64,000 nucleotides of DNA from Polaribacter sp. Q13 (GTDB lineage: Bacteria > Bacteroidota > Bacteroidia > Flavobacteriales > Flavobacteriaceae), in assembly GCF_016858305.2 (NCBI RefSeq), contig NZ_CP074436.1, positions 4,174,001 to 4,238,000 of the forward strand, written 5' to 3'. Below are positions 1-64,000 of this stretch, in pieces. The first letter of the stretch is position 1; each line of letters begins with the position of its first letter. Both the position numbers and the translations under genes were made by a program. The notes under the pieces were generated by a model. It was not told the origin of the DNA, made no database searches, and saw only the letters and a list, made by a program, of their open reading frames with translations.

Positions 1-1688
1 TCTAAAGCTAAATCCATTGGTTTTACACCTGTTGATTTAGATTCGAAAGTAAAACGATCATCACCTGTAACTACACCAACATCGTAAATAGGAGAACGTT
101 CTCTATCTGCAATTTTGTGTAAAGTTTCTAAATGTTCATCAGCAATTACTAATCCCATTCTTTCTTGAGATTCGTTACCAATAATTTCTTTTGCTGATAA
201 AGTAGGGTCTCCAACAGGTAAAGCATCTAAATCGATTTTACCACCTGTATCTTCTACCAATTCTGATAAACAATTTAAATGTCCACCAGCTCCATGATCG
301 TGAATAGAAACAATAAAGTTTTCTTCACTTTCTACCATTCCACGAACTGCATTTGCAGCACGTTTTTGCATTTCTGGATTCGAACGTTGTACAGCGTTTA
401 ATTCAATTCCTGAATCTAATGCTCCAGTATCTGCAGAAGAAACGGCAGCTCCACCCATTCCAATTCTGTAGTTTTCACCACCAAGAATTACAATTTTATC
501 ACCTTCTTTTGGTGTGTCCTTTAAAGCTTGGTCTGCTTTTCCGTATCCAATTCCACCAGCTTGCATTATTACTTTATCGAAACCTAATTTTCTTGCAGGC
601 GAATCACTTACAGAAGAATTTTCTTCGTGTTCAAAAGTTAAAACAGAACCCGTAATTAAAGGTTGTCCGAATTTGTTACCAAAATCTGACGCTCCGTTTG
701 ATGCTTTTATCAAAATATCCATCGGAGTTTGGTATAACCAATCTCTAGCTTCAAATTTATTTTCCCAATATCTTGTATTCTTAACTGAATCTATAGACGC
801 TTCTAAACGAGAATACGAAGTCATATACACTGCTGTTCCTGCTAAAGGTAAAGAACCTTTTCCACCAGCCAATCTATCTCTAATTTCTCCTCCAGAACCT
901 GTTGCTGCTCCGTTAAAAGGCTCTACAGTTGTTGGGAAATTGTGCGTTTCTGCTTTTAATGAAATTACAGATTCAAAATCTTTAGTTTGATAAAAATCTG
1001 GTTTATCCGCCGTTTTAGGCGCAAATTGTTCCACTTTAGGACCTTTTACAAAGGCAACATTATCTTTATATGCAGAAACAATATCGTTAGGAAATTGTTT
1101 AGACGTTTCTTTTATCATATTGAATAGGGAAGTAGGTTGTTCTTCTCCATCAATAACAAATGTTCCGCCAAATATTTTATGACGACAGTGTTCTGAGTTT
1201 ACTTGGCTAAAACCAAAAACTTCAGAATCTGTTAATTTTCTTCCTATTTTAGTAGCAACACCTTCTAAGTATTCAACTTCCTCATCACTTAAAGACAATC
1301 CTTCTTGTGCATTGTATGCAGCAATATCTTCAATATCTAAAATTGCTTCTGGCTGAATTTCAATGGTAAATGAATCTTGATGTAAACCATTGAACTTTTC
1401 AGAAATCATTGGGTCAAAATCGGTAAATTCTTCTGTAGATACAGTAAATTCTTCAATTCTTATGATGTCTGAAATCCCCATATTTTGAGTGATTTCTACA
1501 GCATTTGTACTCCAAGGCGTAATCATTGCAGCTCTTGGTCCTACAAAATAAGCATCGATTGCAGTTTCTTCTATTTTTGGTTGATCGGCGAATAACCAAG
1601 TCAATTTAGCAGTCGTTTCTGTAGTTAATTTTTTTGTTGTTTGAACAGCGAATATTTTGCTATCTATATTTCCAAAGAAATGAATCAT
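1..1688 (-). CDS. purL: Phosphoribosylformylglycinamidine synthase, 3' part beyond the window edge
   Basis: This is the large single-chain FGAM synthase of purine biosynthesis, which uses ATP and glutamine to convert FGAR to FGAM. The reading frame starts at ATG 1688 (MIHFFGNIDSK) and stays open to base 1, giving about 562 residues, less than half of the usual 1200 or more. The synthetase motifs SEHCRHKIFGGTF, ETHNFPTTVEPFNGAATG and SIHDHGAGGHLNCLSE are visible. The C-terminal glutaminase domain lies outside the window. A TAAATTTG element at 1730-1723 upstream of the start resembles a Bacteroidetes -7 box. Identification by motif is secure; completeness cannot be judged. Confidence 0.95.
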   Translation of the reverse strand, partial: MIHFFGNIDSKIFAVQTTKKLTTETTAKLTWLFADQPKIEETAIDAYFVGPRAAMITPWSTNAVEITQNMGISDIIRIEEFTVSTEEFTDFDPMISEKFNGLHQDSFTIEIQPEAILDIEDIAAYNAQEGLSLSDEEVEYLEGVATKIGRKLTDSEVFGFSQVNSEHCRHKIFGGTFVIDGEEQPTSLFNMIKETSKQFPNDIVSAYKDNVAFVKGPKVEQFAPKTADKPDFYQTKDFESVISLKAETHNFPTTVEPFNGAATGSGGEIRDRLAGGKGSLPLAGTAVYMTSYSRLEASIDSVKNTRYWENKFEARDWLYQTPMDILIKASNGASDFGNKFGQPLITGSVLTFEHEENSSVSDSPARKLGFDKVIMQAGGIGYGKADQALKDTPKEGDKIVILGGENYRIGMGGAAVSSADTGALDSGIELNAVQRSNPEMQKRAANAVRGMVESEENFIVSIHDHGAGGHLNCLSELVEDTGGKIDLDALPVGDPTLSAKEIIGNESQERMGLVIADEHLETLHKIADRERSPIYDVGVVTGDDRFTFESKSTGVKPMDLAL

Positions 1689-1722
1689 TATTGTGTTTTA
1701 TTTGGGTGTTGTTGTAAAAATG

Positions 1723-1730
1723 CAAATTTA
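1723..1730 (-). promoter_or_regulatory. Candidate -7 promoter element of purL
   Basis: Reading the minus strand, TAAATTTG matches the Bacteroidetes primary-sigma -7 consensus TAnnTTTG, 34 nt before the purL ATG. I did not find a convincing -33 TTTG at the usual spacing, so this rests on one element. Confidence 0.35.
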
Positions 1731-1801
1731 CTTTTTTTCAAATTAAAACTAATGATTTAATTTACTGAAATTTAAGAGTTATTCACGAGGTTATAAACCA
1801 A

Positions 1802-1827
1802 AAAAAGACCGCCGAAGCAGTCTTTTT
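1802..1827. terminator. Hairpin terminator after the first nuclease gene
   Basis: AAAAAGAC (1802-1809) pairs with GTCTTTTT (1820-1827) around a 10-nt loop, with T-rich flanks. It lies 20 nt beyond the stop of the minus-strand nuclease gene and before purL. Confidence 0.6.
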
Positions 1828-1846
1828 ATTTGAAGTAATGTTGAAA

Positions 1847-3946
1847 TTAATTCTTTATCATTTTTTTAGTAATTGATTGGTCTCCGTTATTAATCTTTAC
1901 AAGATATATTCCTGAAGAAAGATTAGAAACATCAAGATCATTTTTAGTATTTGTAATGTCTGATGATTTTACTAATTTACCTAAAGCATTGTAGATGTTG
2001 ATTTTTATATGTTTTGTAGTATTAAAGTAGATGTTGTTTTCAACTGGATTTGGGTACATTTTAAAAGTATCAAATACAGAAGAATCTACGTTTGCTGTTG
2101 CCGAATTATAAATACCAATTCCGTCAACAGTATCTTTAGGCAGTTCTTCCCATTCAGCAGTTGTATACGTACTATTTGGACTAGTTACAGTTAATAACCT
2201 TCTCAGTGTAACATCTTTTGCGAAATTAGATGTTCCATCTAGATCACCAATTATATCTATAAGATTACCATTTTTAAATAAACCAATTCTATCATCACCA
2301 TTAAAAGTCATTGGAGTTTGGTTTGGTATTCCTAAGTCGCTTTCTTTTTTTAATTTTTCATTTTCTGTAGAACTATTTGTAATTACAAAAACATCATCTT
2401 TAATTAAAGAAAAGCCACCCAAAACTAGAGGAGTTTCCCAAGAACCTTTAGATTGTCTGGCTACTGAATAGATGGATAGATCTACATCACTACCTGTAAG
2501 GTTAGCTATTTCTATTGCTTTTCTATAATTACCACCTTCTACATATTCAGAGAAAAATAACTCCTTTGCAATAGCAGCTCCATCTGTAGTTGTTGCACTA
2601 ACACTTGTAGATTGAGTAGATTTATTATCTGCTACATCTCTAGCTAAAACAGTTGCATTATAGCTTGTAGAGGTAGTTAAACCTGTTACTGTGTAGCTTA
2701 TGTTTGTGGTTGTGCCATTATAAGTTCCATCAACATAAATATCATAACCTGCAACAGTAGTATCATCTGTAGAAGCTGACCAATTTAGTTTAAAAGTACT
2801 GCCTGTAATATTACTAATAGTAAGATTTGTAGGAATTGATGGAGCAGTTGTATCTGTTAATGTAGTTGCATTAACAGCAGTAGTTTGTGCCGATTTGTTA
2901 CTTGCAATATCTTTAGCTAAAACAGAAATGGCATAAGTTGTATTTGGTGTTAAACTTGTAATTGTGTAATTTATGTTAGACGTTTCTCCGTTTAAAGAAC
3001 CATTTACATATACTTCGTATTTTGTTACGTCTACGTTATCTGTAGAAGCAGTCCAAGAAACATTTATTGTAGAAGTTGTAATATTATTTAATGAAACATT
3101 AGTTGGTACTGTTGGAGCTTCATTATCAGAAGTAATATAAATTCCCCAAGAGTCAATTGCATTTTCTCCACCCCAAATTCTTGTTGCTAAATACGCATTG
3201 TCTATAAAAGGATTTCTATTTCCTTGTGCATAGGTTGCATTAGAATCGTGATATGCATTTCTTTGTCTTTCGAAATCTGAAACAGGATCTTCTATATTCC
3301 ATTCTAAAAATAAATCGATCATATCATCTGGAGTAGCAGTAGCACTACCAATTCCAACTCCTGTTGGTTTGCATTGGTCTCCATAACGAATGTACATGTA
3401 CATCATCATTCTTGCAACATCACCTTTCCATTCATCACCAGGGTACCAACCACCAGAAACTGTACCGGCATTACCAGAACCGTCTGCAAATTTTAAATTC
3501 CCTCTGTTTGAGTTCATTTTTACATCTGATGGGCGTAAATTATGTGCTTCTGCATAAGGAGGTCCTGTTTTTCCACTACTTTCAAGTTTTGGGTTTGCTA
3601 ATGAGTTCGCATAAGTATGCTCTCTATTCCAATCAGTACCTGTATCTCCTCCGTTTAAATTTTTATTTCTCGTTTTATCAGTTATATAACTTCCATCATT
3701 GTCATCATAACCATAAATAAGTAAAACATTATTAGAGTTTTCAGGATCTTCATCAGTTATTTTACTCGCTTCCCAAATACCAGGTGTATAACTTAAATAA
3801 TTAGTATGTGCACTTATGGTTTTGATCGCTAATGCTTCTTTTAAAGCTAAGCCTTCTTCTTTTAGATTAACATCGTTATAATATTGTTCTTGGGCAGAAA
3901 TTATTGTTGTTAAAAAAAGGAATAATAAAAGTAGATTTTTTCTCAT
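1847..3946 (-). CDS. Secreted endonuclease I family nuclease with two FN3 domains, a lamin-tail-like domain and a T9SS signal
   Basis: A 699-residue extracellular nuclease of the endonuclease I (EndA/NucM-like) family. A signal peptide of about 18 residues (MRKNLLLLFLFLTTIISAQ) precedes the nuclease domain at about 20-270. That domain has the active-site motifs WNREHTYANSLANP and EAHNLRPSDVKMNSNRGNLKF and also GGWYPGDEWKGDVARM. Two fibronectin type III repeats follow at about 280-455 (DNEAPTVPTNVSLNN, DTTAPSIPTNLTISN), then a lamin-tail-like domain (ELFFSEYVEGGNYRKAIEI). The last 70 or so residues are a type A T9SS sorting domain ending SGIYLVKINNGDQSITKKM. The likely role is scavenging of extracellular DNA or RNA for nutrients. 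A close paralog lies directly upstream, separated by its own terminator. Confidence 0.9.
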   Translation of the reverse strand: MRKNLLLLFLFLTTIISAQEQYYNDVNLKEEGLALKEALAIKTISAHTNYLSYTPGIWEASKITDEDPENSNNVLLIYGYDDNDGSYITDKTRNKNLNGGDTGTDWNREHTYANSLANPKLESSGKTGPPYAEAHNLRPSDVKMNSNRGNLKFADGSGNAGTVSGGWYPGDEWKGDVARMMMYMYIRYGDQCKPTGVGIGSATATPDDMIDLFLEWNIEDPVSDFERQRNAYHDSNATYAQGNRNPFIDNAYLATRIWGGENAIDSWGIYITSDNEAPTVPTNVSLNNITTSTINVSWTASTDNVDVTKYEVYVNGSLNGETSNINYTITSLTPNTTYAISVLAKDIASNKSAQTTAVNATTLTDTTAPSIPTNLTISNITGSTFKLNWSASTDDTTVAGYDIYVDGTYNGTTTNISYTVTGLTTSTSYNATVLARDVADNKSTQSTSVSATTTDGAAIAKELFFSEYVEGGNYRKAIEIANLTGSDVDLSIYSVARQSKGSWETPLVLGGFSLIKDDVFVITNSSTENEKLKKESDLGIPNQTPMTFNGDDRIGLFKNGNLIDIIGDLDGTSNFAKDVTLRRLLTVTSPNSTYTTAEWEELPKDTVDGIGIYNSATANVDSSVFDTFKMYPNPVENNIYFNTTKHIKINIYNALGKLVKSSDITNTKNDLDVSNLSSGIYLVKINNGDQSITKKMIKN

Positions 3947-3961
3947 GATTGTAATAATTAA

Positions 3962-3991
3962 AAAAACGATCCATTAAAAATGAATCGTTTT
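3962..3991. terminator. Hairpin terminator between the tandem nuclease genes
   Basis: AAAAACGAT...CATT pairs with AATG...ATCGTTTTT with one mismatch around a short A loop. It is flanked by T and A runs and lies just 3' of the upstream minus-strand nuclease gene. Confidence 0.6.
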
Positions 3992-4009
3992 TGTTATAAT
4001 GTAAAAGTA

Positions 4010-6226
4010 TTAATTTTTTATTAATTTCTTAGTAATAAATTGTTTACCAGAATTTATTTTGATTAGATAGATTCCTTTTGAGAATTCAGAAATATCAATA
4101 TTGTTTTTACTTTTTGTAACTTCTGATGTTTGTATTAATTTACCAATAACATTGTATACATTTATAGTTGCATCTTCTGTAACACTAAAATAAACTCTAT
4201 TTCCGTTTGTTGGATTAGGAAACATTTTAAAAGCTTCAAAAATGTTTGTTTCTGTGCTTAAAGTAGAAGTAAAACTACCAATACCATCAAAAGTATTTTC
4301 AGGAAAAGGAGTCCATTCTCCTGCTTTATCAAAAGTGGTATTTGGTGCACTGATATCTCCATTTCTTCTTAAAGTTGTATTAGTTGCAAAACTATCATCG
4401 TTTCCAAATACACCTATAATATCAATTAATACATCGTTTTTAAATAGAGCAACCGCGTCATCTCCATTAAAGTTTACGGGTTGTCCGTAGCTGGTAGAAT
4501 CGTTATTAGGTTGCACTAAATCTACTTGACCACTTGGGTTGGCAGCAGAATTTGGTTGTAATTCTGGTGCAGAGTTATCTCCATTACCTATCACAAAAAC
4601 ATCTCCCGGAACAATGTTTTTAACAGTTCCTCTGTCTAATGCTAGTGGAGTTGTCCAAACACCAGCACCATTTCTTTCTAATTTTATAACATAACCAGAT
4701 AAACTTACTGTACTACCTGTTAAGTTAACAATTTCTAAGGCTTTGTTTGTACCGCCATCTCCTTCTACATATTCAGAAAAGAATAATTCTGAAGCAGCAC
4801 CTCCTGAAACCCCGTCTGTTGTAGTTGCGCTTACTGTAGTACTTTGTGCAGATTTATTATTGTCTTTATCTTTTGCTAAGACAGTTACTTGGTAAGTAGT
4901 TGTTGTTGCTAAGTCAATAATAGAATACGTTGTAGCAGTTGTAGTAGCTGTAAAATTATCATTTACAAAAATATCATAACCTGCTACTTCATTATTATCT
5001 GAAGATGCAGACCAGTTTACGTTAAAAGAACTATCAGTAATATCTGTAATTGTAACGTTTGTAGGCACTGATGGAGGCATAGAATCTACTAACGTTTTTC
5101 CTGTAATAGTATCACTTGCTTCAGACTTATTAATTAAATCTTTAGCAATTACTTTAAAATTGTACGAAGTATTTGTTTCTAAACCTGTTATAGAAACAGT
5201 TGTAGCTGTAGCTGTTTGTTTAGTTAAAACATCATTAACATAAACCTGGTATTGCGTAACACCAATATTGTCTGTAGAAGCGGACCAAGAAACATCTATA
5301 GAAGTTAAGGTTGTATTACTTAAAACAACATTTGTTGGTTTGCTAGGTGCTTCTGTGTCACTGCTTGTATAAATCCCCCAAGTATCTTCTGCGTTTTCTC
5401 CTCCCCAAATTCTTGTAGCCAAAAACGGATTGTCTATAAACGGGTTTCTGTTACCTTGGGCGTAGGTGTTTGAGGTGTTTTCATGATATGTATTTCTTGC
5501 TTTTTCAAAATCAGAAACAGGATCTTCTCTATTCCATTGTAAGAATAAATCAATCATATCATCTGGTGTAAATTGGGTATCGCCAATACCAACAGCGGTT
5601 GGTAAACATTGGTTTCCATAACGAAGATACATATACATTATCATTCTTGATACATCTCCTTTCCATTCGTCTCCAGGATACCAACCTCTTGTTTCAGGAC
5701 CATCAGGACCGTTATAAGTGATGTTTGATCGAGTTGAGTTTCCAGAACCTAATGCAAATTTATAATTATTTCTTTCAGAATTTCTACTTTTATCAGCAGG
5801 TCTTAGATTATGAGCATCTGACCCAGGACCTTGACTATTACCTACACCTATTAATGCAGGGTTTGCTAAAGACTTAGAAAAAACATGTTCTCTGTTCCAA
5901 ACAAAAGTAGCTCCACTACCATTATCTTGTAAGTTATTACTTCTGGTTTTATCGTTTGTAATGTTAGAGTCAGTGCCATTTTCCCAACCATATATTAAAA
6001 TAACTTCAGAAGTATTATCCGGATTTGCATCTGTTATTTTAGATGCTTCCCATACTCCAGGAGTATAGGTTAGTATATTAGAATGTGTGCTACTAATTTT
6101 TGTAGCTAAAGCATCTTTTAAATCGACACCTGTTAATTGTAGGTTTACATCATTATAATATTGTTCTTGTGAAAAAGAAATTGAAACTGATGTAATAAAA
6201 ATTAAAAAAAGTAGTTTTTTTACCAT
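4010..6226 (-). CDS. Secreted endonuclease I family nuclease, paralog of the neighbouring gene
   Basis: A 738-residue protein with the same layout as its downstream neighbour. It has a signal peptide (MVKKLLFLIFITSVSISFS), a nuclease domain with WNREHVFSKSLANP and DAHNLRPADKSRNSERNNYKF, and two FN3 repeats starting DTEAPSKPTNVVLSN and DSMPPSVPTNVTITD. A longer lamin-tail-like domain (ELFFSEYVEGDGGTNKALEI) and a T9SS type A sorting domain complete it. The His and Asn residues of the family active site are retained in both copies. The nuclease domain carries a short extra loop (NITYNGPDGPETRG) absent from the other copy. The pair most likely arose by tandem duplication; both appear intact. Confidence 0.9.
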   Translation of the reverse strand: MVKKLLFLIFITSVSISFSQEQYYNDVNLQLTGVDLKDALATKISSTHSNILTYTPGVWEASKITDANPDNTSEVILIYGWENGTDSNITNDKTRSNNLQDNGSGATFVWNREHVFSKSLANPALIGVGNSQGPGSDAHNLRPADKSRNSERNNYKFALGSGNSTRSNITYNGPDGPETRGWYPGDEWKGDVSRMIMYMYLRYGNQCLPTAVGIGDTQFTPDDMIDLFLQWNREDPVSDFEKARNTYHENTSNTYAQGNRNPFIDNPFLATRIWGGENAEDTWGIYTSSDTEAPSKPTNVVLSNTTLTSIDVSWSASTDNIGVTQYQVYVNDVLTKQTATATTVSITGLETNTSYNFKVIAKDLINKSEASDTITGKTLVDSMPPSVPTNVTITDITDSSFNVNWSASSDNNEVAGYDIFVNDNFTATTTATTYSIIDLATTTTYQVTVLAKDKDNNKSAQSTTVSATTTDGVSGGAASELFFSEYVEGDGGTNKALEIVNLTGSTVSLSGYVIKLERNGAGVWTTPLALDRGTVKNIVPGDVFVIGNGDNSAPELQPNSAANPSGQVDLVQPNNDSTSYGQPVNFNGDDAVALFKNDVLIDIIGVFGNDDSFATNTTLRRNGDISAPNTTFDKAGEWTPFPENTFDGIGSFTSTLSTETNIFEAFKMFPNPTNGNRVYFSVTEDATINVYNVIGKLIQTSEVTKSKNNIDISEFSKGIYLIKINSGKQFITKKLIKN

Positions 6227-6312
6227 TTATGTTTAGATTAAATTAAAAATAAATACTTTCTTTTTCAGCAATTAAAGGGATATATCAGCAATAAATATAG
6301 CCCTTTTTTGTA

Positions 6313-7548
6313 TTATTTTCTTTCTAAAAGTGCCATGTAAAATCCGTCGAAGCCAGAAATATGCGCTAACACTTTTTTATCGGATACAAATGTAAAATCT
6401 TTTCCCGCATCCGATGTTAAGAAATGATTAACTTGTTCTTGGTTTTCCGATGGTAATACAGAACATGTAGCGTACACCATTTTTCCCCCTGGTTTTACCA
6501 TGGTAGAATATTGTTGTAAAACGTCTTGTTGTATTTTTTTTATATTTTCTATAAATTCTGGTTGTAATTTCCATTTAGAATCTGGGTTTCTACGGATAAC
6601 ACCTAAACCAGAACAAGGAGCATCAATTAAAACTCTGTCTGCTTTACCATGTAATTTTTTAATTGGTTTTGTAGAATCAATTACACGCAGATCTATATTG
6701 TGTGCTTTGTTTCTCTTTGCTCTCACTTTTAATTTACGCAATTTACTTTCATAAATATCCATGGCAATAATTTGACCCTTATTTTCCATTAAAGCAGATA
6801 AATGCAAAGTTTTACCACCTGCACCTGCACAAGTATCTATAACTTTCATTCCTGGTTTTACATCTAAATATGCAGCAACTAGTTGCGATGAAGCATCTTG
6901 AACTTCAAAATAACCCGCATGAAAAGCTTCTGTTTTAAAAACATTGGCTCTTTCTGGTAAGATTAAAGCATCCGGATGATTGGGTACAAATTCTGTATTT
7001 ACACCTTCCGCTTTTAATTTTTTCTGAAGAGCTCCTCTAGTAATATTTAAGGTATTGGTTCTTAAAATTACACTTGCTTGTACATTTAAAGCAGCAATTT
7101 CTTTAGTCCAAATTTCTTCTCCTAATTCTGTAGCACACATTTCATCCATCCAATCTGGTATAGATTCTCTATATTTTCTTGTTCTAGAAAGTTCTGCAAA
7201 ACGACCTTTAATTTTTCTTTCTGGTACATCACCAATTTGATTCCAATCTGGTAAAGCAATTCCTCTTAAAATACACCATACAGAGAATAATCTCCAAATG
7301 TTATCTCTGTCATAAGGTACTTTTACTTCTGCAATTTCTGCATATAAACGATTCCAACGAACTATGTCGTAAATGGTTTCAGCTACAAATTTTCGGTCTC
7401 TAGCTCCCCAACGTTTGTCTCGTTTTAAAGCTTTTTCTACAGCTTTATCAGCATAAACACCTTCATTAAATATATCTCTAATACTATCTATAACTGAAAA
7501 AGTTAAGTTTCTGTGTAATCTCATTATTTCTTTTGAATATGGACGCAA
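6313..7548 (-). CDS. RsmB/RsmF-type rRNA (cytosine-C5) methyltransferase
   Basis: A 411-residue S-adenosylmethionine-dependent RNA m5C methyltransferase of the NOL1/NOP2/Sun family. The SAM-binding motif DTCAGAGGKTLHLS is at 238-251. The two catalytic cysteines are Cys312 in DAPCSGLGVIRRNPDSKW and Cys362 in YATCSVLPSENQEQ. The N-terminal 130 residues form the helical NusB-like region common in RsmB relatives. The likely substrate is a cytosine of 16S rRNA, although the exact position cannot be read from sequence. The start at 7548 is the first ATG of the frame; a Met at residue 9 is an alternative. Confidence 0.9.
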   Translation of the reverse strand: MRPYSKEIMRLHRNLTFSVIDSIRDIFNEGVYADKAVEKALKRDKRWGARDRKFVAETIYDIVRWNRLYAEIAEVKVPYDRDNIWRLFSVWCILRGIALPDWNQIGDVPERKIKGRFAELSRTRKYRESIPDWMDEMCATELGEEIWTKEIAALNVQASVILRTNTLNITRGALQKKLKAEGVNTEFVPNHPDALILPERANVFKTEAFHAGYFEVQDASSQLVAAYLDVKPGMKVIDTCAGAGGKTLHLSALMENKGQIIAMDIYESKLRKLKVRAKRNKAHNIDLRVIDSTKPIKKLHGKADRVLIDAPCSGLGVIRRNPDSKWKLQPEFIENIKKIQQDVLQQYSTMVKPGGKMVYATCSVLPSENQEQVNHFLTSDAGKDFTFVSDKKVLAHISGFDGFYMALLERK

Positions 7549-8065
7549 ATGTACGAAATCTGCTTTATGAATCCTTGATTTTAAGTTGTTTTTAAATGTG
7601 TGGAATTTTTATGAAAAAGTTGTTTTATTGGTATCTGTTTCGTTTTTATAGAATAACTACTTTTTTATTGGATAGTAGCGTTTATTTTTGAAATATTGAT
7701 ATCTGATAGATCCATAGATTTTTGTGTTTTAATGTTCTAAAGGCTTGTTTTATAAGGGTAATAAAAATGTTATTTTATTTAGGTTCTAAATAACTATCAA
7801 GTAAATAACGTGATTAATTGGTGTTCGTCTAAAAATTCATTTATCGCATAATTATGTAAACCTAAATTGTCTTACAAATGCCAATTAACTTCATTTATTT
7901 GTATTTTAGAATGTTAGTATTTAAATGTCTCTGTTATAAAATCAATTGTGTTTTTTACATTTATAGCTACAAATACTGTATTAAAATACGAACGTCTTCA
8001 AAAGTTAAATTTTTATCATTTATTCTTATTGATTTCTGTATTTTCGTTCTTTATATTTTTTTAAA
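7549..8065. other. Intergenic stretch between divergent rsmB-like and recG genes, no gene seen
   Basis: A 517-bp AT-rich divergent spacer that must hold the promoters of both genes. A 63-codon open frame at 7878-8069 has no protein-like composition and ends across the recG start, so I do not call it a gene. Confidence 0.6.
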
Positions 8066-10600
8066 TTGAATTTAAGCTACCCAATAACATATATTAAAGG
8101 AATTAGTGTACAAAGAGCAACGCTTATGTATGCGGAATTGGGTATAAAAACATGTAATGATTTACTAAACTTCTTTCCGTTTAGATATATTGATAAAACT
8201 ACATTTTATGCAATAAAGGACTTACAGCCTAACTCTTCTGAGGTGCAAATTGTAGGTAAAATTACGCGTGTAAAATCAGTAGCACAAAAAAGAGGAAGTA
8301 GGTTAGTTGCAACTTTACAAGATGCCACAGGGTCTATGGAATTGGTTTGGTTTAAAGGTCAAAAATGGATTAAAGATTCTCTGAAAATTAATGAGCCTTA
8401 TGTGGTTTATGGCAAACTAAATCATTATAATGGTAATTTTAGCATTCCACATCCAGAATTAGAGTTGGTTGCGGAATACAAGAAAAAGTTACAATCCAAA
8501 ATGCAACCGGTATATCCGTCTACAGAAAGATTAGTAAATTCTGGTGTTTCTAATAAACTAATGCGGAATTATGTTCAGCTTTTATTACAGCAGTTTTTTG
8601 AAGTAATTACAGAAACATTATCACAAGAAATAATAGACGATTTTAAATTGATGTCTAAGCGTGATGCTTTATTAAATGCTCATTTTCCTAAAAGTCAAGA
8701 AAATTTAGCCCAAGCGCAAAATCGTTTAAAGTTCGAAGAATTATTTTTTATTCAGTTGCAATTATTGCGAAAGAAACTCATCAACAAAACTAAAATAAAA
8801 GGATTTGTTTTTGAAAACGTAAGCGATTACTTTAATACTTTTTATAAAGACCATTTACCTTTTAATTTAACCAATGCTCAAAAAAGAGTATTGAAAGAAA
8901 TTCGGAAAGATGTGGCTTCTGGTGCACACATGAACCGTCTTTTACAAGGAGATGTTGGTTCTGGTAAAACCATTGTTGCTTTATTAACCATGCTTTTAGC
9001 TATAGACAACGGTTTCCAAGCAACTATTATGGCGCCAACAGAAATTTTGGCAACGCAACATTATCATGCAATTTCAGAAATGTTGAAAGACATGGATATT
9101 AATGTCGATTTACTTACGGGATCTGTTAGAATAAAAAAACGAAGAGAAATTCATGCAAATCTAGAGGACGGTACTTTACATATTTTAATTGGGACACACG
9201 CGCTGTTAGAAGATAAAGTAAAATTTAAGAACCTTGGTATTGCAATTATTGATGAACAGCATAGATTTGGGGTTGCACAGAGGGCAAAATTGTGGGGAAA
9301 AGGCGGCCCATCCCAACCTTCCCAAAGGGAAGGAGCTGAATTGCGGAATCGTTATAAAACTGCTCGTCCTTCTGTTTACGCTTTGATGAAGGAATTGCAA
9401 GTAGAGCGTAAAAAACAAACTACACCTGCAGAACAAGTTCTTTGGCAACAATTAAAAACCAAAAAACTAGATTCTAAATTTAGAAGGCAACACATTGTTG
9501 ATGAGTTTATTGTCGATTTTATTTGTATTGAAAAAAACTTAATTATAGAGGTTGATAGGAAATACCACAACACCAAAGAACAGCAAGAAGCAGATCATTT
9601 AAGAACCGAAATTTTACAAGAATTAGGTTTTAAAGTAATAAGATTTACCAACGAAGAAGTTATTGGAAACATAGAAGGAATTACCCAAAAGATAGCACAA
9701 GAATTACACAACAGTGAGAAAAGGGAGGCTGAAGGGGTTTCTTCTCTTCCTCCACACATTCTAGTGATGACGGCAACACCAATACCAAGAACTTTGGCAA
9801 TGTCTGTCTATGGAGATTTAGATATTTCTGTAATAGATGAATTACCTCCCGGAAGAAAGGAAGTAAAAACGGTACATCGATTTGATAAAAATAGATTATC
9901 TGTTTTTAAGTTTATGCGAGATGAAATTGAAAAAGGAAGGCAAGTATATATTGTATATCCTTTAATTCAAGAATCTGAAGCCATGGATTATAAAGATTTA
10001 ATGGATGGTTATGAAAGTATTTCTAGAGATTTTCCTACACCAAAATATCAAATAAGTATTGTACACGGAAAAATGAAACCTGCAGATAAAGAACACGAAA
10101 TGCAGCGTTTTGTAAAAGGAGAAACTCAAATTATGGTTGCCACAACGGTAATAGAAGTTGGTGTAAATGTACCGAATGCCAGTGTAATGATTATTGAAAG
10201 TTCAGAACGTTTTGGGCTTTCACAATTGCATCAATTAAGAGGAAGAGTTGGGCGGGGAGCAGACCAAAGTTATTGTATTTTATTGTCTAGTTATAAGCTT
10301 TCTGAAGAAGGAAAAACACGTTTAAAAACCATGGTAGATACTACAGACGGTTTTAAAATAGCTGAGGTTGATTTAAAGTTACGTGGACCAGGAAATTTAA
10401 TGGGTACGCAACAAAGTGGTGTTTTAAACCTTAAAATTGCAGATGTTGTAAAAGATTCTAAAATTTTAGTAGCCGCAAGAAATACAGCAATTGCTGTTTT
10501 GCAAGAGGATTCTAATTTATCGCAACCAGCAAATATCAACATAAAAAAAGCATATGTAGAGTTGTCTAAAAACTCTAAAATTTGGAGTGAGATTAGTTAG
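8066..10600 (+). CDS. recG: ATP-dependent DNA helicase RecG with an in-frame DUF559 nuclease-like insertion
   Basis: RecG reverses stalled forks and migrates branched DNA. The frame is 844 residues, about 150 more than the usual roughly 700. It opens with TTG at 8066 (MNLSYPITYIKGISVQRA), which aligns with the normal RecG N terminus. The OB/wedge region spans about 60-150. Walker A is GDVGSGKT (about 294-301), motif II IIDEQHRFGVAQR (about 394-406), motif III ILVMTATPIPRTLAM and motif VI QLRGRVGRG. Between motifs II and III, residues about 412-560 are foreign. They form a DUF559/Vsr-like domain with TTPAEQVLWQQL, FRRQHIVDEFIVDFICIEKN, LIIEVDRKYH and GFKVIRFTNEEV. The frame is kept on both sides. 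No intein splicing motifs are visible, so a fused polypeptide is expected; whether helicase activity survives is unknown. Confidence 0.92.
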   Translation: MNLSYPITYIKGISVQRATLMYAELGIKTCNDLLNFFPFRYIDKTTFYAIKDLQPNSSEVQIVGKITRVKSVAQKRGSRLVATLQDATGSMELVWFKGQKWIKDSLKINEPYVVYGKLNHYNGNFSIPHPELELVAEYKKKLQSKMQPVYPSTERLVNSGVSNKLMRNYVQLLLQQFFEVITETLSQEIIDDFKLMSKRDALLNAHFPKSQENLAQAQNRLKFEELFFIQLQLLRKKLINKTKIKGFVFENVSDYFNTFYKDHLPFNLTNAQKRVLKEIRKDVASGAHMNRLLQGDVGSGKTIVALLTMLLAIDNGFQATIMAPTEILATQHYHAISEMLKDMDINVDLLTGSVRIKKRREIHANLEDGTLHILIGTHALLEDKVKFKNLGIAIIDEQHRFGVAQRAKLWGKGGPSQPSQREGAELRNRYKTARPSVYALMKELQVERKKQTTPAEQVLWQQLKTKKLDSKFRRQHIVDEFIVDFICIEKNLIIEVDRKYHNTKEQQEADHLRTEILQELGFKVIRFTNEEVIGNIEGITQKIAQELHNSEKREAEGVSSLPPHILVMTATPIPRTLAMSVYGDLDISVIDELPPGRKEVKTVHRFDKNRLSVFKFMRDEIEKGRQVYIVYPLIQESEAMDYKDLMDGYESISRDFPTPKYQISIVHGKMKPADKEHEMQRFVKGETQIMVATTVIEVGVNVPNASVMIIESSERFGLSQLHQLRGRVGRGADQSYCILLSSYKLSEEGKTRLKTMVDTTDGFKIAEVDLKLRGPGNLMGTQQSGVLNLKIADVVKDSKILVAARNTAIAVLQEDSNLSQPANINIKKAYVELSKNSKIWSEIS
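9311..9751 (+). mobile_element. DUF559 insertion element inside recG
   Basis: The segment that is foreign to RecG runs from about 9311 to 9751 and codes for a PD-(D/E)XK-like DUF559 domain. Its left edge is a perfect 7-bp inverted repeat, CCTTCCC-AAA-GGGAAGG (9317-9333). Part of it recurs imperfectly as a direct repeat at the right edge: AAAGGGAAGGAGCTGAA at 9324-9340 and AAAGGGAGGCTGAA at 9719-9732. The insert sits in the linker after motif II, where related RecG proteins have only a few residues. The exact boundaries are estimated from the protein alignment in memory. Mobility is inferred from the flanking repeats and the nuclease fold. Confidence 0.6.
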
Positions 10601-10689
10601 ATTTTTTTAGTGTGTTTTAAGTTCTAAAAAAATATACCACAAATTTTTTTTAATCATTTTAAAATTTATTTGTGTTACACATTTTGCCA

Positions 10690-10720
10690 TAAAAAAAACC
10701 GAGCAATCTGCTCAGTTTTT
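10690..10720. terminator. Bidirectional terminator between recG and the DUF4369 gene
   Basis: AAAAAACCGAGCA and TGCTCAGTTTTTT pair with one mismatch around a three-base loop and have T runs on both strands. It sits between convergent genes. Confidence 0.75.
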
Positions 10721-10749
10721 TATTCAATATTATAAAAATAAATAAGTTA

Positions 10750-11445
10750 CTATTTTTTCTTAATTGTATTTAGGTAATCTTGAAAACGTTTCCCGTATTC
10801 AGAACTTTTTACGTTGTCTGATAACGAATTATTAACAGTATCTAACATTTTTAAACTAGCATCATACATTTCTGTTAAAGCAATATAAGGAGCTACTTCT
10901 TTGTCTGCATTTGTAATAGCGAAATTAGTAGTGTATAATACCCTTTTTCTTGTTAGTTTTTGATAATCTTTTTCTAATTGAGCAATTAATTCTTGGTCGT
11001 TTGCTTTTTTTGCTTCAAAATCTTTTTTGATGAAGTTTAAGCGTTCATCTTGAAATTTATTTTTTACTTTATTATACTTATCTAAAATTTCTTGGTTTCT
11101 AGAACCTGTAATTTCTGGGGTATATCCAAATTGTTCAACATTATCATTAATGGTGATTGTTCCTTTTTCTCCAAAAAATAAAATTCTTTTATTGGTTGTA
11201 TTTCCATTAAAAGTTAAATAATATAAGACAGGAGATTCTACATTATCTGTTAAAATGAATTTATCATTTCCTAATAAGTTTACAGAATCTACAGATACTA
11301 AAAGCGTATCTTTCATTTTTTGAAGGTATAAAGTCCCCTTTTTAAGACCTTTAATTTGTCCTTGTACAGTCATATTTCCTTCTTTTTTAGAAGAACATGC
11401 TGTAATTAAAATGGATAGGACTAAAAGTGTAATAATTTTCTTCAT
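10750..11445 (-). CDS. DUF4369 domain lipoprotein
   Basis: A 231-residue predicted lipoprotein when started at ATG 11445. The frame could begin at 11478, but the lipoprotein signal MKKIITLLVLSILITAC with Cys17 starts at the later Met. Residues about 25-110 (VQGQIKGLKKGTLYLQKMKD) match the DUF4369 domain often found at the N terminus of Bacteroidetes thioredoxin-like lipoproteins. Here no thioredoxin CxxC domain follows, and the C-terminal half is helical and charged. It lies 39 nt downstream of a DUF819 membrane protein gene and is probably co-transcribed. Function unknown. Confidence 0.75.
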   Translation of the reverse strand: MKKIITLLVLSILITACSSKKEGNMTVQGQIKGLKKGTLYLQKMKDTLLVSVDSVNLLGNDKFILTDNVESPVLYYLTFNGNTTNKRILFFGEKGTITINDNVEQFGYTPEITGSRNQEILDKYNKVKNKFQDERLNFIKKDFEAKKANDQELIAQLEKDYQKLTRKRVLYTTNFAITNADKEVAPYIALTEMYDASLKMLDTVNNSLSDNVKSSEYGKRFQDYLNTIKKK

Positions 11446-11484
11446 AAATCTATATTTTTCGTCTGCAAATATCTTCATTATTAT

Positions 11485-12792
11485 TTAAAGTGTTGCAGAT
11501 AATTCCATTAAAATGGTACATAAAATAGCACCGATTGTTCCTATAGCATAACCAAAAACTGCCAATAAAACACCAACCGTTGCCAAAGAAGGATGAAAAG
11601 CTTGTGCTACAATTGGGGCAGAAGCAGCGCCACCAACATTTGCTTGGCTACCAACAGCTAAAAAGAAATAAGGCGCTTTAATTAATTTGGCAACTAAAAT
11701 TAATAATCCCGCGTGTATAGACATCCAAACAAGTCCAATTGCAATTAAGCCTACATTGTCAAAAATCATTGCTAAATCCATTTTCATACCAATAGTGGCA
11801 ACTAAAACGTAAATAAAAACACTTCCAATTTTACTAGCACCTGCACCTTCGTAATTTTTGGCTTTTGTAAAAGATAAAATAACAGCAATTATTGTAGAAA
11901 TACTAATTAGCCAAAAGAATCCTGAGTCTAAAAAAGTAAAGATATTTCTCCAGGTTTCAGATTCAATACTTGCTACTAGATTGCTGAAAAAAGAACTTAA
12001 ATAAGCAGAAGCAAAATGACCAAAACCTACAGTACCAAAAGCAATTGCAAGAATAATCATAAAGTCTGTTACCGTTGGAGTTCTTTTTACTTTTTTAGCA
12101 AAAGTAGATACTTTTTCTTTTAAATCTTCAATAGCAGAGGTATCTGCCCCCAACCATTTGTCTATTTTATCCTTTTTACCAATTCCTATTAATAAAATAG
12201 CCATCCAAATATTAGCAACAACGATATCTACAAACACCATTCCTCCATATTTTGCCGGATTGTATTTGTAAATTTCTAACATAGCAGTTTGGTTTGCTCC
12301 ACCACCAATCCAACTACCAGCAAGGGTAGATAAACCACGCCAAACGGCATCAAAATCAGATCCACCAACAGTTTCTGGAGAGAAAATTGAAATTAGTAAA
12401 ATGGCTATTGGTCCTCCAATAATAATACCTACAGTTCCGGTAAAAAACATAATTAATGCTTTAGAACCTAAGTTAAAAATTGCTTTTAAATCGATGCTTA
12501 GTGTCATTAGAACTAAGGCAGCCGGTAATAAAAATCGACTAGAAATATAATACAATTGAGTTTTTCCTTTTATTATTTCTCCTGCAGAATTTAAGGTTTC
12601 CCATTCTGGGGATATTATTCCGGCAGTTGTAAAGATGGCAGGGATAAAATATGCCATAAATAAACCTGGTACAATTTTGTAAAATTTATGCCAAAAACCA
12701 CTGGTTTTACTTTCTGTATAGAAAACAAAGCCGAGTGATAACATTAAGATTCCAAAAACGATTGCATCATTAGTAAAAGTGGGTGTGGTCAT
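11485..12792 (-). CDS. DUF819 family integral membrane protein
   Basis: A 435-residue polytopic membrane protein with about ten or more hydrophobic segments. It resembles the DUF819 (YjcL-like) family of putative transporters. Characteristic glycine-rich segments are LAGSWIGGGANQTAM and VGSQANVGGAASAPIVAQAF, which suggest two inverted transporter halves. The substrate is not known. The start codon lies 2 nt after the stop of the upstream DUF2490 gene, so the two are probably translated from one transcript. Confidence 0.8.
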   Translation of the reverse strand: MTTPTFTNDAIVFGILMLSLGFVFYTESKTSGFWHKFYKIVPGLFMAYFIPAIFTTAGIISPEWETLNSAGEIIKGKTQLYYISSRFLLPAALVLMTLSIDLKAIFNLGSKALIMFFTGTVGIIIGGPIAILLISIFSPETVGGSDFDAVWRGLSTLAGSWIGGGANQTAMLEIYKYNPAKYGGMVFVDIVVANIWMAILLIGIGKKDKIDKWLGADTSAIEDLKEKVSTFAKKVKRTPTVTDFMIILAIAFGTVGFGHFASAYLSSFFSNLVASIESETWRNIFTFLDSGFFWLISISTIIAVILSFTKAKNYEGAGASKIGSVFIYVLVATIGMKMDLAMIFDNVGLIAIGLVWMSIHAGLLILVAKLIKAPYFFLAVGSQANVGGAASAPIVAQAFHPSLATVGVLLAVFGYAIGTIGAILCTILMELSATL

Positions 12793-12794
12793 AC

Positions 12795-13469
12795 TTATAT
12801 TGTTTTTTTAGTAAAGTCTGTATTTATAAGAACTCCTAATTGAAGTCTGTGAAGATCACTGTTAGAAAATTTTGTGTAAAAATAACCTAATTTTAGTTTT
12901 AGGTTGCTGCTAATTTTTTTAAGCAGGCCTACTCCAGTTCTGTTTTGACTGTATGCTTTTGATGCAAATTTTATAAAGAGCTCACTAAAAGCATAGGTTT
13001 CTAAGTTTTTAGAAATTGGGTAGTTTAAAAACAACCCATATCTTATTCTATGAGCTACCGTATTTATTAAGTTTTTTCTTTTAAACCTTTGTGCTAATCG
13101 CACACGATGTTTTACTTTAATTTTTCCCCAATTATCTTTGATATTTAGATCTTGATAAAACCGATATTCATATAAAATAGGAGCATCACTTTTGTAAGAT
13201 GTATCTGTTATTGAATATACACCACCAGCTGTAACATTAATTTTAGGATTAAAAGTATAGTTGATACCAACCCTATAAATTTCTTGTTGGTATTCTGTAG
13301 CTAGTTCATAATATCTAAAATGCGCGCTTGTTTTAAGTTTTACATTTTTAGATAATTTATGAGTACCATTATACATATACCAAGTTCCTAATTTGTCTTC
13401 TGCTGTAGATTGTGCTTGTAGTTTAAAGCAACAAAACAATAAACATAGAAATCCTATTTTTTTATTCAT
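12795..13469 (-). CDS. DUF2490 outer-membrane beta-barrel protein
   Basis: A 224-residue protein with signal peptide MNKKIGFLCLLFCCFKLQAQ followed by alternating beta strands rich in aromatic residues, such as WYMYNGTHKLSKNVKLKTSA and YRVGINYTFNPKINVTAGG. This matches the DUF2490 outer-membrane family. It is the first gene of a three-gene minus-strand cluster with the DUF819 and DUF4369 genes. Role unknown. Confidence 0.75.
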   Translation of the reverse strand: MNKKIGFLCLLFCCFKLQAQSTAEDKLGTWYMYNGTHKLSKNVKLKTSAHFRYYELATEYQQEIYRVGINYTFNPKINVTAGGVYSITDTSYKSDAPILYEYRFYQDLNIKDNWGKIKVKHRVRLAQRFKRKNLINTVAHRIRYGLFLNYPISKNLETYAFSELFIKFASKAYSQNRTGVGLLKKISSNLKLKLGYFYTKFSNSDLHRLQLGVLINTDFTKKTI

Positions 13470-13920
13470 AAAAGGGTAAGTTGAAAAAAATTAGTTTCAT
13501 AGATTTTGATCAAGGAGCCAATATACAAAATTGCAAACGCTCAATATAAAATGAGGGTTTATTTTTAATGGTTATGTTGTTTTTATTTTTAATGAAATGA
13601 ATTTATGAGGTTTTGTGATAGTAGATAATTAATTTTTAAGATACTTTGGTTGTACTCTAATTTAAGAGATGTTTTTTTAATGCATTACCTTCAATTTCTT
13701 ATATTTGGGTAACGATGTAATTCGCTATAGGTAAAAATATATCTATTTCATTTTTTTTTATTTTCATCGTTATAATAAAGTAAGAAATAGTGTTGATATG
13801 TTTTGTCTAAACGGTAGTTTCTGAGATTGTATTGTAACTAAGGGAGATTATTAGTTTTAAATTTAAAGTAATTAACAATTAATAATATAGGTGTCAAAAA
13901 GCTAAATAATAACTTAAAAA
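13470..13920. other. Divergent intergenic region without recognised genes
   Basis: About 450 bp of AT-rich DNA between the DUF2490 gene and the first of two paralogous unknown genes. I found no open frame with protein-like composition, no hairpin terminator and no repeat of note. Confidence 0.5.
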
Positions 13921-14343
13921 ATGGATTTTTATACAGAAATATTTAAAGGCAAAAATAAAAGACTAATAGTTGAAGGAGATAAAGAGGTACTTATTTATAG
14001 TTTAGATCAAGAAAAAACATATCGTGGGTTAAAGACAGAAAAACCAAATAAGCTAATAAATGCGAATATTTTAAATTCAGAAAAAAATAGATCTGGTAGA
14101 GGTACTTATTTAATTGATCCTCCTAGAATAAAGATACCGTTTTTTAAAATATACAAACGTACTTTACCTTCTGTTATTTGTAGAGCTGATGTAAAGTTTG
14201 ATGGGGTAATAGATAATTGTGATTTTTCTAGTCTTACTATTGTATGGTTTCAAGATGATTTTGCATTTCCTATAGAAAATAAGATTCTTAAGAAAATCAA
14301 AGAGATACCTTATAGTTTAGTGTGTAATAAATATTCTTATTAA
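13921..14343 (+). CDS. Unknown protein, first of a paralogous tandem pair
   Basis: A 140-residue soluble protein with no signal peptide or membrane segment; I recognise no family. It shares a spaced pattern with the next gene: EV.IYS..Q..TY near the N terminus, YLIDP in the middle, CR..V and a conserved C-terminal block DFSSLTIVWFQDDFAFPI with KEIPY and a final Cys. It carries about 17 extra N-terminal residues relative to its partner. The 17-nt gap to the next gene suggests one transcript. Small acidic tandem paralogs like these may be immunity or cargo proteins, but nothing in the sequence proves that. Confidence 0.7.
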   Translation: MDFYTEIFKGKNKRLIVEGDKEVLIYSLDQEKTYRGLKTEKPNKLINANILNSEKNRSGRGTYLIDPPRIKIPFFKIYKRTLPSVICRADVKFDGVIDNCDFSSLTIVWFQDDFAFPIENKILKKIKEIPYSLVCNKYSY

Positions 14344-14360
14344 AAATTGAAGGTAAAAAG

Positions 14361-14762
14361 ATGCGTCATAAAATAATAGTTGATGGTAATTTAGAAGTTT
14401 ATATCAGTAGTATTGAGCAAAATTTAACGTATAGTAATTTGTTGGAAGGCTTTCCGAATCAAAGTTATAATGCGGAGATTATTTATAGAGAAGGCAAAGA
14501 TAAATACTTCAATGAAATTTATGTTATTGATCCTAAACAGACTCAAATATCATATCTTTCAGAAGATAATTATGTAATACCTAAAGTTACCTGCAGAATT
14601 ACAGTTCGGTCAAATAAAAACTTAAAAGATGTTGGTAAAGATTTTTCTTCTTTAAGAATTGTTTGGTTTCAAGATGATTATGTATTTCCAATCGATAAAG
14701 AAATAATTGAGAAACTAAAAGAGATACCTTATCACAAATTATGTGGTGAGTATGAAAATTGA
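14361..14762 (+). CDS. Unknown protein, second of a paralogous tandem pair
   Basis: A 133-residue cytosolic-looking protein related along its whole length to the preceding gene product. The strongest block is DFSSLRIVWFQDDYVFPID followed by KEIPYHKLCGEY; YVIDP and TCRITV also match. The product starts at MRHKIIVDGNLEVYISSIEQ, which corresponds to residue 18 of its partner. No database family is recognised. The conserved W-F-Q-D-D and two cysteines are the residues most likely to matter. Confidence 0.7.
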   Translation: MRHKIIVDGNLEVYISSIEQNLTYSNLLEGFPNQSYNAEIIYREGKDKYFNEIYVIDPKQTQISYLSEDNYVIPKVTCRITVRSNKNLKDVGKDFSSLRIVWFQDDYVFPIDKEIIEKLKEIPYHKLCGEYEN

Positions 14763-14872
14763 AATTTATGATTACTACGGATTTGATGTTTTTTCAAAAA
14801 TAAGTACGATTAAATAGAGTAGTTGGTATTATTTGACACCAGGTGGATCTACAGTATTTAAATGACATTAAT

Positions 14873-15037
14873 TTAGTCCTCTTTTTTCTTAGGTTCTCTT
14901 TTTGCATTTTTAAGTGCTTGCATTAGCATCCATTCTATTTGTCCGTTTGTAGAACGAAATTCATCTGCAGCCCATTTTTCAATGGCTTTTATCATGTCTT
15001 CATTAACTCGCAACGCGAATGCTTTTTTCTTTGCCAT
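14873..15037 (-). CDS. Small Arc-type ribbon-helix-helix DNA-binding protein
   Basis: A 54-residue protein (MAKKKAFALRVNEDMIKAIE...). The strand FALRV followed by two helices, with the NGQIEWML segment, is the Arc/MetJ ribbon-helix-helix fold. It starts 1 nt after the stop of the alpha/beta hydrolase gene, which makes it the last gene of the five-gene minus-strand SPFH operon. A role as operon autoregulator is plausible, but proteins of this type next to SPFH genes are not well studied. Confidence 0.8.
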   Translation of the reverse strand: MAKKKAFALRVNEDMIKAIEKWAADEFRSTNGQIEWMLMQALKNAKREPKKKED

Positions 15038-15038
15038 G

Positions 15039-15962
15039 TTAGCTTTTTATAAATAAAACGATGGTTTTAATTAATTGTTCTGAAATTTGGAATTCCGAAG
15101 AATAATAAGACTTAATATTGTCTTCCTCTTTTTGAATGTCTTTTAAAACATGATTCATATTTTTTATAATCACCAATTCAGATGTTGGATTAGCGTTATG
15201 TAATGCCTTTGCATCTTCAATTTGAACCTGAATATCTTTATCACCATTAATAATTAAAATAGGGATGTGTAGCTTTTTAATTTCTGTTTTAGGATTTAAC
15301 TGCATCCAATCGTATAAAAAAGGTTGATTTCTTTCACCAAATATGCTCATTAAAAACGGATGTACCGTTTTAATTTTACCTTTTACTCTTAAAGTGTCAA
15401 ATTGCTTTCTTGCAGCAATACCTAAATTAGGATTATTTTTTGAAATTTGTTTTATAATGGTTTCATCAATCTGTTCTCCTGCTCCAGCAATAGAAATATA
15501 TTTGTCAACGTTTTTTGCTGCCATCATAGCAATTAAAGAACCTTGACTATGACCAACTAATATAATTTCAGAAAAACGATTGTCGTTTTTAAAATGAGAA
15601 ATTACTTTTTCTACATCAACGGTAAAATCTGTAATCTTTGTATCTTTTAATAAAGCCCTATTATTCTTGTTGGCCGTTCTTTTATCATAACTAAAAAAAG
15701 CAATGTTTTCTTTATTGATGGAGTCTCTAAATTGTTTAATATAATTAGCTTTTACGTTTTGTGCAGGTTGATTTCCATTTCTATCTACAGGTCCAGAGCC
15801 ATGAACCCAAATAATTAAGGGCGTATTTTCTTCCATAAAAGTTAACGTTCCAGGAAGTTCTATGGTTCCATTTTTTATTAAAATTTCTTCGGATTTTACT
15901 TGTGCAAAAGAAACCGATATTCCAAAAAGGGTGACTACTAAATAGGTAATTATACGAATCAT
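15039..15962 (-). CDS. Secreted alpha/beta hydrolase
   Basis: A 307-residue alpha/beta hydrolase with signal peptide MIRIITYLVVTLFGISVSFAQ. The oxyanion motif WVHGSGPVDRNGNQ is followed by the nucleophile elbow VGHSQGSLIAM. A later Asp lies in IINGDKDIQV and the catalytic His in NMNHVLKD. It belongs to the S33/dienelactone-hydrolase-like group of periplasmic esterases or peptidases; the substrate cannot be inferred. It starts 1 nt after the upstream PH-like membrane gene. Confidence 0.85.
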   Translation of the reverse strand: MIRIITYLVVTLFGISVSFAQVKSEEILIKNGTIELPGTLTFMEENTPLIIWVHGSGPVDRNGNQPAQNVKANYIKQFRDSINKENIAFFSYDKRTANKNNRALLKDTKITDFTVDVEKVISHFKNDNRFSEIILVGHSQGSLIAMMAAKNVDKYISIAGAGEQIDETIIKQISKNNPNLGIAARKQFDTLRVKGKIKTVHPFLMSIFGERNQPFLYDWMQLNPKTEIKKLHIPILIINGDKDIQVQIEDAKALHNANPTSELVIIKNMNHVLKDIQKEEDNIKSYYSSEFQISEQLIKTIVLFIKS

Positions 15963-15963
15963 A

Positions 15964-16464
15964 TTAATTTATTTTTAAACTATAAGTTTCTAAAACTCTT
16001 TTTGCTTCTTCCTTTAATTGTGTTCCTATTAATAATTTTTCGCCATCTTTTAGGAGTAATTGAATGCCAATATTTCCAGAAACATTTACAGCTTTTTCTC
16101 TTCCTTTGTTAAAGAAAAAACCACCTTTTATACCCCAACCACCAAATTCTGTAATAGGTTGATATTTTCTTACATAAGCCTTAGAAATTTCATTCCAAGG
16201 AATTGTTTTTACTGAAAAATGTAAAGGAAAAAATTGGTAATGAATTCCTTTTTCATCAATTCTAGTGGTTAATTTAAAGAAAAAAATTACGGCAATAGAA
16301 ACTACAATGGTAATAATAGTTGTTAGAAAATCTTTGATAGTTACAGGTGTGTTTTCTTCTATATGTTTTTTTATAATTATTGCTATTGGCACAATTGTAC
16401 TAAAAATCAAAACTAAAATCAACCAAGTTTGTCTAAAGCGCTGTTTTTCTTTAAAAACTTTCAT
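15964..16464 (-). CDS. Small membrane protein with a PH-like C-terminal domain
   Basis: A 166-residue protein. Two hydrophobic segments at about 14-31 and 46-64 are followed by a soluble part (TRIDEKGIHYQFFPLHF, IPWNEISKAYVRKY, GGWGIKGGFFFNKG, LLKDGEKLLIGT) that looks like a bacterial pleckstrin-homology-type domain. I do not recognise a named family with certainty. It is the third gene of the SPFH operon. Confidence 0.65.
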   Translation of the reverse strand: MKVFKEKQRFRQTWLILVLIFSTIVPIAIIIKKHIEENTPVTIKDFLTTIITIVVSIAVIFFFKLTTRIDEKGIHYQFFPLHFSVKTIPWNEISKAYVRKYQPITEFGGWGIKGGFFFNKGREKAVNVSGNIGIQLLLKDGEKLLIGTQLKEEAKRVLETYSLKIN

Positions 16465-16465
16465 A

Positions 16466-16633
16466 TTATCTGTTTTTGTCTTTTTCTAAAACAGCATATA
16501 CACCACCATTAGTATTGGCATATACATTAATTACACGCCAACCTTGTTTTGCATATGAATTAATCTCCTCTTCAAACTTATTTTGGCTATTAGACCAAAA
16601 CATTTTTTGTTTTAAAAATTTATATTCTTTCAT
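16466..16633 (-). CDS. Small DUF4177-like protein
   Basis: A 55-residue protein starting MKEYKFLKQKMFWSNSQNKF. The segment EEEINSYAKQGWRVINVYAN followed by GGVYAVLEKDK fits the DUF4177 pattern (YK..., N..A..GW.vv..., ...lEr). It sits between the SPFH gene and the PH-like gene, 1 nt before the latter. Confidence 0.75.
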   Translation of the reverse strand: MKEYKFLKQKMFWSNSQNKFEEEINSYAKQGWRVINVYANTNGGVYAVLEKDKNR

Positions 16634-16694
16634 GTTTTTAATTTTGTTAAAAAAATAGATTTTAATTTAAAATTTTTAGTCTTGATAACTGTAT

Positions 16695-17555
16695 TTAATG
16701 ACTTAAGGTTCCTGCGTTTACAACAGGAGATGCTTCTTTATCTCCACATAAAATAACCAACAAATTGCTTACCATTGCTGCTTTGCGTTCATCATCTAGC
16801 TCAACAATTTGCTTTCTGTTTAATTCATTCAAAGCCATTTCTACCATTTCCACAGCACCTTGTACAATTTTATGTCTAGCAGCAACAATTGCAGTTGCCT
16901 GTTGTCTTTTTAACATGGCAGAAGCAATTTCTTGAGCATACGCTAAATACCCTATTCTTGCTTCTAAAACCTCTATCCCTGCAATAGATAAACGCTCGTC
17001 AATTTCTTTTTCTAAAGCTTCAGAAACTTCATTAACACTAGAGCGTAAAGTAATATCTTCATCATGGCCTTCATCAGCAAAATTATCATATGGATACATA
17101 CTTGCTAACTTTCTAACGGCAGCATCTGTTTGTACGCGTACAAAGTTTTCGTAATTATCAACATCAAAAGCAGCCTTGTAAGTGTCTGTTACTCTCCAAA
17201 CCAAAATAGTAGAAATCATTATTGGGTTTCCTAATTTATCATTTACTTTTAAACGTTCACTATCAAAATTACTAGCTCTTAATGAAATAGACTTTTTTCT
17301 GAATAGTGGATTCGCCCAAAACAAACCATTTTCTTTTATAGTACCTACATATTTACCAAATAACAAAATAACTTTAGAAGTGTTTGGGTTTACCAAGATA
17401 AAACCGAAAAAGCCAATAAAACCTATTAAAGAAACAATGATGTAAAGAATAGTTTCATTTAAAACGCATAATGCAATTCCTCCAAAAAATAGTACTAATA
17501 CAATTAACAACATTAGATAACCGTTGGCAGGTTTAATAATTTTCTCTTCTTTCAT
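16695..17555 (-). CDS. SPFH/band 7 domain membrane protein
   Basis: A 286-residue stomatin/prohibitin-family protein. Two N-terminal membrane segments (about 14-30 and 33-53) precede the SPFH domain (VILLFGKYVGTIKENGLFW, ISTILVWRVTDTYKAAFDV, VRVQTDAAVRKLAS) and a helical tail with AYAQEIASAMLKRQQATAIV. Such proteins form membrane microdomain cages. It is the first gene of an operon with DUF4177, PH-like, hydrolase and ribbon-helix-helix genes. Confidence 0.88.
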   Translation of the reverse strand: MKEEKIIKPANGYLMLLIVLVLFFGGIALCVLNETILYIIVSLIGFIGFFGFILVNPNTSKVILLFGKYVGTIKENGLFWANPLFRKKSISLRASNFDSERLKVNDKLGNPIMISTILVWRVTDTYKAAFDVDNYENFVRVQTDAAVRKLASMYPYDNFADEGHDEDITLRSSVNEVSEALEKEIDERLSIAGIEVLEARIGYLAYAQEIASAMLKRQQATAIVAARHKIVQGAVEMVEMALNELNRKQIVELDDERKAAMVSNLLVILCGDKEASPVVNAGTLSH

Positions 17556-17678
17556 AATGTTTTATTTAAAATGATATTAAAATGATATCACAAAGATATA
17601 GTTTATTTTTTCTTATTTACAAAATTGGTGAAGATTATTTTTTATAAATTTGTAGAAACTTAATAATACAAGATCAAG

Positions 17679-18461
17679 ATGCATATTAAATTATTTTTAA
17701 TGATATCGTTATTTTTTTTCTCAAAACCTACAACAGTAGAAACGGTGTTTTGGGGGCCTACAGGACATAGAACTACGGCTAAAATTGCTGAAAAACATTT
17801 AACAAACAAGACGAAAAGAAAAATTGATAAATTGTTAAAAGGGCAAAGTTTAGCTTTTGTATCGACATATGGAGATCAAATAAAATCTGATAAGAAATAC
17901 AATAAATTTTACTCTTGGCATTATGTAAATATGGATTTGGATGAAAAGTATGCAGATGCAGAAAAAAATCCTAAAGGAGATTTGGTTACAGGAATTCATA
18001 AATGTGTGCAAGTTTTAAAAGATAAAAATAGTTCTGAAGAGGATAAAGTTTTCTATTTAAAAATATTGGTTCATTTAGTGGGAGATTTACATCAACCATT
18101 ACACATCGGACAAAGAGAAGATAAAGGAGGAAATGGAATACAGGTTCAGTGGTTTGGTACTGGTACAAATTTACATACCGTTTGGGATTCTAAAATGATT
18201 GAAGAATGGAATATGAGTTATGGAGAATTGGCTGATAACGCAAAAGATTTATCTAAATCAGAAATTAAAGCCATAGAAAACGGAACGGTTGTAGAGTGGG
18301 TAGATGAAGTACATGAAATTACAAAAGATGTATATAGTTCTGCAAAAGTAGGAGAAAATCTAAAATATAGATATTCTTATGATTATTTAGGTACTGTGAG
18401 AACGCAATTACAAAAAGGAGGAATTAGATTGGCTAAAATTTTAAACGAAATATTTGGTTAA
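17679..18461 (+). CDS. S1/P1 family zinc-dependent nuclease
   Basis: A 260-residue secreted nuclease. After a hydrophobic leader, the mature N terminus FWGPTGHR supplies the Trp and His ligands of the trinuclear zinc site. Further ligands are seen in STYGDQIKSD, YSWHYVNMD, LVHLVGDLHQPLHIGQRED, GGNGIQV and NLHTVWDSKMIEE. It cleaves single-stranded nucleic acid outside the cytoplasm. A strong terminator follows at 18482. Confidence 0.9.
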   Translation: MHIKLFLMISLFFFSKPTTVETVFWGPTGHRTTAKIAEKHLTNKTKRKIDKLLKGQSLAFVSTYGDQIKSDKKYNKFYSWHYVNMDLDEKYADAEKNPKGDLVTGIHKCVQVLKDKNSSEEDKVFYLKILVHLVGDLHQPLHIGQREDKGGNGIQVQWFGTGTNLHTVWDSKMIEEWNMSYGELADNAKDLSKSEIKAIENGTVVEWVDEVHEITKDVYSSAKVGENLKYRYSYDYLGTVRTQLQKGGIRLAKILNEIFG

Positions 18462-18481
18462 AAACCGTCAATACTTTATAC

Positions 18482-18516
18482 AAAAGCCTCATAAATTTAT
18501 TTTTATGAGGCTTTTT
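18482..18516. terminator. Terminator after the S1/P1 nuclease gene
   Basis: AAAAGCCTCATAAA pairs with TTTATGAGGCTTTTT around a short T/A loop, followed by a T run. Confidence 0.8.
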
Positions 18517-18572
18517 AGTTAAGGATTAGTTAATAGTTTTTTATTAAGAAATCTTCTTTGTAATTTTATAAA

Positions 18573-19079
18573 ATGCTAAAAAAATGTTTTTATTTTTTAT
18601 TTTTTTTCGCGCTTTTATTTTCTTGTAAAAAGGAAGCGATGAAAAAGGAATCGGAAAAGGTTTCTTCGGTTACGTCTTATACTTACAATGAATTAAAACC
18701 TTTGTTAGAAAAAGATGATGGCAAAACGTATGTAATAAATTTTTGGGCAACATGGTGTGCACCTTGCGTAAAAGAATTACCAGCGTTTGAAAAATTGAAC
18801 CAAGAATATGCCGCTAAAAACGTAGAAGTTATTTTAGTAAGTTTAGATTTTCCGAAACAAGTAGATAAAAGATTAATTCCTTTTATCAATAAAAATAATT
18901 TGCAATCTAAAGTTGTTTTATTAAATGATGTAAATGAAGATGTTTGGATAAAAGCAATTGATTCTACATGGTCTGGAGCATTGCCAGCAACGTTAATTTA
19001 CAATGCAAAAGGTAGAAAATTTTATGAGCAATCTTTCGATTATGAGAAATTAGAAACTGAATTACAATCCATTTTATAA
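18573..19079 (+). CDS. TlpA-like thioredoxin-fold lipoprotein
   Basis: A 168-residue lipoprotein with lipobox Cys18 (FALLFSCKKE). The thioredoxin domain carries the active site WATWCAPCVKELP, Cys62 and Cys65. The later cis-Pro strand is GALPATLIY. It is a periplasm-facing thiol-disulfide reductase of the TlpA/ResA type. It is followed after 16 nt by a second thioredoxin-fold gene, so the two are likely co-expressed. Confidence 0.88.
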   Translation: MLKKCFYFLFFFALLFSCKKEAMKKESEKVSSVTSYTYNELKPLLEKDDGKTYVINFWATWCAPCVKELPAFEKLNQEYAAKNVEVILVSLDFPKQVDKRLIPFINKNNLQSKVVLLNDVNEDVWIKAIDSTWSGALPATLIYNAKGRKFYEQSFDYEKLETELQSIL

Positions 19080-19095
19080 ACTTAAATGAACCCAT

Positions 19096-19701
19096 ATGAA
19101 ATTTACAAAATCCATTTTATTGCTATTGGTAATTATTGTTGCAAGTGCATTTACTATTAACACTGTAGGTGGTTATAAAGTAGGTGATACTGTAGCTGAT
19201 TTTAAATTAAAAAATATTGATAATAAAATGGTTTCCTTATCGGATTATAAGGAAGCAAAAGGGTTTGTTATTATTTTTACATGTAACCATTGTCCGTATT
19301 CTATGGCAAATGAAGATAGAATAATTGCTTTAGATAAAAAATATAAGAAATTAGGATATCCTGTAATTGCTATAAACCCAAATGACCCAAAAGCCTCGAA
19401 AGGAGATAGTTTTGAGGATATGAAGGTTAAGGCAAAAGAGAAAGGATTTACGTTTCCTTATTTATATGATGAAGGTCAGACTATATATCCAAAATTTGGA
19501 GCAACAAAAACTCCGCATGTCTTTATTGTAAGCAAGCCAACAATGAAGGTAGAATATATTGGGGCTATAGATAATAGTTCTAGAGACGCAGATGCAGTGA
19601 CAGAAAAATATGTAGAAAATGTAATTGATGCTTTATTAGCAGGGAAAAAACCAACAAAAACAACAACAAGAGCAATAGGTTGCTCTATAAAAACTTTATA
19701 A
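19096..19701 (+). CDS. Secreted thioredoxin family protein (AhpC/TSA-like)
   Basis: A 201-residue protein with signal peptide MKFTKSILLLLVIIVASAFT and a thioredoxin-like fold. Its CxxC motif is FTCNHCPYSM, Cys63 and Cys66. TKTPHVFIVSKP supplies the cis-Pro loop. It resembles peroxiredoxin-like proteins that use CxxC followed by Pro. The C terminus has an additional Cys near the end (RAIGCSIKTL). Confidence 0.85.
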   Translation: MKFTKSILLLLVIIVASAFTINTVGGYKVGDTVADFKLKNIDNKMVSLSDYKEAKGFVIIFTCNHCPYSMANEDRIIALDKKYKKLGYPVIAINPNDPKASKGDSFEDMKVKAKEKGFTFPYLYDEGQTIYPKFGATKTPHVFIVSKPTMKVEYIGAIDNSSRDADAVTEKYVENVIDALLAGKKPTKTTTRAIGCSIKTL

Positions 19702-19746
19702 GAAAAATGATTTGGATGATTAATTGAACTTTTTCCTCTAATAATT

Positions 19747-19777
19747 AAAAACCCCAAGTTTTAACTTGGGGTTTTTT
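19747..19777. terminator. Strong bidirectional terminator
   Basis: AAAACCCCAAGTT and AACTTGGGGTTTT form a 13-bp stem with a two-base loop and T runs on both strands. It sits between the convergent thioredoxin and DEAD-box genes. Confidence 0.92.
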
Positions 19778-19814
19778 TATGGCTTATTTTAAATTAAAAA
19801 ACAAATTGGTTTTT

Positions 19815-21050
19815 TTAATACCAACGTTTTTTATTCTTTTTAGATGCTTCAGATTTTCTTCCTTTAGTGTGTTTACTAACAGTGTTTGGTTGTTTTTTTC
19901 TGTGTTTTGGTGGTGCAATAGGATACGGATGTTCTGCAATCACTTTAATTGGCTTTTCAATTAAAGTTTCAATTAATTTAATGTAGGCATTTTCGTCTGG
20001 AGAACAGAAAGAAAAAGCAATCCCAGATTTTCCTGCTCTACCGGTTCTACCAATTCTATGAATATAGGTTTCTGGTATATTAGGAATATCAAAATTAATA
20101 ATAGCATCTACATTTGTAATATCAATACCACGTGCGGCAACATCTGTAGCAATTAAGATATTAGCTTTCTTATTTTTAAAATCTTCTATTGCTTTATTTC
20201 TTATTGCCTGTGTTTTATCACCATGAATACTGGTAACTTTATATCCATTTTTATTTAAAGATTCCTCCAGTTTGTCAACACCAAATTTTGTGCGTCTAAA
20301 AATAATTATTTTCCCATTTATGGTATTTCTTAGCAAGTGCAAACATAAATCTGTCTTGTTCTTTTTAGGAAGATAATATAATAATTGACCAATATTTTTT
20401 GCTGTGGTTTCTTCTGGGTTTATTTCAATTTTAATTGGGCTTTTTAAAATCCTTTTAGCCAATTCATCTATTTTTTCTGGTATAGTAGCAGAAAAAAGTA
20501 AGGTTTGCTTTTTCTTAGGACATAATGCTTCTATCTTTTTTACATCGGCAATAAAGCCCATGTCTAACATTAAATCTGCTTCATCTAATACAAAAATTTC
20601 AATAGCACTTAAATCGATGTTACCTTGTAATTGTAAGTCAATTAACCTACCAGGTGTTGCTACTAAAACATCTACACCTTTTGCTAATATTTCTTTTTGA
20701 GGTTCTAAAGAAACACCTCCAAAAACAGCTGTAGTTGTTAAATCTGTGTATTTGCTATAGCTAACAAAGTTTTCTAGAATTTGAATTGCTAATTCTCTAG
20801 TTGGTGTAATAATTAAAGATTTTATCTTCTTTACTTTTTGTTCTACAGCTTCATTGTCTAGTAAAAGTTGAATAATTGGCAATGCAAAAGCGGCAGTTTT
20901 TCCTGTACCCGTTTGTGCTGAAACAATTACATTTTTTTTAGCTAACACTAAAGGAATTGCTTTTTCTTGTACTTGTGTTGGTGTATGAAATCGCTCTTCA
21001 GCAACTGCTTTTAAGATAGATTTATGTAAGGGTAATTCAGAAAACTGCAT
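19815..21050 (-). CDS. DEAD-box ATP-dependent RNA helicase (RhlE-like)
   Basis: A 411-residue RNA helicase. Motifs in order are Q motif TPTQVQEKAIP, AQTGTGKTAAFALPI, PTRELAIQ, TPGRLIDL, DEADLMLDMGF, FSATIP and HRIGRTGRAGKSG. A basic C-terminal tail (HRKKQPNTVSKHTKGRKSEA) is typical of RhlE relatives and suits binding of structured RNA. The isolated gene is bounded by terminators. Confidence 0.92.
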   Translation of the reverse strand: MQFSELPLHKSILKAVAEERFHTPTQVQEKAIPLVLAKKNVIVSAQTGTGKTAAFALPIIQLLLDNEAVEQKVKKIKSLIITPTRELAIQILENFVSYSKYTDLTTTAVFGGVSLEPQKEILAKGVDVLVATPGRLIDLQLQGNIDLSAIEIFVLDEADLMLDMGFIADVKKIEALCPKKKQTLLFSATIPEKIDELAKRILKSPIKIEINPEETTAKNIGQLLYYLPKKNKTDLCLHLLRNTINGKIIIFRRTKFGVDKLEESLNKNGYKVTSIHGDKTQAIRNKAIEDFKNKKANILIATDVAARGIDITNVDAIINFDIPNIPETYIHRIGRTGRAGKSGIAFSFCSPDENAYIKLIETLIEKPIKVIAEHPYPIAPPKHRKKQPNTVSKHTKGRKSEASKKNKKRWY

Positions 21051-21391
21051 TTAAATATTTTTAATGCAAAGATAGTTTAATTGTATCTATAGTTTTTGAT
21101 GATTTTTGTGTTTTAAAAAGCTGTTTTTTTTGGTGGATTTTATAGGTAGGATTCTTTAATACATCAACTTTGTAAAAGTCAAAAAACACTTAGTTTTCAG
21201 TTTGAGATAGACATAGAGTGTGAAATGTCATTATTATTATTATTATTTATAGTAAAAAACACAAAAAAAATTTAAGTATTACATTGTAGAAAAGTGAAAT
21301 ACTTTACTTACTACATTATAAAATGCTGTTTAGAACAGCATCGCATTTGATAAATTTTGAGATCAATTGCTTGTTTGGTATAAAAAATAAA
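21051..21391. other. Intergenic region with a small hairpin
   Basis: About 340 bp between the start of the DEAD-box gene and the end of mlaD, both on the minus strand. It contains a short ATT tandem run near 21229-21245 and the hairpin ATGCTGTT-TAG-AACAGCAT at 21323-21341, which could end the mla transcript. No gene is seen. Confidence 0.5.
21323..21341 (-). terminator. Possible terminator of the mlaEFD operon
   Basis: An 8-bp perfect stem with a three-base loop, followed on the minus strand by TTTTATAAT, about 50 nt after the mlaD stop. The T run is short. Confidence 0.45.
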
Positions 21392-22393
21392 TCAATCTTT
21401 TAGCTTTTTTGCAGCTTCTTTTTGTGCTTTTCGTTCTAGTTTTCTAAAATAACCTCGAGTTAGAAAATTATGTTTTAAAGCTTCCATATTTTGGTTGAAT
21501 TTATCTGAACCTTCATTAATATTTTTAAGTGTAGATTTTAAATTATTTACCAGCATGGTATCTTTTACAACATAGTTATAAGCACCATTACTAGTATTAA
21601 AATTATCTACTAAAGCATTCACATTTTTCAAAAGGCCTTCCATTTCTAAACTAGATGCTTCTAGATAGTTTACGGTGTGTTTTAGTTTTTTACCAGAAAT
21701 AGTATCATTTAAAAGCATACCCAAAACGGTATTATCATTTGTTTTTATAGAAGAAACGATTGCTTTTAATTCAAAAATGGTATTTGTTGCACCTAGACTT
21801 GCTATTTTAAGATTGGCTATGGATTGTTTTAAATTGTTAGCCATAATGGTATCATTAAGTAAAACACCAATTGTACCTTGTCCTTGGGTTATACGTTTGG
21901 TTATTTTTAATAAGTCTGATGTTAGTATCGCTGCATTTTCAGAACTAGTATTAAGCGTATTCAAAATGTCATCAGTTCCTATTTTACTGTAAGATTCTAT
22001 AATGTCTTCATCTTCTATCATTTTAGAAACTCCCTTACCCGGAACAATATTAACAATCATGTTACCAACCAAACCATCTGAACCAATAGTTGCAATGGCA
22101 TTTTTTTTGATACGTGAAATAATTTTTTGTTGAATGGCCATTTCTACTTTTATAATGGAATCATTAACCATAGTAATATCTTTAACAGTACCAATATCAA
22201 TACCAGAATATCTTACATTATTTCCTGTTTGTAGCCCATTTACATTCTTAAAATTAGAACTTAACGTAAATGTTTTTATAAACAAATCTTTACGTTGCCC
22301 AATAAGATAAAGACCAACTATAAATAGAATGGTGCCTATAAGAACAAAAGAACCTAATCGTATTTTTTGTGTGTTTGTTTTTTTCATGATCAT
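21392..22393 (-). CDS. MlaD/MCE domain lipid transport protein
   Basis: A 333-residue protein with one N-terminal membrane anchor (FVLIGTILFIVGLYLIG) and an MCE domain at about 38-115 (VNGLQTGNNVRYSGIDIGTV, SDGLVGNMIVNIVPG). A long helical region with three VNNLK/LLNDT-type repeats follows. It would carry phospholipids between membranes together with the MlaE permease and MlaF ATPase. The ATG overlaps the mlaF stop by 1 nt (TAATG), which indicates translational coupling; a second Met two codons later is an alternative start. Confidence 0.88.
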   Translation of the reverse strand: MIMKKTNTQKIRLGSFVLIGTILFIVGLYLIGQRKDLFIKTFTLSSNFKNVNGLQTGNNVRYSGIDIGTVKDITMVNDSIIKVEMAIQQKIISRIKKNAIATIGSDGLVGNMIVNIVPGKGVSKMIEDEDIIESYSKIGTDDILNTLNTSSENAAILTSDLLKITKRITQGQGTIGVLLNDTIMANNLKQSIANLKIASLGATNTIFELKAIVSSIKTNDNTVLGMLLNDTISGKKLKHTVNYLEASSLEMEGLLKNVNALVDNFNTSNGAYNYVVKDTMLVNNLKSTLKNINEGSDKFNQNMEALKHNFLTRGYFRKLERKAQKEAAKKLKD

Positions 22394-23154
22394 TAATTTT
22401 TAAAAAAGGCTTTAATCTTTGGATCTTTAGAACTTGATAATTCCTGAAAGGTTCCAACGGCATAATCGATACCATCGATAAGCAATATCATTCTGTCAGA
22501 AATTGCACGAGCGCAATCCACATCATGAGTTATAATAAGTGAAGACGTATTGTATTTTTTCTGTATGTCTTGCATCAATATTGTAATTTCTTTGGATGTA
22601 ATAGGGTCTAATCCTGTAGTAGGCTCATCATAAAGAATTATTTTTGGTTGCAGTATTAGTGTTCTCGCTAAAGCCACACGACGTTTCATACCACCTGATA
22701 ATTCAGAAGGCATTAAATCTACCGTATTGGCTAAATCTACATTGGTCAATGCTTCCATTACAAGTCTTTCTGTATTTGAATCTGTTTCCGTTTTTTTAGA
22801 ATGGTGTCTTAATGGGAATTCTAAATTTTCTCTCACTGTCATTGAATCATATAAAGCACTACCTTGAAACAGAAAACCAATATCTGCCCTTAAAACATCT
22901 AAAGCTTCTTGGGTTAATTTAGTAAGATCTTGTCCCATAACGGATATTATACCACTATCAGCTTCAATTAAACCAACAAGACATTTTATCATAACTGATT
23001 TTCCGGATCCCGATTTTCCCATGATCACTAAATTTTCACCTTTATAAAGTTTCATATTAAAACCGTTTAGGACATGGTTTTTGCCAAAGCTTTTATGCAG
23101 GTTTTTAACTTCTAGAACGATGTTATTGGGTGATATTATTTTTTCTTTTTTCAT
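22393..23154 (-). CDS. MlaF-type ABC transporter ATPase
   Basis: A 253-residue ATPase with Walker A GKSGSGKS (46-53), the Q-loop FLFQGSALYDSMTVREN, signature LSGGMKRRVALARTL, Walker B IILYDEPTTGLDP and switch His in IITHDVD. The overlap with both neighbouring genes confirms the mlaE-mlaF-mlaD operon. It powers lipid movement through the MlaE permease. Confidence 0.92.
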   Translation of the reverse strand: MKKEKIISPNNIVLEVKNLHKSFGKNHVLNGFNMKLYKGENLVIMGKSGSGKSVMIKCLVGLIEADSGIISVMGQDLTKLTQEALDVLRADIGFLFQGSALYDSMTVRENLEFPLRHHSKKTETDSNTERLVMEALTNVDLANTVDLMPSELSGGMKRRVALARTLILQPKIILYDEPTTGLDPITSKEITILMQDIQKKYNTSSLIITHDVDCARAISDRMILLIDGIDYAVGTFQELSSSKDPKIKAFFKN

Positions 23155-23930
23155 TAGTCATAGAAAATATTAGTTACAAAAACGGCAATAAAATCGATAA
23201 TAAATAATAATAAAGAACTGATAACTACCGCAGAATTAGCAGCTTTTCCAACTCCTTCTGTACCTTTTTCGCAGTAATAGCCTTTATAGCAACCCACAAT
23301 ACCAATGGCTGCACCAAAAAAGAATGATTTTATGGTAGCGGGAAGTATATCTCCAAATTCTAACGAATTAAAAACTTCATTAAAATACAATGTAAATGAT
23401 ACATTTCCTTTAATATTTTCAATTATATAAGATCCCAATAGCGCAAATGCATCACCAATTACAATTAATAATGGTAACATAAGGGTAATTGCTAGCACAC
23501 GAGTAACTACTAAATATTTAAAAGGATTAGTGCCAGAAACTTCCATAGCATCAATTTGTTCGGTAACGCGCATAGAACCTAATTCTGCACCAATACCAGA
23601 ACCAATTCTACCAGCACAAACCAGCGCGATTATTATAGGACCAATTTCTCTTACAATAGATATGCTAACCATAGAAGGCATCCAAGATACAGCACCAAAT
23701 TCCATTAAGGTTGGTCGTGTTTGTAAGTCTAATACTAAGCCAATAATAAAGCTGGTTATACCCACTAGTAATAAAGAACGGTTTCCCATATTGTAACATT
23801 GGCGCAACAATTCTTTGGTTTCAAACGGGCGCTTAAATGTTTCTTTGAAAAAGTGACTTGTAAAATAGGTTAAATCGCCTAGTTCAATTAAGAGTAGATT
23901 TAATTGTGTTTTAAGTTTAGCAATACCCAA
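23154..23930 (-). CDS. MlaE-type ABC transporter permease
   Basis: A 258-residue permease with about five hydrophobic helices. Family signatures are REIGPIIIALVCAGRIGSG, GAELGSMRVTEQIDAMEVSG and TIKSFFFGAAIGIVGCYKGY. It is the first gene of the mlaEFD operon. The island palindrome and a -7 element lie just upstream (23954-23996), which implies an mRNA leader of only about 18 nt. Confidence 0.92.
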   Translation of the reverse strand: MGIAKLKTQLNLLLIELGDLTYFTSHFFKETFKRPFETKELLRQCYNMGNRSLLLVGITSFIIGLVLDLQTRPTLMEFGAVSWMPSMVSISIVREIGPIIIALVCAGRIGSGIGAELGSMRVTEQIDAMEVSGTNPFKYLVVTRVLAITLMLPLLIVIGDAFALLGSYIIENIKGNVSFTLYFNEVFNSLEFGDILPATIKSFFFGAAIGIVGCYKGYYCEKGTEGVGKAANSAVVISSLLLFIIDFIAVFVTNIFYD

Positions 23931-23953
23931 AATAATTTATTTAAAAATTTAAT

Positions 23954-23996
23954 TAAAAGTATTTAAATAATGCAATTTATAAAATGATGCAGGTCA
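23954..23996 (-). promoter_or_regulatory. Island palindrome and -7 box driving mlaEFD
   Basis: On the minus strand TGACCTGCATCA (23996-23985) is followed after 23 nt by TACTTTTA (23961-23954), a near match to TAnnTTTG. Start is expected near 23949, 18 nt before the mlaE ATG. It has the same 12+23+8 geometry as the other eight sites. Confidence 0.65.
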
Positions 23997-24162
23997 GTTT
24001 AATAAAGTTTATAGCTATTTTTTTATGGATATTAGTTTCTATATGTATTTGGTGTTATGTAAAAAAATCCCATCAGGTCTAGATTATTTTTATGCTTTTA
24101 GTTTTATTGTAATTGCTTGTTTGTGAGTTATTTAGTTTATTGTGTGAAGTCGTTTTGTGAAC

Positions 24163-24205
24163 TGACCTAAGTCATTCATAGAATACTTTATTTATAATAA
24201 TTTAG
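24163..24205 (+). promoter_or_regulatory. Island palindrome and -7 box upstream of cardiolipin synthase
   Basis: TGACCTAAGTCA (24163-24174), a 23-nt spacer, then TAATTTAG (24198-24205), a one-mismatch -7 element. The predicted start near 24210 gives a leader of about 130 nt. Confidence 0.65.
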
Positions 24206-24341
24206 CATAAAAATGAATTATTATGAGTGGGCATACTTTTAATCGTATCAACATTATAAAAAATAATTACTTGTTTAAACGTTTGTTTTAAAAAAGTAAC
24301 CTTATTACATTTTATTCATAGAAACTAATATTAGTTAACTA

Positions 24342-25772
24342 ATGACGATAGCGCTCGTTCTATATTTTCTTTTAGCATTAGCTCTAATGGGTAGACTCTT
24401 GCTTTACGGAATACGACCAACCAAAACCTTAGCTTGGTTGTTGGCAATTTTTACGATTCCGGTTGGTGGAATGCTGTTATATTTTATACTTGGTCGTAAT
24501 CGAAGAAAAAATAAATTCTATACCTTAAAAAAAACAAAATCAATTTCTAAATACTTAAATAAGGTTCACGAATATTATAAAACCATAGATTCAGACTCAG
24601 ACATTCCTGCATCCATAAAAAAGCATATAAAACTAGTAAAACTCATTATTAAAGGAGCAAATTTTGTTCCTACTGTTGGCAATGAAATAATTCCACTTAA
24701 AAATGGAGCAGCTACTTTCGAAGCTATTTTTAAGGCTTTAGAAACTGCAAAAAAGTTCGTTCACATTCAGTATTATATTTTTGAAGAAGGCGATTTGGCT
24801 GAAAAATTTAAAACCATATTAATTAAAAAAGCCAAAGAAGGTGTTGAAGTGCGTTTGCTTTATGACGCTTTGGGAAGCAGAACATTAAGTCATACATATA
24901 TAAACAGTCTAAAAGCAGAAGGCATAGAAGTATTTGGTTTTTTACCTATGAAATTAGGTAGGTTTTTATCATCAATAAATTACCGAAATCATAGAAAAAT
25001 TGTGGTAGTAGATAGCGTGTATGGTTTTACTGGAGGCATTAATGTTGCAGATAAATACCTCTCTGGAGATCCTGATTTAGGTAATTGGTACGATATGCAT
25101 TTGCAGTTAAAAGGAACGATTGTAAATAGTTTACAATCTGTTTTTGCTATGGATTGGAGCTTTGCGAGTAATTCGGATAATTTATTAAACACACAATATT
25201 TCTTGAAACATTCAACCTCTGGAAAAACAGTTGCTCAGGTTGTTGCAGGTGGACCAGATTCAGAATTTTCTGCTATTCAGCAACTTTATTTTTCTATAAT
25301 TAATAGTGCAAAAAAGTATGTATACATTACCAATCCGTATATTATTCCGGGAGAGGCTTTAAAGGAAGCTATGCAAGTTGCTGCACTAAGTGGCATCGAT
25401 ATTAGATTACTTCTCTCTACAAAATCTGATAGTTTTTTGGTAAAATGGACGGTTCGTTCAATTTTTGAAGATTTACTAGAATCTGGAGTTAAAATTTTTT
25501 TATTTCCAGATGGATTTTTACATAGTAAAGTTATTATTTCAGATGATGAGCTTACGACTATTGGAACTGCAAATCTAGATATTAGAAGTTTTGAGCAAAA
25601 TTATGAAGTCAATGTTTTAATGTATGACAAGGAAATAACAACAAAATTAAAACTAGATTTTATAATAGATTGTAAAAAAAGTAATCAATTAAATTATAAT
25701 CAATTTCTTAAAAGACCAAAAATAGAACGTTTAAAAGAAGGTCTAGCCAAAGTGTTTAGTCCGGTTTTATAA
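24342..25772 (+). CDS. cls: Cardiolipin synthase (phospholipase D family)
   Basis: A 476-residue membrane enzyme that joins two phosphatidylglycerols, or PG and another lipid, into cardiolipin. Two N-terminal membrane helices (about 2-20 and 30-48) precede two PLD domains. Their HKD motifs are NHRKIVVVDSVYGFTGG (His at about 217) and LHSKVIISDDELTTIG (His at about 393). The GTANLDIRSFEQNYEVN block is typical of bacterial Cls. It lies directly upstream of a patatin phospholipase gene, so membrane lipid remodelling is a theme of the island. Confidence 0.92.
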   Translation: MTIALVLYFLLALALMGRLLLYGIRPTKTLAWLLAIFTIPVGGMLLYFILGRNRRKNKFYTLKKTKSISKYLNKVHEYYKTIDSDSDIPASIKKHIKLVKLIIKGANFVPTVGNEIIPLKNGAATFEAIFKALETAKKFVHIQYYIFEEGDLAEKFKTILIKKAKEGVEVRLLYDALGSRTLSHTYINSLKAEGIEVFGFLPMKLGRFLSSINYRNHRKIVVVDSVYGFTGGINVADKYLSGDPDLGNWYDMHLQLKGTIVNSLQSVFAMDWSFASNSDNLLNTQYFLKHSTSGKTVAQVVAGGPDSEFSAIQQLYFSIINSAKKYVYITNPYIIPGEALKEAMQVAALSGIDIRLLLSTKSDSFLVKWTVRSIFEDLLESGVKIFLFPDGFLHSKVIISDDELTTIGTANLDIRSFEQNYEVNVLMYDKEITTKLKLDFIIDCKKSNQLNYNQFLKRPKIERLKEGLAKVFSPVL

Positions 25773-25777
25773 GAAAC

Positions 25778-25820
25778 TGACCTAAATCAGTATCCGTTCA
25801 AAATCAACCTTGTATCTTTA
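25778..25820 (+). promoter_or_regulatory. Island palindrome and -7 box upstream of the patatin gene
   Basis: TGACCTAAATCA (25778-25789), a 23-nt spacer, then TATCTTTA (25813-25820). The predicted start near 25825 is 19 nt before the patatin ATG. The same transcript may run on into the histidine kinase and RR-CRP genes. Confidence 0.7.
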
Positions 25821-25843
25821 TATATTAAATACAAATCATAAAA

Positions 25844-26611
25844 ATGAATATAGGCTTAGTCCTTTCTGGTGGTGGCGCTCGTGGAGCTGCTCATATAGGA
25901 GTAATTAAAGCATTAGAAGAGCATGGTATTTTTCCTACACATATTGCAGGTACAAGTTCTGGAGCTATTGTTGGTGGCTTATATGCAGCAGGTGTTTCTT
26001 GGCCAGAGATATTAAATTTCTTTAAAACCATCACTATTTTTAGTACATATAGATATGCGCGAAATAAACCTGGTTTTTTAAATTCGGCTAATTTTTATGA
26101 TGACCTCAAAACCTTTTTTCCAATCGACAATTTTGATGCTTTAAAAAAAACATTATTTGTTACTGCTGCAAATATAATTGATGGGTCATCTAAGATATTT
26201 AGCCAAGGGCAAGTTATAAAACCTATTATTGCCTCTGCTTCTTTTCCGGGTGTTTTTACGCCTACGGAAATCAATGGTAATTATTATGTTGATGGCGGTA
26301 CGTTAAACAATTTCCCTGTAGAACCCTTAAAAACAATTTGTACTAAAATTATAGGTGTTTACGTTAATCCCTTAAAAGAAGTTAGTATCAACGATTTAAA
26401 ACATTCTTATTCTGTAATTGAGCGCGCTTATAAAATTAAAGTAGCAGCAGAATCTATGAACAAATTTCCGGAATGCGATTTAGTTATAACACCCCAAGAA
26501 TTAGTCGATTATGCAACTTTTGATATGAATAATATTGATACTATTTTTAATTTGGGCTATACAAACACTAAAAAAATATTAGAAAAAAATACGGATTTAT
26601 TTGTTTCATAA
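25844..26611 (+). CDS. Patatin-like phospholipase
   Basis: A 255-residue cytosolic lipase of the patatin/RssA type. The oxyanion loop SGGGARG (8-14), nucleophile elbow GTSSG with Ser38, and the catalytic Asp in DGGTLNNFPV (about 149-151) are all present. It hydrolyses acyl esters of phospholipids. It sits between cls and the histidine kinase, behind a site of the island palindrome. Confidence 0.92.
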   Translation: MNIGLVLSGGGARGAAHIGVIKALEEHGIFPTHIAGTSSGAIVGGLYAAGVSWPEILNFFKTITIFSTYRYARNKPGFLNSANFYDDLKTFFPIDNFDALKKTLFVTAANIIDGSSKIFSQGQVIKPIIASASFPGVFTPTEINGNYYVDGGTLNNFPVEPLKTICTKIIGVYVNPLKEVSINDLKHSYSVIERAYKIKVAAESMNKFPECDLVITPQELVDYATFDMNNIDTIFNLGYTNTKKILEKNTDLFVS

Positions 26612-26704
26612 TATCAAAAAATTAAATAAGGATATTAAAATATCACGTAGGTTATTTTCTTTAGAAGACAGTTAACATCTCTTAAAAACGGAACGAATTA
26701 CCAA

Positions 26705-29437
26705 ATGAAGCACATAAAACTTGATACGCTCATTCATAACTTACCAGGTATTGTGTATCGTTCAAAGAACGATGAAAATTTTACTGTAGAGTTTATGAGT
26801 GAAGGTTGCTTTGCATTAACAGGATACAAAAGCGAGGAGTTTGTAAATGGAAATGTATTATTTCCTCATTTAATTTTTAAAGAAGATAATAAAGCGATAG
26901 CAGAAGATGTACAAAAGGCAATTGCTAACAAAATAGCATTTTTTGTAGAATATCGTATAACTCATAAAAACGGAACAATTAAATATTGTAGAGAAAAAGG
27001 TCAAGGAATTTTCGATGTTAATGGAAATCTAATTGCTTTGGAAGGTTTTGTACAAGACATTACAAAACAAAAGGAAACCGAACTGCAACTGCAAGAAGAA
27101 AAAGCAAAAAATAGGGCATTGTTAGAAGCAATTCCAGATATGATGTTTATTCAAGATCTCGAAGGAAATTATACAGATTGTTTTGCTCCAAAATTAGAAA
27201 AGTTCTCTATGCCTGTTAAAACTTTAATAGGTGAGAATATGAATAATATATTACCACCGCATGTATATAAAGTAATAAAAAAAGCCCACAAACTTGCTAT
27301 TAAAAGTGGAGCGCTGCAGGTAGTGGAGTATCACGTAAAGAATAAAAATAAAGAAGATTTTTTTGAAGCGCGCGTAATTCATTTAAATCACCATGGTATT
27401 TTAACAATCGTTAGGGATATTACAGAGAAAAAGGCAGCCGAATTAAAGATTATAAAAAACGAAGCCAGAATTTCTGCTTTGTTAGAAACCTTACCAGATG
27501 TAATTATTGTTTATGATAAATATGGTAATCTTATAGAACTTCATGCCCCCGATAATTATCAGTTTTCAGTCCCTTATAATGAGCATATTGGAAAAAACAT
27601 AGATGCCATTCTTCCAAAAGATATTTGTGAAATAATTAGACATGGTTTTTCAGATTGCGAAAAAACAAAGAAACCTAAAACTGTAGAGTATTCCCTTATC
27701 ATTAATAATAAATTAACACATGTTGAATCTCGAATTATTAAAACATCCGAAGGAAATTTTTTAACCATTATACGAGATGTTACCCAACGTAAAAGTACAG
27801 AAATAGAACTCAAAGAAAACGAAGAAAGGCTTCGGCTTGCCTTAGAAGCGGGTGAATTTGGCTCTTGGGATTGGAATTTGCTTACCAATAGAATTATAAG
27901 AGATGAAAACGAACACTTATTATTTGGTGCAAATTTCAAAAATCAAGCACCTACATTTGAATCATTTATGGCTATGGTTCATGCAGATGATAAAGTGCGG
28001 ATAAAATTAGCAATCTCTAAAGTTTTAAAAATTGATAGTACGTATACAAATGAATATAGAATTGTATTACCAGATAAATCCATTCGTTGGTTAAAAGCAA
28101 AGGGAAAGGTTTATAAAAGTATCAACGGAAAACCTATTAGGATGCTAGGTATAACTCATGATATTACAGCACAAAAAAGAGCCGAACAAAAATTTAAAGA
28201 AAGTGAAGATAAGTTACGTAATTATACAGAAGAATTAGAACGAGAAATAACGGAACGGACCAAAGAACTCACTACAACGGTTCAAAAATTAATAGAATCT
28301 AATTTAAGTTTAGAAGACCAAATTTTAGTTACAAAAGCCGCAGAGAATAAAATAATACAAAGTAAATTTTTACTAGATAATATTTCTAAAAATTTCCCGA
28401 AAGGATTTGTAGTTGTTTGCGATTCTAATTTTAATATTCTTTTGGTTGAAGGAGAAGAAGTAGATGAACTTGGTTTTAGAGGTTTGGCAAATGAAAAAAC
28501 TTTAATAGATAATGTTATAGGGGTTCCGCAAAGCGTAAAAATCAAAGTAAAGGAAAATGTTCTAAAAACATTTAAAGGTAAGCATTGTTCTTTTGAGGTA
28601 GGATATCAAAATCGGGTCTTTTTAATTAATTCCTCGCCTTTAAGAGATCAAAACAATAACATTACACAAGTTTTATTGGTACATCATAATATTACCAAAC
28701 AGAAACAGATAGAATTAAATATTCAAAATAGTTTAAAACAAGAAAAAGAGTTAAGTGAATTAAAATCTCGGTTTATCTCAATGGCATCACATGAGTTTAG
28801 AACACCTTTAAGTGCTATTTTATCCTCCGCTATTTTAATAGAGAAACTAAATGCACCAGGAAAAGAAGATAAAAGGTTAAATCATGTATCAAAAATTAGG
28901 TCTAATATAAAAAACTTAGTTATTATACTTAATGATTTTTTATCATTAAGTAAATTAAACGAAGGCAAAGTTATAGCGCAACCTTCAACCTTTAATATTA
29001 TTGATTTTTCTAAATCTGTCATAGAAGAAATGGAAGGGGTTAAAAAAAGGGGGCAAATTATTTTATTTAAGCATCAACAAGAAAATTTAGAAGTGTTTTT
29101 AGATTTTAAACTAATGCGCCATATTATTTTCAATTTAATATCAAATGCTATTAAATATTCCGAAGAAAATAAAGAGATTACCTATAAAATAGCATCGAAC
29201 AATAAACAATTATTTATAACGGTTGCAGATAAAGGTATTGGCATACCTAAAGAAGATTTAGACAATATGTTTAGACGTTTTTATCGAGCCAATAACACAA
29301 CAAATATACAAGGCACTGGTTTAGGATTAAATATAACCAAACAATATACCGAACTTATGGGGGGAAAAATTGCCTTTAAAAGTGAATTAAATGTGGGTAC
29401 CACTTTTTACCTTGAGTTTCCTTTAAATATAGAATGA
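26705..29437 (+). CDS. Multi-PAS sensor histidine kinase
   Basis: A 910-residue kinase without a clear membrane segment. Four to five PAS domains occupy about 8-125, 140-260, 262-365, 372-495 and 565-685, and each of the first four ends with a typical PAC strand such as FVQDITKQKE, IVRDITEKK and ITHDITAQKR. A coiled coil at about 500-560 follows PAS4. The kinase core has the H-box MASHEFRTPLSAIL (His at about 697), N-box NLISNAIKYS, DKGIGIP and GTGLGLNITK. The next gene, 1 nt away, encodes the RR-CRP partner. Soluble PAS kinases often sense oxygen, redox state or ligands, but no cofactor ligand can be assigned here. Confidence 0.9.
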   Translation: MKHIKLDTLIHNLPGIVYRSKNDENFTVEFMSEGCFALTGYKSEEFVNGNVLFPHLIFKEDNKAIAEDVQKAIANKIAFFVEYRITHKNGTIKYCREKGQGIFDVNGNLIALEGFVQDITKQKETELQLQEEKAKNRALLEAIPDMMFIQDLEGNYTDCFAPKLEKFSMPVKTLIGENMNNILPPHVYKVIKKAHKLAIKSGALQVVEYHVKNKNKEDFFEARVIHLNHHGILTIVRDITEKKAAELKIIKNEARISALLETLPDVIIVYDKYGNLIELHAPDNYQFSVPYNEHIGKNIDAILPKDICEIIRHGFSDCEKTKKPKTVEYSLIINNKLTHVESRIIKTSEGNFLTIIRDVTQRKSTEIELKENEERLRLALEAGEFGSWDWNLLTNRIIRDENEHLLFGANFKNQAPTFESFMAMVHADDKVRIKLAISKVLKIDSTYTNEYRIVLPDKSIRWLKAKGKVYKSINGKPIRMLGITHDITAQKRAEQKFKESEDKLRNYTEELEREITERTKELTTTVQKLIESNLSLEDQILVTKAAENKIIQSKFLLDNISKNFPKGFVVVCDSNFNILLVEGEEVDELGFRGLANEKTLIDNVIGVPQSVKIKVKENVLKTFKGKHCSFEVGYQNRVFLINSSPLRDQNNNITQVLLVHHNITKQKQIELNIQNSLKQEKELSELKSRFISMASHEFRTPLSAILSSAILIEKLNAPGKEDKRLNHVSKIRSNIKNLVIILNDFLSLSKLNEGKVIAQPSTFNIIDFSKSVIEEMEGVKKRGQIILFKHQQENLEVFLDFKLMRHIIFNLISNAIKYSEENKEITYKIASNNKQLFITVADKGIGIPKEDLDNMFRRFYRANNTTNIQGTGLGLNITKQYTELMGGKIAFKSELNVGTTFYLEFPLNIE

Positions 29438-29438
29438 T

Positions 29439-30509
29439 ATGAAAAAAATACTATTAATTGAAGACAGTAAAGATGTTAGAGAAAATACAGCCGAAATTCT
29501 TGAATTAGAAAACTATGAGGTATCCACTGCCGAAAATGGTAAAATAGGTGTTGAAAAAGCACTTAAAATACATCCAGATTTAATTATTTGCGATATTATG
29601 ATGCCAGAATTAGATGGTTATGGTGTTTTTAAGCAATTACAAAGTAACCTAAAAACAGCTAGTATTCCATTTATATTTTTAACAGCAAAATCAGAAAAAT
29701 CAGATTTAAGAAAAGGAATGAATCTTGGTGCAGATGATTATTTAATTAAACCATTTGAAGAAGCAGAATTACTTGACGCCATAGCCTGTAGAATCAACAA
29801 AAATGATTTTTTAAAGAAAGAGTATTCTAAAAATATGCAAGGTATGAATCAATTTTTAAATGAAGCTTCAGATTATTTAAATCTAGAAGCTTTATCTAAA
29901 GATCGTAGCCTACAAAGTTATAAAATCAAAGAGCGAATTTATGATGAAGGCAATGCTGCGCATCAGTTGTTTTATATAGAAAGTGGTACTGTAAAAACAT
30001 ACAGAACTACAGAATCTGGTAAGGAGTTTGTAATAGGAGTGTATGGTGCTGGCAATTTTATTGGCCAATTATCTTTACTAGGAGATACCGGAACTTATAT
30101 AGAAACAGCCAGTGTTTTAGAAGATGCTGAGGTTTGCGGCATCCCAAAAGCAGATTTTGTAAATCTAATACATGGTAATAGAGACGTTTCTAATAAATTT
30201 ATTGGAATGATCTCTAATAATTTAATTCACCTACAAGAGCAGTTAGTGGATATGGCATTTGCTACTGTACGTCAAAAAACGGCCAAAGCATTATTAGAAC
30301 TAGATACTAAAGGTTTAATGAAAGATAAGCAACATGCCGGAATAAGTATTCCGAGAGATGATTTTGCAGGCTTAATAGGTGCAGCCACAGAAACAGCAAT
30401 TAGAATGTTAACCGAGTTTAAAAACGAAGGTTTAATTGCTATAGAAACCAATAGAAAACTCATTTTGATAAATAAAGAAGGTTTAAAGAAAATTGCAGAG
30501 TTTGGGTAA
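29439..30509 (+). CDS. Response regulator fused to a CRP/FNR-type DNA-binding module
   Basis: A 356-residue regulator. The receiver domain covers 1-122 with phospho-acceptor Asp52 (CDIMMPELDG) and the conserved Lys in DYLIKPFEEAE. A cyclic-nucleotide-binding-like beta roll at about 140-265 (IESGTVKTYRTTESGKEFV, GQLSLLGDTGTY) is followed by a winged helix with recognition helix GAATETAIRMLTEF. The Glu and Arg there match the positions that CRP and FNR use to read TGA/TCA half-sites. No FNR-type iron-sulfur cysteine cluster is visible. It is coupled to the PAS kinase gene (1-nt gap) and is my candidate for the protein that binds the nine TGAYNTRNRTCA sites. Confidence 0.92.
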   Translation: MKKILLIEDSKDVRENTAEILELENYEVSTAENGKIGVEKALKIHPDLIICDIMMPELDGYGVFKQLQSNLKTASIPFIFLTAKSEKSDLRKGMNLGADDYLIKPFEEAELLDAIACRINKNDFLKKEYSKNMQGMNQFLNEASDYLNLEALSKDRSLQSYKIKERIYDEGNAAHQLFYIESGTVKTYRTTESGKEFVIGVYGAGNFIGQLSLLGDTGTYIETASVLEDAEVCGIPKADFVNLIHGNRDVSNKFIGMISNNLIHLQEQLVDMAFATVRQKTAKALLELDTKGLMKDKQHAGISIPRDDFAGLIGAATETAIRMLTEFKNEGLIAIETNRKLILINKEGLKKIAEFG

Positions 30510-30560
30510 TAATCGTTAAAAGTAATAACAAGTTGTACTATCTGTAAATATGTATAAAAT

Positions 30561-30616
30561 AAAGCACCTATAATTAGTATTTTAGTGATTAAAATAATAC
30601 TAATTATAAATGCTTT
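30561..30616. terminator. Long hairpin between convergent RR-CRP and YtxH genes
   Basis: TATAATTAGTATT (30569-30581) pairs with AATACTAATTATA (30596-30608), and AAAGCA/TGCTTT extend the stem outside a two-base internal loop. A T run follows at about 30622. It probably ends both transcripts. Confidence 0.75.
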
Positions 30617-30718
30617 AAAACTTTTTTGGTTAATATATTCTTCATTACTTTTTACATAGTTATGAGTATTAACATCGATTCTTAAGATGTTTGATTTTAA
30701 TGCTTCAAAAAATCAAAA

Positions 30719-31052
30719 TTAGTTTTTTTGAAGGTGCGCATTTTTACGTTTAAGTTCTTCTAACTTATTTTCTAAAGCCGTAATAATATCATCTGCCTTA
30801 CCGCTCATATCAGAAATTGCATCATCTAATTTTTGATCAAATTCTTCTTTTTTATGATTTACGGTTTTTGTAAGTTCTTCTTTAGCATGAGAAACACGTT
30901 CTGCAATGTCGTGCTCAAGATTCTCTGCTTTTTGTTTAATCTTTTTTCTAGTTTTTGCACCTTTATCTGGTGCGTACAAAATTCCAATTCCTGCACCTAT
31001 TGGTTACCCCTGTTAATAAAGCCAATAAGGTGTTTTCACTATTCCTTGTCAT
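30719..31052 (-). pseudogene. YtxH-like stress protein gene with a frameshift after codon 15
   Basis: The minus strand from ATG 31052 reads MTRNSENTLLALLTG, the usual beginning of a YtxH protein. It then loses frame near 31000-31007. In the next frame it continues IGAGIGILYAPDKGAKTRKK and runs as an 86-codon open frame to 30719 with a long charged coiled coil (ERVSHAKEELTKTVNHKK). One extra base restores the normal family sequence. Either the gene is broken or the base is a sequencing error. Its promoter site at 31118-31160 fits the 31052 start, with a leader of about 60 nt. A shortened product from the internal Met at 30979 would lack the membrane anchor. Confidence 0.8.
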
Positions 31053-31117
31053 GATTCTATGTTTTTAATACCTGCAAATTGTATGCTCAGGTAGGTTTAT
31101 AATTTATTTCTATGCCT

Positions 31118-31160
31118 CAAAATTATGACTAATAATCTATGATTAGAATGACCTGCATCA
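31118..31160 (-). promoter_or_regulatory. Island palindrome and -7 box upstream of the YtxH gene
   Basis: On the minus strand TGATGCAGGTCA (31160-31149), a 23-nt spacer, then TAATTTTG (31125-31118), a perfect TAnnTTTG. It is divergent to the site at 31200. Confidence 0.75.
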
Positions 31161-31199
31161 GTATGTAAAAAAATAAAAAAGGATTCCAAATAATCAGAT

Positions 31200-31242
31200 T
31201 GATATAGGTCATTTCGTATAGGTATTTGTACTATTATTTTAG
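31200..31242 (+). promoter_or_regulatory. Island palindrome and -7 box upstream of the general-stress-like gene
   Basis: TGATATAGGTCA (31200-31211), a 23-nt spacer, then TATTTTAG (31235-31242). The predicted start near 31247 excludes the upstream ATG at 31226 and supports translation from ATG 31283. Confidence 0.7.
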
Positions 31243-31282
31243 CAATAGAATAGGCTATATAATTGCCAAGATTATAATATAC

Positions 31283-31759
31283 ATGAACTCTAAAGTAGAA
31301 GAATTAAAAGAAAAGCGCGTTTTATTAAAAGCTTTTCCTACAATTAAACAAATTGATAATGCTATAAAGCATATTTGCCAACTAAAGATTGATGGTATTC
31401 AAATTTCTGTATTAGGCAAACTAGAAGACGTTAATTTAGAGACCAATTTTGCAAATTATTGGACTGAATTAAAAACATATTGTAATGATGAATTACGACT
31501 AACTTCAAACTTTGGTGTAGTATCAACCCCTAAAATAGGGGCTGTTTTTATTGCAGGATTTTTGGCTCCTATGTTTTTACAAGAAATTAATGGAAAAAAA
31601 ATAGGAGCAATGACTACAGGTCTTTATGGCATTTTAAGAGGTATAGGAGTCGCTGAAGAAAGTGTTATAGAGTACAAGAAATCAATAAAAAAAGGTAATT
31701 ACTTACTTATAATTAGAGGAAATAAAAATGAATTACCTGTCGTGGAAGCTAATTTATAG
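31283..31759 (+). CDS. General stress protein 17M/DUF1269-like protein
   Basis: A 158-residue protein. The frame opens at 31226, but the promoter places transcription start near 31247, so ATG 31283 (MNSKVEELKEKRVLLKAF) is chosen. A glycine-rich hydrophobic segment (PKIGAVFIAGFLAPMF, GAMTTGLYGILRGIGV) precedes EESVIEYKKSIKKGNYLLII. This recalls general-stress proteins of the GSP17M or DUF1269 type, in which a glycine-zipper-like hairpin is flanked by this helix-strand. The family assignment is tentative. Confidence 0.65.
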   Translation: MNSKVEELKEKRVLLKAFPTIKQIDNAIKHICQLKIDGIQISVLGKLEDVNLETNFANYWTELKTYCNDELRLTSNFGVVSTPKIGAVFIAGFLAPMFLQEINGKKIGAMTTGLYGILRGIGVAEESVIEYKKSIKKGNYLLIIRGNKNELPVVEANL

Positions 31760-31945
31760 CAATCTGCTTTACCAGGCAATTTTACGGTGTAATCTTTAAT
31801 ATCTATATAAAATTTTTTTCGCATTTATATTTGCTGCACACTCAAAGGTTTGTTTAATTATATTATTAATATTTAAAGTGTTTGCATTAGGTTTTAAGTT
31901 GGTTTTGTTGATGAGACCATATACTCCAAGTAAATCATCAACAAC
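31757..31945 (-). pseudogene. Remnant of a BON-domain protein gene
   Basis: The minus strand reads VVDDLLGVYGLINKTNLKP, then NINNIIKQTFECAANINAKKI, matching the end of one BON domain and the start of the next in multi-BON (OsmY-like) stress proteins. At a run of seven A the frame slips; the next frame continues FYIDIKDYTVKLPGKAD, the following BON strand, and then ends against the stress gene. Both ends are missing. The remnant now abuts the promoter of the sigma-like gene. Confidence 0.65.
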
Positions 31946-31961
31946 TATATTCTTTTGAGAC

Positions 31962-32004
31962 TGATCTAGGTCAGTCACTTTAATATAAAGCATTTGTAAA
32001 TTTG
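31962..32004 (+). promoter_or_regulatory. Island palindrome and -7 box upstream of the sigma-like gene
   Basis: TGATCTAGGTCA (31962-31973), a 23-nt spacer, then TAAATTTG (31997-32004), a perfect -7 element. The predicted start near 32009 is about 15 nt before the ATG. This is the best single example of the arrangement. Confidence 0.8.
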
Positions 32005-32023
32005 GGCAATAAAATTTTTCGAA

Positions 32024-32791
32024 ATGGACAATTTAAAATATTATGAAAGTAAAAAGGAATTTGATGTATTTGTGGCAAGTACTTTTTCCGATTTAAAGAA
32101 GTACAAACAAGAAAACAAACAAGCAGATTTTAATAGCTTATTATTAACAGATTTATATGAAGTAAAGCACTACATTATTAAAAGATTAAGTACCGCCTTA
32201 ACCAAAGGAAATTTACCTCAAGGAAAATATAAAGCGGATGATTTTATTAATCGATTATTTATAGAAGTTTATGACCATATTGATGAGGTTGAAAGTGAGA
32301 AACAATTATATCCTTGGTTATTTAAAAAAGCCAATGACTTATTAGATGATAAAATTGACGAAGAAGAGTTTGATGATTTCTTTCTTAAAAATATTGATAC
32401 TTACACGCAATCTGAGTGGGATGAAATGGAAGAAAAATTTAGTACAGATGGTGGTGGAGATTTATTGATGATTGAAGAATTAGATGATATGTCTTACAAC
32501 CATAATGACTATACATTAAACCATGTATTTATAGAAGATGACGAAAAAGATTGGATTGAAAAGATTGACAGAGATTTAAGTGCTAAAGACATTGAAAATC
32601 AAATTGCATTAGTACTACATCATTTACCTTTAGAAATACGAACCGTTTTTCAATTGTCTACTTTTAAACACTTAGAGTTGTTTGAAATAGCTCAAATAAG
32701 AAACATAACTACAGAAGATGTGAAATTACATTTAACTACTGCAAAAAAAGCACTTAAACTTAGTTTTATCAATAGATATCCTTTAAAATAA
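32024..32791 (+). CDS. Sigma-70/ECF-like factor
   Basis: A 255-residue protein. A region-2-like segment (YKADDFINRLFIEVYDHI and PWLFKKANDLLDDKI) is followed by an acidic linker and a region-4-like helix-turn-helix (LHHLPLEIRTVFQLSTFKH, LFEIAQIRNITTEDVKLHL). The overall pattern is that of an extracytoplasmic-function sigma factor with an unusually long acidic insert (DEEEFDDFFLKNIDTY and onward). It may direct part of the stress response. No anti-sigma gene is adjacent. Confidence 0.75.
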   Translation: MDNLKYYESKKEFDVFVASTFSDLKKYKQENKQADFNSLLLTDLYEVKHYIIKRLSTALTKGNLPQGKYKADDFINRLFIEVYDHIDEVESEKQLYPWLFKKANDLLDDKIDEEEFDDFFLKNIDTYTQSEWDEMEEKFSTDGGGDLLMIEELDDMSYNHNDYTLNHVFIEDDEKDWIEKIDRDLSAKDIENQIALVLHHLPLEIRTVFQLSTFKHLELFEIAQIRNITTEDVKLHLTTAKKALKLSFINRYPLK

Positions 32792-32807
32792 AAAATAGTT
32801 TTGTACG

Positions 32808-32876
32808 ATGAACGACAAGGATTATTATAAAATATTAGGCTGTACTAAGAATACACACTTTTTTAAACGATTTTAA
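32808..32876 (+). pseudogene. Truncated DnaJ/CbpA J-domain remnant
   Basis: MNDKDYYKILGCTKNT begins exactly like a J-domain protein (usually DYYKILGV.K.A), but it loses similarity after 16 residues and stops at codon 23. Nothing of the HPD motif or the rest of the chaperone follows in any frame. It lies 16 nt after the sigma-like gene and so may once have been in its operon. Confidence 0.6.
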
Positions 32877-32894
32877 ATTCTTAAAAAAAATTGT

Positions 32895-33000
32895 GTTTAA
32901 TTATATAAAAAGTTTAAAAAAGTAAAAATCTATTCATGTAGATTTATTTGCAGAATGATATGGTTCTTGTAAAAAGGAATTGGTTAGAGTTATAACACAG
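32895..33000 (+). pseudogene. Degenerate thioredoxin gene remnant
   Basis: In one frame from 32926 the DNA reads KSIHVDLFAE, stop, YGSCKKELV. This aligns with thioredoxin VDFFAEWCGPCK: Trp has become TGA, the first Cys TAT and Pro TCT. All three are single transitions, which suggests mutational decay rather than a read error. The match covers only about 20 codons, so it is suggestive, not certain. Confidence 0.5.
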
Positions 33001-33107
33001 CAGATATAAAATTAAAGTTACATAATAATTTATTATTATTATATTCTAGGAAATACAATGAGGCTGATGCTATTCATAATTTTAAGGATTTTTATAACAG
33101 TTTACAG

Positions 33108-33389
33108 ATGACGCATTTGGCAAGTGATTTACTGGATAAAGGGCTGTCTCCAAAACAAATTTTAGAAGCAGTGGTTCTGGCTATAAAAATTGCAAATGCA
33201 TCAGGTATTGAAACAAATGCTCATTTTATGCCCATTTTTAGTGGAATAAACCAAAGCATTGTACAAGATTGTAAACTCTCTCACCTAGGCTACGGTTTGG
33301 TACTTATGAATGCAAATGCAAACCTGCCTATTGTTGGTGAATTTCAAGTAGCTATTTTAAATACTTATCTAAATAACAGGACGATGTGA
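33108..33389 (+). CDS. Unknown small protein, possibly the 3' end of a broken gene
   Basis: A 93-codon frame (MTHLASDLLDKGLSPKQILE...NNRTM) with protein-like composition and a helical N-terminal half; I recognise no family. The same frame is open back to about 32987 without an earlier ATG and reads YNEADAIHNFKDFYNSLQ just before the Met. This suggests a longer ancestral gene. It lies between pseudogene remnants, so it may itself be non-functional. Confidence 0.4.
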   Translation: MTHLASDLLDKGLSPKQILEAVVLAIKIANASGIETNAHFMPIFSGINQSIVQDCKLSHLGYGLVLMNANANLPIVGEFQVAILNTYLNNRTM

Positions 33390-33400
33390 AAAGACGAAGT

Positions 33401-33585
33401 TTAATAGTTTATGATATCTAATTCATTTATTACTATCTGCAGACCAGATGCTAAATATGATGCGTTTTCTGCAGCTTTTTTCTAGGCAATAGAATTGTAT
33501 TATGCCATTTAGTTTCACTAAACTTTTTGTTGTATCAATTATAATTGCGTTAGCTTTAATATCTGTTACACTGACTCCTTGAACT
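33401..33585 (-). pseudogene. Second BON-domain gene remnant
   Basis: The minus strand reads GVSVTDIKANAIIIDTTK and SLVKLNGIIQFY. It slips frame at an A run, then continues KKAAENASYLASGLQIVINE and LDIINY before a stop. This is the strand-helix-strand pattern of one BON domain (VTLSG...A..AA...GV..V.NEL.V). The 5' part is missing. Confidence 0.55.
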
Positions 33586-33660
33586 TACAAATTATTTTAT
33601 TTTTTAAAGATTTAATTGTTTTCTAAATTCATGTTATAAGTGCAACATGAATATTAAAAA

Positions 33661-34557
33661 CTATTTTAAAAAATTTGGATTTTTAAAAGCTGGGTTAGGA
33701 TATTTATAAAACCCTTCACCAGTAGAAACACCCAATTTATTTTTATCGATATAGTGCTCTTTTAAGTAGGCTACGGTTTTTATTTTTAAAGGATCTTTAG
33801 TTTTGTTGGCTGCTATTTTATCAATATTATAGGCTGTTGTAATGCCAACAATGTCTAGAATAGCAAAAGGACCTAATGGAGCACCAGTTGCTTTCATCCA
33901 AGTTTTATCTATTGTTTCTGGCTTAGCAACTTCATTTACTAATAAAGCAGTTGCTGCATTTATTAATGGTACTAATAGTGAATTTAAAATATAACCAGGT
34001 TGCTCTTTATATAAAGGCAAAGGCAACATACCAATTGCTTTGGCAAAGTCAATAATATCATTAAAAATTTGGGGGTTGGTAGTTGCATGCCCCATAATTT
34101 CTGCTGTATTATGAATCCATACCGTATTGGCAAAATGTAAAGCTAAAAACTTAGAAGGTCTTCCGGTAGATTCTGCAAATTGACTAGGTAATAGTGTTGA
34201 AGAATTTGTTACAAAAACTGTTTTTTCTGGGGCTACTTTTGCTAGAGTTTTATAGAAATCTATTTTTATTGCAGGATTTTCTGGAACCGCTTCAATGAGT
34301 AAATCTGCATCTTTTACAGCTTCTGCTAAATTTGAAGTGTATTTTAAGTTTCGATGTGTTTTATCAATTTGTCGCTGCGTTGCTTTTAAGTCTTTTTTAT
34401 AGGCTTCACCCAAATTGTTGAATTTGTTTTTTGCTTTCTCCAAATTTTCATCTGTGATGTCATAAACAGTTACACAAAATCCGTGAAATGCAGTTTGAAA
34501 TGCAATTTGATAACCCAAAACACCGCTTCCTGCTACAGTTATATTTTTATAGTTCAT
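33661..34557 (-). CDS. 3-hydroxyacyl-CoA (3-hydroxybutyryl-CoA) dehydrogenase
   Basis: A 298-residue NAD-dependent enzyme that oxidises 3-hydroxyacyl-CoA or reduces acetoacetyl-CoA. The Rossmann motif GSGVLGYQIAFQTAF starts at residue 10. The family blocks EAVPENPAIKIDFYKTLA, FVTNSSTLLPSQFAESTGRP, LALHFANTVW and EQPGYILNSLLVPLINAA follow, and the C-terminal domain carries GAPLGPFAILDIVGI. The catalytic His lies in ALHFAN. It has no palindrome immediately upstream. Confidence 0.9.
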   Translation of the reverse strand: MNYKNITVAGSGVLGYQIAFQTAFHGFCVTVYDITDENLEKAKNKFNNLGEAYKKDLKATQRQIDKTHRNLKYTSNLAEAVKDADLLIEAVPENPAIKIDFYKTLAKVAPEKTVFVTNSSTLLPSQFAESTGRPSKFLALHFANTVWIHNTAEIMGHATTNPQIFNDIIDFAKAIGMLPLPLYKEQPGYILNSLLVPLINAATALLVNEVAKPETIDKTWMKATGAPLGPFAILDIVGITTAYNIDKIAANKTKDPLKIKTVAYLKEHYIDKNKLGVSTGEGFYKYPNPAFKNPNFLK

Positions 34558-34684
34558 TTTTATATTTTTTTTGTTGATTTTTCACACAAACTTCTTCCAG
34601 ATGAACAGAAGTATTCCATTCTAAATTTAAAACGGATTTTTTAGCAAGGTATGTATCACTAAAGTTGTCTTTAATTTTAACCAT
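34547..34684 (-). CDS. Possible 45-residue protein overlapping the dehydrogenase start
   Basis: A short frame from ATG 34684 (MVKIKDNFSDTYLAKKSVLN...QQKKYKNEL) overlaps the first bases of the dehydrogenase gene in another frame. The composition is plausible, but there is no family match, promoter or conservation evidence; it could be chance or a remnant. Confidence 0.25.
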   Translation of the reverse strand: MVKIKDNFSDTYLAKKSVLNLEWNTSVHLEEVCVKNQQKKYKNEL

Positions 34685-34700
34685 TATCAGTAACTATAAA

Positions 34701-34747
34701 AAACAGAGATTAAGAGATTCCTAAAATTACTTAATCTCTGTTTTTTT
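34701..34747. terminator. Terminator after gpmA
   Basis: AAACAGAGATTAAG (34701-34714) pairs perfectly with CTTAATCTCTGTTT (34730-34743), and T runs follow on both strands. Confidence 0.85.
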
Positions 34748-34788
34748 CAAATTTCCAATTAAAAAAAAACATCCTTTTTTCTAATCTT

Positions 34789-35499
34789 TTAAAGAACCAA
34801 TTCGTTTTTTTGTTTTAATGCGTAGTTATCTTTTAAAGTCATTGTACTATCAAAATCATAGATATTTAGAACTCCTGTTTGTACTTCTACTTTTGAAATT
34901 TCTGAAGCAGGAATATTTAAAATTTGAGTCATTAATGCTCTAATAGAGTTTCCGTGAGCAGAAACAAGTACGGTATTCCCCTTTACTAATTCTGGTACAA
35001 TAGCTTCAAAATAATATTCAACGGCTCTTTGTTTGGTATCTTTTAAAGATTCCGTTAGTGGTAAATTAGAAGTATTGACTTTTTTGTATTTCGGGTCTAA
35101 TTTTGGATATCTATCGTCATCTAATGATAATGCAGGTGCGGAAGCACTATAGCCTCGTCTTACTTTCCAGAATAGGTCTTCGCCAACTTCTTTTCTTACT
35201 TCGTCCTTATTTCTTCCTTGCCAAGCACCATAATTTCGTTCATTTAGTTTCCAACTTTTAATGAAATCTATTTGCGTTAAATTGGCTGTTTCCAGAATAA
35301 TTGAAGCAGTTTTAATAGCTCTTTTTAAATAAGATGAAAAGCAAATGTCTATAGCGATGTTTTTGTCTCTAATAAGTTCGCCTGCTATTTTTGCTTCTTC
35401 AATACCTTGATCTGCAAGGTCTATATCTGTCCACCCTGTAAATATGTTTTCTATATTCCAGATGCTTTTTCCGTGTCTTACTAGAATTAATTTTCCCAT
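34789..35499 (-). CDS. gpmA: 2,3-bisphosphoglycerate-dependent phosphoglycerate mutase
   Basis: A 236-residue glycolytic enzyme that interconverts 3- and 2-phosphoglycerate. The catalytic His9 lies in LVRHGKSIWN, followed by FTGWTDIDLADQG, LNERNYGAWQGRNKDEVR and the second His in SAHGNSIRALM. The usual RRSYD element reads RRGYSASAPAL. The island palindrome 180 nt upstream (35680-35691) suggests stress-linked expression. Confidence 0.9.
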   Translation of the reverse strand: MGKLILVRHGKSIWNIENIFTGWTDIDLADQGIEEAKIAGELIRDKNIAIDICFSSYLKRAIKTASIILETANLTQIDFIKSWKLNERNYGAWQGRNKDEVRKEVGEDLFWKVRRGYSASAPALSLDDDRYPKLDPKYKKVNTSNLPLTESLKDTKQRAVEYYFEAIVPELVKGNTVLVSAHGNSIRALMTQILNIPASEISKVEVQTGVLNIYDFDSTMTLKDNYALKQKNELVL

Positions 35500-35844
35500 T
35501 ATTACTTCATTTATAGATTGTTTAAATCTTTATTATCAATTCACAATACCTTTGCTTAGAGTATTCTGTAATTGATATAATTTTTCTTCTTATCTTTTTT
35601 ACTTTTTTATTATTCTTTGATTAGAAAATGTGTAATGATTTACATCCTCAAAATTAGTTTGTAAAATTTGTGTACCTAATGACCTAAGTCAGTATGATGA
35701 AAAAATGTTGCATTTATTTTAATAAATAAGAGATTAGAAAATAGTTAAAAATAGAAAGAAGAATCATAGGTTCTTTTTTGATCAACAACACTTTTATTAG
35801 TATCTATTTTAAAAAAGGACAACCCAATAATTCCTTTTAGGTTT
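35500..35844. other. Leader and regulatory region of gpmA
   Basis: About 345 bp containing the palindrome and -7 box at 35649-35691 and an mRNA leader of roughly 145 nt. No gene is seen. Confidence 0.5.
35649..35691 (-). promoter_or_regulatory. Island palindrome and -7 box upstream of gpmA
   Basis: On the minus strand TGACTTAGGTCA (35691-35680), a 23-nt spacer, then TAATTTTG (35656-35649), a perfect TAnnTTTG. Confidence 0.75.
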
Positions 35845-36231
35845 TTACATATATTCTTCAAGAAATCTAAAAAAATCTTTTTTAAGTTGGGTGTAAATAT
35901 TTCTTTGATTTTCCATTTTATTTCTAAACTCAACATGTTTTTTAGCTAATTGAGTATCTAAGGCATCTTTATTTGTCTTGCTTTGTGCAGCAATACGTGT
36001 TTCATGTTCTTCAATAATTTCTTGTAAATCTTCTATGACAGCTTCGTGAAGAACAAATTCATTTTGAAAATGTTCTAGTTTTGCAAGTACATCTTTATCT
36101 GTCCAACGAGATACGAGTTCACTTAATCTTCTGTTAAAAGATTTTAATTCATCTTCCCAAAAAGCAAGTTCTCGTTTCCAATTTATATGCTCAAAATGCA
36201 TGTTTTCGTTATATAAAATTTTAGTTTTCAT
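35845..36231 (-). CDS. Unknown coiled-coil protein
   Basis: A 128-residue cytosolic protein made almost entirely of charged helices (WEDELKSFNRRLSELVSRW, VLHEAVIEDLQEIIEEHE, QLKKDFFRFLEEYM), so an antiparallel helical hairpin or bundle is likely. No family is recognised. ATG 36231 lies 24 nt after the predicted start of the promoter at 36260-36302. Confidence 0.7.
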   Translation of the reverse strand: MKTKILYNENMHFEHINWKRELAFWEDELKSFNRRLSELVSRWTDKDVLAKLEHFQNEFVLHEAVIEDLQEIIEEHETRIAAQSKTNKDALDTQLAKKHVEFRNKMENQRNIYTQLKKDFFRFLEEYM

Positions 36232-36578
36232 AATGTTGTTGTTTTAAAATTCTAGATTTCAAAGGTTGCATTTTAGTCAGAAATTCAAAATGATACAGGT
36301 CATTTTAAAGGTTTATTTAATTATTTTCTAGTGTTACAGTCTAAAATAATGAAAAACTAGTAGATTTAGAGCTTATTAGTTAAGCCCGTTTAGTGTATTT
36401 GCTAGACCAAGAAGGCTTTCACCATCTAGGTTTTATCCGAATAGCGTAGCATAATTATTCGTTATGTATATATTCCATATAATGCTATTTATTACGATTT
36501 ATTGTTTAGCAATTGTTTCTATTTAAAGAATAGAATTTGGGCACGAATTATACTATAGAGCTAGCTGTTCATTATAAT
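36232..36578. other. Intergenic region with the promoter of the coiled-coil gene
   Basis: Apart from the palindrome at 36291-36302, about 275 bp to the next gene hold nothing that I can identify. Confidence 0.5.
36260..36302 (-). promoter_or_regulatory. Island palindrome and -7 box upstream of the coiled-coil gene
   Basis: On the minus strand TGACCTGTATCA (36302-36291), a 23-nt spacer, then AACCTTTG (36267-36260), a one-mismatch -7 element. Confidence 0.6.
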
Positions 36579-36944
36579 TTAAATCTTAATAATATCCGTA
36601 GGTGTTTCAACCAAAATAGTAATATCGCCACGTATTGCTATAGGCTGTTTCATAATTTCAGGATTGTGTTGTATCATTTTAATCCAGTCGTCTGTAGTTA
36701 AATTATGATGCTTAAAACGTGAGGTGTAAGCAGGGTGTTCTTGATTAACCAAGTCCGCTACTTCTAAATGCAATCTATCTGCAAGTTCTACAATTTGAGT
36801 ACCAGTAAGTTTGGTTTTTAAAATATCTATCTCTAGAATCTCTAATCCTTCTGCTTTAGCATAAACTAATGTTTGTTTTGCTCTAACAGATTTTGAACTA
36901 TAGAATATGGTAATTTGTCTGTTTGATGTAGCTATTTCTCCCAT
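36579..36944 (-). CDS. ArsC/Spx-like thioredoxin-fold protein lacking cysteine
   Basis: A 121-residue protein of the ArsC-like glutaredoxin-fold family. ITIFYSSKSVRAKQTLVYAK matches the first strand and helix, and MKQPIAIRGDITILVETPTDI matches the cis-Pro strand and C terminus. The residue that aligns with the catalytic Cys is Ser19, and the whole protein contains no cysteine, so it cannot be a classical arsenate reductase. A binding or regulatory role is more likely. The start lies 4 nt after the stop of the upstream small gene, in one operon. Confidence 0.75.
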   Translation of the reverse strand: MGEIATSNRQITIFYSSKSVRAKQTLVYAKAEGLEILEIDILKTKLTGTQIVELADRLHLEVADLVNQEHPAYTSRFKHHNLTTDDWIKMIQHNPEIMKQPIAIRGDITILVETPTDIIKI

Positions 36945-36948
36945 GATA

Positions 36949-37170
36949 TTAAATATTATTTTTTATTTTCTCTTCTTCTAAATAATGTTTTAATATTTGT
37001 TTCAAACTTTCTAAATAATCTTGCATCACTGTTTTATCCATGTAAGGATGTTTGCTTACAGGTAAAGTGATAGGGTTTTCATCTAAAGAACGATATAATT
37101 CTGGGTAATTCGTTTCAATATTAGTAGTTAGTTCTGTAATTTCCTGTAATATGTTCTGTGAATTTTTCAT
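36949..37170 (-). CDS. Unknown 73-residue protein
   Basis: MKNSQNILQEITELTTNIET... is a mostly helical small protein with a central NPITLPVSKHPYMDKTVM segment. No family that I can name. It is co-transcribed with the ArsC-like gene. The nearest island promoter is about 310 nt upstream. Confidence 0.65.
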   Translation of the reverse strand: MKNSQNILQEITELTTNIETNYPELYRSLDENPITLPVSKHPYMDKTVMQDYLESLKQILKHYLEEEKIKNNI

Positions 37171-37799
37171 AATAAATATGTATTTTATGTGAACGTTTTA
37201 CTCATCTTTCAAAACACCAATAGAATGTAATTTAGCAACTTTTCGATTAAGTAAATAGCCAAAACTAACACAGATAATGTAGATAAGTCAAAGCCAATAA
37301 GGATAGAATATATAACTGTTTTTATGCCAATTTATCGCGTCCGTTCGGTAATCTATCTTTTAAATCACTAAAAAAATATGCTACACATATTGGATTAAAT
37401 CTTAAAATAATAAAAAAAGATACAGAGGATCTAACCATCAAGTTGTGCTAATAAAATATCAATATAATGCTACTTAGATTTTATACAAATTTAGGGTTAC
37501 TCTCTTTTTTGTAAAATGATGCAGGTCATTGTGTAAATTTTTAAATGGAAATAATTTTAAAATTCATAATAAAACGGCATCATTAAAAAAGGTGTTTTTA
37601 TCAACCTTTATAAAGAAGTATAACTATAAAGAATCTAATTTAAAAGGGTGAAGTTAGGAGACTTATCTAGTGGTATCTTAATATAGAAAGATGCTTAAAA
37701 AAAAGAAGCATTTTATTTCTAACTCATTATAAATTCATTATTCAATTAAAATAAAAAAACTTTAGTATTTTTATGGCTTTATTAAACTTCTATATGCCA
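37171..37799. other. Divergent region with possible decayed coding DNA
   Basis: Between the small-protein operon and the hybrid regulator. The leftward promoter at 37486-37528 would give a leader of about 310 nt. That stretch contains protein-like minus-strand fragments in different frames (for example AYFFSDLKDRLPNGRDKLA and VSFGYLLNRKVAKLHSIG) broken by stops. It may be a lost gene, which I cannot identify. Confidence 0.35.
37486..37528 (-). promoter_or_regulatory. Ninth island palindrome and -7 box
   Basis: On the minus strand TGACCTGCATCA (37528-37517), a 23-nt spacer, then TAAATTTG (37493-37486), a perfect TAnnTTTG pointing to the small-protein operon. A weaker TAATTTTA at 37552 on the plus strand has the same spacing, so rightward activity cannot be excluded. 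Confidence 0.7.
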
Positions 37800-40700
37800 A
37801 TGTTAAAAAAATATTGTTTCGCATTTTTGCTAACATTTTTTAGTACAATTAACTTTTTTTCTCAGGAAAATGAAATTGAGTATGCAAATAAAATTACTAT
37901 TTCTGATGGTTTGGCACATAATGGAGTAACCTCTGTTTTAAAAGATAGTAATGGTTTTTTATGGATTGGTACCTACGGAGGCATCAATAAATATGATGGT
38001 TATAAATTAGTAACTTTTAAAAATACTATAGATAAAGATATTCTTACAAGTAACAGAATACGAGCTATTGCAGAAGATAGTAAAAAAAACTTATGGATTG
38101 GTACAGACCAAGGAATTACAATCTATAAATATTCTCAAGAGAAATTTAAAAAACTATATTCTAATAAACTTGCAGGTAAAGATAACAACGGGCCAATTAT
38201 AAGAAAGGTTTTTATAAATAAAAAGAACGATAAGGTATACTGTTTAACCGAGGGTAATGGGGTTTTTCTATTCGATGAAAATTATAAGTTTATAAATCAG
38301 TTTGTTCCATTAATGAAGGAATCTAACCATTTAAAATTTTATGATGTTTTAGAATTAAATAATGGAAATTTAGTTTTTGCTACTTCAAGTGGATTGTACT
38401 TATTTAACGTAGAAAATAATAGTTTTCAAAAATTATTATCATCAACAATAAACAGTGCTAATGCAATTATTAGAATCACCGATTCTCAATTATTAGTAAG
38501 TCTTGAAAACGGAATAGCTGTAGTAAATTATAATCAAAAAAGTAATCAATTTAATTTAGAAAATACCATACTTAAAGAGAATCAGTTTAATAGTTTAAGA
38601 ATAGATGATAATGGAGATTTATGGTTAGGGACTCTAAATAAAGGAATCATAAAAATTAATGATGTAAAAGCGGTAATTGGCAGTAAAGATATCAATCATC
38701 TTAAAAAACATTATTTTAATGATAATACAGATAGACTTAGAATAAGTAGTATTATTTCTTCTTCAAATAATATTTGGGTTGGTACTTTTAATAAAGGTTT
38801 GTATGAATTCGATATTAAAGAAAACCCTTTTAAGAAGTATAATAAAGGGATGAATTATAAGTATGGTATTACTTCTAATTTTGTTACAAATATTTCTAGT
38901 TTAGATAGTATAAGAGCTTATGTTTCTGCTACTTTTGGTGGTATAGGGTTGTTTAATTCCGTTACTGGGAAATTTGAATCTTTGCCTTTTCATATACCTG
39001 AAAAACAATTTTTAAATGTTTCATCTGTTTTTGTTGATTCAAGAAAAGATACATGGTTAAAAATTACTGGGATTGGTTTTTTTAGAGTGAAAAAAGGAGA
39101 AAAAAAACTAGAAAAAATAGAGAATGACGTTTTAAGTAATACTCTAAATGATTCTTTTAGATCTTATTCAGAAGATAAATTTGGTAATATTTGGATTGGC
39201 ACCTCTCTAGATGTTTTTAAAATAGCGCTTAATAAATCTAGCAGTATTAAAAGTATAGAATCTCTTAACTCCAATCCTTTTTTTAATGCTAAAAAAATTG
39301 CATTAGCAAGATATGTATATTCAGATTATTTGAAAAATTATATTTGGATTGGCGCAGATTCTGATGGGTTGTTTAGAATAGAAAACAAAGAAAACACTCC
39401 TTTAAATAAGTTGAATATAAGTCAGTTTGTAAAAGATAAAAAGAATAAAAAATCTTTATCTAGCAATTTTGTTACTTCAATAGTAAGATTACCAAATAAA
39501 GAATTGTGGGTTGGTACAGAAAGTGGAGGTATCTGTAAAATTGAAGAAAAAGAAGGCGGTTTAGAATTTTTTCCATTCACAGAAAAAGAAGGACTCTCAA
39601 ATAATGTAGTAAAAAGTATACAATATGATAATGATAATAGTTTATGGGTTTCTACAAATATTGGGTTAAATAAGTTCGATCTAAAAAGTAAAGTTTTTAG
39701 GAAATTTAATTTAGCAGATGGTTTACCCTTTGAAGACTTTTGGTTTTCTTCAGGTAAACTAGATAACGGAACGCTCTTTTTTTCTGGATTAGATGGTTTT
39801 TGCTATTTTAATCCTACTCAAATAAATGCTAAAGAAGAACTTCCTAAAGTTTGGCTAGAAAATTTTAAATTATTTAACCAAAAAATTAATCCAGGAGATA
39901 CAATTAGTAATCAAGTAATTCTAAGTAAAAAACTGTCGGAATTAAACACAATAGAACTAAATCACAACCAAAATGTTTTTTCTTTTGATATTGTAAGTTT
40001 ACATTTTTCTAATCCTAAAAATCATTCATTAAGGTATAAATTATATCCAATTAATAAAGATTGGGTAGAAACTTCTTCAAATAATAACACTATAAATTAT
40101 AGTGGTTTGCAACCAGGAGAGTATGAGTTAAGTTATATGGCATCTAACTCATTAAATGAATGGACAACTCCTAAAAAACTTAAAATTGTAATAGTTCCTC
40201 CTTTTTGGGAAACTAACACAGCCTATTTTATATATGTATTGTTAATTATAATAATACTCTATTTTATAATCTTTATTATAACTAAAATTCAATCTTTAAA
40301 TCATAATGTTGCCATAGAAAAATTAGAAAAAGACAATGTTAAAGAATTAAACGAATCTAAATTGCGATTTTTTTCTAACATTTCTCATGAAATTAAAACG
40401 CCAATCACGCTTATTTCTGGGCCTGTAGATGTCTTATTAGATAGGTATAAGAATAATCTTGATGTTTCCGAAAAGTTAGGTTTGGTGAAACGTCAAACAA
40501 AAAAAATTAAACAATTAGTAGATCAAGTTCATGATTTTAGAAGGGCTGAAGCTAATTTGTTAAAAATGAATTATTCGAGATTTAATTTTAATATCTTTTT
40601 ACAAGAATTAGCCAATGATTTTATGTTTTTAGCAAATAAAGACCAAAAGAATTTTGAGCTAATTGCAAAAAATAAAAATATTATTGTTTCGGGAGATAAA

Positions 40701-41930
40701 AATAAAATAGAAAAAATTTGCAATAACTTAATTAATAATGCTTTTAAATATACCAAGGCAGGAGATGCTATTAAGATTGAATTTAGTTGTAATGAGAAAG
40801 ACTTAATTGTTTCTGTGTCAGATACAGGTATGGGAATAGATGAGGTAGATTTAGAACATGTTTTCGAAAGATTTTATCAGTCGGAATTTACACAAAAAGA
40901 ACATATTGCAGGGTCTGGTATTGGTTTAGCTTTTTCAAAAAAATTAGTAGAAATGCATTATGGCTACATTAGTGCAACGAGCACGGTAAATGAAGGAACT
41001 ACCATAAGTTTTCAGTTACCAATTGTAAAACAACAAGTGGAAGAAGATGAAGTTTTAGATAAAAAAACGGTAGCACTACCAAAAGAAAAAGAAATAATAA
41101 TAGACAAACAAATTCTAGATGAAGCAAATTTAACAAACGTAAATGTAAGTGCAGATTTTACGGAATCTTTAGTTTTTTACGCAGAAGATAATTTAGAAAT
41201 GAGAACGTATGTTACGGGTATTTTGTCTAAATATTTTACTGTTAAGGCTTTTAGAGACGGACAAGAATGTTTAGATGCATTAGAAAATAATTGGCCAGAT
41301 ATTGTAATTAGTGATGTGCAAATGCCTAATGTAAACGGTTTAGATTTATGCATAAGTATTAAATCTGATTTAAAAACAAGTCATATACCAGTTATTTTAT
41401 TAACAGCCTTAACAGATATAGAAGATCATGTTAGAGGTCTTAGAGATGGTGCAGATGCATATATAAAGAAACCTTTTAATGTACAACGTTTAATAACAAA
41501 TATAGAAGCATTACTTAATAATAGAAAACAATTAAGAGAAAGATATCAAGTTGGTATTCCGTTAACAAAAGAAAACAACAAGAATAATAGAAACGATAAT
41601 GCTTTTTTAGAAAAGTTGTATAGTATAATGGAAGAGAATCTAGACAACCAAGATTTTGACATTAATACACTTGCTAAAGAATTGTATTTGAATAGAACAC
41701 ATTTCTATCAAAAAGTAAAAGTATTAACCAATCAAACTCCATTTGAGCTCATAAAAATGTATCGTTTAAAAAAGGCAGCACAATTTTTAGTACATCAAAA
41801 ATTATCTGTAAATGAAGTGTTTTTAATGACAGGTTTTAAAAGTAGGACGCATTTTACCAAAATTTTTAAAGAAAAATACAACGTCTCTCCAAGTAAATAT
41901 GCTGCGGAGAATGAAAATAAACTTTCTTAA
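37800..41930 (+). CDS. Hybrid two-component system regulator of the polysaccharide locus
   Basis: A one-protein sensor and regulator, 1376 residues when started at ATG 37800 (MLKKYCFAFLLTFFSTINFF signal); the frame opens at 37773. Residue numbers here count from 37773. A periplasmic two-propeller sensor with repeats such as GFLWIGTYGGINKYDG and LWVGTESGGICKIEE spans about 30-745, then a Y_Y_Y domain to about 815 and a membrane helix at about 818-840. The kinase core has ISHEIKTPITLISGP (His at about 872), NNLINNAFKY and GSGIGLAFSKKL. A receiver (ISDVQMPNVNG, Asp at about 1178) and an AraC-type DNA-binding domain (about 1280-1380) complete it. HTCS proteins bind oligosaccharides and switch on neighbouring PUL genes. 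Confidence 0.93.
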   Translation: MLKKYCFAFLLTFFSTINFFSQENEIEYANKITISDGLAHNGVTSVLKDSNGFLWIGTYGGINKYDGYKLVTFKNTIDKDILTSNRIRAIAEDSKKNLWIGTDQGITIYKYSQEKFKKLYSNKLAGKDNNGPIIRKVFINKKNDKVYCLTEGNGVFLFDENYKFINQFVPLMKESNHLKFYDVLELNNGNLVFATSSGLYLFNVENNSFQKLLSSTINSANAIIRITDSQLLVSLENGIAVVNYNQKSNQFNLENTILKENQFNSLRIDDNGDLWLGTLNKGIIKINDVKAVIGSKDINHLKKHYFNDNTDRLRISSIISSSNNIWVGTFNKGLYEFDIKENPFKKYNKGMNYKYGITSNFVTNISSLDSIRAYVSATFGGIGLFNSVTGKFESLPFHIPEKQFLNVSSVFVDSRKDTWLKITGIGFFRVKKGEKKLEKIENDVLSNTLNDSFRSYSEDKFGNIWIGTSLDVFKIALNKSSSIKSIESLNSNPFFNAKKIALARYVYSDYLKNYIWIGADSDGLFRIENKENTPLNKLNISQFVKDKKNKKSLSSNFVTSIVRLPNKELWVGTESGGICKIEEKEGGLEFFPFTEKEGLSNNVVKSIQYDNDNSLWVSTNIGLNKFDLKSKVFRKFNLADGLPFEDFWFSSGKLDNGTLFFSGLDGFCYFNPTQINAKEELPKVWLENFKLFNQKINPGDTISNQVILSKKLSELNTIELNHNQNVFSFDIVSLHFSNPKNHSLRYKLYPINKDWVETSSNNNTINYSGLQPGEYELSYMASNSLNEWTTPKKLKIVIVPPFWETNTAYFIYVLLIIIILYFIIFIITKIQSLNHNVAIEKLEKDNVKELNESKLRFFSNISHEIKTPITLISGPVDVLLDRYKNNLDVSEKLGLVKRQTKKIKQLVDQVHDFRRAEANLLKMNYSRFNFNIFLQELANDFMFLANKDQKNFELIAKNKNIIVSGDKNKIEKICNNLINNAFKYTKAGDAIKIEFSCNEKDLIVSVSDTGMGIDEVDLEHVFERFYQSEFTQKEHIAGSGIGLAFSKKLVEMHYGYISATSTVNEGTTISFQLPIVKQQVEEDEVLDKKTVALPKEKEIIIDKQILDEANLTNVNVSADFTESLVFYAEDNLEMRTYVTGILSKYFTVKAFRDGQECLDALENNWPDIVISDVQMPNVNGLDLCISIKSDLKTSHIPVILLTALTDIEDHVRGLRDGADAYIKKPFNVQRLITNIEALLNNRKQLRERYQVGIPLTKENNKNNRNDNAFLEKLYSIMEENLDNQDFDINTLAKELYLNRTHFYQKVKVLTNQTPFELIKMYRLKKAAQFLVHQKLSVNEVFLMTGFKSRTHFTKIFKEKYNVSPSKYAAENENKLS

Positions 41931-42280
41931 TAAATAATAAATTTAGTTATTTTAAAGTGTTGCCAATTAGTTGGTAACACTTTTTTTGTGCTTTATTTAG
42001 ATTTTATTGAATGAATAACTAGCATTAATATCAAATACTTTTTAAGTAAGGGTATTATGTATTAATAAGAGCTTTTTACGCAAACACACATTTCTTTTAC
42101 TTATAAAGACGAAAAATGATAACCTAAGTGCTTAATTGCCAAAGTATTTTAACCTATGGATGTTAATTAAGGATAGAATAAAGGTAATTTAGAGTAATAA
42201 TAAGGTAAGTTTTTAGAATTAAAAACAAAACTTCATGTTTAGTTTTACAACAATTAACAATTAAATCAAATTTAACAATT
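41931..42280. other. Intergenic region upstream of the T9SS protein gene
   Basis: About 350 bp with the HTCS terminator at 41954-41988 and then an AT-rich leader that presumably holds the promoter of the polysaccharide genes. No gene is seen. Confidence 0.5.
41954..41988 (+). terminator. Terminator of the hybrid regulator gene
   Basis: AAAGTGTT.CCAA pairs with TTGG.AACACTTT around TTAG, followed by a run of seven T. Confidence 0.8.
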
Positions 42281-44521
42281 ATGAAAAAAAGAATACTTAA
42301 GAAGTCATTCGTTTTACTTGCTATCTTAGGATTAGCTAGTTTTAATATGAATGGGCAAGAAACATTTAGCGGTGGTTTAAATGGTTGGAGCGTTGCGTAT
42401 GGTAATGCTACACTAGTTAGTCATAACGCAACTGAAGGAGTTACAGGAGACGGTGCACTTGTGCTTACAAGAGCTAATAATAATTCTAATTTTGGTTTAA
42501 ATCCTGCTGGTATAGATGCAGATACTAACAAGCGTATTAGAATCGTTTACAAAAATGAAACCTTTGGAACATCTTTTCGTGTTCAAGGAAGTCAAGATAC
42601 TGGTAATGAAGTTCCTTTAAGATTGAGTCAAATTTCTTTCCCTATAGCTGCTGGTTCTGCTGGTAATGGTACTTGGCAAACAGCTATTATTGATATGTCT
42701 GATGCAACTAATTGGTCTGGAACAGTAGAAAACTTAGATATTTTAGTTAGAGCAAATTACGGAGCTACAGAAGGTTCTATTTATATAGATGAAATAGAAT
42801 TTCTACCTGCAGCTGCTCCTGTTGTAACAATAGCATCTCATCCTGGTGTAAGTGGTGTAGATGATGGTTCTGTAATGAATTGGGAAGACACCACAACGTG
42901 GATTGATGGAGTTGTGCCTACAGCTTTAAACAACGTAATTATAAACGGTAAAGTAGTAGTTAATTCAGATGTAACTGTTGCAGACCTTACTTTAGTGGCT
43001 TCAGATAGTGGAACTCCTGGTGCTGACGCTCTTGTTGGTAGTCCGGTTTCTTTAAATGTAAAACCAGGAAGCTCTTTAACAGTAGATGGTGCTGCTATAA
43101 CTAAGAATAATGTGTTTGCAGTTTCTAATGCTACTACTTCAGGGAGTTTAATTTTTAATGGAACTATTTCTGGACAGATACAATATTATAAATATGTTAA
43201 TGCAACACCAAATAACGATTTAATTGCGTTTCCAACTGAAGAAAACGTTGGAAATGATGGTTCGTTTGATGGTTTTATGGATAATAGTGAAAATGATGCG
43301 AAGATATATAAGAACCCGGGAGATGATTCAGTAAGATTGTTTGGGCCTTTTGATAATGCTATTTCTGGAGGTAAGTTCGTAAATTATGATTCAGATATTC
43401 CTGGAGACCTAACAACAGCAGTATTGGCAGCTAAAGGATATAGAATTGCACGCGTTTCTGGAGGTACTCTTAGATTTAAGAAAAACTCTTTTAGTAATAC
43501 TTCACCTTTAACAATTCCTCTTACAGATGAATCTGGTACAAATTCAACTTCTGGTGAGTGGAATTTAGTAGGTAATTCTTACCCAGCTTATATGAACTTT
43601 ACATCTTTCTTTAACAGTAATAGTGGTCAGTTTGATGGCACAGGTGCTGTTTACGGTTATAATGGAGATGGTACATTTACAGAATATAACTTAGCAGCAA
43701 AACCAGTAGATGATAAAATTGCACCATTACAAGGTTTCTTTGTAAAGGTAAAAGCAGGTGGAGGTACATTAACATTAAATCCGGCTTGGAGAGAATCTGG
43801 TACGCAAGACGATTTTATTGCTGCAAAAACAGCTTCAAATAAAGCTTTGACTAAAATAAATTTAAGTGATGGAACTAAAACGTATTCAACTAGAGTATAT
43901 TTTATGGATAACACAACAAAAGGATTAGATAGGGGGTATGATGCTGGTGCCTTCTATGCGCAATCAAAAGGTCTTTTTACGCATTTTGTTGAAGGAAGTA
44001 ATGCAGATGCTTTAGCAATACAAGCGTTACCTTATTTAGGTATGAATGACATATCTATTCCTTTAGAAATTAAAGCAACTGCAGGTACTAAATTGGTGTT
44101 AAGTATAGATGCTGTTAGTTCAACATTACCAAGTAATATTAATCTGTATCTAGAAGATTCTGTAAACAATACACTAACGTTATTAAACACTAGTGACTTT
44201 AAAATTACTGCAGATTCAGATTTAAAAGGTGTTGGTCGTTTTTACTTAAGATCTTCTGCATCTGTATTGTCTACAGAAACAGTTTCTTTAAATAAATTAG
44301 AAATATATACTGTTGATAAAGCTTTATCTATAAACGGTAGTTTACAAAATAATGCTAAAGTATCTGTTTTTGATATTCAAGGAAGAATGGTTATTACAAA
44401 AAAATTAGATGTAAGTATTACTTCTAATAGCCTTAATGTATCTAGTTTGAATACAGGGATATATGTAGTTAAGGTTTATAATGGGAAACAAACAGAAACT
44501 AAAAAAGTAATTATTAAATAA
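42281..44521 (+). CDS. T9SS-secreted cell-surface protein with a carbohydrate-binding-type N-terminal domain
   Basis: A 746-residue exported protein. Signal peptide about 1-24. Residues about 26-177 (FSGGLNGWSVAYGNATLVSH to YIDEIEFLP) look like a CBM4/9-type jelly roll. A beta-rich middle follows (NNVIINGKVVVNSDVTVADL, WNLVGNSYPAYMNFTSFFNS), and the last 75 or so residues are a type A sorting domain (VSVFDIQGRMVITKKL, SSLNTGIYVVKVYNGKQ). No catalytic motif is seen. As the first structural gene after the regulator it may capture the polysaccharide at the cell surface. That role is inferred. Confidence 0.75.
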   Translation: MKKRILKKSFVLLAILGLASFNMNGQETFSGGLNGWSVAYGNATLVSHNATEGVTGDGALVLTRANNNSNFGLNPAGIDADTNKRIRIVYKNETFGTSFRVQGSQDTGNEVPLRLSQISFPIAAGSAGNGTWQTAIIDMSDATNWSGTVENLDILVRANYGATEGSIYIDEIEFLPAAAPVVTIASHPGVSGVDDGSVMNWEDTTTWIDGVVPTALNNVIINGKVVVNSDVTVADLTLVASDSGTPGADALVGSPVSLNVKPGSSLTVDGAAITKNNVFAVSNATTSGSLIFNGTISGQIQYYKYVNATPNNDLIAFPTEENVGNDGSFDGFMDNSENDAKIYKNPGDDSVRLFGPFDNAISGGKFVNYDSDIPGDLTTAVLAAKGYRIARVSGGTLRFKKNSFSNTSPLTIPLTDESGTNSTSGEWNLVGNSYPAYMNFTSFFNSNSGQFDGTGAVYGYNGDGTFTEYNLAAKPVDDKIAPLQGFFVKVKAGGGTLTLNPAWRESGTQDDFIAAKTASNKALTKINLSDGTKTYSTRVYFMDNTTKGLDRGYDAGAFYAQSKGLFTHFVEGSNADALAIQALPYLGMNDISIPLEIKATAGTKLVLSIDAVSSTLPSNINLYLEDSVNNTLTLLNTSDFKITADSDLKGVGRFYLRSSASVLSTETVSLNKLEIYTVDKALSINGSLQNNAKVSVFDIQGRMVITKKLDVSITSNSLNVSSLNTGIYVVKVYNGKQTETKKVIIK

Positions 44522-44559
44522 TTGTTTAGAGCAACTGATTAACCTTTAAAATATATAAA

Positions 44560-44736
44560 ATGAAAGAAACAAAACTAAATAAAGATAATATTACTCGTAA
44601 AGAAGCTCTTAGTAAAATAGGTAATTACGGTAAATATGCAGCTTTAACAGCATTAGGTACCTATATGATTTTAAATCCACAGAAAGCACAAGCTCAGTCA
44701 CCTCCAAGTGATGTTAATCCTGCAGGTGGTTTCTAA
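44560..44736 (+). CDS. 58-residue secreted-peptide precursor
   Basis: The frame starts MKETKLNKDNITRKEALSKI, continues with a hydrophobic stretch YAALTALGTYMILNP and ends with a signal-peptidase-like site QKAQAQS and the tail SPPSDVNPAGGF. Cleavage after AQA would release a peptide of about 13 residues rich in Pro and Gly. The gene lies 38 nt after the T9SS protein gene and is followed by a strong terminator at 44762, so it is very likely in the same transcript. I recognise no named family. Confidence 0.75.
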   Translation: MKETKLNKDNITRKEALSKIGNYGKYAALTALGTYMILNPQKAQAQSPPSDVNPAGGF

Positions 44737-44761
44737 GAGAAAGAAATATTGCTTATTATTT

Positions 44762-44795
44762 AAAAACCGTTACATATTTATGTAGCGGTTTTTAT
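44762..44795 (+). terminator. Terminator after the small peptide gene
   Basis: AAAAACCGTTACATA pairs with TGTAGCGGTTTTT (one G-T pair) around TTTA, with a T run following. Confidence 0.8.
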
Positions 44796-44900
44796 GCTTT
44801 AAAACCTTCATTTTACGTTCGCATACGTTAAATATATCTACAGATACAATTATACAATTTTAAATCACTTACTTTATAGTAAGTTTAAAACTTACTATAA

Positions 44901-47732
44901 ATGAATCAAAATATAAAAAAATATTTATTGGTGGTTACTGTGTTGTTCATCAGTTTTAACTGTTCCTCAAATAAAGTTCCTACAACTAAAAATAATAAAG
45001 CAATAGTAAATATAGAAACCGATTTCACCATTTTAAAAGTAAGAACAGCTATTGATAATGGAAGTTCTTATATTGTAGCAAGTAGTTACGAAGGTACTTT
45101 AATTGGTGTGTCTTACACCGGAAAAACACTTTGGAAAAACACGTTATCTGGTTATATGAATCATGATATTTGGATACGTGATTTAGATAATGATGGTACA
45201 GATGAAATATTAGCAGCAAATGCAGATGGTACTGTGTATTGTTTAGATTCAAAAGGACAATTATTGTGGAAGTTTAAAAAGAACAGTGCACCAATGTATG
45301 CCGTTACTGCCATTAAAAAAGACAATAACATGTATGTAGTTGCTGGTGGTTTAGATAAAAGTATCTATTATTTAGATACAAAAGGGAAACTTATAAAAGA
45401 GATTAAATCAGAAACATACTCCATCGAAAAATCAAGAAAAAGTAAGGGAGAGAGAGTTCCAGAAAAAAGTGAAAGTGCTGCTAATTTTATCAGAACTATT
45501 CAGAATAAAGATAACACAGAAACATTGGTGGTTTTAGGCACAAATAATCACATGAATGTTGTGGGAACTTTATACTTTTTTAAACCTTTAGGAGATTTAC
45601 CTTTTAAGAAAATGCCTATTAAAGCAGGTAAAAATATAAAAGGTAAATTAAGAATTAGACCCATTGGAGATTTTAAAGTGGTTGACATCAATAATGATGG
45701 AAACAAAGAAATTCTTTTAGGAGCCTCTGCACATGCTAATGATTTGTTAGTATCTACCTATAGTATTTTAAAAGATGAATTTAGTTTTAATAGGATAAAA
45801 AAAGTATCCTTTGGGTATGATATTGCGCATTCTGAAATTATCAAACAAAACGGAGAAAACACGTATCTAACAAGAGTAGGGAATCAAATACATTTATATA
45901 AAGCCAATTCTTTAGAAAAAGATGTAGAAAGATTGGTTGGTAAATATGCGTATAATGATTTATGGAAAGATCCTAAAACGAATAAAATAATTTTAGCAAG
46001 TGCACAAAGTGGAGGTAGCGAAATTCATATTATTGATACAAGTGTTAAAAGCTGGAAAAAAGAGTTCGAGAATTTAGAACCGAATGGAAAAATAGCTTCA
46101 ATTTTAAAGAACACAAAGGCAATTAGAGAAGATTTAAAAAATTACACAAAACCTAGTTTTGAAAATAAATCGCAACGTGTTTATTTTATGACGGAAAAGG
46201 TGCCAAATAATTTATTAGGTTTAAAAAATAAGATTTCAAATAACTACGATTCTCCAATATTTTTGAATTCTATGTATTTAAGAAATGTAGAAAAATGGGA
46301 TAGATCTAAAGTGACCAACGAGAAATATAAAAAATCTAGAGATAGAAGAAAAAAATATACTTTAACACAAAAGGAGTCTATAGATTTAATTACGAAAGGG
46401 TATGAAGGTGAACCAGGTATTGCTTATTGGGCAGGTCATGGTAACGATCCTTATATGTTTCAATTAAGTACTACAGAAGCTATTATTGATAAAGCAAATG
46501 GAAAAAAGACGGTTTTAATTTATCCGGAGATGGAGGATCATTCAGAAAATTTAACTTTTTTGGTAAATGATTTAGCGTATCCTTTAGCCGAATATGCAAA
46601 AGGTAAAAATACCACCATATTTTTAAGGTCTAAACATGTTTCTTGGTTGGGTAGTAATTATCAAAAACCTTGGGCAAGGTTAATGTCGGGCGAATTTGCA
46701 GATGTTTTTGTGCCTTCTATGGAAGAAACTACAGACAAATCTATGGAACTTAGTTTGGCAGGTAGAACGGGAATGTGGGCAAGTGGCGCGGTAAATTCTT
46801 GGGGAACACGCTCTGTTCCAGATAACACTTCTTTTGATAGAGCAAGACAATTAGGCTACCAAAGATTGCCAAATCATTTTTTAAGAATGTTAATTTTTCA
46901 TACCTCAAACGGAGCGCAATTCATCAATAATTTTGCCGTAGATCAAGATTATTTAAGTGTCTATTGGGAGTTGATTGCAAAAGGAGCTTTGTATGTGCCA
47001 AAGAGAAACGAGATTTTAAGTTTTTCTCCCGTTCATGTAAGTATGAAAGCACCCGATCATCATTTTTTAGATGATGGATCTAACGTAAAATGGAATGTTT
47101 TTTATGATGAAGAATTTGAGAAAAACAATCCTTTTGTGATGAGTAGATTAAATGGTTCTTGGCCAGCTGCTCCGGTTACAGATTGGGATTTTTCTAGATA
47201 TGCAGCAGGTGTAAAAGAAAGAAGATTAAATTTCTTGGCTCCTTACCAAAATGGATTGGTAATGATTACACCTCCACAAAATGGTGTTTTTGCAGATAAA
47301 AATGCACCAAGAGGTAAGTTGGTAGATCATTTACATCCGTTGTATAAAAATATCATGAAAGAATATATTACTGATGGACGTAATTATTATTCAGCAGACG
47401 GAAAACAAACTTTTAAAGCAGATGAATATTACAAAGTAATAGAAAAAGATATAAAGGAAAGTGCTAAAAAGTTACCAATAACTGTTGGTGGTGATGTGGC
47501 TTGGGTAGTTGCACAAGTTTCTCCAAAACACCTAAGATTAACAATTTTAGATAACGGATATATCAATCCAGAACAAAGTACAGCAATTGTGAATTTTAAT
47601 CACATCAAAATAAAAAAGTTGACAGATGTTTTGAGTAAAGAAGAATTTAAGGTAGAAAATTCACAGACAAAAATAAATATTCCTCTAGGGAGTTTTCGAT
47701 TTATAGATGTAGAGTTAATTGAAGCGTTGTAG
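44901..47732 (+). CDS. Lipoprotein resembling GH150 lambda-carrageenase, beta-propeller plus catalytic region
   Basis: A 943-residue lipoprotein with lipobox Cys21 (FISFNCSSN). Residues about 30-430 are a beta-propeller with FG-GAP-like and PQQ-like blades (IRDLDNDGTDEILAANADG and TVYCLDSKGQLLWKF). Residues about 480-860 hold a different domain with GEPGIAYWAGHGNDPYMF, LIYPEMEDHSENLTFLVND and AGRTGMWASGAVNSWGTRS. Known lambda-carrageenase is about 942 residues with an N-terminal propeller, so length and layout agree. With GH110 and sulfatase genes following, GH150 is my best call; the catalytic residues are not assigned. A paralog begins at 62655. Confidence 0.55.
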   Translation: MNQNIKKYLLVVTVLFISFNCSSNKVPTTKNNKAIVNIETDFTILKVRTAIDNGSSYIVASSYEGTLIGVSYTGKTLWKNTLSGYMNHDIWIRDLDNDGTDEILAANADGTVYCLDSKGQLLWKFKKNSAPMYAVTAIKKDNNMYVVAGGLDKSIYYLDTKGKLIKEIKSETYSIEKSRKSKGERVPEKSESAANFIRTIQNKDNTETLVVLGTNNHMNVVGTLYFFKPLGDLPFKKMPIKAGKNIKGKLRIRPIGDFKVVDINNDGNKEILLGASAHANDLLVSTYSILKDEFSFNRIKKVSFGYDIAHSEIIKQNGENTYLTRVGNQIHLYKANSLEKDVERLVGKYAYNDLWKDPKTNKIILASAQSGGSEIHIIDTSVKSWKKEFENLEPNGKIASILKNTKAIREDLKNYTKPSFENKSQRVYFMTEKVPNNLLGLKNKISNNYDSPIFLNSMYLRNVEKWDRSKVTNEKYKKSRDRRKKYTLTQKESIDLITKGYEGEPGIAYWAGHGNDPYMFQLSTTEAIIDKANGKKTVLIYPEMEDHSENLTFLVNDLAYPLAEYAKGKNTTIFLRSKHVSWLGSNYQKPWARLMSGEFADVFVPSMEETTDKSMELSLAGRTGMWASGAVNSWGTRSVPDNTSFDRARQLGYQRLPNHFLRMLIFHTSNGAQFINNFAVDQDYLSVYWELIAKGALYVPKRNEILSFSPVHVSMKAPDHHFLDDGSNVKWNVFYDEEFEKNNPFVMSRLNGSWPAAPVTDWDFSRYAAGVKERRLNFLAPYQNGLVMITPPQNGVFADKNAPRGKLVDHLHPLYKNIMKEYITDGRNYYSADGKQTFKADEYYKVIEKDIKESAKKLPITVGGDVAWVVAQVSPKHLRLTILDNGYINPEQSTAIVNFNHIKIKKLTDVLSKEEFKVENSQTKINIPLGSFRFIDVELIEAL

Positions 47733-48195
47733 AAAGAAATTATTGACAGATACAAGAAATGTATCAGCAAAAACAAAGAGAACAGTAATCCTTATGAACT
47801 TTACATAAGCATAATGGAGTACTCAAAAGAAGAGGGTCTGTTTTTTAAAATGATGATAATTATACCAATTTGTGCAATACTCTTTGTGGTTATAAACAGA
47901 TAACGATGCTAATTTTTATACGTTGTAGGAGGAACTTTAACAATACCTTTGGGTAATTTTTCTTTTGGTTGTGTTAAAATAGAGTTAGCAAAATTACCTT
48001 CAGAAATATACCTTGTGAAGGTTTTGGCAGGTGATGAATTTCTGATAAAAAATAATAATTAACTAAAATAGTTGTGTTTCTGCAAGGCTTCTAAAATCTT
48101 GTTAGCTAATGCAAAGAACATAAATTAACAAGGTTAAAAAAGAGAAACCTTTAAGATTTTAAATTATCTAAAATAAATTTAATATTCATATAAAA
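47733..48195. other. Intergenic region with gene remnants and repeat-like DNA
   Basis: About 460 bp. The frame of the carrageenase-like gene stays open for about 56 codons after its stop and ends in a hydrophobic segment (MMIIIPICAILFVVINR). Then come the T9SS-type remnant at 47913-48062 and, near 48080-48150, degenerate CAAGG/CCTTG-type repeat units related to those at 53.8 kb. Confidence 0.5.
47913..48062 (+). pseudogene. Remnant of the 3' end of a secreted protein gene
   Basis: The frame reads LYVVGGTLTIPLGNFSFGCV, then KIELAKLPSEIYLVKVLAGD and EFLIKNNN before a stop. The first part mirrors the end of the preceding carrageenase-like protein (INIPLGSFRFIDVELIEA). The second has the pattern of a T9SS type A sorting domain end (L..LP.GIYLVKV..G). 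There is no start codon or body, so it is probably the tail of a deleted paralog. Confidence 0.5.
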
Positions 48196-49662
48196 ATGAA
48201 ATCATACCTACCAAAATTACTATTTGTAATGATTGCAATAACCATTGTTGGTTGTTCAGACAAACAAAAAGAAGTAGCTCAGGTTACAAAGAGCAACCAA
48301 CCAAACATTATTTTATTTGTTGCCGATGATCATGGAACAGATGCCATTGGTGCGTATGGAAATCCAGTGATTAAAACACCCAATTTAGATCAATTAGCAG
48401 CAGAAGGCGTAAAGTTTACAAACGCCTATTGTACTAGTGCAAGTTGTGCCGCAAGTAGATCTGTAATTTTATCAGGGAAATTTGGTCACGCCACAGGTTC
48501 TTATGGGCATGTGCACGATTACCATCATTTTAGTACCTATGATACGGAAACCTCTTTGCCAATCATTATGGAAAAAGCAGGTTATGAAACTGCAAGAATT
48601 GGTAAATACCACGTAGCTCCAGAAAAAGTGTATCACTTTAACCAGGTTTTAGAAGCAGATCCTAGAAATACCGTTGAAATGGCAGATGCCTGTGCAGATG
48701 TATTAAAATCTGACAAACCATTTTTCTTATATTTCTGTACAGATGATCCTCACAGAGGATATCCTTTTGAACCAGAACAATGGGATACGCCTAATAGTTT
48801 TGGAAATAAAAAAGAAGGCTATAAAGATGTAGAAACTGTAATTTATAATCCAAAAGATGTTCTAGTACCATCTTTTTTACCAGACACAAAACAAACAAGA
48901 GAAGAAATTGCGCAGTATTACCAAAGTATTTCTAGAATAGATCAAGGTTTCGGAAAATTGATGAAAATGTTACAAGCTACCGGTAAAGCAGACAATACCA
49001 TTGTAATTTATATTTCTGATAATGGAATGGCTTTTCCAGGAGCAAAAACAACAGTTTATGAGCCAGGTATTAAGTTACCATGTATTATTAAAGATCCATT
49101 AAAAAATATAAAAGGGGCAACAAACAATGCCATGATTTCTTGGGTAGATTTAACGCCGACTATTTTAGATATGGCAAAAATTGATTACAAGAAAGAAGAT
49201 TTTCATGGTAAGTCATTCAATTCAATTTTAGAAAAAACAAATCCAAAAGGTTGGGATGAAGTGTATGCATCGCACACATTTCATGAAATAACCATGTATT
49301 ACCCAATGAGAGTGGTAAGAAATAAAAATTACAAATTAATTTGGAATATTGCTTGGCGATTAGAATATCCTTTCGCGTCTGATTTATGGGCATCTTCTAC
49401 TTGGCAAAGTATTTACAGAAATGATATTGAAAATTTTGGACCAAGAAAAGTACAAGATTTTCTTTTTAGACCCGAGTTTGAATTGTACGATTTAGAGAAA
49501 GACCCAGATGAGTTAAATAATTTAGCAACAAATAAGGAATTCGAAAAAACTTTAGAATCTATGAAAATTAAGTTGAAAAAATTTCAGAAAGATACTTCAG
49601 ATCCATGGATGATTATGTGGGGGCATGATGCATCTTTACAAGGGTCTGGAGTTAATTTATAA
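48196..49662 (+). CDS. S1 family sulfatase (lipoprotein)
   Basis: A 488-residue sulfate ester hydrolase with lipobox Cys20 (ITIVGCSDK). Metal ligands lie in FVADDHGTDAIGAYG and ISDNGMAFPGAKT. The formylglycine motif is SCAASRSVILSG with Cys84, the C-x-A-x-R form, so activation by a formylglycine-generating enzyme is needed; no such gene is in the window. The overall sequence resembles heparan-N-sulfatase-like S1 members, although the locus suggests a galactan substrate. Confidence 0.88.
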   Translation: MKSYLPKLLFVMIAITIVGCSDKQKEVAQVTKSNQPNIILFVADDHGTDAIGAYGNPVIKTPNLDQLAAEGVKFTNAYCTSASCAASRSVILSGKFGHATGSYGHVHDYHHFSTYDTETSLPIIMEKAGYETARIGKYHVAPEKVYHFNQVLEADPRNTVEMADACADVLKSDKPFFLYFCTDDPHRGYPFEPEQWDTPNSFGNKKEGYKDVETVIYNPKDVLVPSFLPDTKQTREEIAQYYQSISRIDQGFGKLMKMLQATGKADNTIVIYISDNGMAFPGAKTTVYEPGIKLPCIIKDPLKNIKGATNNAMISWVDLTPTILDMAKIDYKKEDFHGKSFNSILEKTNPKGWDEVYASHTFHEITMYYPMRVVRNKNYKLIWNIAWRLEYPFASDLWASSTWQSIYRNDIENFGPRKVQDFLFRPEFELYDLEKDPDELNNLATNKEFEKTLESMKIKLKKFQKDTSDPWMIMWGHDASLQGSGVNL

Positions 49663-49671
49663 AATAAATAC

Positions 49672-51483
49672 ATGAAAAATACAGTATTAAAAGGCATTAC
49701 CATTTTAATTTTTATAATTACAATTGGTTGTAACGCTACAGAAATTATCAACATAAAACATGCCGAAGGAGATATGACTTTGGTAGTAAGAGAAGCTATT
49801 GAAGGAGCAAAAACTAAAGACATAAAATTAGTATTTGAAAAAGGAAATTACTTTTTTAAAACCGATTATGCCGTTGGTAAATTCATGTATATTACAAACC
49901 ACGGAAATGGTTTTAAAAAAATAATTTTCAATTTTGAAGGATTTAATTCTGTAGAAATAGAAGGTAATAATTCAGAATTTATTTTTAGAGGTCAGACTTT
50001 ACCATTTGTTTTTGATGGATTACATAAAGTTGATGTTAAAAATGTAACGATCGATTGGGACATTCCCTTTTCTTTTCAAGGTGATGTTACAGCAGTAAAT
50101 GAAAAAGAACAATGGTATGAGTTAAAGCCATATACTAAAGGATTCTCTTGGAAACTTAGTAAAGGTAGAATTGAATTTCCAGGAATTAATCATTTTAACT
50201 TTACTTCTTTAGGGAGCTCTTTACCACATAATAAAGAAACAAAAGCGGTAGATTATGGCGCTTGGGACGCAAGCTTAGAGTCTAATTTTGTAGAAAAAAG
50301 ACCGAATGGAATTTTACGTTTCTATAACAAAAATTTAAAACATTATCCAAGAATGGGTTCCGTTTTACAATCTAAAGGAGATAAAAAAAATAATAGATAT
50401 GCACCCGCTTTTTTAACCAAAAATTCTAAAGATATAAAGTTTAACAATGTTATTATTCATCATGCTTTAGGTATGGGGTTTTTGTTTGAAAGATCTGAAG
50501 ATATTGAAATTTTAAATTCAGGAATTTATGTTAGAGAAGGCTCTGATAGAGTAATGTCTATTGTTGCAGATGCAACACATTTTGCAAACTGTAAAGGAGA
50601 TATTTTAATAGAAGGTTGCCGTTTAGAAGGGATGTATGACGATGGTACAAATGTACACGGAACTTATGTTGCTGTGAAAGAAATTTTAGATAATAAAACG
50701 ATTAGAATCGCTTTAATGCATGACCAACAAATGGGCTTTGAGTTTGCAGGAGCTAATGATGAGGTTTGGTTTATAAAACAACCAAATCCGCAAAGAGCAG
50801 AAACAAACACGGTAACTTCTGTAAGAGTTCTTAATGATTATTATACCGATTTAACGTTTAAAAATGAAATTCCTTCAGATTTAAAAGTAGGAGATCTTTT
50901 AGAAAATAAAACGTGGAATCCTACATTTACCATGCGAAACAATGTAATTAGAGATCACAGAGCAAGAAATATCATCATTAAAACACCTAAAAAGATTGTT
51001 ATTGAAGATAATGAATTATCATCAATGATGTCTTCTATTATGTTAAGAGGAGAAACTTTTTATTGGTTTGAATCAGGGAATGTAGAAGAGGTAATTATTA
51101 GAAATAATAGATTTATAGATTGTGCTTATGCAGGTACTGAACACGCTATTTTAAAAGTATCTCCAAGATTAGGAAAAACTTTTGATCGCACAATGACCTA
51201 TGATAGAAATATCACTTTCGAGAACAATACAATTGAAACTTTTGGCAACAGAATCATTTGGGCAGATAGAGTAGATGGGTTAACAATTAAAGGAAATACC
51301 ATTAAACAAACAACAACTTTTAAACCACAATTTCCGGATGCATATATGTTCGATTTAATGAATTGTAAGAACGTAGAAATTTCTAACAATTCTTATTTAG
51401 GAACCAATAAGAATATTTTAAAAGCAGATGAAGTTTCTAAAAAAGATTTAAAATTTAGTAATAATATAGGATTAAATAACTAA
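49672..51483 (+). CDS. GH110-type alpha-1,3-galactosidase (right-handed beta-helix lipoprotein)
   Basis: A 603-residue parallel beta-helix protein with lipobox Cys20 (IITIGCNATE). Family-typical blocks include NVIIHHALGMGFLFERSEDI, VADATHFANCKGDILIEGC and CRLEGMYDDGTNVHGTYVAV. The last carries the paired Asp expected in the GH110 active site. GH110 enzymes remove terminal alpha-1,3-linked galactose, and members acting on carrageenan oligosaccharides have been described. The gap to the next gene is 2 nt. Confidence 0.75.
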   Translation: MKNTVLKGITILIFIITIGCNATEIINIKHAEGDMTLVVREAIEGAKTKDIKLVFEKGNYFFKTDYAVGKFMYITNHGNGFKKIIFNFEGFNSVEIEGNNSEFIFRGQTLPFVFDGLHKVDVKNVTIDWDIPFSFQGDVTAVNEKEQWYELKPYTKGFSWKLSKGRIEFPGINHFNFTSLGSSLPHNKETKAVDYGAWDASLESNFVEKRPNGILRFYNKNLKHYPRMGSVLQSKGDKKNNRYAPAFLTKNSKDIKFNNVIIHHALGMGFLFERSEDIEILNSGIYVREGSDRVMSIVADATHFANCKGDILIEGCRLEGMYDDGTNVHGTYVAVKEILDNKTIRIALMHDQQMGFEFAGANDEVWFIKQPNPQRAETNTVTSVRVLNDYYTDLTFKNEIPSDLKVGDLLENKTWNPTFTMRNNVIRDHRARNIIIKTPKKIVIEDNELSSMMSSIMLRGETFYWFESGNVEEVIIRNNRFIDCAYAGTEHAILKVSPRLGKTFDRTMTYDRNITFENNTIETFGNRIIWADRVDGLTIKGNTIKQTTTFKPQFPDAYMFDLMNCKNVEISNNSYLGTNKNILKADEVSKKDLKFSNNIGLNN

Positions 51484-51485
51484 GT

Positions 51486-53768
51486 ATGAAAATTATTCAT
51501 TTTTTTGGATTATTATTTTTGTCAGTTGCCACTCTACAAGGACAAGATTTAGAAAAAGAAGCTATTTATAAAATTAATACTTTAGAAGCATTAGTAAAAA
51601 AAGCGTCTAAAAAAGATATTGATGTTTTAAAGGAAAAAACAACCATTAGAACCGCAGAAGTCTTTTTAAAGTTCGCCAATTGGGATGAAAAGAATTTAGA
51701 TAAAAACACCAAGCTTTTTAAATTGGTTCCTTCTTTTAAAAAGGAAGCATTAAAAATGGCAACGGGTTTAGCAGCATTCGAAAGAAGTGACATCAATTTA
51801 ATGTTAGATAAATCGATTGCAGAAATTACCTCTTTAATTGAAGGTAAAACCTTTAGAAAAGCAAGTCCAAATGTAGATTGGACAAAAGTAAAAAGAGAAG
51901 AAGATCATTTGTCTTTTAAGAATCGACCTGTATTTTTAGCAGATTATACTTGGAAACCAGAGACGAAAGAGCTGACCGAATTTCATGGAGATTTAGATGG
52001 CTTTTTTCTAACGCCAACTTATGTTACTAAAGAAGATGGAACCATTAATAAAAGAATTTCGACGGATTTAAAAGAGAAGTCTAATGGCTCTTTAGGTTTT
52101 ATTTTTATGAATCATAAAAGTGTACCTAAATGGGCTGAAGAAAAATATGGGCCTAATTTTTCTATGAGAGAAGATACCTATACAGAGTATGATATAGATA
52201 ATCCTGGGGCTAGAGAATTACAAGCAAAATTAATAGGGAATGTTGTGCCAGAAATGGCAGGAAAAGAGTATTCTCAATTAGGATACATGTTGTGTAATGA
52301 ACCTCACTTTTTTACGTATACAGATGCTACCAAGAAAAAATTACCTTGGGCTTCTGGTGGTGTTTCACACTTTACCATTGAGAAATTTAAAGTTTGGTTA
52401 TCAAAAAAACATCAAACTATTGCAAAGTTAAACAGTGTTTGGAATTCTAATTTTAAAGATTTTAATGCTGTTAAAATAGCAATCCCTATTGATATCAGTT
52501 TAAAAGGAACCCCAATTTGGTATGATTGGACTGCCTTTAATATGGACCGAGTTACAGATTGGTATACTTTCTTAAAAACAGAAGTAACTAAGTATGATGC
52601 AGACGCTAAAGTGCATTTAAAAATTATGCCTAGCCTTTGGACAGATAACAAAAGAGTACATGGCATTGATTTAGAAGCATTGACCGATTTAAGCGGTATT
52701 ATTGGTAATGATTCTGGTGCAGCCCACAAATATACTTGGGGAAAACCTCATAAATGGGAAGAAGATTACGCTTTTGAATGGAGAGAATTGTGTATGGGAT
52801 ATGATTTTATGAAATCTGTAAGTCCTAATAAAATAAATTTTAATTCAGAATTACATTATTTATCAACCGTAAAATCTCGTGATTTATATTTAGACCCAAG
52901 TTATGCCAGAGCAACGTTTTGGTTGGCACATACTTTTGGGTTAGATGCAAGTCAGATTTGGTATTGGCCAAGAAATGCTGATGGTTCTATTTCTAAAAAA
53001 GCAATTAATAATAAAGGTTATGCAGGTACAAATACACAGCAGCCAAGAGTTACTAATGAAGTTGCTATGACTTTAATTGATTTGAATTCTTATTCAGAAG
53101 AAATTTTAGCTTTTCAAAGACAAAGAAAACCGGTTCGTATTTTCTATTCTAAAACATCTGCAATCAATAAAAAAGAACACATGGACGACCTTTATCGTTT
53201 GTATGAAGGTTTAAATTTTGAAGGAATTCCTTTAGGGTTTGTAACAGAAAATATCATCAAAAAACAAAACAATAAAAATTGGGATGTTATTACTGTTTAC
53301 AATACTCCTTTTGTTACCAATGATGAATTAAAAGCATTGCAAACGTATTTAAATAATGGAGGAACTGTAATTCTTGATGACAAGAGTTTAGTGAAAAATG
53401 AATACGGAAATGAACTGAACACGTTAACGGATGGAAAAGGAACTATTATTAAATTGAATTCTGTTGCTAAAATTAAAAACAACGTTTTATCAATCTTAAA
53501 AGAAAAAAATCTACTTTCTGATATTGCTATAGAAGAAACAAATTCAGTAAGTAAAAAAGGATGTATCTGGAAAGTAATTAAAAATGAGAAAGGCAATAAT
53601 GTGTTGTCCGTTGTAAATGTTGGGAAATCGGATGCTACTTTAAGGATCTCGTTAAATGGAAGTGGAAATATTATTTGTAAAGATTTAATAAAAGGAATTT
53701 CAGTTTCAGCAACACCTACCTTAAAACCGAATGAAGTTTATTTTGTAGAAATAATTGCTAAAAAATAA
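51486..53768 (+). CDS. GH42/GH167-like clan A glycoside hydrolase
   Basis: A 760-residue secreted enzyme with signal peptide MKIIHFFGLLFLSVATLQGQ. A helical N-terminal part is followed by a TIM barrel. CNEPHFFTY (Glu at about 272) looks like the acid/base, and NSELHYLSTV (Glu at about 454) like the nucleophile. Substrate-site aromatic residues occur in DASQIWYWPRNADG, and a Rossmann-like domain follows (PVRIFYSKTSA, DVITVYNTPFVTNDEL), as in GH42 beta-galactosidases. GH167 beta-carrageenase is a distant GH42 relative and is the other possibility. Confidence 0.65.
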   Translation: MKIIHFFGLLFLSVATLQGQDLEKEAIYKINTLEALVKKASKKDIDVLKEKTTIRTAEVFLKFANWDEKNLDKNTKLFKLVPSFKKEALKMATGLAAFERSDINLMLDKSIAEITSLIEGKTFRKASPNVDWTKVKREEDHLSFKNRPVFLADYTWKPETKELTEFHGDLDGFFLTPTYVTKEDGTINKRISTDLKEKSNGSLGFIFMNHKSVPKWAEEKYGPNFSMREDTYTEYDIDNPGARELQAKLIGNVVPEMAGKEYSQLGYMLCNEPHFFTYTDATKKKLPWASGGVSHFTIEKFKVWLSKKHQTIAKLNSVWNSNFKDFNAVKIAIPIDISLKGTPIWYDWTAFNMDRVTDWYTFLKTEVTKYDADAKVHLKIMPSLWTDNKRVHGIDLEALTDLSGIIGNDSGAAHKYTWGKPHKWEEDYAFEWRELCMGYDFMKSVSPNKINFNSELHYLSTVKSRDLYLDPSYARATFWLAHTFGLDASQIWYWPRNADGSISKKAINNKGYAGTNTQQPRVTNEVAMTLIDLNSYSEEILAFQRQRKPVRIFYSKTSAINKKEHMDDLYRLYEGLNFEGIPLGFVTENIIKKQNNKNWDVITVYNTPFVTNDELKALQTYLNNGGTVILDDKSLVKNEYGNELNTLTDGKGTIIKLNSVAKIKNNVLSILKEKNLLSDIAIEETNSVSKKGCIWKVIKNEKGNNVLSVVNVGKSDATLRISLNGSGNIICKDLIKGISVSATPTLKPNEVYFVEIIAKK

Positions 53769-53780
53769 GTATCAGAAAAG

Positions 53781-53955
53781 TGAACTCCTGCAAGGTTTTT
53801 TTTGACTTTGTTAGTGTTTATGAATACGAAAAAATCGAAAAAAAGAAATTGTAATATGGTAATACCTACAAGGTTTTTGAAACCTTGCAGGAAAAAAGAT
53901 AAAAGGAACTTAAAAAATAACAATCCCTCAGGGTTTTTAAATCCTTGTAGGAAAG
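53781..53955. repeat. Cluster of CCTACAAGG/CCTTGCAGG hairpin repeats
   Basis: The clearest unit is CCTACAAGGTTT-TTG-AAACCTTGCAGG at 53865-53891. Related degenerate units lie at about 53787-53815 and 53925-53951 (CCCTCAGGG...CCTTGTAGG). Such intergenic inverted repeats are frequent in flavobacteria. Here they separate the glycoside hydrolase from the esterase genes and may act as attenuators or mRNA-stabilising hairpins. Confidence 0.7.
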
Positions 53956-53968
53956 GATAAATAATTTT

Positions 53969-54856
53969 ATGAAAACATCTAAATACTTATTAGTAGTAGT
54001 AATAACAGTATTTTTTTCTTGCAAATCGGCCTTAATATCTCAAGAAAAAAAGGAAGTACAAGTAGTGCTATTAGCAGGACAATCTAACATGGCAGGGGCT
54101 GCAAATTATGATGATTTAGATGCTTCTATTCAAAAGAGGATAGAAAAAGTAGCAGATAGAGTTTTTATCAGTCAGTCTAATACAGCACAAACACCTTTAT
54201 CGTATTATAAAAATAAGCCGAGTAAAAAGTATGGTTTTACAAAACGTTTTGGTCCGGAGTTGTTAATAGGATTAACCTTGGCAGAAAAATATCCGAATAA
54301 AGAATTTTTGTTGATAAAACATGCCAAAGGAGGTACCGCTTTATATGGCGCTTGGAACCCAGAATGGACGATTGAAAATGCAAGAGAAATTGAAAAAGGA
54401 GCCAAAAAACAAAGTTGGAATTTAGTACAACAACACATCGATTTAATTAACCAAAATTTAAACATTTTAAAAGAGAAAGGAAAGTCTTATAAAGTTATAG
54501 GGATGGCTTGGATGCAAGGAGAAAATGATGCTACTTTAGAAAAAGCAGCAACTACTTATGCCGCGACTTTAGAAAAGTTAATAACGAAGTACAGAACTAC
54601 TTTTAAAGTGAAAGACATGCCTTTTGTTTTCGGACAAATAAACTCTAGATATGGTGTTAAAAACGGAGCAAAAACGGTAAGGGAACAGATGGAAAAAGTT
54701 TCATTAGAGGTGAAAAATGTGCATTTAGTAAAAACAAGTACAGATACAAGTTGGTCTGATTTTCCTAAAAATTCAGATAATGTGCATTATAATGCAGAAG
54801 GTCAATTAAGATTAGGAACAAAATTTGCAAACGAATTAATAAAGATGATAAACTAA
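53969..54856 (+). CDS. SASA-type carbohydrate acetylesterase (first copy)
   Basis: A 295-residue SGNH hydrolase. The nucleophile lies in VVLLAGQSNMAGA (Ser39), the Gly/Asn blocks in FGPELLIGL and WMQGENDAT, and the catalytic Asp/His in SDNVHYNAEGQLRLG. A lipobox-like FFSCKSAL suggests membrane anchoring at Cys18. Enzymes of this family remove O-acetyl groups from sugars. A paralog follows after 4 nt. Confidence 0.85.
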   Translation: MKTSKYLLVVVITVFFSCKSALISQEKKEVQVVLLAGQSNMAGAANYDDLDASIQKRIEKVADRVFISQSNTAQTPLSYYKNKPSKKYGFTKRFGPELLIGLTLAEKYPNKEFLLIKHAKGGTALYGAWNPEWTIENAREIEKGAKKQSWNLVQQHIDLINQNLNILKEKGKSYKVIGMAWMQGENDATLEKAATTYAATLEKLITKYRTTFKVKDMPFVFGQINSRYGVKNGAKTVREQMEKVSLEVKNVHLVKTSTDTSWSDFPKNSDNVHYNAEGQLRLGTKFANELIKMIN

Positions 54857-54860
54857 TAGT

Positions 54861-55715
54861 ATGAAAAAAATATTTTTAAGTTTTATTGTTTTTCTCTTGA
54901 TTTCTAGCACCGTTTTTTCGCAAGAAGAAATTCAGGTTGTATTGTTAGCAGGACAATCTAATATGGCAGGTAGAGGAATTACTGAAGAGCTAGATGCCGC
55001 TTTTATAAAAAGAATTCACGATGTTTCTGATAGAGTTTTTATAAGCACCTCTGATGTAGAAAAAAGTAAACCGATTCCATTATCTACTTTAAAGAAAAGT
55101 TTTGGTCCAGAATTAATGGTAGGATTAACATTAGCAGAAGCAAACCCAAAGCAACATTATTTATTGATTAAAAAAGCCGTTGGAGGTACCTCTTTATATG
55201 GTGCTTGGAATACCGAGTGGACATTAGAAAAAGCAATGCTTGCAGAGCGAGGTAAAGTCAGGCAAAGTTTGCAATTATACAAGCAACATATAAAAAATAT
55301 TAAAAGAACCCTTAATGATGTAAAGAAACAGGGCAAAAAATATAAAATTTTAGGTGTTTTATGGATGCAGGGAGAAAGTGATACGAATAAAGAAATTACA
55401 GCAACAAATTATCAAAGCAATCTTAAAAAATTGATAGCAGGTTATAGAAAAGAAGTACAAATAAATGACTTGCCTTTTGTAATAGGACAAGTAAATGTAT
55501 TGCCAAGAAAATATAAAGAGGGTCCTGCACAAGTAAGAACTGCAATGTTAAATGTTGCCAATTCTGATGATAACATTGCTATTATTAAAACATCAACAGA
55601 TGCTTCTTGGTTAGATTACCCGAAGCATTCAGACAATTTACATTACAATACAGTAGGGCAAAAAAGATTAGGAATGGCCTTTGCTAAAGAATTAATACAA
55701 CTAATAAATAAATAA
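54861..55715 (+). CDS. SASA-type carbohydrate acetylesterase (second copy)
   Basis: A 284-residue paralog of the preceding esterase, with a cleavable signal (MKKIFLSFIVFLLISSTVFS) in place of the lipobox. Nucleophile Ser33 lies in LLAGQSNMAGRG, WMQGESDTN matches the oxyanion block, and SDNLHYNTVGQKRLG holds the Asp/His pair. The different export signals suggest that one copy is membrane-tethered and the other soluble. Confidence 0.85.
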   Translation: MKKIFLSFIVFLLISSTVFSQEEIQVVLLAGQSNMAGRGITEELDAAFIKRIHDVSDRVFISTSDVEKSKPIPLSTLKKSFGPELMVGLTLAEANPKQHYLLIKKAVGGTSLYGAWNTEWTLEKAMLAERGKVRQSLQLYKQHIKNIKRTLNDVKKQGKKYKILGVLWMQGESDTNKEITATNYQSNLKKLIAGYRKEVQINDLPFVIGQVNVLPRKYKEGPAQVRTAMLNVANSDDNIAIIKTSTDASWLDYPKHSDNLHYNTVGQKRLGMAFAKELIQLINK

Positions 55716-55719
55716 CAAA

Positions 55720-57267
55720 ATGAAAAAACAGTATTCTTATCTCGCATTTAGAATCTTATGTATTCTTATGTTAACAGCTACTTTCACTGCTTGCAGTCAA
55801 AAAGAGAAACTAACAAAACAAACAATAAAAAAACCGAATATTTTGTGGGTGGTCGCGGAAGATTTATCCCCATTTATGGGCGTTTATGGAGATTCTATTA
55901 ATAAAGGACACACACCAGTAATTGATAAATTAGCTGCGGAAGGTGTTTTGTTTAAAAGAGCGTATGCAACTGCACCCGTTTGTTCTGCAAGTAGATCTGC
56001 TTTTATAACAGGTGTTTATCAAACTACAACAGGTACACATAATCATAGGTCAAATAGATTTACAGAAAATGAGATTGTACCAGATAATCTTAAAATTAAA
56101 TTGCCAGAAGGCATGAAAACCATTCCTGAATTGATGAAGGAAGCGGGATATTTTACCTTTAACAGTGGTAAAGATGATTATAATTTTGATTATGATAGAA
56201 GAGCGATGTATGATACAGGTACCAAAGAAAATTACAAAGCAGGAATGAATGGATGGCAAGGAAATTTTGCTATTAATTACAAAACTGTAAAAGAGTATGT
56301 TTGGAACGCTAGAAAAGATAAAAATCAGCCTTGGTTTGGACAAGTAGAAATTATGGGTGGTAAAAAAGATTACCAATACGTAAGAGAAGGTGAAAAACTA
56401 GAAACTTATGACGTACCAATGCCTACTTATTTTCCAGATATAAAATCGCAAAGAGAAGCTTGGACGCAGCATTATAATGCCAATAGAGGATCTGACGTTA
56501 CGTTAGAAAAAATTATAAAACAATTAAAAGCAGATGGTGAGTACGAAAATACCATTATATTTTTCTTTTCAGACCATGGTAGTAATGCATCTTTAAGACA
56601 CAAGCAATTTTGTTATGAGGGTGGTTTGTTAGTTCCTTTAATTATCAAAGGAAATAATCCTGCTTTAAAAGCCGGAACGGTAAGAAATGATTTGGTTTCT
56701 TTATTAGATGTTTCTGCAACTACATTAGCTTTAGGAGATGCTAAAATGCCATCTTATTTAGTAGGGCAAGATTTGTTTTCTAAAAAATATAAAGAAAAAG
56801 AATATGTAATAGGTGCAAGAGATAGATGCGATTATACGATTGATAGAATTAGAAGTGTCGTTTCTGAAGATTACAGATATATTCGTAATTATTTTCCGAA
56901 TAGACCAATGTTACAAGCTAGTTATAGAGATAATAAAAAGATTGTAACCGATTTAAGAGAATTACATGAAGAAGGAAAATTAACCCCTTATCAAGATAAA
57001 TTTTGGTTTGGAGTTCGCCCTACAGAAGAATTATATGATTTGAAAAAAGATCCAGATCAAATGAATAATTTAGCTTTAGACCCTACTTTTTCTAAAGTAC
57101 TAAAAGAGCATAGAGATGTTTTAGAAAATTGGATAAAAGAAACTGGAGATAAAGGTCAGTTTCCTGAATCTGCAGCACAATTAAAAGCAACGTATGATAT
57201 GTGGAAAGACAGACCAAGATTTAAAAATGCAAAAATAAATCCAGAATACGATCAATTTAAAAAATAG
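55720..57267 (+). CDS. S1 family sulfatase (lipoprotein)
   Basis: A 515-residue sulfatase with lipobox Cys25 (TFTACSQKE). Metal-site residues lie in VVAEDLSPFMGVYG and FSDHGSNASLRHKQF. The formylglycine motif is APVCSASRSAFITG with Cys88, again the C-x-A-x-R form. The long insertion around 165-200 (YDTGTKENYKAGMNGWQGNF) differs from the other three sulfatases, which suggests a different sulfate position. It is 4 nt after the esterase gene. Confidence 0.88.
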   Translation: MKKQYSYLAFRILCILMLTATFTACSQKEKLTKQTIKKPNILWVVAEDLSPFMGVYGDSINKGHTPVIDKLAAEGVLFKRAYATAPVCSASRSAFITGVYQTTTGTHNHRSNRFTENEIVPDNLKIKLPEGMKTIPELMKEAGYFTFNSGKDDYNFDYDRRAMYDTGTKENYKAGMNGWQGNFAINYKTVKEYVWNARKDKNQPWFGQVEIMGGKKDYQYVREGEKLETYDVPMPTYFPDIKSQREAWTQHYNANRGSDVTLEKIIKQLKADGEYENTIIFFFSDHGSNASLRHKQFCYEGGLLVPLIIKGNNPALKAGTVRNDLVSLLDVSATTLALGDAKMPSYLVGQDLFSKKYKEKEYVIGARDRCDYTIDRIRSVVSEDYRYIRNYFPNRPMLQASYRDNKKIVTDLRELHEEGKLTPYQDKFWFGVRPTEELYDLKKDPDQMNNLALDPTFSKVLKEHRDVLENWIKETGDKGQFPESAAQLKATYDMWKDRPRFKNAKINPEYDQFKK

Positions 57268-57307
57268 TTTTTTGAGATAATAAGCTTCGAAAAGAAGTAT
57301 TTAAAAG

Positions 57308-57365
57308 CGCAAAGGTTGCAAGGAAATTCTAGAGTAATTCTACAATTTTTTTGAAAACCTTTGCG
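57308..57365. repeat. CGCAAAGG-type intergenic inverted repeat
   Basis: CGCAAAGGTT (57308-57317) and AACCTTTGCG (57356-57365) pair perfectly around a 38-nt loop, with a T run following. This is the same family as the repeat at 62.5 kb, and it lies between two sulfatase genes. Confidence 0.7.
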
Positions 57366-57476
57366 TTTTTGTTGTTAAATGAAGTTTTAGCGACCATTAA
57401 ATACATTTTATGAACTAATACATACACGTTTTTTAATGTTTTTTGGTTTCTTCGTTAAAAATTAAATAATACACGT

Positions 57477-58901
57477 ATGAAATTTAAGAACATAAAAAAT
57501 GTATGTATTGTGGCTTTATTGCTAATTGCATTTTCAACTTTTAGCCAAGAAAATAAATCGAAGCCAAATGTATTATTCATTATGGTAGATGATTTAAATG
57601 ATTGGGTTGGCGCATTTGGTGGAAATCCACAAACTAAAACACCAAATATAGATGCCTTAGCAAATAAGAGTACTATTTTTAAGAATGCATATTGTTCTGC
57701 ACCTTTATGTAACCCATCAAGAACAAGTATCATGTCTGGGTACAGACCCTCTACAACAGGTGTGTATGGTAATTCAGAGCATTTTAGAGATGTAAAAGGT
57801 TTTGAAAATACGGTCACAATTCCTCAGTATTTTGAAAAATATGGATATAAAACTGCAGCAGCAGGAAAAATATTTCACAGTCCAAGAGGAAATGCTAAAA
57901 AACCAAAACCAGGAAGTGATCCAGGATCTTTTCAACAAGAAAGAAAAGGAGGTTTAGGAGGAACGTACCCAGAAGATAAAGACAAACACTCGCATGGTTT
58001 AGAGTTGAAAAAATACGGAGTTAAAGGTTCTTTCTTACGTTCTTTTGATTGGTTTCCTGTAGATGTAACTTTAGAAAATAATAACGATTATAAATCAGCA
58101 GATTATGCATCGAAATTTTTACAAGAAAAGCATGACAAACCCTTCTTTTTAGCTTGTGGAATTTTTAGACCACACTTACCTTGGTTTGCACCAAAACAGT
58201 TTTTTGATATGTATAAATTAGAAGACATAAAACTACCAGTTACCTTAAAAAATGATTTAGATGATGTTGGTAGGATGGGACAAAATATGGCAAAAAGAGG
58301 CGTTCATAAATCTGTTGTAGAACATGGTAAATGGAAAGAAGCTGTAAGAGCTTATATGGCAAATATTTCTTTTGCGGATGCTTGTGTAGGTCATTTATTA
58401 GACGGGTTAAAAGAGAGTACATACGCAAAAAACACCATTATAGTTTTAATGGGAGATCATGGTTGGCATTTAGGAGAAAAAGAACATTGGTCTAAAAATG
58501 TTTTGTGGGAACGTTCTGCAAAAACACCTTTGTTAATCTTTGACCCAAGAGGTGATGGTAAACCCAAAGTAAGTACTTCTTTAGTTTCTCTTTTAGATGT
58601 GTATCCAACGTTAGTTGAAATGGCAAACTTACCAGAAAATAAAGAGTTAGAAGGAAAAAGTATTTATGATATCGTAAAAAATCCAACAAAGGAAACGAAA
58701 GAATATGTATTGACTTCTAAAGACAAGGGACTACATTCTTTAAGAAGTAATGAGTACAGATATACGGTGTATCCTGATGGTTTTGAAGAATTGTATGATC
58801 ATAGAATAGACCCGAATGAGTGGACAAATATTGCTAAAAACCCTTCTAATAAGGAAGTTTTAAAGACGTTTAGAAAAGAGTTAAAAAGTATCCTAAAATA
58901 A
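57477..58901 (+). CDS. S1 family sulfatase, iduronate-2-sulfatase-like
   Basis: A 474-residue secreted sulfatase with signal peptide about 1-23. Metal-site motifs are MVDDLNDWVGAFGGNPQTKT and MGDHGWHLGEKEHWSKNVLW. The formylglycine motif is APLCNPSRTSIMSGYRPS with Cys78, the classical C-x-P-S-R form. The overall sequence is that of the iduronate-2-sulfatase-like subgroup, members of which also act on algal galactans. Confidence 0.88.
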   Translation: MKFKNIKNVCIVALLLIAFSTFSQENKSKPNVLFIMVDDLNDWVGAFGGNPQTKTPNIDALANKSTIFKNAYCSAPLCNPSRTSIMSGYRPSTTGVYGNSEHFRDVKGFENTVTIPQYFEKYGYKTAAAGKIFHSPRGNAKKPKPGSDPGSFQQERKGGLGGTYPEDKDKHSHGLELKKYGVKGSFLRSFDWFPVDVTLENNNDYKSADYASKFLQEKHDKPFFLACGIFRPHLPWFAPKQFFDMYKLEDIKLPVTLKNDLDDVGRMGQNMAKRGVHKSVVEHGKWKEAVRAYMANISFADACVGHLLDGLKESTYAKNTIIVLMGDHGWHLGEKEHWSKNVLWERSAKTPLLIFDPRGDGKPKVSTSLVSLLDVYPTLVEMANLPENKELEGKSIYDIVKNPTKETKEYVLTSKDKGLHSLRSNEYRYTVYPDGFEELYDHRIDPNEWTNIAKNPSNKEVLKTFRKELKSILK

Positions 58902-58924
58902 AAGATTTATAATACCCATTAAGA

Positions 58925-60466
58925 ATGAAAAAACAATTTTACAATATTAGTTTTTTAGTAGCAATAGCTCTCTTTTTTGTTTCTTGTAGTACCTCTAAAA
59001 AAGAGGTTTCTAAAGTAACCAAAAAGCCAAATATTATTTTTGTTTTGGTGGATGATATGGGCTACGCAGATGTTGGTTTTAATGGTTCTACTTATTTTGA
59101 AACACCAAACATAGATGCGTTGGCAAAAGAAAGTTTGGTATTAGATAATGCCTATATGTATCCTACTTGTTCACCGTCTAGAACCGCAATTTTTACAGGA
59201 AAACAATCTTTTAGAACAGGTGTTTATACGGTGCCTGTTTTAGAAAAAGGAGACGATCAAGAAAATATTTTTTCGAGATGGACAGTTGGTAGAGAGCATC
59301 CTATATATGCAGAACCTTTGGCAAAAGCGGGGTATAAATCTATCCATTTAGGAAAATGGCATATTGTTGGTCCTTATCCGCAAGAAGAACTGGCAATGGA
59401 ATATCCATTAAAAGAAAAATTAAAACAACCAGATGCAGGAGATTATTCTTGGGTTTCGAATCATAAAACAATAGAAGTTCAACAATATTATCCTGAAAAA
59501 AGAGGTTTCTTAAAAAATGTAGGAGGAAGTTTTAGAGGAGATCCAGCTTATGAAAAAGGAGGTTATAAAAGTGAGGCTGGTGGTTATTGGGCTCCGTTTA
59601 GCAATCCTTTTATCAAGAAAAAATCAACAGATAATTGGTTAACAGATCGTTTAACAGATGATGCAATCGAGTTTATGGGGGCACATAAAGAAGGGCCTTT
59701 TTTAATCAACTTAAATTTTTATGCGGTTCATAGACCTATAAAATATAGAAGTAAAGAATTGTATCAAAAATACTTTAACAAACCAGGTGATACTATTACA
59801 GGGCAAGGTTTGCATGATAAGAAAAAAAAGCATGAATATTTTGCAAGTTATGCAACTATGGTAGAGTCTGTAGACGATAATATAAAACGTATTGTAGACT
59901 ATTTAGATGCGAATAATTTAAGAGAAAACACTATTATCATTTTTACATCAGACAACGGATTTCATAGTATGGCAAGTGCCAATGATTTAATGCGTGGTGC
60001 AAAAGGATATATTTATGAAGGCGGAATTAAAGTACCAATGTTTATCAATTGGCCAAATAAAGTTACACCTAGAAGAAGTGAGGTTGCTGTAAGTGGATTG
60101 GATGTTTTTCCAACTTTAATGAACTTAGCAAATGTTACTGATTTTAAAGGGACTTTAGATGGAAATTCTATGACTGATTTATTTCTTAAAGATGATAAAA
60201 AATTATCGGAAAGACCTTTGTTTTGGCATTTAGCAAGTCGTTATAAACACGGAACCTGTTCTGTAATTAGAAAAGGAGATTATAAGTTAATTCAGTTTTT
60301 GGCGGATGGTAAATTGGAGTTGTACAACTTAAAAGTAGATCCTAAAGAATCAAAAAACTTATCAACTATCGAATTAAAAACCACTCAGAATTTATTAAAA
60401 GAATTGGTTTCTTGGAGAAAAGAGAATAAAGTTCCGTTACCTCCAAATTCAATTCTTAAATTTTAA
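58925..60466 (+). CDS. S1 family sulfatase, arylsulfatase A-like (lipoprotein)
   Basis: A 513-residue sulfatase with lipobox Cys21 (FVSCSTSKK). Motifs are LVDDMGYADVGFNGS, the formylglycine site YPTCSPSRTAIFTGKQ (Cys82), HLGKWHIVGP and TSDNGFHSMASAND. It is the fourth sulfatase of the locus, 23 nt after the previous one. The different subfamily signatures of the four suggest sequential removal of sulfates at different positions. Confidence 0.88.
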   Translation: MKKQFYNISFLVAIALFFVSCSTSKKEVSKVTKKPNIIFVLVDDMGYADVGFNGSTYFETPNIDALAKESLVLDNAYMYPTCSPSRTAIFTGKQSFRTGVYTVPVLEKGDDQENIFSRWTVGREHPIYAEPLAKAGYKSIHLGKWHIVGPYPQEELAMEYPLKEKLKQPDAGDYSWVSNHKTIEVQQYYPEKRGFLKNVGGSFRGDPAYEKGGYKSEAGGYWAPFSNPFIKKKSTDNWLTDRLTDDAIEFMGAHKEGPFLINLNFYAVHRPIKYRSKELYQKYFNKPGDTITGQGLHDKKKKHEYFASYATMVESVDDNIKRIVDYLDANNLRENTIIIFTSDNGFHSMASANDLMRGAKGYIYEGGIKVPMFINWPNKVTPRRSEVAVSGLDVFPTLMNLANVTDFKGTLDGNSMTDLFLKDDKKLSERPLFWHLASRYKHGTCSVIRKGDYKLIQFLADGKLELYNLKVDPKESKNLSTIELKTTQNLLKELVSWRKENKVPLPPNSILKF

Positions 60467-60574
60467 ATTAAAAAGGAAAACGCGAGAAGAATAGTAAAAC
60501 TCTTCTTACAGCTATTTTTATGTAAAATAGAATGCATTTGCTTTTTATAAATTCACTATCAAAATTTATTTATA

Positions 60575-62503
60575 ATGAAAAGAAGAGATTTTTTTAAAAA
60601 AGGAACAAAAGGTGTTTTAGCAGCGAGTTTATTTCCAATAATGGGAGATATTTCTGCGCAAACTTCTAATAGTAAAAACGGTTTGTTTAAGGAAGAAGAA
60701 ATATTAAGGAAAACTTTAAAAAAAGATCCAATTCGAAAAAAAATAGTAAATGTAGATGTTGCTGTAATTGGAGGTGGAATGTCTGGTATTTCTGCGGCAG
60801 TCTCAGCAGCTAGAAATGGGGCAAAAGTAGTTTTAGTACAAGACAGACCTGTTTTAGGAGGAAATGCTTCTAGTGAAATGAGAGTTACAGTAAATGGGGT
60901 TCAAAGTTTATTGAATAAACACAAAATAGAAAGAGAAACGGGTATTGTAGAAGAACTTCTAATTGAAAACTGGCATTATAATCCGCAAGAATCTTATCCT
61001 GTTTGGGATCATGTTTTATATAATTATGTAGTTCGTGAAAAAAATCTAACCTTATTGTTAAATACAACTGCGTTGGATGTAAAGATGGATGGTAACAATA
61101 TTAAATCTGTAGTTTGTCGTCAATTAACAACAGAAACAGATTTTACAATAAATGCTCCTATTTTTTGTGATTGTTCTGGTGATGGTTTTGTAGCGGCAAC
61201 TGCAGGAGCAGAATTTAGACAAGGAAGAGAAGGAAAAGCAGAATTTAATGAACAATATGCACCAGATGAACCAGATGGTTGGGTTATGGGAGATTGTTTT
61301 ATGATGATTACAAAAGACATGGGAAGGCCAGTTCCTTTTTATGCACCAGAATATACAATTCCTTTCGATGCAGAAAAAGCATTTAAAGACAAGCATAGAA
61401 AAGTAAAACAATTAAAAGAAGGTTTTTGGTGGGTAGAATTAAGTAGCGATGTAGACATTATTGGCGAAAGAGATGAAATTCGTCATAAATTAATGGCACA
61501 TTTTTACGGGGTTTGGGATCATATAAAAAATTCTGGTGATTTCCCGGAAGCAGCCAATATTGCTTTAGATTGGGTAGGTTCTATTCCTGGTAGGAGAGAA
61601 TCTAGAAGATTTATGGGAGATTATATTCTATCTGAGCCTGATATGTTAGGACTTCGTCATTTTGATGATGCCATTGCATTTGGTGGTTGGTCTTTAGATG
61701 AACATTGCCCTGGAGGAATTGAAAATTTAGAGGAACCTGCAAGTTATTTTCACTCAAGATTTAAAGATGTATACCAAGTTCCTTTTAGAAGTTTATATTC
61801 TAGAAATATTGATAACTTATTATTTGCTGGTAGAAATGTGAGTGTAACGCACATTGCACTTTCATCAACTAGAATTATTGGTACCTGCTCAATGATGGGA
61901 CAAGCGGCAGGAACAGCAGCAGCAATGTGTGTTAAAAAAGGGGTGTCGCCAAGAAAATTATATCAAAATTATATAAATGATTTACAGGAGCAATTGTTAA
62001 GAGATGATTCTTATTTTCCTAATAGACCTGCAAAAGATCTAAATGATAAAGCAAGAACGGCAAGTTTAATTTTTGCTTCTTCAACAAGTTCTGGTGATGT
62101 AAAAAATTTAACAGATGGCGTTGGTAGAGATGAAGTTGATAAAATTCATCACTGGCAATCAGATGGTTTAAACGCAGACTTACAATTAGAATGGAACAAA
62201 CCTCAAAGATTTACTAGTGTAGAAATGAAATTTGATACAAACCTGCAACGAAAAATAAATTTCCATAAAAATCCTAATAAGTATAGTGAACAATTATTGG
62301 TCGTTCCACCAGAATTGGTAAAAGATTTTACAGTAGAAGCAAGAATACAAGGAAGCTGGAAAGAAGTTGGTAAAAAAGAATACAATATTACACGTTTGGT
62401 AAAAATTAATTTTGATGAAATAGCAGCAACTGCTATCCGTTTAAAATTGAAAAATACACACGGTAAGGAAAATATTAGAATGTACGAAGTACGTTGTTAC
62501 TAA
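60575..62503 (+). CDS. Secreted FAD-dependent oxidoreductase
   Basis: A 642-residue flavoprotein. The N terminus MKRRDFFKKGTKGVLAASLF has a twin-arginine-like export signal. The dinucleotide-binding motif VAVIGGGMSGISAAVSAARN (GxGxxG at 66-71) is followed by VLGGNASSEMRVTVNGVQ, CDCSGDGFVAATAGAEFRQG and, near the end of the flavin domain, LFAGRNVSVTHIALSSTRII. The last 120 residues look like a beta-sandwich carbohydrate-binding domain. Such proteins are frequent in marine polysaccharide loci, but their reaction is not established. Confidence 0.82.
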   Translation: MKRRDFFKKGTKGVLAASLFPIMGDISAQTSNSKNGLFKEEEILRKTLKKDPIRKKIVNVDVAVIGGGMSGISAAVSAARNGAKVVLVQDRPVLGGNASSEMRVTVNGVQSLLNKHKIERETGIVEELLIENWHYNPQESYPVWDHVLYNYVVREKNLTLLLNTTALDVKMDGNNIKSVVCRQLTTETDFTINAPIFCDCSGDGFVAATAGAEFRQGREGKAEFNEQYAPDEPDGWVMGDCFMMITKDMGRPVPFYAPEYTIPFDAEKAFKDKHRKVKQLKEGFWWVELSSDVDIIGERDEIRHKLMAHFYGVWDHIKNSGDFPEAANIALDWVGSIPGRRESRRFMGDYILSEPDMLGLRHFDDAIAFGGWSLDEHCPGGIENLEEPASYFHSRFKDVYQVPFRSLYSRNIDNLLFAGRNVSVTHIALSSTRIIGTCSMMGQAAGTAAAMCVKKGVSPRKLYQNYINDLQEQLLRDDSYFPNRPAKDLNDKARTASLIFASSTSSGDVKNLTDGVGRDEVDKIHHWQSDGLNADLQLEWNKPQRFTSVEMKFDTNLQRKINFHKNPNKYSEQLLVVPPELVKDFTVEARIQGSWKEVGKKEYNITRLVKINFDEIAATAIRLKLKNTHGKENIRMYEVRCY

Positions 62504-62504
62504 A

Positions 62505-62610
62505 TTTTAAACGCAGAGGCGCAAAGGTTTCGAAAAATTCGCAAAGAATAAGGGCTTAAATCTTTGCGCACTTTGCGAAAACTTATTTTAAACTTTGCGG
62601 TTAAAACCAT
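62505..62610. repeat. CGCAAAG-type intergenic repeat cluster
   Basis: CGCAGAGGCGCAAAGGTTTCG and several CGCAAAG/CTTTGCG units (62511-62605) can fold in alternative hairpins. It is related to the repeat at 57.3 kb and lies between the oxidoreductase and the last gene. Confidence 0.7.
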
Positions 62611-62654
62611 TAAACCAAAGAAAAACTATTAAGTCAAATACAGATACTTTATAA

Positions 62655-64000
62655 ATGAAAATAAATTCACTTCTTACTTTAGTAGTAAGCTTTTTAGTTT
62701 CCATTCAATTATTCGCTTTTCAGTCTAATAATTTCTCAACAAAAACCAATAATATAAGAAATTCTGTTGTTGGAGAAATCAATAATGAGTCAATCCTTTT
62801 TGTTTCTGAATTAAGCAAAAGTATCGCCGCTTATACTTTAGACGGAAAAGAATTGTGGCAATATAAAATAGACCAACCTTCAGTTATTTTTGAAATTCTT
62901 GCACAAGACATCAATAATGATGGAAATGATGATTTGTTAGCAGTTGCTGGTAACGGAATAGTGTATTGCATTGATAGTAAAGGTTCTTTACTTTGGCAAT
63001 TTACTCCAGATCATAAAGTACGTTTATCGGAAATTGCCGTGGTAAAAAATGATGATAAAATCCAAATTTTTGCAGGTGGAAATGATTATCAGTTGTATGA
63101 GTTAGATACAGACGGAAAACAAGTTTCATCAACCAAAATAGAAGGAGTTGTTAGAAAAATTGAGTCAGGTGTTTTTACCAATTCAGGGAAAGAATCACTT
63201 TTTGTAATGACCTATAGTAACGATAAATTTCGTTGGGATTTTATGGGGATTTTAGATGCGGATACAAAAGAAGTTGTAAAACAACTTAGCCCTAAAAAGA
63301 AAGAGGTAAAAGCGCTTACAAAAGTAATGATTACAGATATTTCTATAGTAGATATTAACAATGATAAAAAAGATGATATTTTATTTTTTGGAGATGCTAG
63401 TTTTAAACCTTTCTTTTCTGCTTTAGATGCAGATTTTAATGTTTTAGCACAATATGTTGGAAATCAAAAACAAGCGCAACGTTATGCGCATTCTCAAGGA
63501 AGCTTCTTACCAAGTAGAAACGAAATTATGTTTCAGCATGGAGGAATTTTAATTGTGCTAGATACTAAAGGAAAAGTAATACATATAGCAGGAGAAAGAT
63601 ATGGTAAAGGAGTTTATAGCGATTTTGTTTACGAACCTAAATCTAATCAATTAATTGCGGCAGGAACTGTTGATGGTGGTAACAATGTAGATTTTTACGA
63701 TTTATCAAAAAATAGTTGGAGCAAAACTTCCTACAAAAAGCAAGGTAGAATGCTTGAAGTAGAAAAAAACTTAGAAACATTATATGCACAAGTTTTAGAG
63801 TATAAAACGCCAAGTTATCAGAAAAAATCTGACAAAAATTGGGTGATGATTACCAAAAATGGTGAAGATTCTAAGGTTAAAAAATTACATGGAAATGATA
63901 TAAAATTTGTCATACAAAAATCACCAAAAGAATCTACAGACAGAACCTATTTGGTTAACAAAATAGGCAAGTCGGCATTAAAAAAAGACAAGAGAGGTAA
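62655..64000 (+). CDS. Beta-propeller protein, paralog of the GH150-like gene, cut by the window edge
   Basis: The frame opens at ATG 62655 with signal MKINSLLTLVVSFLVSIQLF and is open for 448 codons to the last base. The propeller blades DINNDGNDDLLAVAGNGIVY and CIDSKGSLLWQF closely match the 44901 product (DLDNDGTDEILAANADGTVY and CLDSKGQLLWKF). The later segment YKTPSYQKKSDKNWVMITK matches its YTKPSFENKSQRVYFMTEK. It is therefore the N-terminal propeller of a second carrageenase-like protein, whose catalytic region lies beyond the window. Confidence 0.7.
   Translation, partial: MKINSLLTLVVSFLVSIQLFAFQSNNFSTKTNNIRNSVVGEINNESILFVSELSKSIAAYTLDGKELWQYKIDQPSVIFEILAQDINNDGNDDLLAVAGNGIVYCIDSKGSLLWQFTPDHKVRLSEIAVVKNDDKIQIFAGGNDYQLYELDTDGKQVSSTKIEGVVRKIESGVFTNSGKESLFVMTYSNDKFRWDFMGILDADTKEVVKQLSPKKKEVKALTKVMITDISIVDINNDKKDDILFFGDASFKPFFSALDADFNVLAQYVGNQKQAQRYAHSQGSFLPSRNEIMFQHGGILIVLDTKGKVIHIAGERYGKGVYSDFVYEPKSNQLIAAGTVDGGNNVDFYDLSKNSWSKTSYKKQGRMLEVEKNLETLYAQVLEYKTPSYQKKSDKNWVMITKNGEDSKVKKLHGNDIKFVIQKSPKESTDRTYLVNKIGKSALKKDKRG

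Follow-up and report, generated by a model that had tools for sequence, protein, structure and literature searches.

A stretch of 64,000 nt from the genome of Polaribacter sp. Q13 (assembly GCF_016858305.2, contig NZ_CP074436.1, positions 4,174,001-4,238,000, forward strand; the whole of it is called the window here) raises a question of transcriptional control: do the nine TGAYNTRNRTCA sites held by 13.6 kb of it mark the promoters of one regulon, and which protein would bind them? To our knowledge, few transcription factors of the Bacteroidota have been matched to their sites. The nine promoters, together with the layout of related loci, point to a genuine control circuit, one akin to oxygen sensing in bacteria.

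Nine sites and their promoter boxes

A preliminary description of this DNA had listed nine positions for the pattern and had seen no copy in the rest of the window. A pattern scan agrees on both points, with 14 strand-wise matches that fall at exactly those places (100 shuffles of the window gave a mean of 0.92 matches and a maximum of 6). The sites had also been called CRP/FNR-like palindromes. The dyad stands (TGA and TCA half sites 6 bp apart in a two-fold palindrome, as in class II CRP/FNR sites), but the pattern differs from its own reverse complement, and for this reason the match is confined to one strand at four of the nine sites. Exactly 23 nt downstream, towards the gene, every one of the nine has the -7 box TAnnTTTG with at most one mismatch, as had been claimed; the box is exact at four sites (31149, 31962, 35680 and 37517) and has one mismatch at the other five. 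Palindrome, spacer and box form a 43-nt oriented composite (TGAYN4RTCA, N23, TAnnTTTG), and pattern and composite scans both recovered each site.

The leftmost palindrome, TGACCTGCATCA (23985-23996, minus strand; box TACTTTTA, 23954-23961), faces mlaEFD-like lipid transport genes (21392-23930, minus; the family search covered the MlaE subunit only). On the plus strand, TGACCTAAGTCA (24163-24174; box TAATTTAG, 24198-24205) faces a gene for a cardiolipin-synthase-like protein with PLD domains (24342-25772, plus; the name cls is that of the preliminary description), and TGACCTAAATCA (25778-25789, plus; box TATCTTTA, 25813-25820) precedes a plus-strand run headed by a patatin-like phospholipase gene (25844-26611) and continued by genes for a multi-PAS histidine kinase (26705-29437) and a response regulator with a CRP-type output, RR-CRP1 (29439-30509); autoregulation of the kinase and RR-CRP1 genes from this site is possible. 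Two divergent sites follow: one on the minus strand (TGATGCAGGTCA on that strand, 31149-31160; exact box TAATTTTG, 31118-31125) faces a ytxH-like gene (30719-31052, minus; two frames, split relative to a homologue), and TGATATAGGTCA on the plus strand (31200-31211; box TATTTTAG, 31235-31242) faces a gene for a small, weakly DUF1269-like protein (31286-31759, plus), a conserved target. Family searches named the targets of the next two, a sigma-70-like protein (32024-32791, plus) behind TGATCTAGGTCA (31962-31973, plus; exact box TAAATTTG, 31997-32004) and a gpmA-type phosphoglycerate mutase (34789-35499, minus) behind TGACTTAGGTCA (35680-35691, minus; exact box TAATTTTG, 35649-35656). Finally, TGACCTGTATCA (36291-36302, minus; box AACCTTTG, 36260-36267) faces a coiled-coil protein gene (35845-36231, minus; identified by eye and by its earlier label), and a second copy of TGACCTGCATCA (37517-37528, minus; exact box TAAATTTG, 37486-37493) faces a 73-aa ORF and an ArsC/Spx-like gene (36579-37170, minus; from a family search and relatives' loci). 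This last site has a second box, with one mismatch, 23 nt away in the other direction, facing a hybrid sensor gene at 37773.

The preliminary description had proposed a genome-wide scan, and across the 4.42-Mb genome the composite proved to be clustered locally rather than equally common. There are nine exact composites, three of them among the window sites, and 35 with at most one mismatch, nine of which lie within the 0.3% of the genome around the regulator; the 26 others, spread over 4.41 Mb, give an expectation of 0.08 here (Poisson 3e-16). Over the genome as a whole, enrichment of the bare 12-mer is only slight (57+46 matches; reversed control, 30+31).

The candidate regulator

RR-CRP1 combines a receiver (PF00072, 1.5e-28), a cNMP-binding fold (PF00027, 1.4e-19) and a Crp-type HTH (PF13545, 3.3e-11). 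The fold and HTH place it in the CRP/FNR family; the receiver and the adjoining kinase gene, whose ORF ends 1 nt away, mark it as a two-component response regulator. It is not FNR proper: by eye the 4Fe-4S cysteines are missing, with one Cys in the CRP part, and the sequence thus gives no support for iron-sulphur sensing. The Arg/Ser pair that we take to be that of cAMP binding was not seen by eye either.

That RR-CRP1 activates the nine promoters in class II fashion is, in our judgement, likely. On receiving its signal, the multi-PAS kinase encoded just upstream, the presumed partner, would phosphorylate the receiver, whereupon a dimer would occupy the TGAC-CTAG-GTCA-type palindrome (centre at -41.5), substitute for a -33 element and contact RNA polymerase at TAnnTTTG. 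RR-CRP1 would thereby control its own operon and local envelope, stress and metabolic genes. Its predicted preferred palindrome is TGACCTAGGTCA, and that of RR-CRP2, a paralogous REC-CRP protein of the same genome, is TGATATATATCA.

RR-CRP1 is present in Lacinutrix himadriensis, Polaribacter sp. Hel1_85 and Winogradskyella thalassocola, for example; counting against its role is its occurrence in just 3 of the 36 searched genomes of the genus. Several comparisons, however, agree with the earlier suggestion that this protein is the natural regulator. Genomes with a close orthologue (57% identity or more; n=17) have a mean of 5.0 exact composites, against 1.35 in the others (n=182; p=2e-9). Recognition helices were compared across homologues, as were 80 loci around RR-CRP homologues, holding 163 sites; since the loci were selected around RR-CRP, part of the linkage between site and regulator follows from that choice, and the related genera do not count as independent. 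RR-CRP2-side sites have identical geometry but a TGATATATATCA-type core: a CC|GG core is found in 100 of 173 RR-CRP1-side composites and 9 of 134 RR-CRP2-side composites, and an all-A/T core in 14 of 173 and 59 of 134, respectively. This contrast ties the core to the regulator. The two proteins also separate in a tree (RR-CRP2, 21/21 grouped with support 1.0; RR-CRP1, 28 plus one distant member, 0.974).

It is conceivable, if rather improbable, that the promoters are real class II CRP/FNR promoters bound by a different, stand-alone CRP/FNR protein and that RR-CRP1 merely lies nearby. The genome encodes further CRP/FNR homologues, which could bind some of the sites, and further composites with identical geometry but other cores precede genes that by eye resemble those for a CRP protein (L157), cbb3 oxidase (L158) and copper nitrite reductase (L141); the 23-nt spacing also serves other cores in other CRP/FNR-like promoters of the family. 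However, the TGACC/GGTCA core is frequent near RR-CRP1 but scarce near RR-CRP2, composites are more numerous where an RR-CRP1 orthologue is present, and gene assignment places a composite before the kinase ORF in 15 loci, four of them from Arenibacter (by direct footprint, 2 of 10 kinase homologues have one). These observations argue for RR-CRP1 itself.

Geometry and targets in relatives

In the 80 loci, a distance of 23 nt accounts for 141 boxes and no other distance for more than 11; for exact boxes the figures are 48 at 23 nt and 8 over the other 33 distances combined. Footprints before the ytxH, DUF1269-like, patatin and coiled-coil genes give 0-1 at each spacing of 20-22 and 24-26. A logo was built from 184 composites of the ortholog side, chosen because their boxes have no more than one mismatch. 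It conserves the palindrome, a T-tract after it and the box; spacer and flanks vary, and no conserved -33 element appears in it. The sigmaA box TAnnTTTG of Flavobacterium psychrophilum is placed at -12 to -5 in the available text of PMC9723704, and with a start of transcription deduced from that position the fixed geometry is consistent with the -41.5 centre that had been predicted. Against it, the predicted +1 is A in 59% of the logo, hardly above the 57% at a neighbouring position, and is T or C at three of the nine window sites.

Could RR-CRP1 instead act mainly as a repressor, or in a dual role? A dimer at -41.5 could exclude RNA polymerase from a promoter with a -33 element of its own, but such an element is not conserved in the 184 composites, and the promoters therefore probably need an activator; moreover, repressor sites usually vary in position and these are concentrated at a single spacing, so we consider repression very unlikely. 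Local clustering within 13.6 kb might also suggest dispersed repeat copies or a composition artefact with no binding sites, a reading that is close to negligible given that spacer and flanks differ among copies around a conserved palindrome, T-tract and box, that homologous genes in other genera are faced by the same layout, and that shuffles and reversed controls fail to reproduce the composite.

Class II activation by RR-CRP1 also fits the recurrence of geometry and TGACC/GGTCA core around its orthologues in other genera, which supports the local regulon first proposed. Its membership needs revision. A comparison of orthologous promoters in relatives' loci keeps the composite before ytxH (14/14), DUF1269-like (16/18), patatin (8/14) and coiled-coil (7/12) homologues, and also before some sigma-like homologues (5/14) and homologues of the 73-aa ORF (2/3); cls (0/4) and ArsC-like (0/2) homologues have none, and no gpmA homologue is present in those loci. 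Among the targets that recur in relatives are ytxH, the DUF1269-like gene, HSP20, the kinase, patatin, the coiled-coil gene, Usp and BON, and given these the earlier label of a "stress and lipid" regulon is too specific.

Kinases of the two paralogues

A FixL-like PAS with an aligned haem His was called in 20 of 20 RR-CRP2 kinases, 32 of 46 distant ones and 8 of 29 RR-CRP1 kinases, a call based on sequence alignment to a profile whose seed sequences carry the His. The RR-CRP2 kinase of the Q13 genome matches FixL (1d06) at 7.9e-14 with the His aligned. No FixL-type haem PAS was found in the window kinase, which has weak FixL matches (0.0075-0.0093) on 253-371; haem sensing by this kinase is not supported. 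Two same-genus relatives have an orthologue; in one of them (G029) the kinase has a weak FixL match (1.6e-6) and V at the place of the His. On the target side, RR-CRP2 composites of Flavobacteriaceae face genes for Usp, HSP20, a ribosome hibernation factor and a pyridoxamine-oxidase-like protein, among others, and composites near the genes of distant relatives face cbb3 oxidase, CcoI-like, CcoG and haem synthesis genes.

Since RR-CRP2 shares the geometry but has another core and a haem-His kinase, and the window kinase is without the His, the best explanation, as far as sequence can tell, is that the REC-CRP family resembles a FixL-J-K circuit in which J and K are fused. Elsewhere in the Bacteroidota the family is often coupled to FixL-like (haem PAS) kinases and lies near composites that face genes for cbb3 oxidase, haem synthesis, Usp and HSP20; RR-CRP1 would be the paralogue that retained the geometry and changed its core, its sensor and much of its regulon.

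A structured RNA in some relatives

Certain relatives, Kordia and Winogradskyella among them, have promoters of the same kind in front of an RNA of about 390 nt with covariation-supported structure; there the circuit appears to drive a structured RNA that is not catalogued. At the gathering score Rfam gave no match in L161, L045, L046, L044 or L041, nor in the window. A coding role was rejected by eye, with no peptide common to genera among ORFs of at least 15 aa that begin with any of three start codons. A copy in the window or the Q13 genome was rejected as well: a blastn search of 199 genomes returned no copy from Q13, nor did an 81-nt RNA model with strict filters; the model also had no hit in the window up to E=1 and two weak ones elsewhere in the genome (0.42 and 0.73), and a permissive profile gave chance-level hits only (best 0.89 in the window, 0.13 in stretches of the Q13 genome). 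The RNA is therefore, as far as seen, a feature of relatives.

Implications

These results yield a base-exact, testable promoter code with a candidate regulator. The two paralogues of one genome are paired with sites of the same geometry and different cores, and specificity could be tested by site swaps; the RNA family offers new study material. More tentatively, and with more doubt than confidence, we propose that Bacteroidota have a fused FixL-J-K-type circuit with sites locked 23 nt before TAnnTTTG, that in Flavobacteriaceae it split into two paralogues with separable cores, and that both can drive the new RNA. If so, kinases that are haem-PAS proteins or derived from them would control the REC-CRP proteins, one paralogue serving oxygen limitation or dormancy and the other re-tuned to envelope stress; the structured, often tandem, RNA would be a post-transcriptional arm of both, and the paralogues together would play an RpoS- or DosR-type survival role. 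The connection with FixL-like kinases and the RNA at the same loci suggest a way in which flavobacteria may cope with limited oxygen or energy.

Comparison with known systems

In class II CRP/FNR promoters of Escherichia coli, TGAN6TCA is centred at -41.5 and the activator replaces the upstream promoter element. The palindrome here is of the same form, its centre would be the same when counted from the deduced +1, and an activator would likewise replace the upstream element; the -7 box is TAnnTTTG instead of TATAAT, inner bases CTAG or ATAT are preferred, and the proposed activator is a response regulator. Mycobacterial DosR is a dormancy regulator of LuxR/NarL type. The RR-CRP2-side targets (Usp, HSP20, ribosome hibernation factor, pyridoxamine-oxidase-like protein) resemble its regulon, but the regulator types differ and the sites are unrelated.

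Closer to Polaribacter, sigmaA promoters of F. psychrophilum share the TAnnTTTG box, and oxygen limitation raises its cbb3 oxidase and haem synthesis genes; the study reports sigma motifs but not such sites, and its main text contains neither "crp" nor "fnr" (PMC9723704). MalR-like CRP/FNR homologues have been predicted in Flavobacteriales and Saprospiraceae in an article whose available text has "response regulator" once, in a reference (PMC8510549). The accessible parts of PMC9239204 and PMC8199190 were of no help on these promoters, and searches of open-access literature, which mostly leaves out subscription journals, yielded no paper on a REC-CRP regulator with such sites in Bacteroidota.

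A further close parallel is the low-oxygen cascade of rhizobia, FixL-FixJ/FixK and hFixL-FxkR-FixK, as described in the available portions of PMC7888657 and PMC9104804. There are differences: receiver and CRP output form one ORF here, with neither a separate FixJ nor, as a consequence of the fusion, a FixJ-to-FixK step; the promoter box is that of Bacteroidota (TAnnTTTG); and the window kinase has no haem PAS and targets that are mostly not respiratory. The likeness lies in the family as a whole, which has FixL-like haem-PAS kinases, a receiver-domain partner and a CRP/FNR-type output, and whose distant members' composites face the cbb3 oxidase, CcoI-like, CcoG and haem synthesis genes.

Nine composite promoter sites in the window

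The nine-site observation is confirmed. Palindromes of the type TGAYNTRNRTCA, described as starting at 23985, 24163, 25778, 31149, 31200, 31962, 35680, 36291 and 37517, were all found at these places, and the rest of the 64 kb has none (TGAYNTRNRTCA has 14 strand-wise matches in the window vs. 0.92 in shuffles), and TAnnTTTG follows 23 nt past the last palindrome base, gene-ward, at 9/9 (four exact, five with one mismatch). The proposed genome-wide scan for this composite of palindrome, spacer and box (4.42 Mb) returned 35 with at most one mismatch, nine of them in the window; nine within 13.6 kb, given the other 26, has a Poisson probability of 3e-16. The bare 12-mer is much less distinctive (57+46 in the genome vs. 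30+31 in a reversed control), so it is the combination of core, spacing and clustering that carries the information. The palindrome at 37517-37528 is flanked by a box 23 nt away in each direction, one of them exact and the other with one mismatch. It may thus drive a divergent pair of promoters, one of which points to a hybrid two-component sensor gene at 37773.

Promoter geometry in relatives

A protein scan with RR-CRP gave 80 loci, each with up to 10 kb of flank per side, which hold 163 TGAYNTRNRTCA sites (expected: 0 to 0.6 per locus); the 28 closer-orthologue loci (L031-L058) account for most of them, and many distant loci have none. Counted in both site directions, and with non-independent related species included (four Arenibacter loci), these loci have 48 exact boxes at 23 nt vs. 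8 summed over the other 33 distances tested; with one mismatch allowed, 23 nt has 141 and no other distance has more than 11. A second count kept one Arenibacter and took all TGAN6TCA sites with exact boxes within 15-31 nt: the 23 nt spacing accounts for 63/67 in the 29 RR-CRP1 sources, 44/51 in 21 loci of the paralogue RR-CRP2 and 17/25 in 52 distant loci. Other composites with this spacing and different signatures, e.g., TGACATATGTCATATTTTAA and TGATATAGGTCAAAGG, occur in many genomes, which suggests that CRP/FNR activation in the family uses it generally.

In 184 ortholog-side composites, chosen so that the box has no more than one mismatch, a T-rich stretch directly follows the palindrome and the box is strong; no conserved -33 element was found among them. 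A study of Flavobacterium psychrophilum places the box of sigmaA promoters at -12 to -5 (PMC9723704), from which the predicted site centre is -41.5. The predicted +1 is A at six of the nine window sites and in 59% of the 184 composites, a figure of little weight since it is 57% two bases on.

RR-CRP1 and its paralogue

RR-CRP1 (29439-30509, +) combines a receiver domain, a cNMP-binding fold and a Crp-type HTH, and its recognition helix ATETAIR is found in orthologues too, with small changes. The sites cluster around its gene in the window and likewise around orthologues in other loci. Exact composites average 5.0 per genome with a close orthologue (17 of 199) vs. 1.35 in the other 182 (Mann-Whitney 2e-9; 8e-9 leaving out the window's genome). 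The orthologue is patchy: of the 36 genomes searched in the genus, 3 have it.

The paralogue RR-CRP2 (C1:2845915-2846961 in the same genome, 42% identical) was compared together with its counterparts in 20 other genomes. Composites around it have the same spacing and a different core: all-A/T (most often TGATATATATCA) in 59/134 vs. 14/173 around RR-CRP1, and CC or GG in 9/134 vs. 100/173. In a FastTree phylogeny (100 sequences, midpoint root) all 21 RR-CRP2 members form a clade with support 1.0, and the 28 of the RR-CRP1 set one with 0.974 that also includes the protein of locus L060. Targets on the RR-CRP2 side include Usp (46 proteins, 19/21 loci), a CcoI-like ATPase (6 loci), a ribosome hibernation factor (5), HSP20 (4), a protein resembling pyridoxamine oxidase (3) and an oxidase that resembles the CcoNO type (2); other CRP/FNR proteins may be the ones acting at some of these composites. 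In the window's genome, this second local regulon (G000:C1:2838000-2857500, L155) surrounds the paralogous REC-CRP and comprises genes for two Usp proteins, a FixL-like kinase and an ATP-cone/Mrr protein; DnaJ and a protein of the metallo-beta-lactamase fold were recognised there by eye.

Against RR-CRP1 being the link to the sites stands the presence of other CRP/FNR proteins in the genome, where other-core composites also lie before CRP-like, cbb3-oxidase-like and copper-nitrite-reductase-like genes (by eye). What ties RR-CRP1 to the sites is gene-centred clustering, the orthologous loci, the composite-rich genomes and the contrast with the paralogue. RR-CRP1 is the likely regulator of the nine predicted promoters, and class II CRP/FNR control of them by a fused response regulator is the probable mechanism.

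Predicted targets

In RR-CRP1 loci a composite precedes 14/14 ytxH and 16/18 DUF1269-like homologues, patatin in 8/14, the coiled-coil gene in 7/12, the sigma-like gene in 5/14, the kinase in 2/10, the 73-aa ORF in 2/3 and mlaE in 1/1. None was found ahead of cls (0/4), arsC (0/2) or RR-CRP itself (0/30), whose gene follows the kinase, and these loci have no gpmA homologue. Gene assignment in the 80 loci and the window gave as recurrent targets ytxH (16 loci), the DUF1269-like gene (16), HSP20 (15), kinase (15), Usp (12), coiled coil (10), patatin (9), BON (6), PEP-synthase-like (6), MscS-like (6) and dodecin (4), with Dps once. From these counts, the "stress and lipid regulon" of the preliminary description is too specific a label: lipid genes belong to the window's set but fall outside the conserved heart.

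The window's DUF1269-like protein matches DUF1269 weakly (0.0062), and three homologues tested have no match. The ytxH-like gene (30719-31052, -) lies in two frames relative to a homologue, with unbroken copies in relatives; the split could be real or a sequencing error. The sigma-70-like protein (32024-32791, +) is weakly matched by family models and has, by eye, an acidic stretch between the recognised parts.

A structured RNA in relatives

Among 234 composites (80 loci plus window set), 11 have no downstream ORF, and a further scan found more. Behind several lies a unit of about 390 nt ending in an intrinsic terminator, in one to four tandem copies (L161:7204-9034; L045:15060-16342; L044:14501-15334; L046:11720-12106; L039:12611-12990; also L165, L166, L168 and L124). 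Ten copies were located via the composite and six more 5'-complete ones via sequence; 5/6 of the latter lie at the expected distance from a composite, 15/16 overall (5'-truncated matches uncounted). A structure of 67 pairs from nine copies has 94.5% of cells paired vs. at most 48.0% with slid partners, a comparison biased in favour of a structure derived from the same alignment. Double changes number 71 vs. 25 (sd 4) in shuffles, with 0/500 equally high; one measure (further pair types) is lower than in nearly all shuffles. One copy folds 6.5 sd below 100 shuffles, and no Rfam family matched where tested.

An 81-nt model has clear matches (E <1e-5) in seven loci among 34 closer-ortholog sources and window stretches. 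Over 199 genomes it gives 13 matches, some weak (to 7e-4), in 11 genomes and none in the window's; all 11 belong to the 99 genomes in which RR-CRP has a match at E 1e-70 or lower. Four supplied sequences for the model; in 6 of the 7 new ones (10/13 of all matches) a composite lies 211-227 nt upstream. Its core agrees with the regulator that the genome encodes: the seven RR-CRP1 genomes show GATCA/GGTCA types and the four with RR-CRP2 only show ATATCA (403 nt upstream in one). In G112, where both regulators occur, a third copy has an ATATCA core 358 nt upstream. Near RR-CRP2 the model finds clear matches in L198 and L199, and weak ones in L185, L187 and L202; by eye, similar units that contain no gene, with GTTCTTT as 5' element and a terminator of the same sort, occur in L185, L187, L198 and L203.

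Sensor kinases and comparison with known systems

The RR-CRP2 kinase of the window's genome begins with a PAS domain matching FixL (7.9e-14), the haem histidine aligned. FixL is also matched by the kinases of the distant relative L090 (3.3e-29) and of L031 (1e-13, His aligned); the RR-CRP of L031 shares 74% identity with that of the window. An ORF counted as a kinase if it had 300 aa or more and its end adjoined the RR gene, a rule that leaves one of 21 RR-CRP2 loci, L041 and L056 without one. A FixL-like PAS profile seeded with His-bearing sequences places His at the ligand position in 20/20 RR-CRP2 kinases, 32/46 distant kinases (the other 14 have no match) and 8/29 RR-CRP1 kinases, the remainder having K, E, Y, L, R, V, I, A or a gap there, or no match. 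In the RR-CRP1 group, the L048 kinase has His in a second, weaker PAS, and that of G029, one of two same-genus relatives with an RR-CRP1 orthologue, matches FixL (1.6e-6) but has V at the His position. Profile and sequence comparison found no FixL-like haem PAS in the window's kinase (26705..29437, +). On sequence grounds, the His-bearing kinases of the family may bind haem.

Around the distant RR-CRP genes, composites point towards proteins with CcoNO, CcoG and HemA domains, a CcoI-like ATPase and a radical-SAM protein taken for HemN. Given FixL-like kinases and respiratory/haem genes behind composites, the family is read as a FixL-J-K-type circuit, and RR-CRP1 as a paralogue in it with drifted input. 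In the open-access literature searched, no account of this REC-CRP control was found. The probable system is CRP/FNR control of class II exerted by a fused response regulator; the window's genome has two cores, and relatives add an RNA. The likeness to FixL-J-K lies in a FixL-like kinase, a receiver-domain partner and a CRP-type output; the difference is that in the REC-CRP family receiver and output, the counterparts of J and K, are fused.
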